A stretch of 64,000 nt of DNA. It comes from Selaginella tamariscina (Eukaryota; Streptophyta; Lycopodiopsida; Selaginellales; Selaginellaceae). The stretch spans positions 750,521 to 814,520 of the forward strand of contig PUQB01000017.1 of the NCBI GenBank assembly GCA_003024785.1. The letters run 5' to 3'. Below the pieces are notes generated by a model. The model ran no database searches, was not told the DNA's origin, and was given only the letters and a program-made list of their open reading frames with translations. Position numbers and translations under genes: made by a program. This document shows positions 1 through 64,000 of the stretch, piece after piece. Position 1 is the first letter of the stretch, and every line of letters begins with the position of its first letter.

Positions 1-160
1 ATCATATTGCAAACCGGATTGTTAAATGACTGTGGAATGCCATGGATTTGATTGGTCCGACCGTGTGAAATTCTTGTATATACCATCTGATGGTCAAGAT
101 ATACTAAGGGAAATTTCACCTGGCATACACGCGTGTGGATTGCAGCGTGAAGCATGGGTT

Positions 161-167
161 TATAAAG
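161..167 (+). promoter_or_regulatory. Probable TATA box of the RING-finger gene
   Basis: A TATAAAG element lies 68 bases before the ATG at 235. A start of transcription about 30 bases downstream would leave a leader of roughly 40 bases. This is position and motif only. Confidence 0.45.
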
Positions 168-234
168 GGCTAGGGTTGATCCCATTCTAGGGCAAGTAGA
201 ATTCACTTCTACTAGATATCAAGATAAAATCGTA

Positions 235-1128
235 ATGTTTAACCAAGGAATATGGGCTTGGCTGACTGTATTGAGCTTGGGGGTACCAATGGGAATATGG
301 GGCATGTGGTTGGGATTACTTGTCATAGACACTGTCGATAAACCAGGCTTCATTGATAAGGCTACCACTGTAGGAGTGGTTTTTTCTGTTGTCTCTGTGT
401 GTCTAATGACTTTCTCTATTATTACTAAGAGGTCTTTAGCCATTATAACATGGTTTCAGTTTGGGGAATTCTGGAGCTTTAAATTAAGAAGTTTTATATA
501 CTTAACAACAATCTGTATATCTTCAGAGTTGCTTGTAATACTAGGTGACAGCAACGATAGGTGGTATGTTAAGACTGTTCTAGCGATAACCTCAGTAATA
601 GCATGTCTCTTTCTATATATCAATAACTCTTGGTACATGATATCCATAGAAGTGAGCGCTGTGTTGCAAAGTGTTATCCTGAATTTCATCTGGATTATGT
701 ATGTGGTTTTCTGGACTATTATTCCTTGGTTAGTGGTGGTAGACTTTAGCATTAGCTGGAGAGCAAGTTTACATATAATAAGTGCAACTGGGTTTGTTCA
801 GATTATTGCAACGGTTCCATTTATGCTATCTCCAGCTGAATTAGCAGGCAGGTTAAGCAATAATAAGGTGTTAAGCTTTCTAGAAAGATGCATTTTGAAG
901 GAACACTTAGGGAAGTTCCGTGGTAAACTGGAGATGCATACAACTTGTTCAATATGCTTGGATGTTTTGACATGTCCGGAGCATAGAGATGTCCCTTGTG
1001 GGCATCGTTATCATATTAACTGCATTGTGGATTGGTTGAGGCTTCATTGGACGTGTCCTCTCTGTAGGGCACCGTGGGGACATGCAGCCAAGAGCAAGGA
1101 GTTTGATACTCTCTATAATGTATTATGA
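235..1128 (+). CDS. Multi-spanning membrane RING-H2 finger protein, probable E3 ubiquitin ligase
   Basis: A single 297-residue open frame with an ATG start and no introns. The first 200 residues hold about six hydrophobic segments (roughly 6-32, 46-63, 86-103, 113-135, 143-170 and 178-198), so the protein should sit in a membrane. The C-terminal end carries a complete RING-H2 set: C238, C241, C255, H257, H260, C263, C274 and C277, giving C-x2-C-x13-C-x-H-x2-H-x2-C-x10-C-x2-C. RING-H2 domains bind two zinc ions and recruit ubiquitin-loaded E2 enzymes, so the likely role is membrane-anchored ubiquitin ligation with the RING facing the cytosol. I do not recognise the subfamily or a substrate. 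A TATA element 68 bases upstream supports this start. The frame is undisturbed, unlike several neighbours. Confidence 0.85.
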   Translation: MFNQGIWAWLTVLSLGVPMGIWGMWLGLLVIDTVDKPGFIDKATTVGVVFSVVSVCLMTFSIITKRSLAIITWFQFGEFWSFKLRSFIYLTTICISSELLVILGDSNDRWYVKTVLAITSVIACLFLYINNSWYMISIEVSAVLQSVILNFIWIMYVVFWTIIPWLVVVDFSISWRASLHIISATGFVQIIATVPFMLSPAELAGRLSNNKVLSFLERCILKEHLGKFRGKLEMHTTCSICLDVLTCPEHRDVPCGHRYHINCIVDWLRLHWTCPLCRAPWGHAAKSKEFDTLYNVL

Positions 1129-2160
1129 AATGTCTTTATTTCCTTCTTATATTGGTTGAAATTCATTTTATTGCTGGAATGGATAAAGAAAATTTTATTA
1201 ATAATTACTACGTCCATTTTGCTTAGTGATATTATATAGATTGGTACGTCTTTAATATTCATAAAACAGTATATAATATGCAATTTGCAATACTATTTTA
1301 TTGCTATACCCAAAATTATATTATTAGTATATTATGTATATCCTCAGTTTACTTGTGAGAGTTAATACTTTAAAATCTTAAAACGGTAGAATTTAACTTA
1401 AATAATCTTAAATCTTAAATTTAATAGTGAAGATTAAATTATTTTCAACTGTTTATATGTATAATTGTTTTGAGATTTAAGTTAAATAACCTAAACTTAA
1501 ATATAATTTAAATCTGACGATAGAAATTAAATTGTTTAATAAATAGAAATCAAATCTTATAATTGTATTGATGCTAATTTAAATTTAATGATGAAGTTAA
1601 TTATTTTAACTATTGATATGTATCATTATTTTGAAATATAAGTTAAATAAATTAAATCTTAATTCTAAATAAATTGATAAATGAAAATTAAATTGTATAA
1701 GATCTCACCTAATAATTTATAATTGGTTTGATTTAAGTCATAATGTAACACCTTTTAAAACTATTAAGCATCTATTAGCTGAAAGCAAATCAAATCAAAG
1801 CTGCGGTAACTTTCCAAAAATGTTGAGATATATATTTTGCTTAGTCGTTTTAGACTTACACAATCCTTCACTTTGTGACCTTAGAAATTGCAACTTTCAA
1901 GACACAGCAGAAATTTGTATCAATACAAGAAGTGAAAAAAAAATTGTATTCATTTTTTATTTTCTTTCTCATTTTTATAGGATTTGTTGTTCATATGTCT
2001 TAAGTTAATTAAAGGCAGCAAACAAGGTACAAATATATTTAATGGATAAAATTCAAGGAGACGGAATTTAAGTTAACAATTCGAATGGTAAACGTGAAAG
2101 AGTTTTTCTAAGTTTAAACTAAATTTAATTTTAAGTTTTTTTTCAAGTGCCATAGTGGAA
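1129..2160. other. A/T-rich intergenic region
   Basis: Downstream of the RING gene I see no gene. Apart from the diverged direct repeat listed separately there is only low-complexity A/T sequence. Short open frames here lack recognisable domains. Confidence 0.6.
1419..1725. repeat. Diverged direct duplication, period about 166 bp
   Basis: Two A/T-rich units align: one starts near 1419 with TTTAATAGTGAAGATTAAAT and the other near 1585 with TTTAATGATGAAGTTAATTA. Both then show a TATATGTAT/TATTTTGA-like stretch and AAGTTAAATAA. Divergence is high, so the exact limits are approximate. Confidence 0.4.
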
Positions 2161-2329
2161 AAATATTCTTCAAAGAATAAAGTGAACATAATTGTTATCG
2201 AAGGCTTTTTTATTATTTGAGAAGGTGTTTAATGTATACTGAGAGTCACTGTGTAACGACAATAATAGCGTAATATCATTTTTACTGATCAAACTTGTAA
2301 TTGTGTGAAGTTTAGAAGATTTACACAAA

Positions 2330-2660
2330 GCATACAATCTTTGAGAAAAATTCCAAGTCAAATGCAACGGATTTACAGAAGATGACCTCAGCCTTATGAA
2401 CATAGTGCTACACGCATCTCGTAAGGACAGGGTAACCATTTCTGGACTTGCTTTTGGCAGACAATCCAGGTCCATATGATACCATGAACAGATTGAATTT
2501 TCTCCACCGGCAAGCATATGATGGAGCAAGGCAAATGGTATCAGCAAGTTCATGACTGTACTGGATGGTGTCTTCAGAACAGGTGGGGTGCAAAACACAT
2601 ATGGAACGACTCTGCAAGGATGTAAAGAGGGCAATCTTGGCATTTGCCAAGCTTTTTTAA
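2330..2660. pseudogene. G/C-elevated island, possible decayed exon of unknown origin
   Basis: About 330 bases of clearly higher G/C sit in A/T-rich surroundings, as expected of former coding sequence. On the minus strand a 157-codon frame crosses it (2643 to 2170), but its composition is poor and I see no domain. On the plus strand the best frame is cut by stop codons. I cannot identify a parent gene, so it may be a gene relic, a transposon fragment or an unrecognised exon. Confidence 0.25.
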
Positions 2661-3059
2661 GAGTGGATAGTCCAGAATGTGTTCCGTTTAATATAATCAG
2701 TGGAGATTGATTGGGTAGTGAAGACAGATTCTGTTATGATTATAGCCGTTAGATCCAGACGGTACAGGTTTGATTAATTAATGCCAATAAACAATGCTTA
2801 AAGGATGATTTGGTGATGGCAGCTTAGGTGGCCAAATTTCCACAAATTCAGTCAATGGTTTCAAAGAGTTTAATTTGTGTGGAACTCCAATCTATTTTAA
2901 ACATTGTTTCAGTAATGAAACCTATGGAGAATCTATTTAACAAAAATATTTGAATTTGTAGGCTTATTTAATTATAAATAATATATATATATATATATAT
3001 ATATTATCTATAACAAATCTTGTGAACCTTTTTAATGATTAACTTTATTTATAGTGATT
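2661..3059. other. Intergenic region, nothing recognised
   Basis: A/T-rich sequence with a short (TA)n tract near 2980-3003. No gene or element is supported. Confidence 0.5.
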
Positions 3060-4260
3060 TTTTAAATTTTAAATTAAACACTTTTTTTTTCAACCTTTTA
3101 ACTTCCTTAATTCACCACCATTTGAATAATTTTTAATGTCGTATTTATTTGTTAGGAGCAGATGAAAAGTTGTTTCTTTTTCTTAATCTAAAGGCTTTAT
3201 TCAGTTTGGACAGTAATACATGTAACTAATCATATCTATGTATACTTATTAACTTAATGATTAGATAGCAATGCTCTTATAGAAGCATATGCACGTGATA
3301 ATATTGATGTTAATATAATCAAGAAGCATTTAAATGCTAATAATCAACATTCTGAATTGTTTATCCTTCTTAAGGTTATCCCCATCTTTTTAGTCTCTGT
3401 ATTCTCATAGAAGTGGAGCTCATCTCCTTGGCAAGGATTGTAAGTACGAACATACTCACCCCAGTCCTTTCTAATATATGTCTCCTTCTTGTCGCGAACA
3501 TCGTAATTATATGTATACTCGAACAACCACACCCTTCCATTCTCATCAACTATACTGATGTCTTTCTTCCCTTGCACCTTTGTGTCTTGTGTGTTTTTGG
3601 GAAGGTTAATGAAGTAGTGCGCGGACTTGGAAGGCAGACATAGCCTCGGACTCTTAACCTTTGCATCACTGGGCGTGAGTGCTTTGTAGAAGAGGTGTCG
3701 CCATTTACCGCTTGAAGTTTCAACTGGTTCCTCCAATTCAATCCCTGGTAATGGCTTTGTTGTTTTGTTCACACTTCTGTCTTTTAGGAGGGGGCGGCGT
3801 GTGTGTTTTGATCATGGGCGGGATACCACTGCGGGCGTTCTATTCCAAGCATCTGCTTCATTTTTAGGGTTACACGGTTTATGCCCTTATTTATACCTAC
3901 ATGGTACCTTTATTAAGTATATTCTCTTCAAAAGGCGAATAGAACGCCCTAGAATTCAAAAAGGGATTTGAATTTAAAAAATAATGTGATTTGGTATAAT
4001 CTAGTTATGTTTTTAGTATTTATTAGCTAATTAAAATTTAATCAGTCATGAGTTAATATAAAAAGGGTGTAATGTGTGTATACACTTATACGCATATATA
4101 TATATATATATTTATTTTGAGAGAGTGTGATGAGTCAGCTGTTGAATTTCAAGTTCATATTTACTGTAATAGACATGTATATTTTACTTTGATGTCAAAT
4201 ATTAATAAAAATTGTAGTATTTACATGTAATAGCTGTTAGTTAAAATATGCACAGCTGTT
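3060..4260. repeat. Left copy of a 1.2-kb tandem duplication carrying a B3 gene
   Basis: This segment aligns, with small gaps, to about 5440-6620. The match covers the B3 reading frame, its 3' flank (for example TGTAACTAATCAT in both) and its 5' flank (the motif around ATGAGTTAATATA, then GATGAGT and AAGTTCATATT in both). The two copies are in the same orientation with an offset of about 2.36 kb, so this is a direct duplication, not a retrocopy. Confidence 0.8.
3344..3861 (-). pseudogene. B3-domain gene copy with broken N-terminal frame
   Basis: This is the left copy of the B3 gene at 5652-6170. The B3 domain is still open from 3772 down to the stop at 3344 (142 codons) and keeps the family hallmarks: the KALTPSD start strand, VWLFEYTYNY core and a GDELHFYE end. 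Upstream, two small differences from the sister copy break the frame from the equivalent ATG at 3861: one extra base in an A-run (plus strand TTTT at 3806-3809 against TTT at 6116-6118) and a missing CT near 3745. From that ATG translation stops after 25 codons, and the open B3 frame begins with GTG, not ATG. Either the copy is dead, or the indels are sequencing errors like those suspected in nearby genes. Confidence 0.7.
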
Positions 4261-5439
4261 ACACACACACACACACACACATTATGCATGTAATGCATTG
4301 ATTGATTCAATATAAATTTGTTGATGTATGCATAAATAATGTGCAAATAATAATCTAATAGAAGATTAATTTGCTATGTATTTTCCTTGAAATGTCGAAA
4401 ATAAGTCCCTAAGAGACTGTTGATCTTTCCTATTTATTAAAAATATAAATTGAAGCTAATTTAATTGTGAGAGTACATAGAATTCTGCATATTTGGAACT
4501 ACAATTCTAGCCCCAAAATGCTGAGTTTGAAGAATATGTATACAATTATACACGAGTATTACTGTTGTGAACGTTAACAGGGAATATATTAGACGATGGA
4601 TTTGGAAGATACCTGTATGTCTAATGCATATTTAGTTTTCATTATTTCATTAAAAGTTATTTTTTTCCTAAAATAATGGTTTAGGGTTTCTCACTGGGAA
4701 TATTACACGAAAAATTATATTTCACTTCCTTTTTATGAATAAATTAATAATGTTGAATATATTTAATTATATAGAATTATGATATTGATTAATAATGTTA
4801 AACCTTAATTGAAGTACTTTCATCATGATATTCTTGTTTAGCAAAGTTGAAGTGTGCCACACTTTGTTATGGAAAAACAAAATATATAAAATAATTAATA
4901 TTGTATATACATATATAGATAGATAGATAGATGTATAGATCTAAGGTTCCGTATTCTCAATGCAACGCAAGCGGTAGCTTTGTCCATGCCAATAAGTGTA
5001 GGATGCATACATAAAACATGTGTGTGCATGTCTGTATGTTATGCTATGATCAAATTATAATATATAGTACGGTTTATTACCACACATTTTATATAAGTAC
5101 AAATCATATTACATCGTTTTTAATTGTTTTAACAGTTTATTGCCGTAAAACTCTTGTATATATTGTACTGTACTTGCATTGTTTCATATATTATTATAAA
5201 CTTATTTTTCGGTTGAAGTCCTTAAAAGTATTAAATTTGATTTTCAAATTAACTTAAATTCATCCATGATACATATCAAACTCTTTATAGCTGTTAATGA
5301 TGAAAATTAAACTCTTTATAACCGTTAATGGTGGAGATAAAATTCTTTATATCCAGTGGTAAACTCACTCACATTCACTTAATAATCTTATAATTGTGTT
5401 GAATTATATTAGTAATTTAAATTAAAGCTAGTTTAAAGT
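4261..5439. other. Spacer between the two B3 copies
   Basis: A/T-rich sequence with a (CA)n run at about 4261-4280, a short (GATA)n run near 4917-4932 and a small tandem repeat near 5277. I see no gene; the 79-codon frame at 5018-5257 is low-complexity and has no domain. Confidence 0.5.
5275..5352. repeat. Short tandem repeat, unit about 31 bp
   Basis: Two full units and part of a third begin with AAACTCTTTATA or AAATTCTTTATA, followed in the full units by GTTAATG. Confidence 0.5.
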
Positions 5440-5651
5440 AAACATTTTTTTTTTTCCTAAAACCTTTTAATTTAACTTCACCATTATTTTAAATATAGTA
5501 TTTATATTTTAAGTGGCAGATAGAAAGTGCTTTGTTTTATCAGACTATAATATATGTAACTAATCATGTATTTACTTAATTATAATTTTGCATTCTATAA
5601 AATATTTAAGAATTAATTATAACAAATATGGAAGCATTTGAATGCTAATAA

Positions 5652-6170
5652 TCAACATTCTGAATTAATTATCCTTTTTAAGGTTATCCCCATCTTCTTA
5701 GTCTCTGTATTCTCATAGAAGTGGAGCTCATCTCCTTGGGAAGGATTGTAAGTACGAACATACTCACCCCAGTCCTTTCTAATATATGTCTCCTTCATGT
5801 CTCGAACATCGTAATTATATGTATACTCGAACAACCACACCCTTCCATTCTCATCAACTATACTGATGTCTTTCTTCCCTTGCATCTTTGTGTCTTGTGT
5901 GTTCTTGGGAAGGTTAATGAAGTAGCGCGCGGACTTGGAAGGCAGACATAGCCTCGGACTCTTAACCTTCGCATCACTGGGTGTGAGTGCTTTGTAGAAG
6001 AGGTGTCGCCATTTGCCGCTTGACGTTTCGACTGGCTCCTCCAATTCAATCCCTCTGGTAATGGATTTGTTGTCTTGTTCACGCTTCTGTCTTTTAGGAG
6101 GGGGCGGCGTGTGTGTTTGCTCATCGCCAGGATACCACTGCAGGCGTTCTATTCGAAGCATCTGCTCCAT
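5652..6170 (-). CDS. B3 domain DNA-binding protein
   Basis: A 172-residue intron-free protein starting at the ATG at 6170. Residues 26-31 (KRQKRE) form a short basic cluster that may act as a nuclear localisation signal. Residues about 57-168 form one B3 domain: LFYKALTPSD at the start, PSKSARYFINL, a central GRVWLFEYTYNY, then KDWGEYVR and GDELHFYE. These match the order of the plant B3 fold seen in RAV/NGATHA/HSI2-type factors, which binds short motifs in the DNA major groove, so a nuclear transcription-regulator role is likely. There is no AP2 domain or repression motif, and the protein is small for the family. A broken sister copy lies 2.3 kb downstream in transcription order. The subfamily is uncertain. 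Confidence 0.85.
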   Translation of the reverse strand: MEQMLRIERLQWYPGDEQTHTPPPPKRQKREQDNKSITRGIELEEPVETSSGKWRHLFYKALTPSDAKVKSPRLCLPSKSARYFINLPKNTQDTKMQGKKDISIVDENGRVWLFEYTYNYDVRDMKETYIRKDWGEYVRTYNPSQGDELHFYENTETKKMGITLKRIINSEC

Positions 6171-6196
6171 TTTTAGGGTTCCGCGTTTTGGGCCCT

Positions 6197-6205
6197 TATT
6201 TATAC
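6197..6205 (-). promoter_or_regulatory. TATA-like element just upstream of the B3 gene
   Basis: On the minus strand TATAAATAA ends 26 bases before the ATG at 6170. The same element is kept upstream of the left copy (about 3888-3896). At the usual spacing transcription would start almost at the ATG, leaving a leader of only a few bases, unless the element is not used or a later start applies. Confidence 0.4.
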
Positions 6206-6620
6206 CTACCCAAGATCCGGATATTCTCTTTAAAAGGCTAAATTCCTTTTTCTATTCAACGATAATTAACTAATAATTATTATAGTTACTTAATAATTAA
6301 CACCATATTTAATTAATTTAATTGTTTATTTATTTTAGGATATAAATGAGAAAGCCTAAGATTAATTCATTCCATGATTTAATATATATAAAAATTTAAT
6401 CAGTTATGAGTTAATATACAAAGGGGGAAGTGTGATGTGTGTATGCATATGTAGATTACATTTTGAGGTTCCTAGATAGAGTGTGTATTTGATGAGTGAA
6501 CTGTTGAAGTTTAAGTTCATATTGTAAATGTTTATTAAAAATGTATATTTTAATTTTATGTCAAATATTAGATGCTAATTTGTGCTGGATGAATATTATA
6601 TTATTTATTTCTATTGTAAT

Positions 6621-7189
6621 TTATCTGCACTGTAAATTTAAAAAATGAAAATTTTTAATTAAAAATAAGCTTAACACATATTATTAAGTCATAATAACAT
6701 AATAAGCTTAATTATTAAGACATAAGCTTATTTCATATTAAGTCTTTGAACAAGTATTTATAAAGACACATACATACATATTATTATTAAATTGGAAACC
6801 TATAAAAAACATGTAATAAATATATAAAATTAAATTAAAAATCATAATATAATGAATTGTGTTTAGTTATTTAACCTACATAATATTAAATTTAATTTTA
6901 ATTTAATAATAATATAATTTTAGACAAATTAAAAAATACGCATGTATACGTATATACATAGAAACGATTTTCAAAATTAAATGAACATAATAAAAACGGT
7001 AAAAAGCGACAATCATAATAAAATATCATTTACTATAATATTAATATATTGATAATACTTGCTATATAATATTAATACATGCATAATACATATCTACACG
7101 CATATTAGCCTATGTATTTATTAATTAGCAACATGGTTTAGTTAAAACACACACACACACACACATATTACGTTCAACGTATGGGATCC
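6621..7189. other. A/T-rich intergenic region
   Basis: Only low-complexity A/T sequence and a short (CA)n run near 7147-7164. No gene is supported. Confidence 0.55.
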
Positions 7190-7261
7190 GATGTAAAGAA
7201 TCCGGAATCGCTACCGCCACGTGGAACCGAAACATTAAAGTTTTTCACTTTATTCTGTTTA

Positions 7262-7283
7262 GGGTTGTAAGGGTTTAGGGTTC
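7262..7283 (+). promoter_or_regulatory. Telo-box-like motif before PRMT5
   Basis: GGGTTTAGGGTT and a partial repeat lie just upstream of the ATG at 7290. Such telo-box motifs are common in promoters and leaders of plant housekeeping and translation-related genes. The adjacent WD40 gene has a similar AACCCTAAAACCC stretch before its ATG (about 17883-17895). Confidence 0.4.
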
Positions 7284-7289
7284 AGAGCT

Positions 7290-9131
7290 ATGCCGCTGGG
7301 ACAGAGAGTGGGGGAGAACAGTGAATCCCGCTATGCAGGCGCCGAGGTCGAATACACAGAAGACATACAGAGAGCGCTCAGCAGCAGCCTCTCCGCTGGC
7401 ATTGATTTCATTGTTCTTCCTCTGGTAAGCTCTCAAATCCATTCAATCTCTTCAATACCCATTTCTGTCTCTTTGAATCTCTCAAATCTCGTTTAATCTC
7501 TCAAATTAATGCAGACAAATCCTGACTATCGACCCAGTAAGAGCCCGAGCCTATCTATTCCGCCCTTCGCTGGCTCCGACCTCGTGTTTACTTCTGCACA
7601 GTGGAGTGCCCATGTTGTTGGTAATGTCTATTAATGTATTTATATAGAATATAATATATTAACATTAATCTCTATTAATGTAATACTATAATGTGTGTGT
7701 GCAATCTTGCTGTTATGAAAACAATACATATAATGTGCATGAATATATACTAATGTACGTTATATGTTAATAGATGCTAACTTGTAATAAAATGCAGGTA
7801 AAGTTAGTGAATGGATTGATTTAGATTGCTCTGAAGATGTTACTCGTCTGGATTCTGAAATAACACTTAAACAAGAGTTAAGCTGGGCTTCGCATCTGTC
7901 TATCCAGGTATTTCACGCACGCAGGCACACACACTGAACACGCGCGCAATGAATATTTTTGTGGCAGGCTTGCGTACTCCCCACTCCGAAGCCCTTAAGC
8001 TGTGCAAACTATGCACGGTGTGTTAATCAAGTCCTCCAAAACCTCGGGAACATGCAGGTAATTATCATAGATTATATTGTTGAATACTTATGCATATGTG
8101 GCTATATTTAAAACTTTGTATACATTATCTGAGCTAATATATATAGATATATGTATGCATGTATGTATGTATACAACACCCAGTAAGCTATTTTATTGTG
8201 CAGCTATGGCTTCGTTTACCACTTCAAACCCCAGAAATGGAGGAAGCCGAAACAACGGACAACGAAGATGCCGCTTTTCTGGTACCATTTGTATTAGGAC
8301 TATATATATTAGTGGATCTCTTTATGAATAACTTTATATATAATGTGATATAATTAAATGTTATTTTTTTGTTTATTCAGAAAAGAGACCCAGTAACAAA
8401 TCGTTTGTTAAACGACTCATGGGAATGGTGGCATATGTTTCGAACACTTTGTGAGCATCATATTCAGGTGTACGTAGCACTTGACATCACGTAAGCTCTC
8501 TCTCTCACACACACACGCGCAACAGAGACGCACGTTTATTTAATTGTTTGTACCAGGGCATCACTCCCGCCTGCGAATGCCATCAAGCGTTGGATTGGAG
8601 AACCTGTAAAGGCAGCTATTCTTCATACCAATGTATGTTTATATGTATATATGCTAGCATACACTTCAATAAATGTACACTTACATTTTATTAACAGGCT
8701 TTTTTAACTAATAAACAAGGGTATCCGTGCCTTTCAAAGCGTCATCAGAATCTAATAACTACCCTGTTCAACCACTCAGTGCAGGTGCGTGTGTTTTCTG
8801 TGTATATGTATACATTTGCACAAACGCATGTATGTAAGTAGGTTTTATATGTTAATGCTATTGGGAAATATATATTCTATGTACATTGACATTTTGCAGA
8901 TAATACTGACTGGGGAGTCATTACATTCTGTAGTAGAAACACCAAACGAGAACGGGAATAGCGAAGGTCTCTCTCTCTCTCTAACATTTAACACACGTTT
9001 TGCTAACATGTTTAAGCTTAACTAGATTATTTACAAGATCCTCTGAGGCTCTATCGCAATTATATTGCGAATCTGTATCGTAAAATGGAGCCCTTGAGCG
9101 TCCAAGAACAATTTGAGGTATAACATACATA

Positions 9132-9168
<37 letters not shown>

Positions 9169-10322
9169 GCCTGTATGCTATACATATCCATCCATAAATA
9201 TGCAAGGAGCTAGCTGACATGCCTTTCATGTTTTCCTCAGCTAAGTTACAGGGACTTCTTGCAGTCACCATTACAGGTAAACGTAATTGAAGTTTTTATT
9301 CATATATAATGAACTGTAATTAGGTATAACTATGCCGTTTGCTATTATTATTTCCAGCCTTTGATGGATAATTTGGAGGCTCAAACATATGAGACGTTTG
9401 AAAAGGATACTACAAAATATTCCCAGGTTGCACACACACACACACACACGTATATATATGTGTCTGTGCGTGTGCGTGTGCGTGTTTATATGTTTATCTA
9501 TGCAATATATACCATTTGCTATTCTATAAACAGTCTATTAAGTTTAAATTGTTTTACTTCTTTTTACTGTTTCAGTATCAAAAAGCTATACATGCTGCTT
9601 TGCTTGATCGAGTTCCTGATTCTGAGGCGTCCACTAATACCATTGTAAGTATTGATGTAATCATATTTATAATCATGAATGCTTAACCATTTAGATGTGA
9701 AATGTTAAGTCAATTGTTCAGGTTCTTATGGTAGTTGGAGCTGGAAGAGGACCTCTTGTGAGGGCGGCACTCAAGGTAATGTTGTGTGTGTGTCTATGTG
9801 TTTGTCTATATTGTAATATTTATACAGGCTGCGGAAGAATCTGGAAGAGAATTGCGGGTATATGCGGTTGAAAAAAATCCCAATGCAGTCGTAACTTTAT
9901 CTGTAAGTTGTTAATTGTAACATAAAATATATATACATACACTATAATTGTATTCATTTCATTTGTATATAGCTTATTGTATTGTGTATTGTGTAAAAGA
10001 AGCCTGTATATGTACGTATTATATATAACATGTGTATTTAGAAACTGATTGAAATGGAAGGATGGGAAGACATTGTTACACTTGTTTCGCGATATGCGTC
10101 ACTGGGATGCTCCTGAGAAAGCCGACATCCTGGTGCGTGCGTACGTGCGTGTGTGTGATGATAGGTAAAAATTTTTAATGTATATTTTAATTGCTGGTTT
10201 AACACACTGATTATGCAGGTAAGTGAATTATTGGGATCGTTTGGGGATAATGAGCTTTCTCCCGAATGTTTGGATGGAGCTCAACGATTCCTCAAGGAAG
10301 ATGGAATCTCAATCCCATCATC

Positions 10323-10361
<39 letters not shown>

Positions 10362-11522
10362 GGGCGAGTGCGTGCTGTACACAATATATAACGTGCATAG
10401 ATTTGTCTATGGTACAGGTACACAAGCTACATAGGACCTATTACCGCATCAAAACTCTACAACGATGTAAGTGTTTGATACATAGTTGGAATGTCTATAT
10501 TTATACCTATTATTGGCATCATAGAACCAACATAACGGGTTTTGTGTCACAGGTGAAGTCATATAGCGATTTGGCTCACTTTGAAACTGCATACGTTGTG
10601 AAGTTTCATAATGCGGCACACTTAACACCCGTTCAACCGGTAACATGTGTATTACATGCGTACACTGTACATATATATCTTAAATTTACACATACACGTT
10701 GTAATGTGGTACATGTGTATGTTTATTTGTCCACATGTATACATCGCCTTCTTATACAGGTGTTCACCTTTGAACATCCAACCAAGTCTGACAGTGATAA
10801 TCGAAGATATAAGCGGCTTGTGTTTAATTTTCCTCCTGATACTGGATCAGCTCTAGTCCACGGTATGTTGACATGCTCTCTCTCTCTCTACACACACACA
10901 GGCACAGTGCTACCAAACTAATTTGTATTTGTTTATTAGGATTTGGAGGATACTTTGATGCTGTTCTGTACAAACATATCCATCTTGGGATTGAACCTCA
11001 ACTGCTACACCCAATATGTTCAGCTGGTAAGTCGTGTGTGTGCGTGTGTGGGAAGTTGAGAATGTACGTGCATATTTGTATTGATTTGTTTATATACAAA
11101 ACAGCAAATATATGTATCCAACATACCTTTTATATAAAACATAAGTAGTTATACATGTATACTTTGATGTGAATCTTTATATATAAAGGATCGGTTTGCA
11201 GGTTCGCTATATTTTTTCCTCTTCGTTCGCCAGTTTATGTACCTGCTGGTGCTTTAATGGAACTTCATTTTTGGCGCTGTGTTTCTCCTTCTAAGGTAAA
11301 TTTGTGTGTGTGTGTGTGTGTGCACGCGCGTGTGTATCCATATGCATATGGATATATACTTGCATATTTATTTGAGTTTTGGACATGCCTGGCGTGTATA
11401 TACGTATATATGTGTGTACTGAAGTGTTTCTTTTTACAGGTGTGGTACGAGTGGTGTGTTACTTCTCCAACAGTTTCACCCCTTCATAATCCAAATGGTA
11501 GATCTTATTGGTTGGGTTGTAA
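7290..11522 (+). CDS. PRMT5: Protein arginine methyltransferase 5, type II (23 exons, frame broken in three places)
   Basis: Exons: 7290-7424, 7515-7620, 7798-7907, 7968-8057, 8204-8281, 8381-8490, 8557-8632, 8698-8784, 8900-8966, 9026-9117, 9241-9276, 9358-9426, 9576-9644, 9722-9775, 9828-9902, 10042-10132, 10219-10322, 10418-10466, 10553-10639, 10760-10862, 10940-11026, 11202-11295, 11440-11522. All have GT-AG borders. The protein is about 650 residues, close to known plant PRMT5. It has the N-terminal TIM-barrel part, the SAM-binding VVGAGRGPL (residues 379-387), AVEKNP, the double-E loop [15 protein letters not shown] (E452, E461) and the C-terminal beta-barrel ending [12 protein letters not shown]5 makes symmetric dimethylarginine on histones and Sm proteins. 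Three small losses break the frame: two bases at about 10090 (stop at 10114), one in an A-run at 11000, and one in a T-run at 11517-11518 that hides the normal stop, so as read the frame runs on to 11598. Confidence 0.93.
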
Positions 11523-11598
11523 CCATAAGAAGCTATATAAAATATATATGAGGGTACTTCTCTTAATTTTGAAAATATATATATATTATATCTTCTAA

Positions 11599-12647
11599 AT
11601 TTAGTTGTTCTTTTAAGATTATTTTAATTAACTTGAAATCTTATTAGAGAAAAGAAAAATAAAAACATTATATTCATTTATATAACTATTAATTGTGAAA
11701 GTAAAATTTGATGTGTTAAGCCATAAAAATATAAAAATTTAATGTTTGTTTAAACTGTTGTAAAATCTTGATTTTAAACATGCCCAGCGCCAGCGAAGTC
11801 GTTTTGGCGACTGATGTTTTTGTTAAGATTTAAAATTTGTTTTAAACTACATATACATAGTGTTTTTTAATAACTCAATCTTTTGCCATTAAAACACTTA
11901 AACTTTAAACGATGTGTCTAATAAAATGTTTAAATATTTAACTGAAACAGTATGGGTTTTAATAAAAATAAAAGAATCATATATATATATATATATAATA
12001 TATTAAGAATATGCTTAAAATATAGAAACCTTTAGTTAAATACGTTATTTAATTATTTGATTTAATTTTATATTAATTTAGTACAATGGATAACTTTGTT
12101 GGATTTAAACACACCTGCTTATGCTAATATTTGTATATGTTTAATTTATTTTGTTTTATCTCACTGTGGGTATTAAATAGTAGATAATATAATTATTAAA
12201 TCCGATGTGTGTGTGAACACATAATACACTTCACAATAACACATCATTATTTACCCATGTATGGTGAGTATATATACACATTACATAGATACTCAGCATA
12301 TATCATAAATATATTCAAAATATATTCAAAATGTACCAAAATAGCAAAACATGTTTTACATATATTCTGGGAGTACTTAAAACGTATTCCGTGTTCAGAA
12401 TAAAAAAGCAGATGTTGTAACCTGTACACATTATATCAATAACACACACACACACACACGCAGGTATGTATTTGTAGAAGAAAAGCCAAACATTCATTAG
12501 ATTCCTCAAACAAACTATATACATATTGAGAATATGCACGTCTATGTGTGTGCCTGTAGAGTTATGTATATGCATACAGGTATACATATCTATGAATTTC
12601 ATATATACACGCACCATTTGTATATTTATGTGTTCGTACTTACACGT
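11599..12647. other. Spacer between two convergent genes
   Basis: About 1.05 kb of A/T-rich sequence between the 3' ends of PRMT5 and the WD40 gene. It holds (TA)n and (CA)n runs (near 11979-12000 and 12442-12460). No gene is supported; presumably it contains both 3' untranslated regions. Confidence 0.6.
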
Positions 12648-12919
12648 CTAGTTGCGGAGGGAATAGACGTCGATACGCATGCCATCACCGGCAGCAAATA
12701 GAACATTCCTTGGTGGAGACCACTTCAGGTCGTGGTATTTTCCGGCATGACGGCCGTCGGCAAACGGCTCCGCAAGCCGAGCGAACGGTCGAGTTTTGGA
12801 GAAATCCGTCACGTATAGTCCACGTAGTGTGCTTACAGCCGCTATTCCTGTGCCCGCTTTCAACGCCACCTACACACACATACACATATACACTCTATGT
12901 ATACATACCGTATTCTATA

Positions 12920-12995
<76 letters not shown>

Positions 12996-13648
12996 TTAAT
13001 ATTGCGCTATCGTCCAATTGCAACGACGATACGGGACTGCAAGGACCATTCTGTACATGAAGAAACACAAAGTGTGAAGAAGTATATATAAATATAGATA
13101 GACACGTACAAACACACTTCGGACTACATATATGATGTGTATATATATATATCTATGTACCTGGGTGAAAGTTCGATAATCCCATCTGTGGATAAACTTA
13201 TCCATGCTTGCTGAGATAATCATGCTTGTATCTGTAGCATCTAGGCATGTAACCATTGCATCATGTGCCTGTATTCTGCCTGTCTTCTTCATGCTCCCGA
13301 ACATTCCTGTGCGCAAAATATACTCAAAACAAACAAGTATACATACAGATGTGTCTTTGTGTAGGTATACAGAGCAATACACAAACTCACATACAAATGT
13401 ATATATAATAGGGGCCAAATGTTATTGCAACAGCAAATCTGTTACTAGAGACACGGACAGGGACGAGAGAGAGAGTTAACATATACATATATATCATACA
13501 CGCATGTGGTGTACATATATACATGGTTATAAAGAGTGGTATTTAAATAAATATCATAACACATACTGTTTCTCCGGTCACACAAACGTACAAGCAACAG
13601 CACCCAGGGGATGTTGAATGTGCGCATGTGTCTGTGTGCATACACATT

Positions 13649-13701
<53 letters not shown>

Positions 13702-16144
13702 GTATAAATATAATGTACGCACCAACAGATCGGTCAGCACGACGATCCCAAATACGAATTGTGCAATCTCTCGAAGCCGACATGAAGATGTTTTGGTTTG
13801 TTGGGAATAACGAAAGGCACGTAATGAGGTCCTAAATATAGTAATAATCAGTAATTAATATAAGAAAATAAACGTAGTGAAATATAATGATGTGTGTGCT
13901 GAATGTGTGTGAGAGAGAGAGAGAAAGAGGGGACGTACATTTTTACAAAATATACTTAACTAAGGTTAAACTACCTCATGGTCTGCATATTGTCTCACAG
14001 GCTTCAAGTTGCTGAAAGAGGTTGCTGTAATGTCATAGTAGCACACTCTTTCTTCCAGAAACTGGGTACTGTTGAAAAAAAAAAAAGAATATTACTGTCA
14101 ACATAAGTATATGCATTTTTATTAAATATATATGATAATTCTCCAATGTGTGTGTGGAGACAGAGTGAGAGAGAGAGTGCTATTTCTATTATATATATAT
14201 GATAGTTCTGCAATGTGCGTGCGTGTGTGGAGAAGAGAGAGATTACGCTTCATTTGATCGAGTGGTTTCACCAGTAATGAAAGCAGGCTCCTGTCCTCCA
14301 TTGCCTAAGATACATTAAATCCATGTCAATACCGTAACAAAAACCTAATCAGATGGTGTACATAGTATAGGCCATTATTTTGAATATGGTTGGTGTTTTT
14401 GTACAGAGTATATGTGTGTGTGTGTGTGTGTGTGTATGCATGCATGTATGTATGTATAGATAGACACACACACACGCACAGTGCATATACATGTCTGCAT
14501 AAGCACATGTATATACCTAACTGTTTATATATCCAGAGTCTCACGTGTCTTCATATATTATCTGTGTATAGATATTTACACAAAAAATGAAGTGTGTTTG
14601 TGTATGGGTACGTATTTACAGTTATCATACCTATGAGATCTTCCAACTCAACTCACAAGCATGATATTGTACTGGTCTAGTGACTAAAGAGCTAGAACAA
14701 GAAAATGTAACAATCTCCTCATCCAACGTCAAATTTCACAAGTTGTACGACACAATCACACGTAGGCATGAGCATGTATGTATGTGTGGAATAACCTGCG
14801 CTGATGAAAACTTTGATGCTATGCATATACTCTATAACCATACTACAGGATTAAATATATCAGCTTTAATCTTAAGTAAAATGCATACCTTTATGCAAGA
14901 GACAAGTTTTGAAGACTCTTTGGGAAGGCAACCTTGATCAGTCCAGCCGGTGCCGGAATATCCATAACGGAATATGCAGGGTGGTGGCACAATCCCAATC
15001 TGATTCATTGATTCCTCTTTCGCTACTCCACATACTAGTAGCATATTCGACTGAATATCCATAGAGCATGCATAATGGTGTGGCAAATCTAGATTATCCG
15101 TAACCTGCATAAAGCAGTTAATACTTAAACTTCAGTAATCGTTCTTTCGTGTGTATGTGTGCGTCGTGCGTGCGTGTGCAGGTTACCTGACCATCAGATG
15201 ACCAGATGACAATCGATCCATCTTTCCCCCGCTTACAAGTTGGTTCCGCTTGGAGTCTGGATTAAAGTTATAGGTCAGCATATGTTATGCATTATTAGTG
15301 TAATACATTCAATATAAAGTATACACTAATATTAATAACTGTATCCATTTACAAATGCATACACACACAGGCACCCACGCACGTACGCACACAGGTGTAT
15401 GCATGCATGTACAACATACATATACACACACATATAGGAAAGAAACGTATTGAAACTTACCATAAGACATGGCGAACACAGTGCTCCGATGGCCAAGATA
15501 AGAATCCATCGCATAGAGTCCTTCGAAAGATAAAAGATCATGAATATTTGATTGATATAAAAGGAGTGTATTACATCACACACACACATATATATGTATA
15601 TATATAGTATCAATATCACAGTATATTTACCAGAATGTGTAGGTGTTTCTTCGTATATTGACCTTGTTGACCCCGCTTCGGAGGAGGCATTCCATCCCAT
15701 GCTTTCTTCGATGTAATTAATGTCATATCTGTAGATATATATAAAATTAGGCATACATGATGCGAGTGCGTGCGAGTTATATATGTATGTATGTCTGTGT
15801 ATATATTGTAATGTGAAATGTAAGAAATTAATTACTGAAAATGCGACTCGTTCACGGTTTGAACAGCAACGCGCAACTCGTTAAGGATGACGGGGTCACA
15901 TTTGTCGTTTAACTGTAAAAACAATAATCGTTATAATAATACATACATTAATTCTACATGTATTGCAAGGTAATAATAGCAATTATACATACGTATGCAT
16001 GCGTGTTGTTATAAACATACAAACATATAGACACATGCACGTAATTGTCGGAAAAGAATATTAGCACATGTACAGACACATGCTAATTATTTACAGACAG
16101 ACAGACATATATATATATATATATATATATATAACATGTGCATA

Positions 16145-16188
<44 letters not shown>

Positions 16189-17532
16189 CGTCTACACACG
16201 ATGCACATGTGTACGTATGCTCATACTTGTTGCAAGCAGAGTTCGACAGTCTTTCCGAGCATTGTAACGGCTGCACATCGATTCTCTTGCTTACGCAAAA
16301 GTGTAATAATTGATGAGACAGCACCTGAGACAATTTTAAATCGTTAGCAACCTAGGTGCACATACGCACAACTTATAGGTGTATGCAGTATGTGTGTATG
16401 TATATTTATTTATATTTCTATTTATTTATCTATACATGTGTGTGTGTGTGTGTGTGTGAATATCTCTCACACACACACCCACACACACAGACCTCCTATC
16501 GGCACAAACTCCATATGAACTAACGATGCAAATGCTTCTGCATATGCGAAAAACTCCATGCGACTTGCATCAATCGATCTTTTTAACGTGAGGTGCTTCA
16601 AAACCTGCAAAGTTCACAAACTCATACATATATACATATGTATGTAGCAGCGATAAAAGACAAATACATACCTTCGGAATAAAAATTTCTTTCATTTTGA
16701 TTTTTGCTCGTTCCGGAAGCCTACATGAACAATGCACAAGAGTTGATACAGACACGTATGTATACGTCAATATACATATACCTCTATGCATGCAGTGTAC
16801 ACTTGATAAACAACAGATCAACCAGACATGTATATACAAATACCTTATATGTGTGACGTGTAGATAAGATACCTTGGAAATAACAACATGTATGGAACGA
16901 CAGTCTCCTGACGCATCACCATTTCCCGACTAAAGATTACGTCATCAAATGCAGAAATCAGGTCTTCGACCACCTGGAGCAATAATATTCATACATACAC
17001 ACACACATATACACCACACAATCCATATATTATCCCTGCGTGTGTTTTGCGTGCGTGCGTGTAACTTAGTACCATTCTGAAGGTTCAAGGTCCGTGATAA
17101 TAGTAGTAATCTCAGAAGAAACTTTCTCAAGTTCATTTGCATCTTTTAAACGCGATATAAGTGACACAAATAGCTTCTTCACATCCCGAGTTTTCACGTG
17201 ATCAGTAAGTAGCCTGATTAGACAAAACATGTATAAGAAATTAACGCTGTTATACACAATAATGCATATATATATATATATATATATAATATATATATAT
17301 ATTATATATATATATATATTATATATAAGAATACGTATCGTATATATACGTTTTAAGAAAGTGTTTACTAATATATACAAGTTTAAATTATTCAACAGAT
17401 AGTGCATTTGGCACTAATACATACAATATTGTAAGAAAATAACACCTGGGTCATCTAAGAAAAGGACACATGGACACAGATACATATCTGGTGTCTATGT
17501 GGTGTGTGTGTATATATGTATATGTATAGTGT

Positions 17533-17599
<67 letters not shown>

Positions 17600-17868
17600 T
17601 AAATGAACTATTTTGTGGACAGCCATGATGAAATTTGTATAAAAGACATCAATGTCAGAGTGTCAAAGCATAAAAGAGCCATATTTCGGCATATATTATT
17701 CTATTTTTCGAGAAATGAAAAAAGAAAATGGGATTAATGGGGAAAATGGAGATAAATGGGGAAAAAAATGTGAATGTGAGAATAGAATGCGTACCTAAGA
17801 GTCTTGAAGAGCTCCGTCACCAGGGGGATCTCCTCCGCCCCGACCTCTACCTCGATGAAGAGCTTCAT
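12648..17868 (-). CDS. WD40-repeat protein with alpha-helical N-terminal domain (17 exons, frame damaged)
   Basis: Exons on the minus strand: 17868-17795, 17213-17073, 16973-16873, 16720-16672, 16604-16493, 16324-16227, 15912-15836, 15728-15631, 15520-15461, 15256-15187, 15104-14889, 14304-14247, 14061-13975, 13831-13723, 13306-13161, 13050-12994, 12869-12648. The product is about 590 residues. The first 250 or so look like a helical solenoid (MKLFIEVEV start, later VVEDLISAFDDV and MRQETVVPYMLLF). The rest forms WD40 blades: KDGSIVIW, SASRDCTIRIWDRR, SASMDKFIHRWDY and a final GDGMRIDVYSL. Such proteins are scaffolds; I do not recognise the family name or complex. Four one-base losses disturb the frame: exon 2/3 junction at 17073, a G-run at 15226-15230, about 14295, and the exon 12/13 junction at 14247. 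Telo-like sequence precedes the ATG. Confidence 0.85.
12919..12993. repeat. Compound (CT)n(CA)n microsatellite at an intron donor
   Basis: About 30 bases of CT are followed by about 40 of CA on the plus strand. On the minus strand the GT donor of WD40 exon 16 (end 12994) is the first unit of the (GT)n run, so this repeat forms the start of the intron. Confidence 0.9.
16149..16187. repeat. (TG)n microsatellite in a WD40 intron
   Basis: About 19 TG units in the intron between exons 6 and 7 of the WD40 gene, preceded by a (TA)n run at about 16108-16132. Confidence 0.9.
17266..17326. repeat. (TA)n-rich tract in the first WD40 intron
   Basis: TA repeats broken by ATAATATA units, forming nearly self-complementary DNA. 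A second (TG)n(TA)n tract lies at about 17533-17597 in the same intron. Confidence 0.85.
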
Positions 17869-17901
17869 CCAAAAGCCCTAACCGGGTTTTAGGGTTCTTC
17901 C

Positions 17902-18032
17902 AAAATGTAGGGACAATATATAATATATATACTTTCATATATATAAATTTATATAGTTTTAAATATTAATACATATATAGTACAATATAACTTTGAGCTT
18001 AAATATCTAACCATTGACCTTATATTAAAATT

Positions 18033-18094
<62 letters not shown>

Positions 18095-19559
18095 AAGGAG
18101 AGAGAAGAGAGAGAGAGAGAGAAACATTGTAGCAGTTTTAGATATTTAAGATATTTAGATATTTAAGCTCAAAGATATTGAGCGAAATATTATACTATAT
18201 ACGTCATCTGTCCTGTATTTTATATATATATAGACAAATATACAGTGTAGAACTATACCATCAATAATTGAACATTATATAGTTTTAAATATTTAATATA
18301 TACGACTGATGACGTATGTAGTGTAATATTTATACACACACACATACGAATATTCACTTATATACCTCAAACCTGGAGCCCCTCTTCGGGCAGTTGGACG
18401 TATATACACACGTATACACATACTTAGAACCAAAAAGTAAGTAAACATTCACTTTTCATATTTATTTTAATAAAATAACAAAAATTGTTAAACACACACA
18501 CACACGCGCACACACACACACATATATATATAAACTCAACAAATAAGGAATATTCACTTTTTATATTCTTAATAAAATGAAGAATAGTTTCACATTTCGT
18601 ATTCATATTTAATAAAATTAAGGAATAATTAAGCTATTTAGAGAATATTCATTTTTAATGTTAATAACAAACTATTGATAAAATATAAAATTAGTGAACA
18701 TTAACATTTCATATTCTTAATAAATGAGAACATTGACTTTCATATATATCATTTTAATAAAACGAGAGTTAATAACAGATTATTATTAAAAGTGGATCAT
18801 TTGAATATGGCATATGTTAATTTTTAATAATCACAAAATATTAAAATGTTTTATTTTATGTCATAATATATATTATTCCTGAATCAAGTTAAATTTGCAT
18901 AATAATATTTTTTTTAAACTTAATATTTTTTTCTTTAAGAAATACATAATATACATTTATTTCATTTATAACCCATAGATAAATGCAATGATCATTGTCA
19001 TTATCCATTATCCTAATGCAGCCTTATCCTTATCTTCATAGTCAATCGAATCATATAGAAAAGGTTTAATGCATACACATAAATTATGTAAAATAAACTT
19101 TAAAAATGATACACACGTATTGTTTTAATTGGTAAATGATGGTGTAAAATACACAATTACTAATTTGGTTAAGGTTATCTTAAATAATTTATTATGTGTT
19201 TTTGTAAGAATAGTAATGGATTGATTGACCTTGTTGAATTAATAACTTATAATGATAAAGAGACTTGAATAATGTTTTTAGTTATTTATTTAATTATAAA
19301 TGGCATGGTTCACTATATACATATATGTATATAGGTATGTATATAGTATTAAAGAGAACTTATACTCAATTAATAAGATAAAGTTTTTTTGAAATAATGA
19401 AGAACTATTGTGAATATGTAATAAAATAATATTGGTTTTTATGAGAAATATTAATTAGAAAATAATTGTCACGAGCTAATTAGAATAAGTATTTAATAAC
19501 TCATCTGTTATACTCATGAATATTTACTGACTTATCTGTTATACTCATGACCCAACTAT
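17902..19559. other. A/T-rich region upstream of the WD40 gene
   Basis: Microsatellites and A/T-rich sequence only. It contains a (TA)n(GA)n compound repeat at about 18035-18122 and (CA)n at about 18493-18520. No gene is supported. Confidence 0.55.
18035..18122. repeat. Compound (TA)n(GA)n microsatellite
   Basis: A run of TA is followed by a long run of GA with small interruptions. Confidence 0.9.
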
Positions 19560-19649
19560 GACTTATTCCAATTCACCAACATTTTACTTCTTCATAACAA
19601 CTTAGTTTATGTTCCACCTAATAACGCTCGATTTTAAGTACAATATCAT

Positions 19650-20280
19650 CACGACAATCCACTTACTGATCACTTTGGTATTACAAAAATAGTGAAACTA
19701 ACTAACCGTAACTATTAGTGGTCCCAATTATGTCAATCGATGAAAGAGTTTATTAGTACTTGTGATATTTGTGTTTATTTAAAATTCTTCGTCATCACCC
19801 ATATGGTCTTTTTCAACTCCAATAACACTTCATCTCGATGGACTTTGTAACTGATTTATCATAAGTGCAAGGATTCAACCAAGATGAATTCCTAACATGA
19901 TTATTTTACTAGATTTCATAAGATTTTTAGAAAGGGTTTCTATGATTGGCATTTAATAAGCCACACTCGTGACATTAAGTAAAAACTCTGACATAGACTA
20001 TTGATAATGTCACATCATTTAAACTCCAATAACACTTCATCTCGATGGACTTTGTAAATGATTTATCATAAGTGCAAGGATTCAACCAAGACATGAATTC
20101 CTAATATGGATTACTTTATTAGATTTTTAAAATTTTTAGAAAGGGTTTCTATGATTGGCATTTAATGAGCCACACTTGTGACATTAAGTAAAAACTCTGA
20201 CATAGACTATTGATAATGTCACATCATTTAAACCGATAAGTTCTTTTCAATCTCAAATAACATTAAAAAGAACTCCAAAC
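19650..20280 (+). pseudogene. Degenerate Ty3/gypsy integrase fragment
   Basis: A plus-strand frame with stops shows the integrase zinc-binding region: a His-containing HFGITK start near 19668, then a CDIC pair near 19761-19772, followed after about 25 codons by a SSRWTL-like start of the catalytic core. This matches the HHCC-to-DDE order of LTR retrotransposon integrases. No LTRs or other domains are found nearby, so it is an isolated relic. Part of it is duplicated in tandem. Confidence 0.55.
19815..20232. repeat. Tandem duplication of about 207 bp inside the integrase relic
   Basis: 19815-20021 is repeated at 20022-20232. Both begin AACTCCAATAACACTTCATC and end near CACATCATTTA. They differ by a few substitutions and small indels. 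Confidence 0.9.
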
Positions 20281-20929
20281 AGATCTTAATTTAGCACATA
20301 GTTGATGAGAAATATAAACCTAAACTATTTGGTCTCTCTTTTAGAAGTGACCATACCTCACTAATGATTCACCACAAAATATTAAAAAAAAAGGTAAAAA
20401 ATCTATGCCTAATTTAATAAATATTAGGGTACAAAATTTCAGCTAAAATATTAGGGGAAGTACTAATAAGGGTTGGTTTTAAACATATATAAAATTATAT
20501 TATAGATAATTAAAATATATTAATAAAGACATTTTTTCATTCTCTCCATTCACATTATATTTATATTCCACCGTACTACACGTAGTTCAGTAGTAGTGGT
20601 ACTTTGTAACTAAACTAAGGGAAGTTTATAATTTGTAAAATGTGTTATTTTTTCAATAAATACTTATATAGTATATGTATATATAAATATATGTACTTTT
20701 ATATATATAGACAAAAAATTACAAGTGTATCTTTAATTGCATTATGTCGTTTTAAATATTTAAGATACACGACTGTTGACGTATATAGTCGTTCAATATA
20801 AATATCTAAAATAATGGCTATTGACCTTTTGTATTTTCTATGTATAGACAAAAAATACAGTGTAGTATCTAGTGGATTGTATTAAGTGCAATCAACGGTT
20901 TTTAATTAATGCAAATGACATCTAAAATT
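20281..20929. other. A/T-rich spacer, nothing recognised
   Basis: No open frame, domain or repeat family that I can support. Confidence 0.5.
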
Positions 20930-20984
20930 GCATATCAAGTGCAAATTGATTTGCATACTACTTAACTGCTTTATTTTTTAATCT

Positions 20985-21260
20985 TTTGTAACAATTTAAT
21001 TTATATAATGAATTTTGAACTATAGAATATCAAAGTAAATTTGTCTCTTGTAAACTACTAATTTATATTTCAGCTGACAAAATTTAAAAGAATAATATTC
21101 AAATTTGTAATGTTAAATGTATTATTTTTATTGCTAAAAGTATGTTCATGTTATATAAGTCTGGTTGCTCATAATAAACTATCAAAATTTCATTATTATT
21201 ATTACATATTACAAAATCTTTTCATAATGATTAGTTAATTATTAAAATCAAGATATATAC
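20985..21260 (-). repeat. Inverted copy of the segment found at 26110-26380 and 54490-54740
   Basis: The reverse complement of this stretch matches both other copies. A clear marker is GAGCAACCAGACTTATATA, which reads directly at about 26204 and 54567 and in inverse here around 21155-21173. The neighbouring sequence (from about 21290) is in direct orientation, so an inversion breakpoint lies near 21260-21290. Confidence 0.75.
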
Positions 21261-21289
21261 TAATAAAAAAAATTCTTCTCAGAACCTTA

Positions 21290-22083
21290 AACTCAGCTAA
21301 TGAATATATATATATAACCTAGTCCACATACACACACACACACACACACATGCTTTTGCACATAGAAAATATAACACATATATGTACTTAAATATGCGAA
21401 TGTGTGTTGTGTGTGTGTGTGTGTGTGAGAGAGAGAGTACTTTAACACCTTTTTTGTTTAAACATTTGAAAGAAATCTTTCTTATAAAAACATAGGATTA
21501 AAATAAACTATATTGTCAAATAAGTTTATACTATTTTTTGCCTATTTTAAAGAATAATTGAACGGCTTAATTTTATTTTAATTTTAAATATTGTTTATAC
21601 AAAAATTATAATATACTACTGTTTAAGATAATATTATGGTTTAAGTTTTTTTAATAGGTATACGTGTGCATGTGTGTTTATTTAATATTATGTGTTGTGC
21701 AAGCAAATGCTCACTATTTAATTTTTTGTAATATAAATGTATAATCTGTATAACATAGAATTGGTATGTTAAATAATTTTTCAAAAATAATAATCATATA
21801 AGATCAATAAATCAATATTAATTTAAAGGTATGATAAATAAATTCATTTATTACGAATATAATTCAAATACTCTATTATATTGCAGCATTTATCAATCAC
21901 ATTATGGTTCAGAATTACCAGCAGATTCCAAATGATGACAAGGCATCTTATGAATCGTACGGCGCAAATTCACAGGACCTAGATGTTTGCAAAGTTCGTG
22001 TTTCATTCGACTGGAACTATATTATACACATGTAAAAAAAGAAATAGTTTAATCAGGAGATAGCAAAATGGCAGGATTATAAT

Positions 22084-22125
<42 letters not shown>

Positions 22126-22600
22126 ATATAACGTACAGTGTGTTGTATTCTATATATATATTATATATAATGGGAGTTGTGTACACATAAGTGGTACATA
22201 GGTCAAAGGGTGCTTGTAGATGTTCTAAAATAGTTTTAGCTAAACACTAATGATAATAATTATAGAATTTGCGATTAGTTGAATGGGATTTAATTATTTA
22301 TATTTATTTCAAAGTTTAAAAAGGTATTATTCATATTATATTGAAAGAGTTTTAGATTTACATGTATATCTGGGAATTTGAATAAATGTAACAATGTTTA
22401 AATAGCCATAATATAGTACGATTAAATATCATGAATTGCAAACAATTTCAAATTTCTGTTGATTTTTAAAAACTAGTTTTAGTTTTGAATCGCAATAAAT
22501 TTTAAATTCAAGTTTTAGGAGCATATAAAACTTTCAGAGAGGGTATATACAAAGATAGTAAAATACACTACATATTATATTTATATTAAATGAAATACAT
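21290..22600. repeat. Diverged, partly deleted copy of the exon-block unit
   Basis: It aligns with 26460-28740 and 54820-56960: the TGTGTTTATTTAATATTATGTG stretch, exon block A at 21887, and TAATCAGGAGATAGCAAAAT near 22052. A piece including exon block B is missing between about 21990 and 22000 compared with the other copies. Confidence 0.7.
21887..21984 (+). pseudogene. Exon-like block A, copy 1 (unknown gene)
   Basis: An acceptor-like TTGCAG precedes an open stretch whose frame includes INHIMVQNYQQIPNDD and then SYESYGANSQDLD, followed by GT at 21985. The same block occurs at 27253-27350 and 55247-55332 with the frame kept in all three. I do not recognise the protein. Confidence 0.4.
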
Positions 22601-25600
22601 ATACATAATATATTAATAATTGATAACTGAATATTTATACTTTACACGGTATGACAAATTAAACACCCACCACGCTTTACTCTGGCATATCGTATATGCA
22701 TATTTGTATGTACCTGTACATATGCATGTCATGGGCGCAAATATTATAAAACAAAACACTAACACACACACATATAGAGAGAGAGAGATTCTATACATAT
22801 AAGTATAACAAATGAATAATTCATTCATACACAAGTATATATGTATCTGTGTTGTTTGGTATCAGACACATGTGTGTAACACTAGGACAACTAATGTAAT
22901 AAATTTACAGTTATATGCATGTGAATGCAGTCAATATAATAAATCTTATAAAACATTATCCTAGCTTATATAAGAAAATATGAATTTATTCCAGCTATAT
23001 AGTATATAAGTTTTAACTGTTTTAATTTGAAAGATTTAAATATATACCGCTGCCTGCACTCTTTCGTTTGATTCTAAATAATGTTTTATATTCATAGCAT
23101 TTGACATAGTTATATCGAAAAAATCTGAATCATTTCTTGATTTATAGAAGCTGATAATAAAGATAATTAATTACTAACATTAAAATATATATATGGATGT
23201 ATGTATATGTAATCTTGTTATTAATATAAAATTTCCAACATGGTAAAGTTTAATAAGATCTCATTCATATCACTTTTCTATATTATAAACTGGATTTTAA
23301 GTTTACATATTTACTTAAAATTATTTATTAATCTATATATACTTTCAACACATTATTTATTTTACCAAAAAAGAACTAAATATTAGAACTTTAAGTTATT
23401 GAAACTTTAAGATACACTAATCTAACTACTCTAAAACACAATTTTAAATCATTTAGTTTATTCATTATGTTCAACAGTTATCAACTTCACTATAGTTTTA
23501 GTTTTACAATTCGCTCTCTCTCTAATATATATATATATATATATGAAATCAGATAGCAATCAAGTATACACATAATTGTACATATCCATTTTGAAATTAA
23601 AAAAATTATTATACATTCAATTAGCTAGAATAAATTAAAGGCCAGTATGCAGAAATATTGAAATATCAGTTTGAAATACAAGATTAGTAAATAAATGAAT
23701 AATTTTTAAACATTACACAATAATGAGAATAAAAGATTTTAAATTACCAACTAAGATATGCATATTTATTCAGTAATATATTTAAAATAGCTAAATATGT
23801 TTTTCTACTTGTACACATGTACACATCAATCTCTATGTAGCATACATATAAGATGTCTATTTATACATAAAAGAATCTTACATAATACATAAGAAACACA
23901 TTTATTAAGTGGGTGTAAATAATAAGTTTAAAGTTCATAATGAATAAATAAATGTATAAAATGTATAAAATATATATAGATGTTTATACTTGTTTAACAA
24001 AATAATGCTTTGTCTTTGTTTATGTAACATTCATGTAAAGAATTAATATGGACTTTCAAATTTACTAAGTATATACTTAAAAAAATAGTAATGTATTTAT
24101 ATAAATAAATATGCTTTATTTCACCATTATCTTATAAAATGAAAACATTGTTTTATATAGACCCCAATTATACTCGATGTATATAAAACACACATTCAAT
24201 ACATTATTTTTCCTTATAGCATTAATTACATGTTACATTGAGAAGTCAATGTAACATAGTATATTGGAATTTTTAGCAGATATATTTTGCATATATCACC
24301 TATGATTTATTTGAATGTTGAACACACGCACACGTACATATACATACATACATATATATAGCGTGAACAAGGTTAATTAACAAGAATACTATAGTCGATT
24401 GATATATAAATATACTAGAGAGAGAGTCAGAAATGGGTGTAAATATTTAACCAACATTCTTAATGCAAAATGAAAACTAAAAATGTGTGATCTTAGTAGG
24501 ATCTCATTCATATCACTTTCTGTTATAAAATAGATTTTAAGTTTACATATCTATTTAAAACCATTTATTAATCAACTTTATATATGCTTTCACCAAAGAA
24601 CTAAATATATTAGAACTTCAAGTTATTAAACTTTAACATATACTAATCTAACTACTCTAAACACATCCTTAAATCTTTTAGTTTATTCATTATGTTTATA
24701 ATAAAGTTCACTTAGTTCACTTTATAATTTATAATTCCTCTAACCTACTGTGTTAGTAGAGATTGAGGCAGTATAGAAACATCATGTCTTTGTATCTATA
24801 TAAAATAATATCAATATTGATATATAAAGAGATTGTTCACCAACACATGATATGTAAGATGAGCTACTTGTACACACTATACAGCCTAGATAAAATAACA
24901 GTGTTTTAAAAAAAAATAATTATTTATTAATGTTTTAAGTATGTACAGAAGAATGAAGTCAATATTATACCTGGATTGGAAGCGTTCAATATTTGAGTAA
25001 GATATTAAACGTGGTTTGGGTATTGGGATTTAGTAGATAATAAAATGCATGCTATATAGTTAAATTGTTCAAGTTCATTTGTAATTTGAACTGTACATAT
25101 CCATTTTGAGAAATGAAAATAAAAATATTCTACAATCTAGTTAAAAGAAACTGGGGCATGCAGTGGCGCAGAAATATTGAAATATCAGTTTGAAATACAG
25201 GAATCTAATAAATAAATAAATAACTTCTATTTAATATATTAGTATTCTTAATGAAATGTTTTTAAAAGTACTATAATAGTGCACTGTGCACTTATATTGG
25301 AGTATTTAGCAGATATATTTGGCCATGTATCAAATCTACCTTGTAACCTACAGAGAAAATGATTCATTAGTTCATCCTTGTACGGTTAACTAGCTCCGGT
25401 GTAAATCCCATCTCAGGTGCTATACCTACAAAGTCAGAATGCGCGTGCTTGTGTGTGCGTGCGCGTGCGCGTGCGTATGTGTGTGTATAGCGTAGTTTCA
25501 TGAAATGCATGCTTACTCATGCGAACCTTATAATAATTTAGATGTATACGTATTAAAATTGATTACGAACTTAATAAGGTTCACTTGACATTTAATTTGT

Positions 25601-26100
25601 CATTTATATATATATTCCAATTTCTTTAAGGCTCATAATGAATTTTATTTAGAAATTAAAAACTTGTTATGAAATTCCAATGTGTGATAAAAGTTTCAGA
25701 CGGGTTTCTACTGGTTCGTGATAAACAGTTTTAAATTCATGACTATTGCTTATTTTAAATATTTATCTTTATTATAATGAAATTTAAGACTGTGATTATT
25801 ATCATTTGTACATTGAATAAGACATCCATCCTTCATAATTCATTTGACTAATTATTAACTTTTATAAATTCACTAATATTAACTTTTCACTAACTTATTA
25901 ACTTGAGTTAATTCTATAATATGAAAGAAGATCAGTTATAATTTTTAGCATAGATTTACTATTGAGTTATAAATTATTTAATTAAATTATAATAATGTTA
26001 AAATTATTAACTATTAATACGTTTTAGTAAATCTATTATATATTAGTTTAAATATATTATTTGCAATTATGTATTAAATTTTGCTTAGTGTTTAAGAACT
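22600..26100. repeat. Older, rearranged copy of the PPR-tail unit
   Basis: Blocks match the younger units at 40.6-43.5 and 48.6-51.5 kb: the CTTTACTCTGGCATA block at about 22674, the block beginning GTGAACAAGGTTAATTAAC at about 24362, the PPR-tail relic at 25371, and ATGCATGCTTACTCATG near 25506. Similarity is lower and internal order is disturbed, with parts present twice (about 23220-23500 and 24500-24700). Confidence 0.7.
25371..25431 (-). pseudogene. Relic of the last PPR exon, copy 1
   Basis: On the minus strand the tail of the neighbouring PPR gene is recognisable, including the acceptor TTTGTAG followed by GTATAG and the VNRTRMN-coding piece. Internal bases are lost. It lies in the older unit. 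Confidence 0.65.
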
Positions 26101-26607
26101 AGTTAAGAAAATAAATCTTGATTTAAATAATTAATTAATAATTATGAAAAGATTGTTTATTACAGATAAAATAGTTATATGTAATAATAATAAATAATTT
26201 ATTATGAGCAACCAGACTTATATAGCTTAATTGTGCATTCTGTATATGCACGTACACATGAACATACTTTTTGGCAATAAAAATAATACATTTAACATTA
26301 CAAATTTGAATATTATTCTTTTAAGTTTTGCAAATTGAAATATAAAATATAGACATTATTTGAATTTAAGTTTAAAATTCATTATATAAATTAAATTGTT
26401 TTTAGGATACACTGCTTATATATAAAAGTTTCACATTTAGAAATGAATTAATTAATTATATATATGCTTTTTACATGTATGTGTGAATGTGCACAATTAT
26501 GATATTTTAATCAGATTCTGATAGTATGTTAGAGTACATGTACTGTGACCTTGTACATCAAAAAATTTAACATATATATGTACTTAAATATGTATATGTA
26601 TATCAGT

Positions 26608-26663
<56 letters not shown>

Positions 26664-27252
26664 CTGTAAATATTTTATAAAAACATAGGATTAAAATAAA
26701 GTATATTGTCAAATAAGTTTATACTATTTTTTGCCTATTTTAATGATATTTATGTTTTAATAAATAAAATATTTTAATAATACTCTATGCTTAGTTTGGA
26801 TAAAGACGATGAAGTAAGTCAACGGCGTAATTTTATTTTAATTTTAAAATTTGTTTATACAAAAACTAAAATGTACTGTTGATTAAGATAATATTATGAT
26901 TTAAGTTTGTTCAATAGGTATATGTGTGCATGTGTGTTTATTTAATATTATGTGTTAGGATAAGTTTTTGCGCTCACTATTTAATTTTTGTAATAAAATA
27001 TAAACATGTATAATATGCATAACATATAATTGGTGTCTAGGTTATGCTTTACCATTAAAGCTTTAATATAAATACACATATGTGTTATTTTAAATATTTT
27101 ATATATACATAAATAATTTTTAAGAAATAATAATTATATAAAATCAAAACATATCAACATTAATTTAATTTCAGTATATGATAAACACATACATATATTA
27201 TGAATATAATTCAAATACATTGGAACTTCCATTATAGTGCGAAGACGTGAAG

Positions 27253-27350
27253 TATTTATCAATCATATTATGTTTCAGAATCACCAGCAGATTTCAAATG
27301 ATGACAAGGAATCTTATGAATATTACGGCGTAGATTCGCAGAATCTAGAG
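27253..27350 (+). pseudogene. Exon-like block A, copy 2 (unknown gene)
   Basis: An open frame with INHIMFQNHQQISNDDKESY and then YYGVDSQNLE ends at GAG before a GTACAT donor-like site. It belongs to the duplicated unit and is followed 650 bases later by block B. The product is unknown. Confidence 0.4.
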
Positions 27351-28001
27351 GTACATTACCACATGCAGTGATGCATGGTACAAAATATTTAATATATAAT
27401 TTTACTGCTAGTTTTCACACCTCTCTTAATCATAGTTAATTAAATTAATTATTTTAATAATTTAAAAGATATAAATTAAAAAGACCTTCAAGTTAATGCA
27501 TTTCGTCTATACAGTATATATAAGTTTTCTATACAGTATCATTTTTTTTCCTGGTTTTTAATATTTTTTAGCTAATTAAATTTTAATTAAGTATGACTAA
27601 TACAAAAGAAGAGCTGGATTATGAAATCGTTCCCAAATTTACACATCCATATAGACTCAATTAATTGTATAAATACTTCTTTAAATAAAAAAACTTACTT
27701 ATAAGCTGAGCACCACCATCTAAGAACTTAAATATAAATTATATCATAATTAACGTATACTGTATTATAAAACTATATGGTATTTAAAAGTTTAGAGAAT
27801 GTTTAAGTTTGAAAGATATACGGTATATTCCAAGGGATGCCTTCTACATGGCCAAATTATGAACATACGTAAATGTGTTACTAATTTATTTCTGTTTTAG
27901 ACACCCGCTCCGATATTTATGTATTCTTGTATACTATGTATGTATATATATATATTATATATATATATATATATGCAAGACATTTATTGTTTCTCCTATA
28001 G

Positions 28002-28088
28002 CGCAACGAATTTAAGCGTCACCGTAATATAATTATTTCAACTGGAAATTATAAAGCTTATATTTTCTATCTATGTATAATTATTTAG
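28002..28088 (+). pseudogene. Exon-like block B, copy 2 (unknown gene)
   Basis: A strong acceptor (TTTCTCCTATAG) precedes a frame coding RNEFKRHRNIIISTGNYKAY, then a few A/T-rich codons and a stop at 28086. In the sister copy at 55836 the shared 20 codons differ by four changes, all silent. This pattern suggests a real coding exon. Confidence 0.45.
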
Positions 28089-29914
28089 AATTATATGCAA
28101 AACATTTAAATACTAAAATATTTTCTAAACGAGCAAACGTGCGGTGGAAGCTGAACTGAAGAATTTTTAAATTCGGTAATAAATAATAAAATTCTTTATT
28201 ATTATTATTATTATTATTTTAATAAAAAAAGAAGAAGATAGTTTAATCAGGAGATAGCAAAATGGTACACACACACACACATAATGTACAGTGTGTTATA
28301 CACATTATAGATAGATAGATAATGAGTGAAATATATATAGATATATCGAAGGGTGCTTGCATATATCCAAACAGAGAGACGCGTGCTATGTTCTTAAATA
28401 GTTTTAGCTAAACACTAATGTAATTATATTAGTTGACTGGATTTATTTGAAAATTTAAAAAGGTATTATTCATGTTATTTTGAAAGTTTTAAATTTACAT
28501 ATATATTCGGAATTTAAGGAAATGGCAGTAAATGTCACAATTTTTAGATAACTATATTATATACGATTAAATATCATAAATTGCAAACAATTTTAAATTT
28601 CTGTTGATTTTCAGAAACTAATTTTAATTTTGAAGCGCAAAAAATTTTAAATTAAAGTTTCAGGAGTATATAAAACTTTCATAGAGGGGACATACGACGT
28701 TAGTATAATACAATACATATATTATACATAATATATTAACCCCAAGAGTCGCACATTATGAGCAAATATAATTATGCTTTTCAGTTTTTCAGTTTTCTTT
28801 AGTATTTTTTCGTGTCAATTAATATATATCAATAGGGTATAATATTACATTATGAATATCTGCATGGTGATTCTGGATTACAATCTACTTTAAGATCTTG
28901 TGATCTAGGCCGTAAGATTCACGAGATTTTAAGTCGTGACCTGGAATCTGCTCAGTGGTAGAGGACTATACCTTGGACGTATAAATCTCACATTGATACT
29001 GAACATTTTAATAATAAGGTTTATATATATATATTTATATATATATCCAATGCTGTATTTTAGTTGGTTGCCTCATAATTTAAATATTTATGCATCTTTG
29101 TGTACATATAACATATGATTTATTCTATATAGTTAATTAACAAGAATATTATAGTAGATTGATATATAAATACGCACGAGAGAGTCAGAACGGGGTGTAA
29201 TATTAACCAACATTCTTAACCCAAAGTGATAAAAATGTGTGTTTATAGAATATTTACCACAAGATCGTTGTGTGTATCTTGCATATGTACATCTATAAAC
29301 GTAGATTGTATACATACGTCTGCTAGTACCATGCACGCACGGTATGTATAACTACTTATAGAGTAATATTATTATGTCAATATACACAAACGTATGAACA
29401 CATATCACTCGTAATAGTATATAATCCTGATTATTTTCATAAAGTCCAGTTAATACGATGGATATGAATGTTATCAAATATAAATTATTAAACGCTAACC
29501 TAATTTATATAAGATTTAAAATTTAAATGATATCAATCGTTCTTAAAAACAAAAACAAAATTATAAACATGTGCCTTTCAACCAGCAAAACATTACTTTA
29601 CAACATCTTAAGATTAACAAATAAATAACTTCTATTTAACATATTAATATTCTTAATGAAATATTTTAAAACTACTATAAGAGAGCAGTAGTATATTGGA
29701 GTATTTAGAAGATATATTTGACCATCATATATCAACAGTTACATGTATCTGCTACAGAAAAATGATTCTTGCCAACTCCTCTTGTGTCTCATGTACATGC
29801 TTTATTTAAATACACACACTCATTTAACCAATTTACCAGAGTAGTCACCATATGATAACTTTTAAAATATCTTAAACGTATATTCTAAAAAAAATTCTAA
29901 CCAATATATATATA

Positions 29915-30055
29915 TGTAAGATCCACAGGTACGACTGCACGTACACATACTTTTATTATCTAGTGGATTTTGATAGCCGTTCCGTCCAATTGGTTTCAAT
30001 ATGGACCATTCACTTCTATATATAAGTTAAAGTTTTTTAATTAATAAGATATACA
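29915..30055 (+). repeat. 5' LTR of the 29.9-37.1 kb gypsy element
   Basis: It starts TGTAAGATCCACAGGTAC and aligns with the 3' LTR at 36948 (TGTAAGGTCCATGTGTAC), including TATATAAGTTA. The two differ at many positions, which indicates an old insertion. The right end is approximate. Confidence 0.65.
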
Positions 30056-30307
30056 CATTTTTATATTTCAAGCTCTCACGTTGATGCAGGTGAGGGGCAC
30101 CTCTAATTGTTCATACGGAGCACTTGGATTTATGTTTTTTTTAAAGATTTTGTTTGTCTCTTTATATCTAGCTTTTTCATTGTTAAGATCTATTTTTCCT
30201 TGTAGATTTGTGTCCTTTCTTTTTTTTCATACATGGATGCATAACAAGTAAATCCTTGGTTTATAGAGTAACTACTTATGTAGTTATTGGATGTTATGCA
30301 GATGTAA

Positions 30308-31022
30308 TTGAATAATCATTCTCAATTGATAGCGGCATTCACATCCCATGGTACTCCTCCTGCTCATGCTATAAATCCTCGTGTCCGGCTGGATTTCTTT
30401 TGCAAAAGTCTTGGGGATGATGTATATTATCGATTTGACTACTTCACTATGGTTGACGCATATCATTCATGCGACAATGCTCAGTGTTTGCACGAGTTTT
30501 CTACTTGTCTTCAAGGGACAGTGTTGCAATGGTACAATGGTCTGGACATTGGAACTCGTAGAGATTGGAGTATTCTTCTAGATAACTTCAAACGTGCATT
30601 TGAGCATGCAAACGACTGTGACGATGCTTTTCAACATTTGCATCGTATTCATTAGGAACCATCTAAGTTAGTGATGTAGTTCGGTGTTTGCTTTGGGAAC
30701 TTGCTGTGTGCAGAGTGTAACATGTCGAAATGCATCAAGTTAGGTATGTTGTGGCCAGCACTTCGTCAAGACCTTGTGGGGCTTGTGCATGCACTGGCTC
30801 TAGTGACTCTTGACAATGCTTTGAGACTAGCACAACAATATGAGTCATTGCCTCTCCCACTTGCATCTTCACGTTCTCTCATTCCACTTCATGGGGATGG
30901 TCTGCTTGATGGAGGTTGATAATGTAGCTGCTTGTGTACCAGCACAAGGTTAAGCCCGTGGGTAGGGACGTGGACGTGTTCATTGTTGGGCGTGTGATGA
31001 GGTTGGACACACATATCGGTGC
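30308..31022 (+). pseudogene. Gag remnant of the gypsy element
   Basis: A 115-codon frame holds a retrotransposon gag-like core (LQGTVLQWYNGL with a following FKRAFEHA), interrupted at 30653. A second piece continues from about 30701 to 30919. A zinc knuckle C-x2-C-x4-H-x3-C follows at 30984-31022 in another frame and is one residue shorter than the usual H-x4-C. Confidence 0.6.
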
Positions 31023-31749
31023 TATCAACAGTTTTCTGATTGGCGTCCCCCATTTCCAGGGTGGAAGCCATGATGTCAACAATGTCCGGTTGGCATTGCT
31101 ATAGTGGAAGGTCTTGATGTGGTGGATCTTCCGAGAAATGACGAATCACACAAGTATAAGAGGTTCCTCGTGCGAATAAGTTAGTGACCCCTCCGTCTTT
31201 CTTTTAGGAGTATCATCAAGGGTTTCACTTGGCACTAGTTCATCTGGTCTTCACTTTTCAAATTCAATTTAATCACACGACACGTCTTGTTTTCCTTTTA
31301 ATGTTGATGGATACAGGTTCGAATTTGTCCTTTATTTCTCAATATATTGCTACATGTTGTAATCTTCATTTACGTCGTGCGGTAGAACCAGTCTTCATTC
31401 TGTACAGCAACGGACACACTCATGTTAAGTTAACATTGTTATTTGTGTGGACGATCGTGAGCTTGAGCTTCAATCTTTACGGGTGGTGCCAAGTCAAGCT
31501 TTTCACCTTATTCTTGGTATGGATTAGTTGATTCGCAATCATGCCAAGTGTGACTTTGAAAAGTCTCCCCACCGTTTCTCCCTCATTTTTCTTTCATTCT
31601 TCTTATTTCTCTTCCATTTTTATTTCACCCTTACTTTCGACCATCTTCCCTTTATGCTCTTTCTTTCCTCTCTGGATTCCTCAGATGATCGTCATGCTAT
31701 AGTTATTGATTAACTCAAGAAGAAGTATGCTAATCTTTTCAACTTCGAC

Positions 31750-33081
31750 TTGTTATCTGGAGTCAAGATTGTGACATGTTACCCAATTTCAATTGGGGCT
31801 AAGCTTATTAAGGTACTTATTTGGCAATGGTCACCAAAGGAGCTCAAGATCTTACAAGTAAATGTTAAGGAGATGTTGGAAAAGGGTGTTATTGGAAAAT
31901 ATCGAAGTCCTTGGGCGTGCAAACCTTATCTTGTGATGAAGCCGAATGGGAGCGTTTGATTCTACATTGACTATCGCTTATTAAATGATGTAACCATTTC
32001 ATATGTATACCCACTTCCTCATACTGTAGATCTTTTGGATCGACTAGGGCAAAGCCGTTAGTTCACCAAGTTAGATCTTACCTCTGGATATTGGCAAGTT
32101 CCAATGGCTGACATGGACATTCCCAAGACTACTTTTTGAACACCATTTGGCATGTATGAGTTCTTGGTGATGCCTTTTAATTTGTGCAATGCTCTAGTGA
32201 CTTTCCAGCGTATGATGGACGAAGTTCTTTATAATATGCTAGAGGTGATTGTCGACTTCATTGATGATGTTTTAATCCACTCGGATGGAATGTAGGAGGA
32301 GCATGTGGTGATATACACAAGGTTTTAGATCGGTTGCGGGAAGTTGGTTTAAAGCTGAAGCCGTTTAAGTGTGTGTTTGGATCCAAGGATGGATCCAAGG
32401 ACACCACTTACCTTGGCTATCGCATTTCCTGTGAAGGTTTGCAAGTCGATCCTGATAAACTTGTTATAATTTCTATGCCAGATGTGCAACACTTTCTTGG
32501 CAAGGTATATTATTTGGGCCGTTTTGTGAATCATCTTTCAGATCGTATTGCATTGTTGCAGGCATTGCTAAAGTTATCAATGACATCTTTTGTCTTGTCT
32601 AAGGATTGCAAGAAGGTTTTTGCAGATCTTAAAGAGCTGTTGACAACTCTTCCAGTTTTGGTGTACCCTGTTTTTTCATCTTGCGCGTGAATGCTTTTAA
32701 CATCGGTCTCGGGGCGTATTGATGCAGGAGAGTATAAGTGTACCTGGCCAATAACATTCCATTGTGTACATCAGCCGTATGTTGCAACCAATAAAGGTGA
32801 ACTACTTCACGATAGAAAATGAGTGTCTAGCAGTGGTTTGGGGTTTTGAGGGTTCTTGGACGCTGTTAGAAGGCGATCATGCTGCAGTCACTTCATTGTT
32901 GAAGTGGAAGAATTTGATTAGCCGTACTACTCAGTGGGCTTTAAAGCTTTAAATTTACGACTTCGAGGTTGTTCATTGCACAAGGAGTTCCATGATTGAT
33001 GCTAACGCTCTTTCTCGGGCTCCTCTTCCACCTTCTCTCTCTTCTTTTGTCCCTGAGGAGCCAGTTGTTCTAGCATCATGA
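31750..33081 (+). pseudogene. Reverse transcriptase and RNase H remnant
   Basis: Several frames in order give EMLEKGVIGKYRSPWA, then FTKLDLTSGYWQV, the active-site version FIDDV (near 32256), YLGYRIS, and the RNase H part with SRTTQWALKL and ALSRAPLPPS. Stop codons and frame changes separate them. The order and motifs are those of Ty3/gypsy pol. Confidence 0.8.
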
Positions 33082-33212
33082 ATCTAACTTTGCACCTTGT
33101 GGATACTGAATGTCAAGCACAACAACTGCTGATGGTACCGAATCTTTTTCTGCCGTCTTTGGATAAGGTTTGGGAAGTTCAAAAGGTTGAGCTGTGAATT
33201 TGAAGGCTTCGT

Positions 33213-35026
33213 TGTCAGAGTTTTAACCCAAATGGCCAACACGTGGCAACACATGGTTGCCAAGTGGCCATTCGGTGTCATCACCCTATGTGAGTAACGC
33301 TAAGTTTTCCATAACAACCCCAACGACCCTAGGGTTAGACTTTAATGCCCAAGTGGACAGGAGACTTAGGGTTTAGCCTAAGTCTCCCTAGAATGTGTGC
33401 CCCCAGAACCCTTGAGGGATAACCCTAGTTGACTTAGGGTTTAGCTTAAGTCTCCCTAGAGTGTATACCCCAAAACCCTTAAGGGATAACCCTAGTTAAC
33501 TTAGGGTCTTGCCCTAGAAGACCTAGACATGCATGCCCCCCCCATCAAGGAGACGTGTGTTCCACACATACCCCTGGACAGAGCTAAGGCATCGTCACTT
33601 ACCCCTTAAGGAATCACCCTCATCCGGGAGTACAACCCCTTTAGGGCAATAAGGGGTACCCTGAACCATAACTAACCCTTAAGGGTTTGAGTGGCCAAGT
33701 TATACCCTAAACCTAGGGCTAATACTTAGTGAGGACACGAGTGTGCGTCGTAGGCGGACACGAGTGTTCTGCTAAGCAAACTCCCTAAGGCTAGGTTTGG
33801 GATTACCCTAAGCATATGACCTTGCGAGTGCCTCACGAAAGGGCTCCTGCTAACATGTTTAGGTTGTTCAACCCTTGAATTTCAAGGAGAACACTCCCCT
33901 AGCCAAGTGTGCCAAAGCACACCTAGTTATGAGACCTAACCTCCCTTGAGCGGATGCCTAAGGCTTAGCACCCTAGTGCAAGTACAAGCATGTCTGTTTG
34001 CTAAAGTATCCAACCCCTTAGCGACAAGCCCATGACATAACCCCAAAGGGCGTGCCTCATGCGTTGTACCATATGACGTTTAGCCTAGTGTCACATCTCC
34101 ATGTGACACTACCTTCCCCGATGTGGGCTATCATGCCATAGCCCTTAGATTCAAGAGTCGCACCAAGTGCCACAAATGTGTCTCCTAAATGCCAACTCTA
34201 GAACCCCTCAATTATCCCTCAAGACTCGGTAAGGAAACCCTGTCAATCAAGAACCCACACCCACAGTTGGACAAGGACACGAACGTGCCCTGGTTAACTG
34301 TGAGTGTTGCTCCTAGCTTGACGTGGAGGAGGAGGCTGGAGACAAGCCTCAACCTCTGCTTCTTGGAACGTGCATCCCAACAAGTCCTTCCAGACATGGA
34401 TTCGCCAACGTTAAGGGTAAGCTACCCGAAGGTGGGATGTACCCCTATCGTCTGGAAGTTAAGGCGGTACAACAGAGGGTTGTACCTTAACGACACAAGC
34501 TGAAGCTTGCACCGACAGAAGAGCAACAAACTCAGTCATGAACCCAGGAGCTCTCCTACATATACTCTACCTTATTTATGTGACGGAGCCCCCCCTCCCC
34601 CTCCCCCTCCCCCCTCCCCCCTCTTTTCCTATATGTGTAAGTGGGCTGGCACTAAATGCCAGCCCCTTAGTTAATGAGATGAGTTTGCACACTAACCCCT
34701 ACCCCTAAACCCTAACCAAGGGGGGGGGGTTTTAGGGCGTGGGTTAGGGCAACTCTAGGGTTAGGTCAACCCTAGGGGTGTTCCTAACCCTATTTAACAT
34801 GCCAAAGTCATCTTAACTAGGACGTCAAAATCGGGGGTAGGTTTTCTAAAAGGTAAGTGCTACCTTCGCTTAGAGTTTCTCACAACATTTAAAGATAGCC
34901 GGCCGGACTACCCTTAAACACCTAAGTGCACTAAGCAGGGCTGTTTCTCACTACATCTAGGGTCACAGTAGGTAACAACAGTCAACGTCCAAAGTAAAGG
35001 GTTGAGTCATAATAAAAACTATGACA
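33213..35026 (+). mobile_element. Nested 1.8-kb LTR-like insertion (probable solo LTR)
   Basis: It begins TGTCAGAG and ends CTATGACA (TG...CA, with 5-bp inverted ends TGTCA/TGACA). It is flanked by an exact direct repeat TTCGT at 33208-33212 and 35027-35031. Its composition is much richer in G/C than the host element. It has no substantial coding domain, a C-rich tract (34589-34623), a G-run at 34720-34729 and many CCCTAA/TTAGGG-like words. These traits fit a solo LTR inserted between RNase H and integrase. The strand is arbitrary. Confidence 0.8.
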
Positions 35027-35031
35027 TTCGT

Positions 35032-36533
35032 GATGGGTTTGAAAATCTTGCATTACTTGCTGATGACTTATCTTTTAGGTACTTACATTTACAATATCGC
35101 CTTAAGGACGACCTTTTTTATTTTGTGGGGAATGATCCAGATGATCATTTACGATTGGTGGTGCTTTCAGTCTTTGTTCCACGCTTTCTCCATGCTTACC
35201 ATGACTCTCCTATTCTTGATGGGCACATGGGACATCGTCGTGTGATGAAGAAGCTGCTGTCACGACCCGATACAGAATACAGGATTCCGGATACGGGACA
35301 TGGGTTGCAGGACTTTCCTACAGGATTCCGGATACAGGATATGGGTTGCAGGATTTTCCTACAGGATACTCCTACCAGGATTCCGGACACAGGATTCGGT
35401 TGCAGGATATTCCTACAGGATATGCCACAGGATATGCCTAGAGGATAAGGGACATGTGGACTCATCTTAGCCTCTGCATGCATGCAATCACTTTTGCATG
35501 CATGCAACCACTTTTGCATGCATGCCTAGATTAGCTCTTGGAGTTGTGAGCATAAAAGCTCCGACCTAATTGTTGTACAATCAGTTACTATCAACACCAG
35601 TCTTACTACGATCAATTTCGTCTTGTCTTGTTCTCGTCTTGTTTCCTGTCCTGTTCCTGTCTCGCTCCTGTTTCCTGTCCTGCCCCTGGATCCTATCCTG
35701 CTCCGGGATCCTGTCCTGTTCCTGTCTCGCTCCCGGATCCTATCCTAATCCTGTCTTGCTCTTAGATCCGTCCTGTTCCTATTTCCAGTTCCTATCCTGC
35801 TCTCGGTCTTGTTCCTGAGTCAGGCCTTCCTGTCCTTGGAATCCTGTTCCCTTCCAGGTTCCTAGATCGTGGCTTGACAGCTGCACAGATCTTTTTATTG
35901 GCCAAAGTTGCGAGAAGATGTGATTTAATATGTGTGTAGTTGTATGTAATGCCAAGCTCGCAATACTCCCCATGTACTTTGGAAGGACGGTTGGAGTTAA
36001 TTGCAATTTCTTGTCCGTTTGAGTTGGTGGCGTTTGATCTAATGGGATCTTTTCCATGGTTAACTGCTAGCAACAAATACGTTATTATTGCTTCTGACTA
36101 CCTAACTCATTAAGTTGGTGCTCTTGCTAATGCGATTGCTTCTGCTATTGGTTAGTTTTGGGTCATGTTTCAGCATTCTTGTTTGGAGCGAATTCTCTTG
36201 GACAATGATCCAGCATTTATGAATGAGGCATTTCATGTTTTAACGTCTCGACTAGGGATATACCACACTTTCACAAGTGCTTATCATCCTCAAACAGATG
36301 GTTTGGTGGAACAGCTCGTCAAAACCTTCAAATGGATGATCGCGAAGTATGTGAACTTTCAACATTCGGATTGGGATGATTATCTGCCATTTCTCCGATA
36401 TGCTTATGTCACTGGAGTACAAAGTTCCATTAGTACTTCCTCATATAAGCTCTTGTATGGTCATGACCCAGTGTTGCCAACGGAGTTGGGTTTGCTTTCT
36501 CGGTTACCACGAGCTACTGATGCTAGGTCATAG
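35032..36533 (+). pseudogene. Integrase remnant, split by a nested insertion
   Basis: The zinc-binding part (HAYHDSPILDGHMGHRRVM) ends at the 622-bp insertion. After it the frame resumes with the C-terminal half of the zinc region and then the core: LDNDPAF holds a catalytic Asp, and AYHPQTDGLVEQL the Glu. Stops and frameshifts are present throughout. Confidence 0.8.
35258..35879 (+). mobile_element. Nested 622-bp LTR-like insertion with fold-back repeats
   Basis: It starts TGTCACGACCC and ends GTGGCTTGACA, flanked by an exact direct repeat GCTGC at 35253-35257 and 35880-35884. Removing it rejoins the integrase frame. The left half is filled with ACAGGAT-type words and the right half with ATCCTGT-type words, which are reverse complements of each other. 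A GCATGCATGCAA-type triplet repeat lies at 35475-35525. It could be a solo LTR or a fold-back element. The strand is arbitrary. Confidence 0.8.
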
Positions 36534-36947
36534 GATCGGTATATGATGAGCATTCTTCCATTAGTTCGTGCAAAGTCAGCAAAACACTTGGGCCGGGTAC
36601 AAGTAGGACAACAACAACGCTATAACTCTCACTATCGTCCTCCTTGCGGAGTATAAGGTGGATGTTCATTTTTCCGAACTTATGGTACATGGTTTAGTCA
36701 AGAGTCTCCTTGCTTAGTGGAAGGGACTATATCGAGTGCTAGGTAGGTAGGACCGCAAGTCTATGAGGTTCGACACAACATTCAACCCGATCCTCTAAAA
36801 ATTGTGTATGTGCAATGGTTGAAGTGTTTTGTGCAACAAGGGTAGGAGCAAGTTGTGCCACTTACAGATTCACCGATGCCTCCTTTTGATCCGAGCCCAT
36901 TTACCAGAGAACCCTAACCACCTTCCATCCTTCTGAGAGGAGGATGA

Positions 36948-37086
36948 TGTAAGGTCCATGTGTACGGTTACATGTGCACATATTATTATTAGCATAGTGA
37001 ATTTTAATAGCCATTGGATTGATTATAATCTAGACCACTCACTTTTCTATATAAGTTAGGGTTTTGAGACCATTACAATATACACA
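36948..37086 (+). repeat. 3' LTR of the gypsy element
   Basis: Partner of 29915-30055, preceded by the purine tract CTGAGAGGAGGATGA. Host sequence resumes at about 37087 (TAAATAATTTTTAAACATTA), which matches the paralogous host segment near 23695. Confidence 0.65.
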
Positions 37087-38568
37087 CATAAATAATTTTT
37101 AAACATTACACAATGAGAATAAAAGATTTTATTATAATGAATAAATAAATGTATAAAATATATATCAATTTTTTACTTATTTAGCAAAATAATGTGTTCC
37201 TTTATATTTTATCTTTGTCTTTGTTCACTGTATTTATTGTAACATTCTCTATATGACCTTTTAAGTTTATGAAGTATATGCTTAGAAAAATAATAATGTA
37301 TTTAAATCTTTATTCACCATTATCAATTAAAATAAAGACATTAAAACTTTTATATAACCCAATTATATACTCAATGTAAATAAGACACACATTCAAGTTT
37401 TATATTAATTTAAGTTTGTTAGGGCATATATAATTTAATTATTTAATATAATTTTATTATAACTACATTATATACAACTACAATATTTTATATAATATGA
37501 ATTAATGTTATTAGTTTTAATTAATAACTCTTTACACTTTGTTAGATGATATATATAGATAGTTAATTGGTATTCAATATTTAATATGTAAATCAATATA
37601 ATTTATATAAATTTTATTTACTTAAGATGTTTATTTAAATAACACTTAGACTTGTGTTATAAACTTATATGATAATATAAACATTAATATCAACAATATT
37701 TTTCCTAGTACACAGTTTTTGATTTGGACAATACGTTTGTTTAAGTTACACATAACTATTAAGTCTTGCGTACATATTTTCTCTCTTTCTAGAGTCTTTT
37801 TGGTTTACCAATATAAGATAGTAAAATTTACAAACAGGACCATATTAAATTAGATAGGTTATTAAAGTGCATAATTAACTAAATAAACAAGCTAAATTAA
37901 GTTAGCTAATTAGATGTTATTAAAATTCACGAAGAAAAATTTTGGGACTGGCTAATTATAAATTAGGAAGGTTTATCAAGGCGAGACTAAACATATTAAA
38001 TTAAATAAGTTGAACTTTTCACAAAAGGAACCGATCTCAAATGTAAAGTAAGATATTTCTTTTTCAAATTAATAAAAAAAAAAACTTAGGAAAGCTGACT
38101 GTGTTGCATTGGTAATTATTAAACAGTTCTAAATAATTAAAGTAAATATTCAATTATTTAATAAAGAATTCTACTAAGCAAACATTAGGTTTGTCTATAC
38201 CTAAGCAAATATATAGTAAACATGTATATGTTAATGTCCATGTCGAGTCTACGTAATATGCTTGACATATGATATGTTGTGTGTGTATATGTGTGTTAAC
38301 TGTACTAATAGACTTTGTGAGTGGCTAATATTAGCTCTACACACTGATATACCCTAAAGCCTAAAGCTAAAACCATATTAATTAGTAAAGTTTTGAAACG
38401 GAACTTCAGCATTGAATTAAATCAACTTATTTACCCTTAAATAAATCAAAATGTAAAAGCTGATTGATTACTTTATAAAATAATTAAAATAATTAATTTA
38501 AAATATTATTTAATTAATTAATATTTAAAACATGTCAGATTAATGAGGAATAAAACAGTTATTAGTGG

Positions 38569-38580
<12 letters not shown>
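37087..38580. repeat. Right part of the segmental duplication matching 57780-59935
   Basis: Collinear match with several hundred recognisable bases, for example GGACTGGCTAATTATAAATT against GGACTGGCTAATTATTAAAT, and AATTAATGTTATTAGTTTT against AATTAATGTTATTGGTTTT. No gene is seen in it. Confidence 0.8.

Positions 38581-38615
<35 letters not shown>
38572..38615. repeat. (TA)n microsatellite
   Basis: About 22 TA units, self-complementary. Confidence 0.95.
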
Positions 38616-38620
<5 letters not shown>

Positions 38621-40600
38621 CTTAAACTTATATTAAAATGGGCAAATAACATATACATCATGCACTGTTAGTAATTCTCATAAACACCGTAAGTAATATT
38701 AACATTCCAACGAAATTCATTTTTGTGGACAAAAAATTCATGCTTTTTATATTGGTGTATATGTTAGTAAATTTGAAAGATAAATCCAAACATATATTAA
38801 ATATTTCATAAACTCAAAAGTCATAAACACTGAAGCAGTCAATCGTACCCACTTATTTCTTTTTCATATTAAATTTCTTTAACATAAACATTATATTGAA
38901 ACAACTTAACTCATATATACATGATTCAAAGATAACTTGTATAATATAATATGATAATTAATAATAAGAAACACCATAATATTTTAGAAGCGTCTGTATT
39001 AACATAGTTATGCTATTAATACATTGAGCTATTGAACTTGGCTTGTGTATAGTATATACATTTGTATGTAAATGTGATGTCTAATCATGTAACAAGATAA
39101 TGTTTAAGAAAATTTTGTATTTTGTAAACTGTTAATTTCAAATAAAATTTATATTTTAAGAATTTCTAATTTAAAATTACAAATTAATATTATTCTCTTA
39201 AACTTTGTAAATTAGAATAAATTTCAAAAATCTGTTCAATAAAATTCAGAAATTATTATCTATAATATTTGTTTTTAAAGTTTTGATTTAAACATTCGTA
39301 ATTTGTTAGGTACAAATTCTACATTCAAATTCCAAATTTAAAAATTGATAATTAATAATAAATTTTTACATAATAATTTTAAATGTAATTAAATTTAATA
39401 GAAATTTACCATTTAAAGCGGATTTTGGGTCCGTGGGCTTGTAGAGGACGTATAAATCTCTCTATACAGGGATATTGATACTGAACTTTTTAATAACAAG
39501 ATTCATATATGTACATATTATACACATACATATATTTATTATTATACTAATATAAATTAAATACGTGATTTTAAAACCAATACTAATAATTATGTTATTA
39601 ATATATCACCAGAAATATCAATAATACAGATGACATATGCACACGCATATGTGTATTTTAGTCGTCTCTCTTACGTGTGCACCTACAATATATGCAATAT
39701 ATGTAAACATTGCATTTAATATTGATAAAAGAGATTGTAATAATCTTATTCTGAAACTTAACCCATCCAATTATGAAATGACCGTTAAATTTCGTCCATA
39801 GATAAATAAGTTTAAATATTTAAATCAATGTTTATTGTAAGACAGATACTTCGAATTTGATTAATTTATATAATTAAATTTTTTTTACATGTAGGTATTC
39901 TCTTTTATAATTAAATTTAATTAGAAGTATTTATAATAATATTTAATTTGTATTTGATGATTAAATTTTATAATGAGATGAGAAACAAGAACTTCTAGTC
40001 CGATCGCCATAAATAAGTGGTTAAAACTTTTAAGGTAATTAATTTAACTTAGTAATGAATTTGATTTCTTGTTCATAAAATTAAGCAGATTAGATTTTAT
40101 TTTGTATGTATATCTAAATTATTTTACATAGTTATAGAAGAATGTAGTCAAGAAATTACCTTATTTGCGTAAGGGAAGTTCCAGGCTTAACTGTCTCAAG
40201 TTCAAGTTTATTTAATTCAGTTTGATTATTGATTATTATTAAAATTTTAGTGAATGGTAAAATGCATGATATATTTAGAATTGCTTGACTTCATTTGTAA
40301 TTTTAGATGTATATTTTCTTTTTGAAAGGAAAGACAATAAATTCAATCAATTACCTTAACTCTCGTAGCGTTATAAACATTTTAAAACAAAATAAATAAC
40401 TTTTACTTAACATTTAACATCCTTAATGCATCCACTAAATATACTGAGAGTATTAAATAAAAAACAACATAAATGATTTTTAAAACTAGTACTAAAACCA
40501 TAATAGAAAAGTCAATGTAACATAGTATATTGGAATTTTTAGTAGATATATTTGGCATATAGCAACAGTCACATTATAAATATTGTCAACATACATTATC
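38616..40600. other. A/T-rich duplicated host sequence without genes
   Basis: The first part (38620-38800) matches the two flanks of the second retrotransposon (44400-44547 and 48262-48360). AAGTCAATGTAACATAGTATA at about 40510 recurs near 24244. Otherwise nothing is recognised. Confidence 0.55.
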
Positions 40601-41134
40601 TACATTGCATAATTCAAGTTTCTTTGTGTCTCCTATTATTTATTTGAATGTTGAATATATATATATAATTATATATATATATAATATATTCCTTGCATAA
40701 GTTAAAAAATGGTTAAATTATTAGGCAACCCTGATGTTGTATTTTAGTTGGTGGTATCATAATTTAAATATTTTGCATCTTTGTGTCCATATAAACTATA
40801 ATTTATTATATATAGTGTGAACAATGTTAATTAACAAGAATATTATAGTAAATTGATATATAAATATACACAAGAGAGAGTCAGAACGGGGTGTAAATAT
40901 TGATCAACATTCTTAACGCAAAGTGAAACTAAAAACGTGTGCGTTTATAGAATATAGTATAAACACATACAGACATACGTATATCACACGTATTAGTAAC
41001 ATAATCCTGTTTCATAAAGTCGAGTTACCACATTTCATGCTTTACTCTGGCATACCATATTGTATGTACATCCATGCCTCTGTATGGGCGTAAATAGTAT
41101 AAAAAAAACACTATAACACACACACACACACACA

Positions 41135-41167
<33 letters not shown>

Positions 41168-41469
41168 AACGAATTTAATATATATGTAACTGTGTTGTTT
41201 GGTATCAGACACATAGGTGTGTAACACTACTATTGCAATATAATAAATTTATAGTTAATATCTCGGAAAATGTAGCTTATATAGAAAATATGAATTTATT
41301 TCAGCTATGTTATGTATAAGTTTAACTGTTTTAATTTTGAAAGCTTTAAACATATACCACTCTACTCCATATCATTCGTCCTTTTGATTTTAAATGATGT
41401 TTTGTCAAAAACCTGTATCACTTCTTGATTTATGCAAGAGCTAAGAATAAAGATAACATTAAATATTAA

Positions 41470-41521
41470 ATTATATATATTATATTATATATATATATAA
41501 TATTATATATATTAATTATAT

Positions 41522-41565
<44 letters not shown>
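41470..41565. repeat. (TA)n-rich tract
   Basis: TATA/ATTATA repeats with interruptions. The corresponding tract in copy 3 (49647-49665) is much shorter. Confidence 0.9.
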
Positions 41566-41567
<2 letters not shown>

Positions 41568-42268
41568 CTTGTCTTGAATGAGTTGTGTACCTTTAGGATA
41601 AAACAATTAGAAGTTACACTTATCTTCCAACACAATTGTAATTTGTAGGATCTCATTTATATCACTTTCTATATTATAAAATAGATTTTAAGTTTACATA
41701 TCTATTTAAAACCATTTATTAATAATCACAAAGGACCAACTCTATATATACTTTTAACACATTATTTATTTTTACCAACAAAGAAGTTATTGAAACACTA
41801 ATCTAACCATTCTAAAACACATTCTTAAATCTTTTAGTTTATTCATTTAGTTTACTTTATAGTTTTACAATTCTCTCTCTCCTAAGTTATCCATATATAC
41901 AGCAGTCGAACCCTTCTTCATATTAAGAAAAGAGTTAATCCAACATCTTAATTTAGATATGGGAGGTGTGTGCAAGGTGTACATAGTGTGTATATGTGTA
42001 TGCATGTGTGTGGTAGTAGAGATTGAGACAGTATAGAGATATCATGTCTTTGTATCTATACAAAATAATATCTATAAACAGATTGTTGTAAGATGAGCTA
42101 CTTAATAGCCTGTATATAAGAAGAGTTTATTGTTTTTTTAAAATTTTATTTTATTAACGTTTTAAAGTATATAGAAGAATGCACTGGAAGCGTTCAATAT
42201 TTGAGTAAGATATTAAACGTGCTTTGAAATGTCTTAATGAAATGTTTTAAAACTACTATAAGAGAGCA

Positions 42269-42341
42269 TTCATCCTTGTACGGTTAACTGGCTCCGTCTC
42301 AATCATCTCATGGTACATCAATAAAGCCTCGCTATACCTAC
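42269..42341 (-). pseudogene. Relic of the last PPR exon, copy 2
   Basis: The minus strand still reads as YSEALLMYHEMIET, then PVNRTRMN, after an acceptor-like TTTGTAG, as in the exon at 61975 of the intact gene. The segment coding GFTPERQLSEL and everything after RMN is missing. Confidence 0.75.
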
Positions 42342-43568
42342 AAAATTAGAATGCGCGTGCTTGTGTGTGCGTGGCGTGCGTCTGTGTGTGTATAGCGTAG
42401 TTTCATGGAATGCATGCTTACTCATGTGAACCTTAATAATAATTTAGATGTATACGGACTAAAGCAAGTTAAATTAAATTAGGTCATTTAAATAATTATT
42501 ATTAAATTACCTAGACTTCATTATTAAAACTGAGTGAACTTAACAAGGTTCACTTGACATTTAATTTGTCGTTTTATTTATATTAGGCTCATAATGAATT
42601 TTTATTTAAAAATTAAAAATTCATTGTGAAATGTGTGTGATAGAAGATGCGGACGGGTTTACGTTTACGATAAACAGTTTTAAATTCATGACGATTTATT
42701 TTAAAGACCCATTTTTATCATAATGAATTTTAGATTGTGATTATTATTATCAATTGTACATTAAATAAGACATCAACCGTGGTGATTATATTCTTCACTT
42801 TAACAGTTATTAAACTTTTGTAAGTTCAACAATAATAACTTTTCACTAAATTATTAACTTGAGTTAATTTTATAATCTGAAAGAAGATCACTTATGATTT
42901 AGCATAGATTTATAAAGTTATAGTACTATTGAGTTATATTAATTATTTAATTAAATTATATTAAACTATAATACTGAAATTCTCATTAAAACTATTAACT
43001 TTTAATAAATCTATTATATATTAATTTTAATATATTATTTTGCATTATGTATTAAACGTTCTGTTATTTTGCTTAAAACATATTAATTCAACTTATAAAT
43101 ATTATTCACATATCTTCTGTATGTACTAATATTTAAAACATAATTAATATACCACTGTACTCGATATACAACAAAATTGAAATACAAAATGGCACAATAA
43201 TTAAATTATATAAATTATTCACGGAACAAAAATAGCTGACGGTCTCTCCTTATAAGGTACATACTATGAACATACACTATAAATAAATACCCATTATATG
43301 CATGCTCGTGTTTGTATATGTGTGTTTTTAATCCTAGATTACATTAGAGGGCAGAAACTAAAAAACCATGTGTGTGCGTGTGTGTATGTACAGACACATA
43401 TGTATACACTAAAACAAACACACACATGTTCTCCCATTCTTCTAATAATTAAAACTAATAGATTCACATATACATATGCAAACCCTTCCATACGTATAGA
43501 TACTAAAATACACACATGCATGTGTAGATAGTACTAATAATGTTTGTTTTAGTTACATATTCTGGAAC

Positions 43569-43588
43569 GTCAACATGTCCGAGTGGTT
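43569..43588 (+). pseudogene. 5' fragment of a tRNA-Ser gene, cut by an insertion
   Basis: The first 20 bases of a tRNA-Ser(UGA) gene (acceptor strand GTCAACA and the start of the D arm) are followed directly by unrelated sequence. Bases 43570-43588 recur at 43879-43897. Confidence 0.8.
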
Positions 43589-43878
43589 GTCATGGAGCTA
43601 CTTTGGGCATCTATTGCGATTGGTTTGGCCTCGTTTGTTTGTGTTTGTTTTTTTCTTTGGTGTGTGCTTGTGAATTGTGGTTTGGAAATTAAAGCTCGAG
43701 ACAGTATCCGGGTGAGAGACTAGACCCGTAAAGGTCTGAATCGATTACTTTCTTCTTCGAACACTCAGCGATGTTTGGGTTTAGAGGGATGGGAATAAGA
43801 GTAGGTTTATATAAAATCCATTGGAATGTTTTTATGTACACTTGTATTTAGTCCCATGAATAAACTTTAAACATTCCT
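43589..43878. mobile_element. 290-bp insertion with 19-bp target duplication in a tRNA-Ser gene
   Basis: Unique sequence flanked by TCAACATGTCCGAGTGGTT on both sides. A long target duplication suits a LINE-driven insertion such as a SINE or retrocopy. It contains a T-rich run (GTTTGTTTTTTTC) but no clear poly(A) end, and I cannot see a tRNA-type A/B box pair. The class is unknown. Unequal exchange is the alternative. Confidence 0.6.
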
Positions 43879-43959
43879 TCAACATGTCCGAGTGGTTAAG
43901 GAGATAGACTTGAAATCTATTTGGCCTTGCCCGGGTAGGTTCAAATCCTGCTGTTGACG
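43878..43959 (+). tRNA. tRNA-Ser(UGA), nearly complete, rebuilt by the target duplication
   Basis: The anticodon loop CTTGAAA gives UGA, with a long variable arm and a 3' acceptor strand TGTTGAC followed by G. The first base is T, not G, so pair 1:72 is lost (T against C). The variable arm (TTTGGCCTTGCCCGGG) differs from the intact copy. A TTTT stretch follows. Function is doubtful but possible. Confidence 0.65.
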
Positions 43960-44130
43960 GTTTTCTACATCATAATTAGATTCTTAGCTTTGTATAATTA
44001 TGTAGTTTAAATAAGACCTACGTACAGTTAAACAGTAAATATATACAAATATTTAGCTTATCAACTATACATAGTTTAAAATAAATCAAAGTTTTACAAT
44101 GTAATAATATTATGACTATGGTGTTTTTAG

Positions 44131-44245
44131 AGATGTCGTGACAGAAATCCCGCTGGAGCTTGTGCATAAGCCTGATTGTGGCCTTCTCTTAGCGCCTGGC
44201 ACAAAGGGGTGGATAGAAACGCAGTTTACTGAAGAAAACAAGTAA
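44131..44245 (+). pseudogene. Exon-like block C, possible terminal exon of unknown gene
   Basis: After an acceptor-like GTTTTTAG, a 37-codon open frame begins DVVTEIPLELVHKPDCGLLL and ends in EENK before TAA. Its G/C content is far above its flanks. No second copy is seen here and no earlier exon is adjacent. I do not recognise the product. Confidence 0.35.
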
Positions 44246-44547
44246 TACATATAATTGATCCGCAGTTATCTGTATTTTGCATAAATAAAGTTATTAAGAA
44301 GCAAGTTAATTAAATAGCAAATTTATTACTTTTAAATAATCAAAATAATGAATCTTACATTTTTTACATATTGTTAGTTAATTAATATTTAAAAAATGTC
44401 CGACTAATGGTGGTATACTATTTACATAATAACTTAAAACGCATATTAAAATGGGTAAATAACGTATGCATCATCACCATAGTACATAGTAATTCTCATA
44501 AACACCATAAGTAATATTAACATTCTAATGAAATTCATTTTTATGAA

Positions 44548-44753
44548 TGTTAGGCACCACTACGTACAAACTAGAGACCCTCACAAAACCACTCAACCTC
44601 CCCAACTGTCTCTAGTCTCCACACGCTGCTCTCTAAAAGGCTTCTTATCTTAGGGTGCCCTTAATTATCTTAGATCTAGGTATAGCTCTTTAGGAATATT
44701 TTAACTTATACTTTTATGGGAATATTCTTTAATTCATTATACGGGTTGTAACA
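44548..44753 (-). repeat. LTR (3' by element orientation)
   Basis: Partner of 48054-48261. It starts TGTTAGG and ends GTAACA on the plus strand. Confidence 0.85.
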
Positions 44754-45847
44754 ATCCTCCCCCATTAGCAAGTCCTTGTCCTCAAGGGTAGTATAACTTA
44801 TCAACTGGTCCTGTATCATTAACCTTGTACATCCACAAAGAATCTACCCGGGACTCGTTCCTTGTGAGTACTCTTTTTAACTGGTTAACATGAAACACTG
44901 GGTGCATCCTCACTCCTTCTGGCAACTGTAGTCGATATGCCACCTTATCGATATGCTCCAGAATCTCATTAGGACTGAGTACCTAGGAGACAACTTATCA
45001 TTGTGTCCCTTCCGTAAGGCCACAACATGTTCTGCCTTACATGTGCAAATACTATGAGATATACATAATCTCCCACCTGAACTCTTGGAAGCTTCTGTGC
45101 TCATTAACAAACTTGATAGCTTGGCTCTGAGTTGCTTGTAAGTTCTTCTTGCACAAACTCTGAATGTTTTAAGCTCAACACTCAGATCTTTAGCTTCCTC
45201 ATCCATGTTGCCTTGAGCTTTCTTACTTGCTAAACCCAACTCAAAAGCTGTCTTGGATGCCGTCCAAACATAGCATAGTATGGACTCATTCCAATGCCAC
45301 TGTGTCCTTGGCAATTAGGTGACAAAGTCCATAGAGATATTGCCCCATCACCTGTCCAAAATAGCAATGGTATAATAGCCCACTGGTTTCTCCCTGGGCA
45401 CCTTTACTTGCTGACACTTGTCACAAGTCTTGTAGTACTCTATGATATCATCTTTCATATTTCTCCAATAAAACCTCCTCTTAATCAAATCATACGTTTT
45501 CCTCCCCCCAAAATGACCAACCTCCGGGCGATCATGATGGAAATATAGTACCTAGTTGATCAAATGGTCCACACGAGGAAGATACACATGGCCATTGTAA
45601 TACAAAACTCCATCCTGAAATGAAAATGGTTGCTCTAGCTGTCCTCTGAGCTCCTTCACCTCGGCGTCTTGTGCTTGAGCATGTTGAACTACCTACTAAA
45701 CTCATTGACTGTCTTTGTTAATGCATTACATAAGCGTGTTTGGAATTCTCCAACTACAATGGCTCTCCTAACACGTGACAAAGCATCTGCCACCATATTA
45801 ACCTTCCCGCACAATGCTCAATAGGAAATTTGCCAAACTCCATGAGC

Positions 45848-46171
45848 TTAACCATTCAGCGAGCTTGTCGACAACTCTTTCTGTGTGAACAAATACACCA
45901 AAGACTTGTGATTTGTAAACACCTTGAAACTTGCACCATAAAGATAGTGCTTCCAAACTCGTAATGCATTAACAATAGCCAGTAATTCTTGTTCATACGT
46001 TGAGTAATGTTGCTCTGCAGGATTCAAAGTACGACTCGCATAAGCAATAGGCCTTCCCTCTTGCATAAGTATAACTCCAATGGCCACTCCACTTGCATCA
46101 CACGATACCTCATAAGGCTTAGAGGGATTTGCAATACATAAAACTGGTGCACGTACCAAAGCTTGTTTCAA
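45848..46171 (-). pseudogene. RNase H domain of the second gypsy element
   Basis: A 107-codon frame with the RNase H series SCDASGVAIGVIL, ASRTLNPAEQHYSTYEQELL, then VFTNHKSLVYLF. The usual TDHKSL reads TNHKSL, so a metal-binding Asp is lost. Confidence 0.8.
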
Positions 46172-46244
46172 AGCTTGGAAACTGCTCTTCTCTCAAGCAC
46201 TTCATGTAAAGGAAACGTCCTTCTTCAGCAACCTAGTTAACGGA

Positions 46245-46490
46245 GAAGCACTATAGCTCTATGTAATAGTTGAGCCCTTAATCTCGTATTGAGGCTCTTC
46301 ACGCAGCTACACCAGTTGGGTTTTGCCAACCTACAGTTGTAACTCCTCCACACAAGCACTGTAGCTCTGTGTGATAATTGAGCCCTCAATCTCGTATTAC
46401 TGTAGCTTTGTGTGATAGCTGAGCCCTCAATCTCATATTGAGGCACTATCTTCGTGTAGCTCCACCAACTGAGTTTTGCTAACCTCTTGG
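46245..46490 (-). repeat. Short module inserted in the RT-RH region, about two imperfect units
   Basis: Units share GCACTGTAGCTCTGTGTGAT-like and TGAGCCCTCAATCTC words. The same module is found at 47478-47700 in the protease/gag region, so a piece of the element has been copied within it. Confidence 0.75.
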
Positions 46491-46716
46491 CATAATCCTT
46501 GACATACCGCTGGTAATAACCAACCATGCCAAAAACTCCATAACTCTTCTGCATTGCTAAGGACTGGCCATTGCTCACCACTGCCACCTTTTGTGGATCA
46601 GTCTTCATTCCACTTGGCGTCACAATGTGACCCAAATACTCCACTTTGCACTAAGCAAATGCACATTTGCTCTTCTTTACATAGAGCTTGTTCTTCCTTA
46701 ACAACTGAAGAACTCT

Positions 46717-47334
46717 TCACAAATGCTGCACATGCTCCTTCATATTCTTATTGTAAATAAAAATATCGTTGAGGAAGATCTGCACAAAGTCATACAAGTA
46801 GTCACCAAACACCTCAGTCATCAACCGAGTGAATGTGACTAGGGCATTTGCTAAGCAAAATGGCATAACAATGAACTTGAAATGCCCAAAGCTAATGTTG
46901 AAAGCAGTTTTGTAGATATCTGCCTCCTTCACAGCAATATGATGATACCCACTGTGCAAATCTATTTTGGTGAACACTCTGGCTCCACCGAGATGATCCA
47001 TGATAGTATCCACACGTGGCATGGGCATCATGTTCTTCACTGTTTGCTCGTTGAGAGCTCTGTAGTCTATGCACATCCTCATTGTGCCATCTTTCTTCTT
47101 GACAAGCAATATTGATGCACCAAATAGAGACTTGCTCAGTTGTATGAAGCCATATTCTAATAACTCCATCACTTGTCTCTTAACCTCTTGCTCCTTAGCA
47201 TGGCTCAATCGGAATGGCTTACAGTAAATGACTTTCGTACCCTGTTCCAACACAATCTCATGCTCCACACCTCTTGCATGTGGTAAGCCATGAGGTAGCT
47301 CGGGAGGGAAGACTTCAGCAAACTCCTTGCACAA
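46717..47334 (-). pseudogene. Reverse transcriptase of the second gypsy element
   Basis: A 205-codon frame with the Ty3/gypsy RT series: PPELPHGLPHARGVEHEIVL, VKKKDGTMRMCIDYRALNE, FTKIDLHSGYHHI and FKFIVMPF. At the catalytic site the usual Y-x-D-D reads FLND, so the first Asp is replaced and the enzyme should be inactive. Confidence 0.88.
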
Positions 47335-47477
47335 CAGCTTTGCTCAAGGTGGAGACTCAAGCTTCGTTCCAAACCAAGTGTCTTTCATTTCACTATACTC
47401 AAGCTTCATGTGCTTGGTGCTCCACTAGATCTTAGGATCCACACACACTAACTCCGCAAGAGAGAAAGTCTTCACCA

Positions 47478-47700
47478 GCTGGGTTTTGCCAACCTCCAGC
47501 TGTAACTCCTCCACACAAGCAATTTAACTCTGTGTAACAATTGAGCCCTCAATCTCATATTGAGACACAGTCTTTGTGTAGCTCCACCAACTGGGTTTTG
47601 CCAACCTACAACTGTAACTTCTCCACACAAGCACTGTAGCTCTGTGTGATAACTGAGCCTTCAAATTCATATTGAGGTATAGTCTTTGTGGGCAAGTTGC
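47478..47700 (-). repeat. Second location of the same short module
   Basis: Two imperfect units sharing CTGGGTTTTGCCAACCT, CTCCACACAAGCA and TGAGCCCTCAATCTCATATT with 46245-46490. Confidence 0.75.
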
Positions 47701-48053
47701 ACTCCTCCACTAACTTTATTGACACAAAGTTTATTGTTACACATGCTATCCACAAGGACTCGCACTGGACGCTCACCAAGTCGTCCCTCCACCATAATAG
47801 CAAGTGTGTGTGGCTCCTCCCGTGCCATGTAATTTACTTATTGAACAAGAACAAATAGAAATTTACCTTGTCCTCTCCACGCTCCATCTCCTAAAGCTTC
47901 TTAGGTGTGTACTTGTCCTTGCTGTTATTGAAACTTTTGCCCTTGGACTTGCTTTTCCTTGAACAATTTGCCTTTTAGTGTCCAACGTCTTCACACAGAT
48001 GGTATTATCTTTTCCCACCAGGCACTCATCTCAAACCTTGTTCCGATACTAAT

Positions 48054-48261
48054 TGTTAGGCACCACTACGTACAAACTAGAAACCCTCATAAAACCACCT
48101 GACCTCCTCCGAGCTGTCTCTAATCTCCACACACTACTCTTCAAAAGGCTTCCATGTTAAGGTGCCCTTAATTTTCTTAGATCTAGGTATAGCTCTTTAG
48201 GAATATTCTAACTTATACCTTTATGGAGAATATTCTTTGATTCGTTATACGGGTAGTAACA
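48054..48261 (-). repeat. LTR (5' by element orientation)
   Basis: It starts TGTTAGG and ends GTAACA on the plus strand. It differs from the left LTR by roughly a tenth of positions by eye, so the insertion is not recent. Confidence 0.85.
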
Positions 48262-48649
48262 TGAATCAAAATTTCGTGTTTTTTTTTAATAAAGTTTCTA
48301 TTGCATTATGTATGTGTATATGTTTGTAACATTAAAAAGATAAATCTAAGTATATATTAAATTTTTTCAAACGCAAAGTTATACCGTCGAGTACACTATC
48401 GAAGTGAATGAATATGATAATTAATAATATTAAAGATATAAGATAGTAATATTCTTTTAGAGTAATATATGACATTGAGCTATTGGACTGTGCTTGTGTA
48501 TACATTTGTATATATATGCGATGTGTCTAACAAAATAAATCAGTTTAGTATACAAATCAATTTGCACTTGAATATGCAATTTTAACCACTGGATGTCTTT
48601 TGAATTAATTATAATCCTGAGTAGAACTAGTTAATAAATATTTTTGCAT
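48262..48649. repeat. Host flank shared with 51722-52170
   Basis: Starts TCAAAATTTCGTG and runs on as in 51726 (TTTCGTG), with GAAGTGAATGAATATGATAA and TGACATTGAGCTATTGGAC in both. The right copy carries no retrotransposon. Confidence 0.8.
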
Positions 48650-49307
48650 CTTTGTGTGCATATAAACTATAATTTATTATATATAGTGTGAACAATGTTA
48701 ATTAACAAGAATATTATAGTAAATTGATATATAAATATACACAAGAGAGAGTCAGAACGGGGTGTAAATATTGACCAACATTCTTAACGCAAAGTGAAAC
48801 TAAAAACGTGTGCGTTTATAGAATATAGTATGAACACATATAGACATACGTATATCACATGTATTAGTACATAATCCTGCTTATTTTCATAAAGTCGAGT
48901 TAATACGATGGATAGAATTTCATTGGCAAATATAAATAATAAAACACTGACCTATGCAGTTTTATATAAGATGTAAAATTTAAATGATATTATATATAGC
49001 TATTAGTCTCCTCAAAGTAATAAGAAAAACTACTAGCCAAAACGTCCGGTCGGTCTTAACAATCTTTTGATCATGTACTTTCTAGATTGTTAATTGATTT
49101 TTCATTTGCCTTCAAATAAAGATAAAGATAATATATAATTGAATATTTTATATTTCTGTCTCATTTATATTTTACACAGTATGCAAATTAAACACCCACC
49201 ACATATTTCATGCTTTACTCTGGCATACCATATTGTATGTACATTCATGCCTCTGTATGGGTGTAAATAGTATAAAACAAAACACTATAACACACACACA
49301 CACACAC

Positions 49308-49343
<36 letters not shown>

Positions 49344-51554
49344 CACGAATTTAATATAATATATGTAACTGTGTTGTTTGGTATCAGACACATAGGTGTG
49401 TAACACTACTATTGCAATATAATAAATTTACAGTTAATATCTCGGAAAATGTAGCTTATATAAGAAAATATGAATTTATTTCAGCTATATTATATATAAG
49501 TTTTAACTGTTTTAATTTTAAAAGCTTTAAACATATACCACTCTACTCCATATCATTAGTCCTTTTGATTTTAAATAATGTTTTCTAAAAAACCTGAATC
49601 ACTTCTTGATTTATGCACGAGCTGACAATAAAGATAACATTAAATATTATATATATATATATATATGAATGAGTTGTGTACCTTTAGGATAAAACAATTA
49701 GAAGTTACACTCATCTTCCAACACAATTGTAATTTATAGGATCTCATTTATATCACTTTCTATATTATAAAATAGATTTTAAGTTTACATATCTATTTAA
49801 AACCATTTATTAATAATCACAAACGACCAACTCTATATATATTTTTAACACATTATTTATTTTTACCAACAAAGAAGTTATTGAAACTTTAAGATACACT
49901 AATCTAACCACTCTAAACACATTCTTAAATCTTTTAGTTTATTCATTTAGTTTACTTTATAGTTTTACAATTCTCTCTCTCCTAAGTTATCCATATATAC
50001 AGTAGTCGAACCCTTCTTCATATTAAGAAAAGAGTTAATCCAACATCTTAATTTAGATATGGGAGGTGCAAGGTGTACATAGTGTGTATATGTGTATGCA
50101 TGTGTGTGGTAGCAGAGATTGAGACAGTATAGAGATATCATGTCTTTGTATCTATACAAAATAATATCTATATTGATATATAAGCAGATTGTTCATCACA
50201 CATGATACGTAAGATGAGCTACTTATAGCCTGTATATAAGAAGAGTTTATTGTTTTTTTTAAACTTTATTTATTAACGTTTTTAAGTATGTATAGAAGAA
50301 TACACTGGAAGCGTTCAATATTTGAGTAAGATATTGAACGTGCTTTGAAATGTCTTAATGAAATGTTTTAAAACTACTATAAGAGAGCAGTTCATCCTTG
50401 TACGGTTAACTGGCTCCGTCTCAATCATCTCATTGTACATCAATAAAGCCTCGCTATACCTACAAATCAGAATGCGCGTGCTTGTGTGTGCGTGCGCGTG
50501 CATCTGTGTGTGTATAGCGTAGTTTTCATGGAATGCATGCTTACTCATGGAACCTTAGATGTATACGGATTAAAATTGAGTATGAACTTAACAAGGTTCA
50601 CTTGACATTTAATTTGTCATTTTATATATATTCCCAATTTCTTTAGGCTCATAATGAATTTTTATTTAAAAATTAAAAATCATTGTGAAATGTGTGTGAT
50701 ACAAATTGCCGACGGGTTTACGATAAACAGTTTTAAATTCATGACTATTTATTTTAAAGACCCATTTTGATTATAATGAATTTTAGATTGTAATTATTAT
50801 CAATTGTACATCAACCGTGTGATTATATTCTTCACTTGAACAGTTATTAACAACTTTTGTAAGTTCAACAATAATAACTTTTCACTAACTTATTAACTTG
50901 AGTTAATTTTATAATCTGAAAGAAGAACTTATGATTTTTAGCATAGATTTATAAAGTTATAGTACTATTTATATATAATATATATTATATACATTATGTC
51001 CACAAGTTTTAAACATAAATATTGATTTAATATCCGTTGTTTAAATGTTTATATATTAATTTTAATATATATTATTTTGCATTATGTATTAAACGTTCTG
51101 CTATTTTACTTAGTGAACATATTAATTCAACTACATGTCTTTTGTATGTACTAATATTTAAACATAATTAATATACCACTGTACTCGATATACAACAAAA
51201 TTGAAATACAAAATGGCAGGATAACTAAATTATATAGATTATTCACGGAACAAAAAAGCCGACGGTCTCTCCTTATAAGGTACAACATACACATGCATGT
51301 TTTTATACATATAAATAAATACCCATCTTCATGCATGCTCGTGTTTGTATATGTGTGTTTTTAATCCTAGATTACATTAGAGGGCAGAAACTAAAAATCC
51401 ATGTGTGTGGTGTGTGTATGTACAGACACATATACATTCACTAATTCTCTTAGGCTTACACACTAAAACAACACACATGTTCTCCCATTCTTCTAATAAT
51501 TAAATACACACATGCATGTGTAGATAGTATTTATAGTGTTGCATACTCTGGAAC
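48650..51554. repeat. PPR-tail unit, copy 3
   Basis: Collinear with copy 2 (40601-43568), nearly identical over long stretches. It ends in a tRNA-Ser relic. Besides the PPR tail it holds no coding sequence. Confidence 0.85.
50389..50464 (-). pseudogene. Relic of the last PPR exon, copy 3
   Basis: The minus strand reads YSEALLMYNEMIET, then PVNRTRMN, and departs from the intact gene at the same point as copy 2. The shared deletion shows that the amplification followed the truncation. Confidence 0.75.
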
Positions 51555-51635
51555 GTCAGCATGTCCGAATGTTTAAGGAGATAGACTTGAAATCTATTGG
51601 GCTTGCCTGCGCAAGTTTAAATCCTGCTGTTGACG
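51555..51635 (+). pseudogene. tRNA-Ser(UGA) pseudogene
   Basis: The acceptor stem and the anticodon loop CTTGAAA are kept. The D loop has lost its GG (GAATGTTTAAGG), and the T arm reads GCAAGTTTAAATCCTGC, so the invariant TTC is gone. Confidence 0.8.
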
Positions 51636-52149
51636 GTTTTCTACATCATAATTAGATCCTTTAGCTTTGTATATATTATGTAGTTTAAATAAGACCTACA
51701 TACAGTTAAACAGTACGTATATACAAATTTCGTGTTTTTTTTATAAAGTTTCTATTGCATTATGTATGTGTATATGTTTGTAACATTAAAAAAGATAAAT
51801 CTAAGTATATATTAAATTTTCTGAAATGCAAAGTTATACCGTCAAGTACAGTATCGAAGTGAATGAATATGATAATTAATAATAAAAGATATACGATAGT
51901 AGTATTCTTTTTTATCACGCCTGTTGTTTTAAAGTGTTTGTATAAGATTGTTTGTTATGCTAATAATTCTTTTCATTTATAATTTTTAGAGTAATATATG
52001 ACATTGAGCTATTGGACTGTGCTTGTGTATACATTTGTATATATATGCGATGTCCAACAAAATAAATCAGTTTAGCATACAAATCAATTTGCACTTGAAT
52101 ATGCAATTTTAACCACTGGATGTCTTTTGAATTAATTATAAACATGAGT
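51636..52149. repeat. Flank behind the tRNA relic, shared with 43960-44090 and 48262-48600
   Basis: CTACATCATAATTAGAT and TAAATAAGACCTAC follow the tRNA in both places. No gene is seen. Confidence 0.7.
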
Positions 52150-54323
52150 AGAACTAGTTAATAAATATTTTTGCATGTTTGTGTCCATATAAACTATAAT
52201 TTATTATATATAATGTGAACAATGTTAATTAACAAGAATATTATAGTAAATTGATATATAATATACACAAACAAAACACTATAACACACACGCTCACAAA
52301 TGCGTGTGTGTGTGTGTGTGCGCGTGTATAAGAGAGAGAGAGATATTTAATATAATATATGTAACTGTGGACACATGGGTGTGTAACACTACTATTGGTA
52401 TTATATGCATACATATTAATATAATAAATTTACAGTTAATATGATGAATCTTATAAAACATGATCCTCGTTTATATAATAAATGTTAGCTTATATAAGAA
52501 AATATGAATTTATTCCAGCTATATTATATATAAGTTTTAATTGTTTTAATTTCGAAAGCCTTAACCATATACCACTCCATATCATTCTTCCCTCTGATTT
52601 TAAATAATGTTTTATAGAAAACGTGAATCAGTTTGATTTATGCACGATCTGATAATAAAGATAACATTAAATATTATATATATTATATATAATCTAGTTT
52701 AGGAGAAAACAATTAGAAGTTGCACTCATCTTCCAACATAATTATAATTTGTAAGATCTCATTTATATCACTTTCTATATTACAAAATAGATTTTAAGTT
52801 TAATATTTATTTAAAACCATTTATTAATAATCACAAAGGACCAACTCTATATATACATTATTTATTTTTACCAACAAAGGATAGAACTTGAAGTTATTGA
52901 AGATACAGTAATCTAACTACTCTAAATTAAATCTTTTTGTTTATTCATTATGTTATAATAAAATTCACTTAGTTTACTTTATAGTTTTACAATTCATATA
53001 CATATTAAGAAAAGAGTTAATCCAACATCTTAATTTAGATATGGAAGGTGTACATAGTGTGTATATGTGTATGCATATGTGTGGTAGTAGAGATTGAGAC
53101 AGTATAGAGATATCATGTCTTTGTATATATACAAAATAATATCTATATTGATATATAAGCAGATTGTTCATCACACATGTTATGTAAGATGAGCTGCTTA
53201 TACACACTATACAGCCTGGATAAAGAGTTTATTATTTTCTAAACTTTATTTATTAACGTTTTTAAGTATGTATAGAAGAACGTAATGGAAGAATGGAAGC
53301 GTTCAATATTTGAGTAAGATATTAAACGTGCTTTGAAATGTCTTAATGAAATGTTTTAAAACTACTATAAGAGAGTAGTTCATCCTTGTACGGATCTCAT
53401 GGTACATCAATAAAGCCTCGCTATACCTACAAAATCAGAATGCGCGTGCTTGTGTGTGTGCGCGTGTGCGTGTGCGTGCGCGTGCGTTTGTGTGTGTATA
53501 GCGTAGTTTCATGGAATGCATGCTTACTCATGTGAACCTTAATAATAATTTAGATGTATACGGATTAAAATTGAGTATGAACTTAACAAGGTTCACTTGA
53601 CATTTAATTTGTCATTTTATATATATTCCCAATTTCTTTAAGTCTCATAATGAATTTTTATTTAAAAATTAAAAATTCATTGTGAAATGTGTGTGATAGA
53701 AGTCGCCGTCGGACGTTTACGGGTTTATGATAAACAGTTTTAAATTCATGACTATTCTTTATTTTAAAGACTCATTTTTATTATAATGAATTTTAGATTG
53801 TGATTATTATCAAGTGTACACTGAATAAGACATCTTGTAAGTTGAACAATATTAACTTTTCACTAACTTATTAACTTGAGTTAATTTTATAATCTAAAGA
53901 AGATCACTTATGATTTTTAGCATAGATTTATAAAGTTATAGTACTATTGAGTTATATTAATTATTTAATTTAATTATAATAAACTATAATACTGAAATTC
54001 TCATTAAAACTATTAACTTTTAGTAAATCTATTATATATTAATTTAAATATATTATTTGCATTATGTATTAAACGTTCGATATACAACAAAATTGAAATA
54101 CAAAATGGCAGAGGTACATACTATGAATACATATAAATAATACCCACACTATGCATGCTCGTTTTATATACTTGTGTTTTTAATCCTAGATTACATAGAG
54201 GGCAGAAAATAAAAAGTATTACACTCCATGTGTGTGCGTGTGTGTATGCACAGACACATATAATACACACCTGCATGTGTAGATAGTATTCACAATGTTT
54301 GTTTTAGTTGTACATTCTGAAAT
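52150..54323. repeat. PPR-tail unit, copy 4 (internally shortened)
   Basis: Same block order as copies 2 and 3 but with several internal deletions, for example directly after GTGAACAATGTTAATTAAC (52216) and in the PPR relic. Confidence 0.8.
53378..53430 (-). pseudogene. Relic of the last PPR exon, copy 4
   Basis: Shorter than copies 2 and 3; about 20 further bases are missing between CTTGTACGG and ATCTCATGG on the plus strand. Confidence 0.65.
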
Positions 54324-54404
54324 GTCAACATGTCCGAGTGGTTAAGGAGATAGACTTGAAATCTATTGGGCTTGCCCGCGCAGGTTCGAACCCTGCTGTT
54401 GACG
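54324..54404 (+). tRNA. tRNA-Ser(UGA), intact
   Basis: The acceptor stem GTCAACA/TGTTGAC pairs fully. The D arm is GAGTGGTTAAGG, the anticodon loop CTTGAAA (anticodon TGA at 54357-54359) sits on a perfect stem (ATAGA/TCTAT), the variable arm is long as in type II tRNAs, and the T arm is GCAGGTTCGAACCCTGC. A TTTT terminator follows within two bases. It decodes UCA. It ends a PPR-tail unit. Confidence 0.92.
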
Positions 54405-55246
54405 GTTTTCTACGTTCATCAACTTACATAGCTTTATATAAAGTATATAGCTAAGTAGAACTAGTTAATAAAATAAATCGTCATTTAGATAATTAGTTAA
54501 TAATTATGAAATGATTTTTTATTACAGATAAAATAGTTATATGTAATAATAATAAATAGTTTATTATGAGCAACCAGACTTATATAGCTTAATTGTGCAT
54601 TCTATATATGCACGTACACATGAACATACTTTTTAGCAATAAAAATAATACATTTAACATTACAAATTTAAATATTATTGTTTAAATTTTATAAATTAAA
54701 AAAATGTAGATATTATTTGAAATTAGCAAGTTTAAAATTATATAAATTAAATTGTTTTTAGGATACATTGCTTATGCATTTAAAAATGAGAATGAATGAA
54801 TGAATGAATTATATATATATATATATATATATGCTTTTACATGTATGTGTGAAATATACGTACTTAATATGTATATGTATACCAGTGTGTGTGTGAGAGA
54901 GAGAGAGAGAGTTTTTATGTAAATGTTTTAAAAATATAGGATTAAAATAAATATATTGTAATATGCTCACTATTTAATTTTTGTAATATAAATATATACA
55001 TGTATAATATGCATAACATATAACTGGTGTGTAGGTTATGCTTTACCATTTAAAGCTTTAATATAAATACACATATGTGTTATTTTAAATATGTTATATA
55101 TACATAAATAACTTTTAAGAAATAATAATTATATAAAATCAAAATATATCGACATTAATATAATTCCAGTATATGATAAATACATACATATATTATGAAT
55201 ATAATTCAAATACAGTGGAATTCCATTATATTGCAAAGACGTGAAG

Positions 55247-55332
55247 TATTTATCAATCATATTATGGTTCAGAATCACCAGCAGATTTATGATGACAAGG
55301 AATCTTATGAATTTTACGGCGTAAATTCGCAG
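55247..55332 (+). pseudogene. Exon-like block A, copy 3 (unknown gene)
   Basis: An open frame with INHIMVQNHQQIYDDKESYE then FYGVNSQ ends before GTACAT. Relative to copy 2 it has lost 3 bases internally and 9 at the end, both in frame. Confidence 0.4.
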
Positions 55333-55835
55333 GTACATTACGCGATGCATGATATAAAATATTTTAATATATAATTTTACGGCTAGTTTTCACACCTTCC
55401 TTAATCATAGTTAATTAGATTAATTATTTAATAATTGTTTTTTGTTTTTAAAGGATATAAATTAAAAAAATCTTCAAAGTTAATGCATTTTGTCTATACA
55501 CGTGATTTAGTATATATAAGTTTTCTTTAAATACATAGTTTTCCTGGTTTTTAATATTTACTAATGAATTAGATTTTAATTAATTACTACTAATATAAAA
55601 AGGAGGCTGAATTGTGAAAGCGTTCTCAAAATTACACATCTATTTACAAGATTTGTATACAAAGAACATTTCTTTAATAAATTAGCTATAGTATAAATTA
55701 TTTATTTTAAACACTTCTTTAAATAAAAAACTTACTTATAACCTGAGCACCACCATTTAAGAACTTTATAATTAACGTATACTGTATTGTATATATATAT
55801 AAATATATACAAGACATTTATTGTTTCTCCTATAG

Positions 55836-55904
55836 CGCAATGAGTTTAAGCGCCACCGTAATATAATCATTTCAACTGGAAATTATAAAGCTTATGTTCT
55901 CTAA
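55836..55904 (+). pseudogene. Exon-like block B, copy 3 (unknown gene)
   Basis: After the acceptor-like CTCCTATAG the frame gives RNEFKRHRNIIISTGNYKAY then VL and a stop at 55902. It differs from copy 2 in the shared codons only at silent positions. Confidence 0.45.
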
Positions 55905-57056
55905 CTATGTATGATTACTTAGAATTATATGCAAAACATTTAAATACTGAAATATTTTCTAAAAGAGCAAACGTGCCTCGAAAGCTGAACTGAGAGAATT
56001 TTTTAATTTTTAAGTCTAATGGGCAACTTTGTTGTAATAAATAATAAAAATCTTGTTATTCTTATTCTTATTATTATTATTATTATTTTAATAAAAAAAA
56101 GAAAGTTCAGTTTTTTGAATTAGATATTTTTAGCTTGAATACGTTTGCCAACGTGTTTCATTCAACTGTAACTATATTATACATATATATATATATATAT
56201 AGAGAAGAGAGAGAGAGAGAGAAGATAGTTTAATCAGGAGATAGCAAAATGGTATATATATACATAATGTACAGTGTGTTATACTCACATTCAATAGATA
56301 GATAATAAGTGAAATATAGGTACATATATCGAAGGGTGCTTGCATATATCCAAATAGAGACGCGTGGTATGTTCTTAGATAGTTTTAACTCACTAGTGAT
56401 AATAATTAATGCACTTTGTAACTAAATGGGCATATATAGTCTCATTTTTTAATAATAGTAGAAATTTTAAATATTTAATTAATATTTTTAATATTAAAAA
56501 AATATTCTTTAGAATAATTTGTGTTTAAAAAAAGATTTAAATATATATTAATTAAAAATTAGAATTTAAGTATTAATTATTATTTTTTTTTTTTAATTTT
56601 CATTTTCATATATCATGCCCATTTTAATTACAACGTTATATTATAATAAGATTAGTTAAATGGATTTTATTCTTTATATTTATTTGAAAGTTTAGAAAGG
56701 TATTATTCATATTATATTGAAAGTTTTAAATTTACATATATATCTCAGAATTTAAGAAAATGGGAGTAAATAACTATATATTATAATTAAATATCATGAA
56801 TTGCAAACAATTTTAAATTTCTGTTGATTTTAAAAAACTAATTTTAATTTTAAATAGCAAGAAATTTTAAATTAAAGCTTTACGAGTATATAAAACTCTG
56901 AGAGAGGGCACATACGACGTTAATAAAATACAATACATATTATATTTATAATAATGAAATACATATATTATACATAATATATTAATCTGTGTATGGTAGT
57001 AAAAACACTATAGATTAATAATTAAATTAGATTTTATTTGATTTATTTGAATGCTG

Positions 57057-57060
<4 letters not shown>

Positions 57061-57101
<41 letters not shown>
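57061..57101. repeat. (TA)n microsatellite
   Basis: About 20 TA units inside the duplicated unit; the corresponding tract in the other copy (29025-29047) is much shorter. Confidence 0.95.
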
Positions 57102-57102
<1 letters not shown>

Positions 57103-59595
57103 CAATGCTGTTGGTTGCCTCATAATTTAATATTTATGGATCTTTGTGTACATATAACATATGATTTATTATAGATAGTGTGAACAATGTTAATTAACAA
57201 GAATATTATAGTAGATTGATATATAAATACACACGAGAGAGAGTCAGAACGGGGTGTTAATATTAACCACAAAGTGAAACTAAACATGCGTGTGTTTATA
57301 GAATATTTACCACAAGATCATGTTGTGTATATCTTGCATATGTACATCTATAAACGTAGATTGTATACATACGTCTGCTAGTACCATGCACGCACGGTAT
57401 GTATAACTACTTATATAAAAAAAAATATATTAATGTTTTTAAGTATGTATAGAAAAATATATTCAAGATTGTACCTCGATTGGAAGCGTTTGACTATTTG
57501 CATAAGATAGTAACATGGTCGGGACTGGAATTCTTGGACTCAGTATTTAAAGTATATGATAAAATGCATGTTATATATTTAAAATTTCAAGTTCATTTTT
57601 AATTTGAGTTGTACAGAAATGAAAATAAAAATATTCAACATCAATTTAGTTAAAAGCAATTCAGGACATGCAGGAAATTTAAAACTATAAGAGAGCAATA
57701 TAATAACTTTTTAAAATATCTTAAACGTATATTCTAGGAATAAAAATTCTAACCAACTAATAAAATATATATTAAACATTACAAAGTGAGAATAAAAGCT
57801 TTTATTACATGTGAATTATTTTATAATTACATTTGCAGTTAAATTACCAACTAGGATATGTATATTTATTCAGCAATAAACTTAAATATTTAAAATACAT
57901 AAGGAACTCACTTATTAAGTAGTTATAAACAATAAGTTTAAACTTTAAAGTTCACTTATAATGTACATAATGATTAAATAAAATATAAAATATATATCAA
58001 TTTTTATACTTAATTAGCAAAATTATGTGTTCTTTTATTTATTTATTTTGTCTTTGTTCATTGTATTTATTGTAACATTCTGAATATGCTTAAAAAAATA
58101 GTAATGTATTTTAAGTTTTACTCACCATTATTAATTAAATAAAGACATTAAAACTATTATATACACCCCAATTATATACTCAATGTATATAAAATACACA
58201 TTCAAGTTTTATGTTTATTTTTCCTATAATTACATTATATACAAATAGAATATTTATATAATATGAATTAATGTTATTGGTTTTAATTAATAACTTGGCA
58301 CTTTGTTAGATAATATATAATTGGTATTCAATATTTAATATGTAAATCAATATAATTTATATAAATTTTATTTACTTAAGCACACAAATCATGTTTATTT
58401 AAACAGCACTTTAATAAACTTATGATAATTAATATGATATAAACATTAATATCAATAATTTTTTCTCCTAATACAAGGTTTTGATTTGGACATACACAGG
58501 ACAATTTACACCTACAACTATTAAGTCTTGTGTACTTTCTTTCCAGAGTCTCTTTTGCTTTCCAATGTAAGATAGTAAATAGGACCCGGACATTTAATAT
58601 TAAATTAGATAGGTTATTAAAGTACATAATTAATTAAATAAACAAGCAAAATTAAGTTAACTAATTAAATGTTAATAAAATTCACGAAGAAAAAAATTGG
58701 GACTGGCTAATTATTAAATTAGGAAGGTTTACTAAAATTTCTTAAGGCCTCAACTAAACATATTAAATTAGACAACATTAAATTAAATAAGTTAAAGCTT
58801 TTCACAAAGGAATGGATCTCATGTAAAATAAGATATTTCTTTTTTAAATTAATAAAGAGAAAACTTAGGAAAGCTGTCTATGTTGTATTGGGGTTGAAAA
58901 AACAAGATAATTATTAAACAGCTCTAAATAAATTAAAGTAAATATTCAATTATTTAATAAAGAACTTCAAATTATTGTGGTTATATGCCTTACTAAGGAA
59001 TAGTTGAAATTTAGTAAACTATGTATATTGGTCTATAGGTCTAACCATTTACCAACAATATGCATATATATTTTATATTAATAAAAAATCTTTATTAAAC
59101 TCTTTTTATAAATATATGTATGCATATATTATTACATAACATTTCATTATTAATATGCATAACTTGTACATGTGTGTGTGTGCGTGCGCGCGCGCTTGTG
59201 TTTGTATATACATACGCATGTATAAACTACTTGATTAAGTTTCTTTATATACATGTGTAAGATATTATATATGCACATATATGTATGAATAAAAACCGTA
59301 TAAGAGTGTTTAATTATAGGTTTGTTTGTTTAAAGAATAAAATTATGCTAAGTATAACAAACACATACAAATATAATGGTTTACCTTTGTAAATATATAC
59401 ATATATATAAATATATGCATATATAACTATATTATTTGATATATTCATGGTTCAAAATATATACGTGTAGGCATAAGTAGATATATATATGTTAATGTCC
59501 ATCTCAATTCTACGTAATATATTGTATATTACTTGACATATGATATGTTGTGTGTGTGTATATGTGTGTTAACTGTTATGTGAGTGGTTAATATT

Positions 59596-59598
<3 letters not shown>

Positions 59599-59657
<59 letters not shown>
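59599..59657. repeat. Compound (TC)n(TA)n microsatellite
   Basis: A run of TC units is followed directly by TA units. It is absent from the paralogous position near 38337, where only GCTCTACACAC is found. Confidence 0.95.
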
Positions 59658-59935
59658 CATTCTGTGCATAACGTTGTTTATTGTAGATAAAAACATATAT
59701 ACGGCATGCTTGGGTGTGTTTATAGTTTTGAAACGAAACATTCTTGACTTAAGCATTGAATTAAATCAACTTATTTACCCTTAAATAAATCAAAATATCA
59801 AAACTGATTGATAAATTTAATACTTTATAAAATAATTAAAGTAATTAATCTGAAGTTTTTTAAATATTATTTAATTAATTAATATTTAAAATGTCAGATT
59901 AATGGGGAATAAAACAGTTATTAGTTGTAACAAGA

Positions 59936-61649
59936 ATATTATAGTAAATTGATATATAAATATACACGAGAGAGTCAGAACGGGGTGTAAATATTAACCA
60001 ACATTAACGCAAAGTGAAACTAAAAAGTGTGCGTTTATAGAATATAGAATATTTACCACAAGATCATGTATGAACACATACAGAGATATGTATATCACAC
60101 GTATTAATACATAATCCTGATTATTTTCATAAAATCGAGTTAATACGATGGATATGAATGTCATTGGCAAATATAAATTATAAAACACTAACCTATGCAG
60201 TTTTATATAAGATGTTGCTTTACTCTGGCATACTGTATATGCATATTCTATGTACATCCATGCCTCTGCATGGGCGTAAATATTATAAAACAAAACACAC
60301 ACACATACACACACACATATATATAAGAGAGACATATTTAATACAATATACCTAACTGTGTTGTTTGGTATCAAACACATAGGTGTGTAACACTACTATT
60401 GGTATTATATGCATACATATTAATATAAATAAATTTTTGGTTAATACGATGAATCTTATAAAACATTATCCTCGTGTATATAAGAAAATGTAGCTTAAAG
60501 AAAATATGAATTTATTCCAGCTATATTATATATAAGTTTTAACTGTTTTAATTTTGAAAACTTTAAACATATACCACTCGATATTATTCTTCGCTTTGAT
60601 TTTAAACAATGTTTTATAGAAACCCTGAATCACTTCTTGATAATATATATATATATATATATATAATCTAGTGTGGAATGAGTTGTGTACCTTTAAGAAA
60701 AAACAATCAGAAGTTACACATCTTCCAACACAATTATAATTTGTAAGATCTCATTTATATCACTTTCTATATTATAAAATAGATTTTAAGTTTACATATT
60801 TATTTAAAACCAGGACCAACTCTATATACTATTTATTTTTACCAACAAAGAATAGAACTTGGAAGTTATTGAAACTTTAAGATACACAAGGTGTGTGCAT
60901 GGGCACGCAAGGTGTACATAGTGTGTATACGTGTGTGTTAGTAGAGATTGAGACAGTATAGAGATATCATGTCTTTGTATCTATACAGATGAATATCTGT
61001 ATTGATATATAAGCAGATTGTTCATCACACATGATATGTAAGATGAGCTACTTATACACACTATACAGCCTGGATAAAAGAAGAGTTTATTATTTTTTAA
61101 AAAACTTTATTTATTAAGTATGTATAGAAGAATGTATTGGAAGCGTTTGAGCTGTACAACATATCCATTTTAAAAAAAAAAAAAATAAAAAAGAATTCTA
61201 CATCAATCTAGTTAAAGAAACCTATCGCATACATCCATCCAGGGGACAAATATTAAAATATCAGTTTGAAATACATTAACATATTAGTATTCTCAATTAA
61301 ATGTTTTAAAATTACTATAGGAGAGCAGTTAATGTAACATAGCATACTGGAGTATTTACCAGACATATTTGGCCTGCCTTGTAAGCTACAGACGAAACGA
61401 TTCTTGATATAATATATGTGTGTGGGCATGTGTATGTAATTATACTTTGCTGTGTAGATATAACACAATCCACAGTACTAAATGAAGCATTATATATTAT
61501 GTATAATGTGAAAATATATATATGCATGCCCAATGTTTCTATGGCTAAAAATAACAAATATATATGGATAAATAACAGATATAGATAATATATCTTCTCT
61601 CTCGTACGCACAACAAACACACACACACGTACAATAGAAAAAGGCCGTA

Positions 61650-61729
<80 letters not shown>

Positions 61730-61791
61730 CTATGATATTTCTATCTCATCTATATTTTACAGGACAATATAATTAAAATACCAACAATATG
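59936..61791. repeat. PPR-tail unit next to the intact PPR gene (3' flank)
   Basis: The same block order as in the other units (the tail end of the GTTAATTAAC block, CTTTACTCTGGCATA at 60215, ATTGAGACAGTATAGAGATA at 60948) leads here into the real last exon at 61975-61792. This is therefore the probable source arrangement of the amplified units. A (TA)n tract lies at 61655-61728. Confidence 0.8.
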
Positions 61792-61999
61792 CTATGTACT
61801 TCCCTCTAGCAGGTTATCTGTACGCTGACGTGCTTTATCCGAGGTGCTTGCAAAGTACGGACGAGCCGGAGGAGGGCAGTTCATCCTTGTGCGATTAACT
61901 AGCTCGGACAACTGCCTCTCCGGTGTAAATCCCATCTCAATCATCTCATGGTACATCAATAAAGCCTCATTATACCTACAAAATGAGATTGTAGGTGCT

Positions 62000-62038
<39 letters not shown>

Positions 62039-63193
62039 GGTAGAAATACCTTCCAACTCTGCAGAATCCTGTAACAAGAGCTGTATATGTTGGTAAAGTA
62101 GGAGAACATCCAGAGTCAAGCATCCTATCATGAAGCTTTTTTGCATCATCAATCCTCTTTGCTTTGCAATAACCTGTAATAATCCGTGTGTGAGCGTTAA
62201 CAGTAGTACTTCTAATAGCTGCAGCATACTATTACATATATATATATATAATATAATATATGTAATACTACTTATCATTATATTGATATACACTCATGTT
62301 GTTATAATATTAAGATTAACTAGTTTATGAACTGACCTGCAAGCATTGTGTTAAAAAGCATTGAATCCGGTTTGCATGAGTTTACCATACTCTCAAACAG
62401 ATCATGCGCTTCTTCTATCCTTTGTTCAATGCATAGCTTCTGTATAACTGTTGTAAACGTTACCACGTCCGGAATTAACCCCTTTGCCTCCATCTCCTTT
62501 GCTAACTTCACTGCATCCCCTAGCCTGCATATATACACGTGTGAATGTATACATGTCTGTATGTGTTGTGTGTGTGTGTGTGGTGTGTACCTATCGACTT
62601 TGCACAGCCTGTCTACAAGTATAGTGTGTGTGATCACGTCTGGTTCACAATCATTATCCTTTCCCATAGTGTGGAATATCTCTAAAGCATCTTCTTCACA
62701 ACCGGATTTACATAGTCCGTCGAGCAAAGTGTTGTACGTAACCACGTCTGGTGTACAACCGCTGTCAATCATCTCCCTATGCAAATTAGCATGTTATTTG
62801 TTACTATTAATAATAGTACAACACATAGAAATAGTTATATATACACTGATCATTAACAGTGTCTCTCTCTCTCTCTCTCACACACACACATAGACACACA
62901 CACACACACACAACTATAATAATAATATACTATTTACTTGAAAAGCTCATGAGCTTTGTCTATTTTCTTCGCCCTGCTGAGGCCCGTTATGAGGAGCACT
63001 GTACGTAAATACGTCCGGAACTAGATGGGCAGTCCGCACCATGTCGTCGAACAAGGTCATTGCATTTTGGATCATTCCATGTTTGCAAAGCCCATCGATC
63101 ATCGTGTTGTATGTAACAACCGTTGGACTACAGCCTTTTGCCCGAGCCTAAACATATATGTATGCATTTATACATGTATACATATAAAAGATA

Positions 63194-63224
<31 letters not shown>

Positions 63225-64000
63225 AACAAACAAACACAATGTAGATGGAAATAAAGCAAATAACCTCTTCAAACAGGTCGTAAGCTTCTTTCACACGGTG
63301 TTGTTTACAAAGTCCATCTATGAGAGCTCCGTATGTAACTGCATCTGGATATATTGCCTTTTCAACCTGAACTTCACGCAAAGAAAGAAATCAAATTAAT
63401 AAATGGCTTGTATATAAATATACGCAAATACATATGCATAAATGTAGATATATAATAAGTGAAAAGGCTTACCATGCCTTTGAATAAAATGATGGCCCTG
63501 TCGACTTGTCTACACTTACACAGACCGTCTATCATGATTGTGTAGGTGATAATATTTGGTGAACATATGCCACTCATGTCGTTGAATATCTAAAGGAAGA
63601 CATAAAACATTACTGCTTTATTATAGTCACATAAATGGACAGTTATGTGTGTGTAGAAAACTCCTCTAGATAATTTAATATCGTTATTCACATTACAAAA
63701 GTCCACAGGTAAGTAGCATTTACCTTATGGACATGTGTGTGTGTGTGTGCAGGGAGAAAAGAGAGTACAGTTTCAAGTGTATAGAAGATAGTGGCTGAAA
63801 CGTAACTAGAGGTCAAACAATGTATAAAATCCAAAGAGATAAACATACGATATAATCTATAAGCTGTGTGTGTGTGTGCGCGCGCGCGTGTTACCTCCCA
63901 AGCCATAGACTGTTTTCTTCCTAAGCAAAGTCCTTTGAGCACAATGTTATGAGACCGCAAAACAGCTACACCGCAATCCTTCATTTCGCCAAAGAGTGCA
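61792..64000 (-). CDS. P-class pentatricopeptide repeat protein, split by many introns (5' end beyond window)
   Basis: Exons on the minus strand: 64000-63895 (partial), 63589-63473, 63366-63265, 63147-62938, 62776-62591, 62524-62337, 62173-62050, 61975-61792. The product is a run of 35-residue PPR motifs (YTIMIDGLCK, YGALIDGLCK, YNTMIDGLCK, YNTLLDGLCK, FTTVIQKLC, YTALVTGFC), then a short tail ending LLEGST. P-class PPR proteins bind organellar RNA, one base per repeat; the GLCK style resembles the restorer-like group. Introns fall in or near almost every repeat, unlike the mostly intronless angiosperm genes. One extra base near 63000 shifts the frame: without it the repeat is exactly 35 residues long. 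No targeting peptide can be judged because the start is missing. Confidence 0.88.

Follow-up and report, generated by a model that had tools for sequence, protein, structure and literature searches.

RESULTS

How does the 3' end of a PPR gene come to lie beside that gene in several copies, together with a tRNA-Ser, when the rest of the gene is not repeated with it? This question is raised by a 64,000-nucleotide stretch of one Selaginella tamariscina contig (C471), which we call the window. We found that the repeats are very probably a partial tandem segmental duplication with its breakpoint in the terminal intron of the gene, here named PPR1. All of the evidence on the array comes from one genome.

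The array contains five direct units

We aligned 20.0 to 62.1 kb of the window with itself and obtained 105 HSPs at an E value of ≤1e-10, 101 of them direct and 4 inverted. First-order Markov shuffles of this stretch gave 0 HSPs in 10 of 10 cases. Two same-sized stretches of the same contig served as controls. The upstream one gave 9 HSPs, and the one at 90 to 132 kb gave 135 because it has a second array inside. The array consists of five direct units at about 20.8 to 62.0 kb, and at the end of four of these stands a relic of PPR1's last exon. These data confirm that the array is genuine and bear out the initial annotation, which described at least five units with a common block order. The shared blocks themselves are present as homologous sequence but not always in exact form. 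GTTAATTAAC occurs six times; the unit at 59.9 kb lacks it in exact form, as the unit at 52.2 kb lacks the exact CTTTACT motif, and the homologous block is present in each of these places. CTTTACTCTGGCATA has four exact occurrences (22675, 41040, 49213, and 60218). Using 51700-62050 as the query (E ≤ 1e-8), we found no further unit in the 50 kb upstream or the 80 kb downstream, only a single 104-bp match.

We suggest that the units should be re-phased to run from block X through tRNA-Ser(UGA), or its former site, and a spacer to the (TG)n of the last intron of PPR1. U1 (53469..62017, 8.55 kb) then comprises X, the tRNA-Ser, the spacer, and the 3' downstream region and last exon of PPR1, up to the (TG)n of the last intron. 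U2 (50501..53468) is a short copy that has lost the spacer and ends in relic D (best ordered chain to U1, 9 HSPs, 82.3%). U3 (42374..50500) contains retroelement fragments and ends in relic C (11 HSPs, 81.3%). U4 (25468..42373) is split by a stretch of about 7.2 kb and ends in relic B; its chain (18 HSPs, 79.8%) reaches nearly all of U1, over 53479-62011. The outermost copy, U5 (20800..25467), is scrambled, has short inverted fragments on its left margin, and ends in relic A (11 HSPs, 73.7%; 1417 bp fall outside the chain). We did not find X or the tRNA in U5. Cut at the junction, each of the four outer units chains in order to 53469-62017, as a method that selects ordered matches by construction will favor. 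The chains cover 1956 (U2), 2277 (U3), 5538 (U4), and 1997 (U5) of the 8549 bases of U1, and unit lengths are very unequal, from 3 to 17 kb. The copies are thus adjacent, direct, and collinear and include one end of a gene, as in a partial tandem duplication, with U2, U3, and U5 doing so only in part.

One tRNA-Ser(UGA) is well formed and two are decayed

The tRNA-Ser(UGA) of U1 (54323-54405, plus strand) is well formed. It was found by ARAGORN at default settings, scores 60.8 bits against Rfam, and matches tRNAs of contigs C1337 and C527 at every base from position 2 to 82. The plus-strand copies in U2 (51554-51636; 49.9 bits) and U3 (43877-43960; 47.2 bits) are decayed and share two T-arm changes. 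They agree with the C1337 stretch at 74 and 76 of 83 aligned positions, respectively; the U2 copy was detected by ARAGORN at a relaxed threshold only and the U3 copy at the default. All three pass the Rfam cut-off. In U4, we found no tRNA in the part between X and the spacer. Thus, ARAGORN and Rfam support the three tRNA sites annotated initially, but only that at 54323-54405 is well formed. A tandem tRNA array would have several functional-looking copies; here there are one well-formed and two decayed copies, and none in U5. Because U1 has the sole well-formed tRNA and the sole last exon joined to the gene, it is best read as the parent, and U2 to U5 would be tandem copies laid down outward from it.

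Insertions, probably later ones, interrupt the copies. The U3 tRNA is split by 290 bp (43589..43878) between exact 19-bp repeats (43570-43588 and 43879-43897), flanks such as target-primed insertion would leave. U3 also carries reverse transcriptase and RNase H fragments on the minus strand (44910..47690; RVT_1 and RT_RNaseH matches), which we read as remains of a Gypsy-type retroelement. In U4, a plus-strand stretch at 29905..37089 has no chain match to U1, lies between collinear unit sequence on both sides, and contains retroelement-like ORFs. Three ORFs tested from it gave no Pfam domain, and we read it as a probable retroelement.

Block X has relatives elsewhere, and the PPR1 tail matched only C471 among the candidates scored

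Block X of U1 (53495..54111) is also present after relics A, B, and C. Relatives of X lie on contigs C114 and C1159, where no PPR tail was matched (40 of 249 candidates scored) and where the tRNA segment is inverted relative to X. We compared three outside stretches. Two of them match from the very base of the junction, 53495, over 32 bp (E = 5.5e-4) and 21 bp (E = 0.004), and in the third the matches start at 53540. These matches are short and fix the left breakpoint weakly.

Helitrons of plants are transposons that pick up intron-containing fragments of genes. Such a transposon could have taken up the PPR tail with the tRNA and accumulated locally, and the presence of X and the tRNA region on other contigs fits this idea. 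Against it, the tail block (query positions 1-1299) matched C471 alone among the 40 of 249 candidates scored genome-wide, and the units lie head to tail with a fixed junction to the parental gene. We consider transposon capture very unlikely. Searches with last-exon DNA also gave matches to C471 and no other contig (two genome searches; 40 of 249 and 40 of 218 candidates scored), so that, among these candidates, we found no other PPR gene to which the relics are closer.

The relics share one junction, and the gene body is missing from the array

PPR1 lies on the minus strand at 61795..64000 and extends beyond the window to about 65.1 kb. It matches PPR_2 (E = 1.5e-43), and we read it as having about nine exons. 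Its repeats match PPR_2 and PPR_1, and by our reading it is probably a P-class PPR gene. The last exon (61795-61979, minus strand) is the only one in the array that is joined to the gene, as the initial annotation held for the unit at 59.9 to 62 kb. That gene is less clearly "real" than was assumed, as the exon at 62.94 to 63.15 kb has a frame change; PPR1 itself may be damaged, or the frame change may be an assembly error. The duplicated part ends at a (TG)9(AG)11 tract in the last intron (62000..62039).

The four relics, all on the minus strand, consist of the last exon plus a stub of intron: A (about 25369-25467), B (42262-42373), C (50383-50500), and D (about 53384-53468). We found that all four have an identical junction, a TG-rich tract followed by TGTATAGCGTAG, and partial tandem duplication predicts such a constant junction. 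PPR1 is continuous past this breakpoint, and the rest of the gene is absent from the copies. The body and 5' flank of PPR1 (62060-69000) gave only five simple-repeat matches in the array, of 27 to 47 bp, and tblastn with eight exon peptides did not find other PPR1 exons there among up to 60 HSPs per peptide. This agrees with the earlier proposal that the tail was amplified and not the whole gene.

These results also bear on tandem duplication of whole PPR1 genes whose bodies were later lost and whose tails were left. PPR1 has three further PPR loci as neighbors within 25 kb, and RFL genes are described as clustering with close relatives (PMC7380019). Whole-gene duplication would have to account for one breakpoint with identical following sequence in all four relics and for an array in which, at up to 60 HSPs per peptide, no other exon or 5' flank appears save simple repeats. 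We rejected it on the latter ground as highly improbable. The common junction and the absent gene body instead indicate partial tandem duplication of a known kind, with the tRNA carried along as the 3' neighbor.

At their other end, the relics differ slightly. Exon similarity stops at or beside the codons RTRMN in all four because the 3' part of the exon is deleted. The idea that the relics stop at the same codon is thus roughly right, but the other endpoint of the deletion differs, lying near 61403 in A and near 61330 in B to D. Pairwise BLAST shows this as a gap of about 470 bp between PPR1 and the relics. We considered whether about 470 bp had instead been inserted into the 3' end of PPR1, as a short repeat lies at the two ends of the segment. 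This is disfavored, because relic A retains part of the supposedly inserted sequence. We saw no sharp element boundary in the alignment of the copies near 61400.

It is extremely unlikely that the relics are maintained as regulatory RNA (an siRNA source or decoy) acting on PPR1: they do keep its intron-exon boundary, and a regulatory role has been proposed for one partial duplicate, Makorin1-p1 (cited in PMC3449122), but the relics differ in their deletions, hold at most about 34 codons each, and are all in the orientation of PPR1 and therefore form no hairpin among themselves.

The copies are mosaics

We found that the closest pair of copies shifts along the unit. It is C and D at the GTTAATTAAC block, B and C at the next block, and B and D at 42939-43084. 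The c-block and m-block trees each left two inner forks open. This mosaic supports later unequal exchange, as proposed initially. The fuller proposal of one truncation followed by unequal exchange is nearly right, given the common junction and the mosaic, but a truncated gene is not needed as a seed, because ordinary tandem duplication leaves the gene whole and adds its truncated copies on the outer flank.

DISCUSSION

We propose the following origin for the array. The ancestral order would have been X, tRNA-Ser, a spacer of several kilobases, the 3' downstream region, the last exon, the last intron, and the rest of PPR1. A tandem duplication would have fused the start of X to the (TG)n of the last intron, with breakpoints in U1 coordinates near 53495 (left) and at about 62017 (right). 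PPR1 would have stayed whole, and its outer (3') side would have gained a copy truncated in the intron, with X and the tRNA after it. Unequal crossing-over among the copies, probably rather than replication slippage, would then have produced five mixed units, and deletions, retroelement insertions, and the 290-bp insertion would have eroded them. The original left border is unreadable because U5 is scrambled and lacks X and the tRNA. Several observations count against this model: the deletion endpoint that separates relic A from B to D, the uneven unit lengths, the low chain cover, and the inverted tRNA segment on C114 and C1159. The copies are most likely without function, and, judged from sequence, the sole candidates for function are the U1 tRNA and PPR1.

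The initial annotation took tail amplification with a tRNA as a pattern of its own kind. We found no need for one. As a mechanism the process is ordinary: partial tandem duplication suffices, a tandem duplication carries a 3'-neighboring tRNA along without any special partnership, and partial RFL remnants attributed to unequal crossing-over have been published for barley (PMC7380019). In those barley RFL regions, 29 short PPR remnants lie beside long genes. The array here is ordered and has one breakpoint, neither of which is stated in the part of the barley report that we draw on. PPR1 is intron rich, and the comparison concerns remnants and does not imply that PPR1 is an RFL gene. Closer in structure is the intron-breakpoint partial duplication described by Katju in 2012 (PMC3449122), in which the copy has a gene end with the adjoining flank and some intron sequence and the other paralogue is whole; our array differs in being of the 3' end, in tandem, in five units, and with a tRNA gene within the unit. 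The Arabidopsis Pro and Tyr-Tyr-Ser tRNA arrays (PMC12652284) likewise have a tRNA-Ser multiplied by local tandem duplication, whereas here a single copy out of three is well formed and most of the unit consists of DNA other than the tRNA. The sea-urchin Sp185/333 cluster (PMC5103432) resembles this locus as an unstable gene cluster in which short tandem repeats and segmental duplications occur side by side, although its members are animal immune genes. In a survey of plant pseudogenes, density spikes corresponded to tandemly duplicated stretches, and the results we consulted gave no clear link of tandem or proximal pseudogenes to the fragmented type; gene-end arrays are therefore not shown to be common there (PMC7935947).

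More generally, a tandem duplication that cuts a terminal intron can leave an array of gene-end relics that mimics selective amplification of the tail, and here the common junction and the single well-formed tRNA mark out U1 as the likely parent. A plant origin of the DNA fits its B3 domains, its numerous PPR matches, and an ORF that we read as F-box-like. PPR4, the PPR gene at the opposite end of the cluster, is accompanied by six copies of a segment made up of its 5' flank and first exon, each truncated within intron 1. This head array, about 32 kb away and new here, is the mirror case of the PPR1 tail array and follows the same logic, which makes a role of intron repeats in placing the breakpoints of PPR clusters testable. 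A tentative and rather doubtful extension is that the repeat-rich introns of intron-rich PPR genes are recurrent breakpoints and that the outermost genes of a cluster each shed outward-facing arrays of terminal exons, one giving 3' tails and the other 5' heads. If this is true, intron-breakpoint shedding would be a way in which PPR clusters repeatedly shrink and expand at their margins.

A direct-repeat block carries truncated copies of the PPR1 last exon

The initial annotation had proposed that the 3' end of a PPR gene was amplified together with a tRNA-Ser. We aligned the window with itself and found the expected direct-repeat block, at ~20.8 to 62.0 kb. The 20.0- to 62.1-kb stretch gave 105 HSPs at an E value of ≤1e-10, 101 of them direct, and its Markov shuffles gave none at this threshold in 10 of 10 cases. 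A same-sized control stretch upstream on the contig gave 9 HSPs. A second control of equal length, at 90 to 132 kb (coordinates beyond 64 kb continue the window's numbering along its contig), gave 135, which led us to a second array, described below.

The last exon of the gene, PPR1, lies at 61795 to 61979 on the minus strand, joined to the gene. Further matches to this exon, all in the gene's orientation, are relic A (25369 to 25467), relic B (42262 to 42373), relic C (50383 to 50500), and relic D (53384 to 53468). In each relic, similarity to the gene extends from exon sequence across the intron boundary and ends in the (TG)n tract of the last intron, near 62017. Beyond the tract, all four relics share a block, X, that we did not find at the corresponding place of PPR1. 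Dividing the array at the junction with X yields five units. The inner unit, U1 (53469 to 62017), runs from X (53495 to 54111) through a tRNA-Ser at 54323 to the exon joined to the gene.

We compared the other units with U1 by the best ordered chain of matches. U2 (50501 to 53468) gave 9 HSPs with 82.3% identity, covering 1,956 of the 8,549 U1 bases with 170 bp off the chain, and U3 (42374 to 50500) gave 11 HSPs with 81.3% identity, covering 2,277 bases with 448 bp off the chain; the spacer is mostly missing from both. The chain of U4 (25468 to 42373; 18 HSPs, 79.8% identity, 5,538 bases, 1,033 bp off the chain) spans almost the whole of U1 and is interrupted by a ~7.2-kb stretch. This stretch resembles an inserted retroelement; of its ORFs, the three searched against Pfam had no domain. 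In the outermost unit, U5 (20800 to 25467; 11 HSPs, 73.7% identity, 1,997 bases, 1,417 bp off the chain), the order is scrambled, and we found neither X nor the tRNA.

The array units are not whole-gene copies

The body and 5' flank of PPR1 (62060 to 69000) have only five matches in the array, all simple repeats of 27 to 47 bp. A tblastn search with eight exon peptides (E value of ≤1, at most 60 HSPs per peptide) found nothing in the array beyond the last-exon relics. The array units are not whole-gene copies. A genome search with 61792 to 64000 gave 119 matches (40 of 218 candidates scored). Among the matches listed, last-exon sequence occurred only on the window's own contig, as relics B, C, and D and not relic A; the others were mainly simple repeats, with some short exon matches on contigs C838, C627, and C479. 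Separately, we observed a frame change inside a PPR1 exon at 62936 to 63150. PPR1 may be a pseudogene, or a base here may be an assembly error.

U1 carries the best-formed tRNA-Ser

If U1 is the parent unit, the unit with the joined exon should hold a well-formed tRNA, and U1 fits this prediction. Its tRNA-Ser (54323 to 54405) scores 60.8 bits and is identical at positions 2 to 82 to tRNAs on contigs C1337 and C527; the other two copies score 49.9 and 47.2 bits and share two T-arm changes. The copy at 43877 adjoins a 290-bp insertion (43589 to 43878) within tRNA sequence, and 19 bp of the tRNA are repeated exactly on the two sides of the insertion. The tRNA search listed 41 entries, including 3 on the window's contig. 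Elsewhere, contigs C604 and C1337 carry several tRNA-Ser copies, in places about 1.7 to 1.9 kb apart, which look like separate tRNA-Ser clusters.

Relationships among units change along their length

Reading the aligned relics, we found that A, B, and C have a common 15-nt difference from the gene. Relics B and C lack a further 12 nt, and D has a larger loss overlapping both sites. In the X tree, D and (B,C) group to the exclusion of A. In the c block, B pairs with C, and in the GTTAATTAAC block, C pairs with D; each of these last two trees leaves two inner forks unsettled. In the B-C-D alignment, 29 sites favor B-C versus 0 and 1 at B positions 41824 to 41974, 30 favor B-D versus 1 and 0 at 42939 to 43084, and 14 favor C-D versus 3 and 1 in the GTTAATTAAC block. 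The closest pair thus changes along the alignment, a pattern that marks exchange between units.

Relatives of X occur on two other contigs

A genome search with 49202 to 51730, in which 40 of the 249 first-look candidates were scored, gave 56 matches. Among the matches listed, the PPR-tail part of the query was found only on the window's contig. Relatives of X and of the tRNA region were found on C114 and C1159, and C838 had one short piece of X. Stretches with relatives of X, the tRNA region, or both are L042 (C114:12001-21000), L043 (C1159:453001-461000), L034 to L039, and L041, all on two other contigs. We compared three of these with X. A short match of 32 bp in L035 (C114; E = 5.5e-4) and one of 21 bp in L043 (E = 0.004) both start at 53495, the base at which X takes over from the TG tract. 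The matches in L042 start at 53540. Weak as they are, the matches starting at 53495 point to two old sequences that may have been joined at the TG tract. Where C114 and C1159 show both, the tRNA segment is inverted with respect to X, so the arrangement there differs in detail from that of the array. We also observed ~94-bp inverted repeats flanking the relative in L042 and, by reading, an F-box-like ORF near the relatives on these contigs.

A second array mirrors the first

PPR1 (61.8 to 65.1 kb, minus strand) is followed by PPR loci at 69.0 to 71.8 kb (plus), 72.9 to 74.4 kb (minus), and 83.3 to 87.7 kb (minus; PPR4). The second array, at 94 to 138 kb (stretches L017 to L020, contig positions ~844.6 to 888.6 kb), holds six first-exon relics of PPR4 with its 5' flank, at 97.8, 102.2, 107.3, 111.8, 116.7, and 131.5 kb. 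All six are cut ~75 bp into intron 1 (87258 to 87263), just beyond a TG-rich stretch and not clearly within a pure microsatellite. From the cut, all six units give ordered chains to 87258-97770, with 3 to 6 HSPs covering 1,343 to 3,060 bp. The body of PPR4 has only five matches there, of 25 to 44 bp. The second array is the mirror image of the PPR1 tail array. With 51700 to 62050 as the query, we found no likeness between the two except one 104-bp match at 101.6 kb.

Other features were seen along the contig. Three similar short ORFs (IVIRNIQP...) at about 128.2, 132.1, and 136.2 kb (L018 to L020) are possibly relics of another gene. Long ORFs at about 89.6 to 93.7 kb (L017), between PPR4 and its array, read like a Gypsy-type retroelement. 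A minus-strand B3 domain is encoded by a stretch present in two 94% identical copies (3323 to 3900 and 5631 to 6209), another local duplication.

A probable partial tandem duplication of a gene end

Among titles and abstract openings, we found no description of such an array or of two mirrored arrays flanking clustered PPR genes; a description may exist elsewhere. A review describes partial duplication with an intron breakpoint (PMC3449122), partial RFL remnants have been ascribed in print to unequal crossing-over (PMC7380019), and a plant pseudogene survey saw no clear association of tandem origin with fragmented pseudogenes (PMC7935947). A tandem duplication covering one end of a gene keeps the gene intact, with the truncated copies outside it. 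The array is best read as such a duplication of the gene end that was repeated and mixed.
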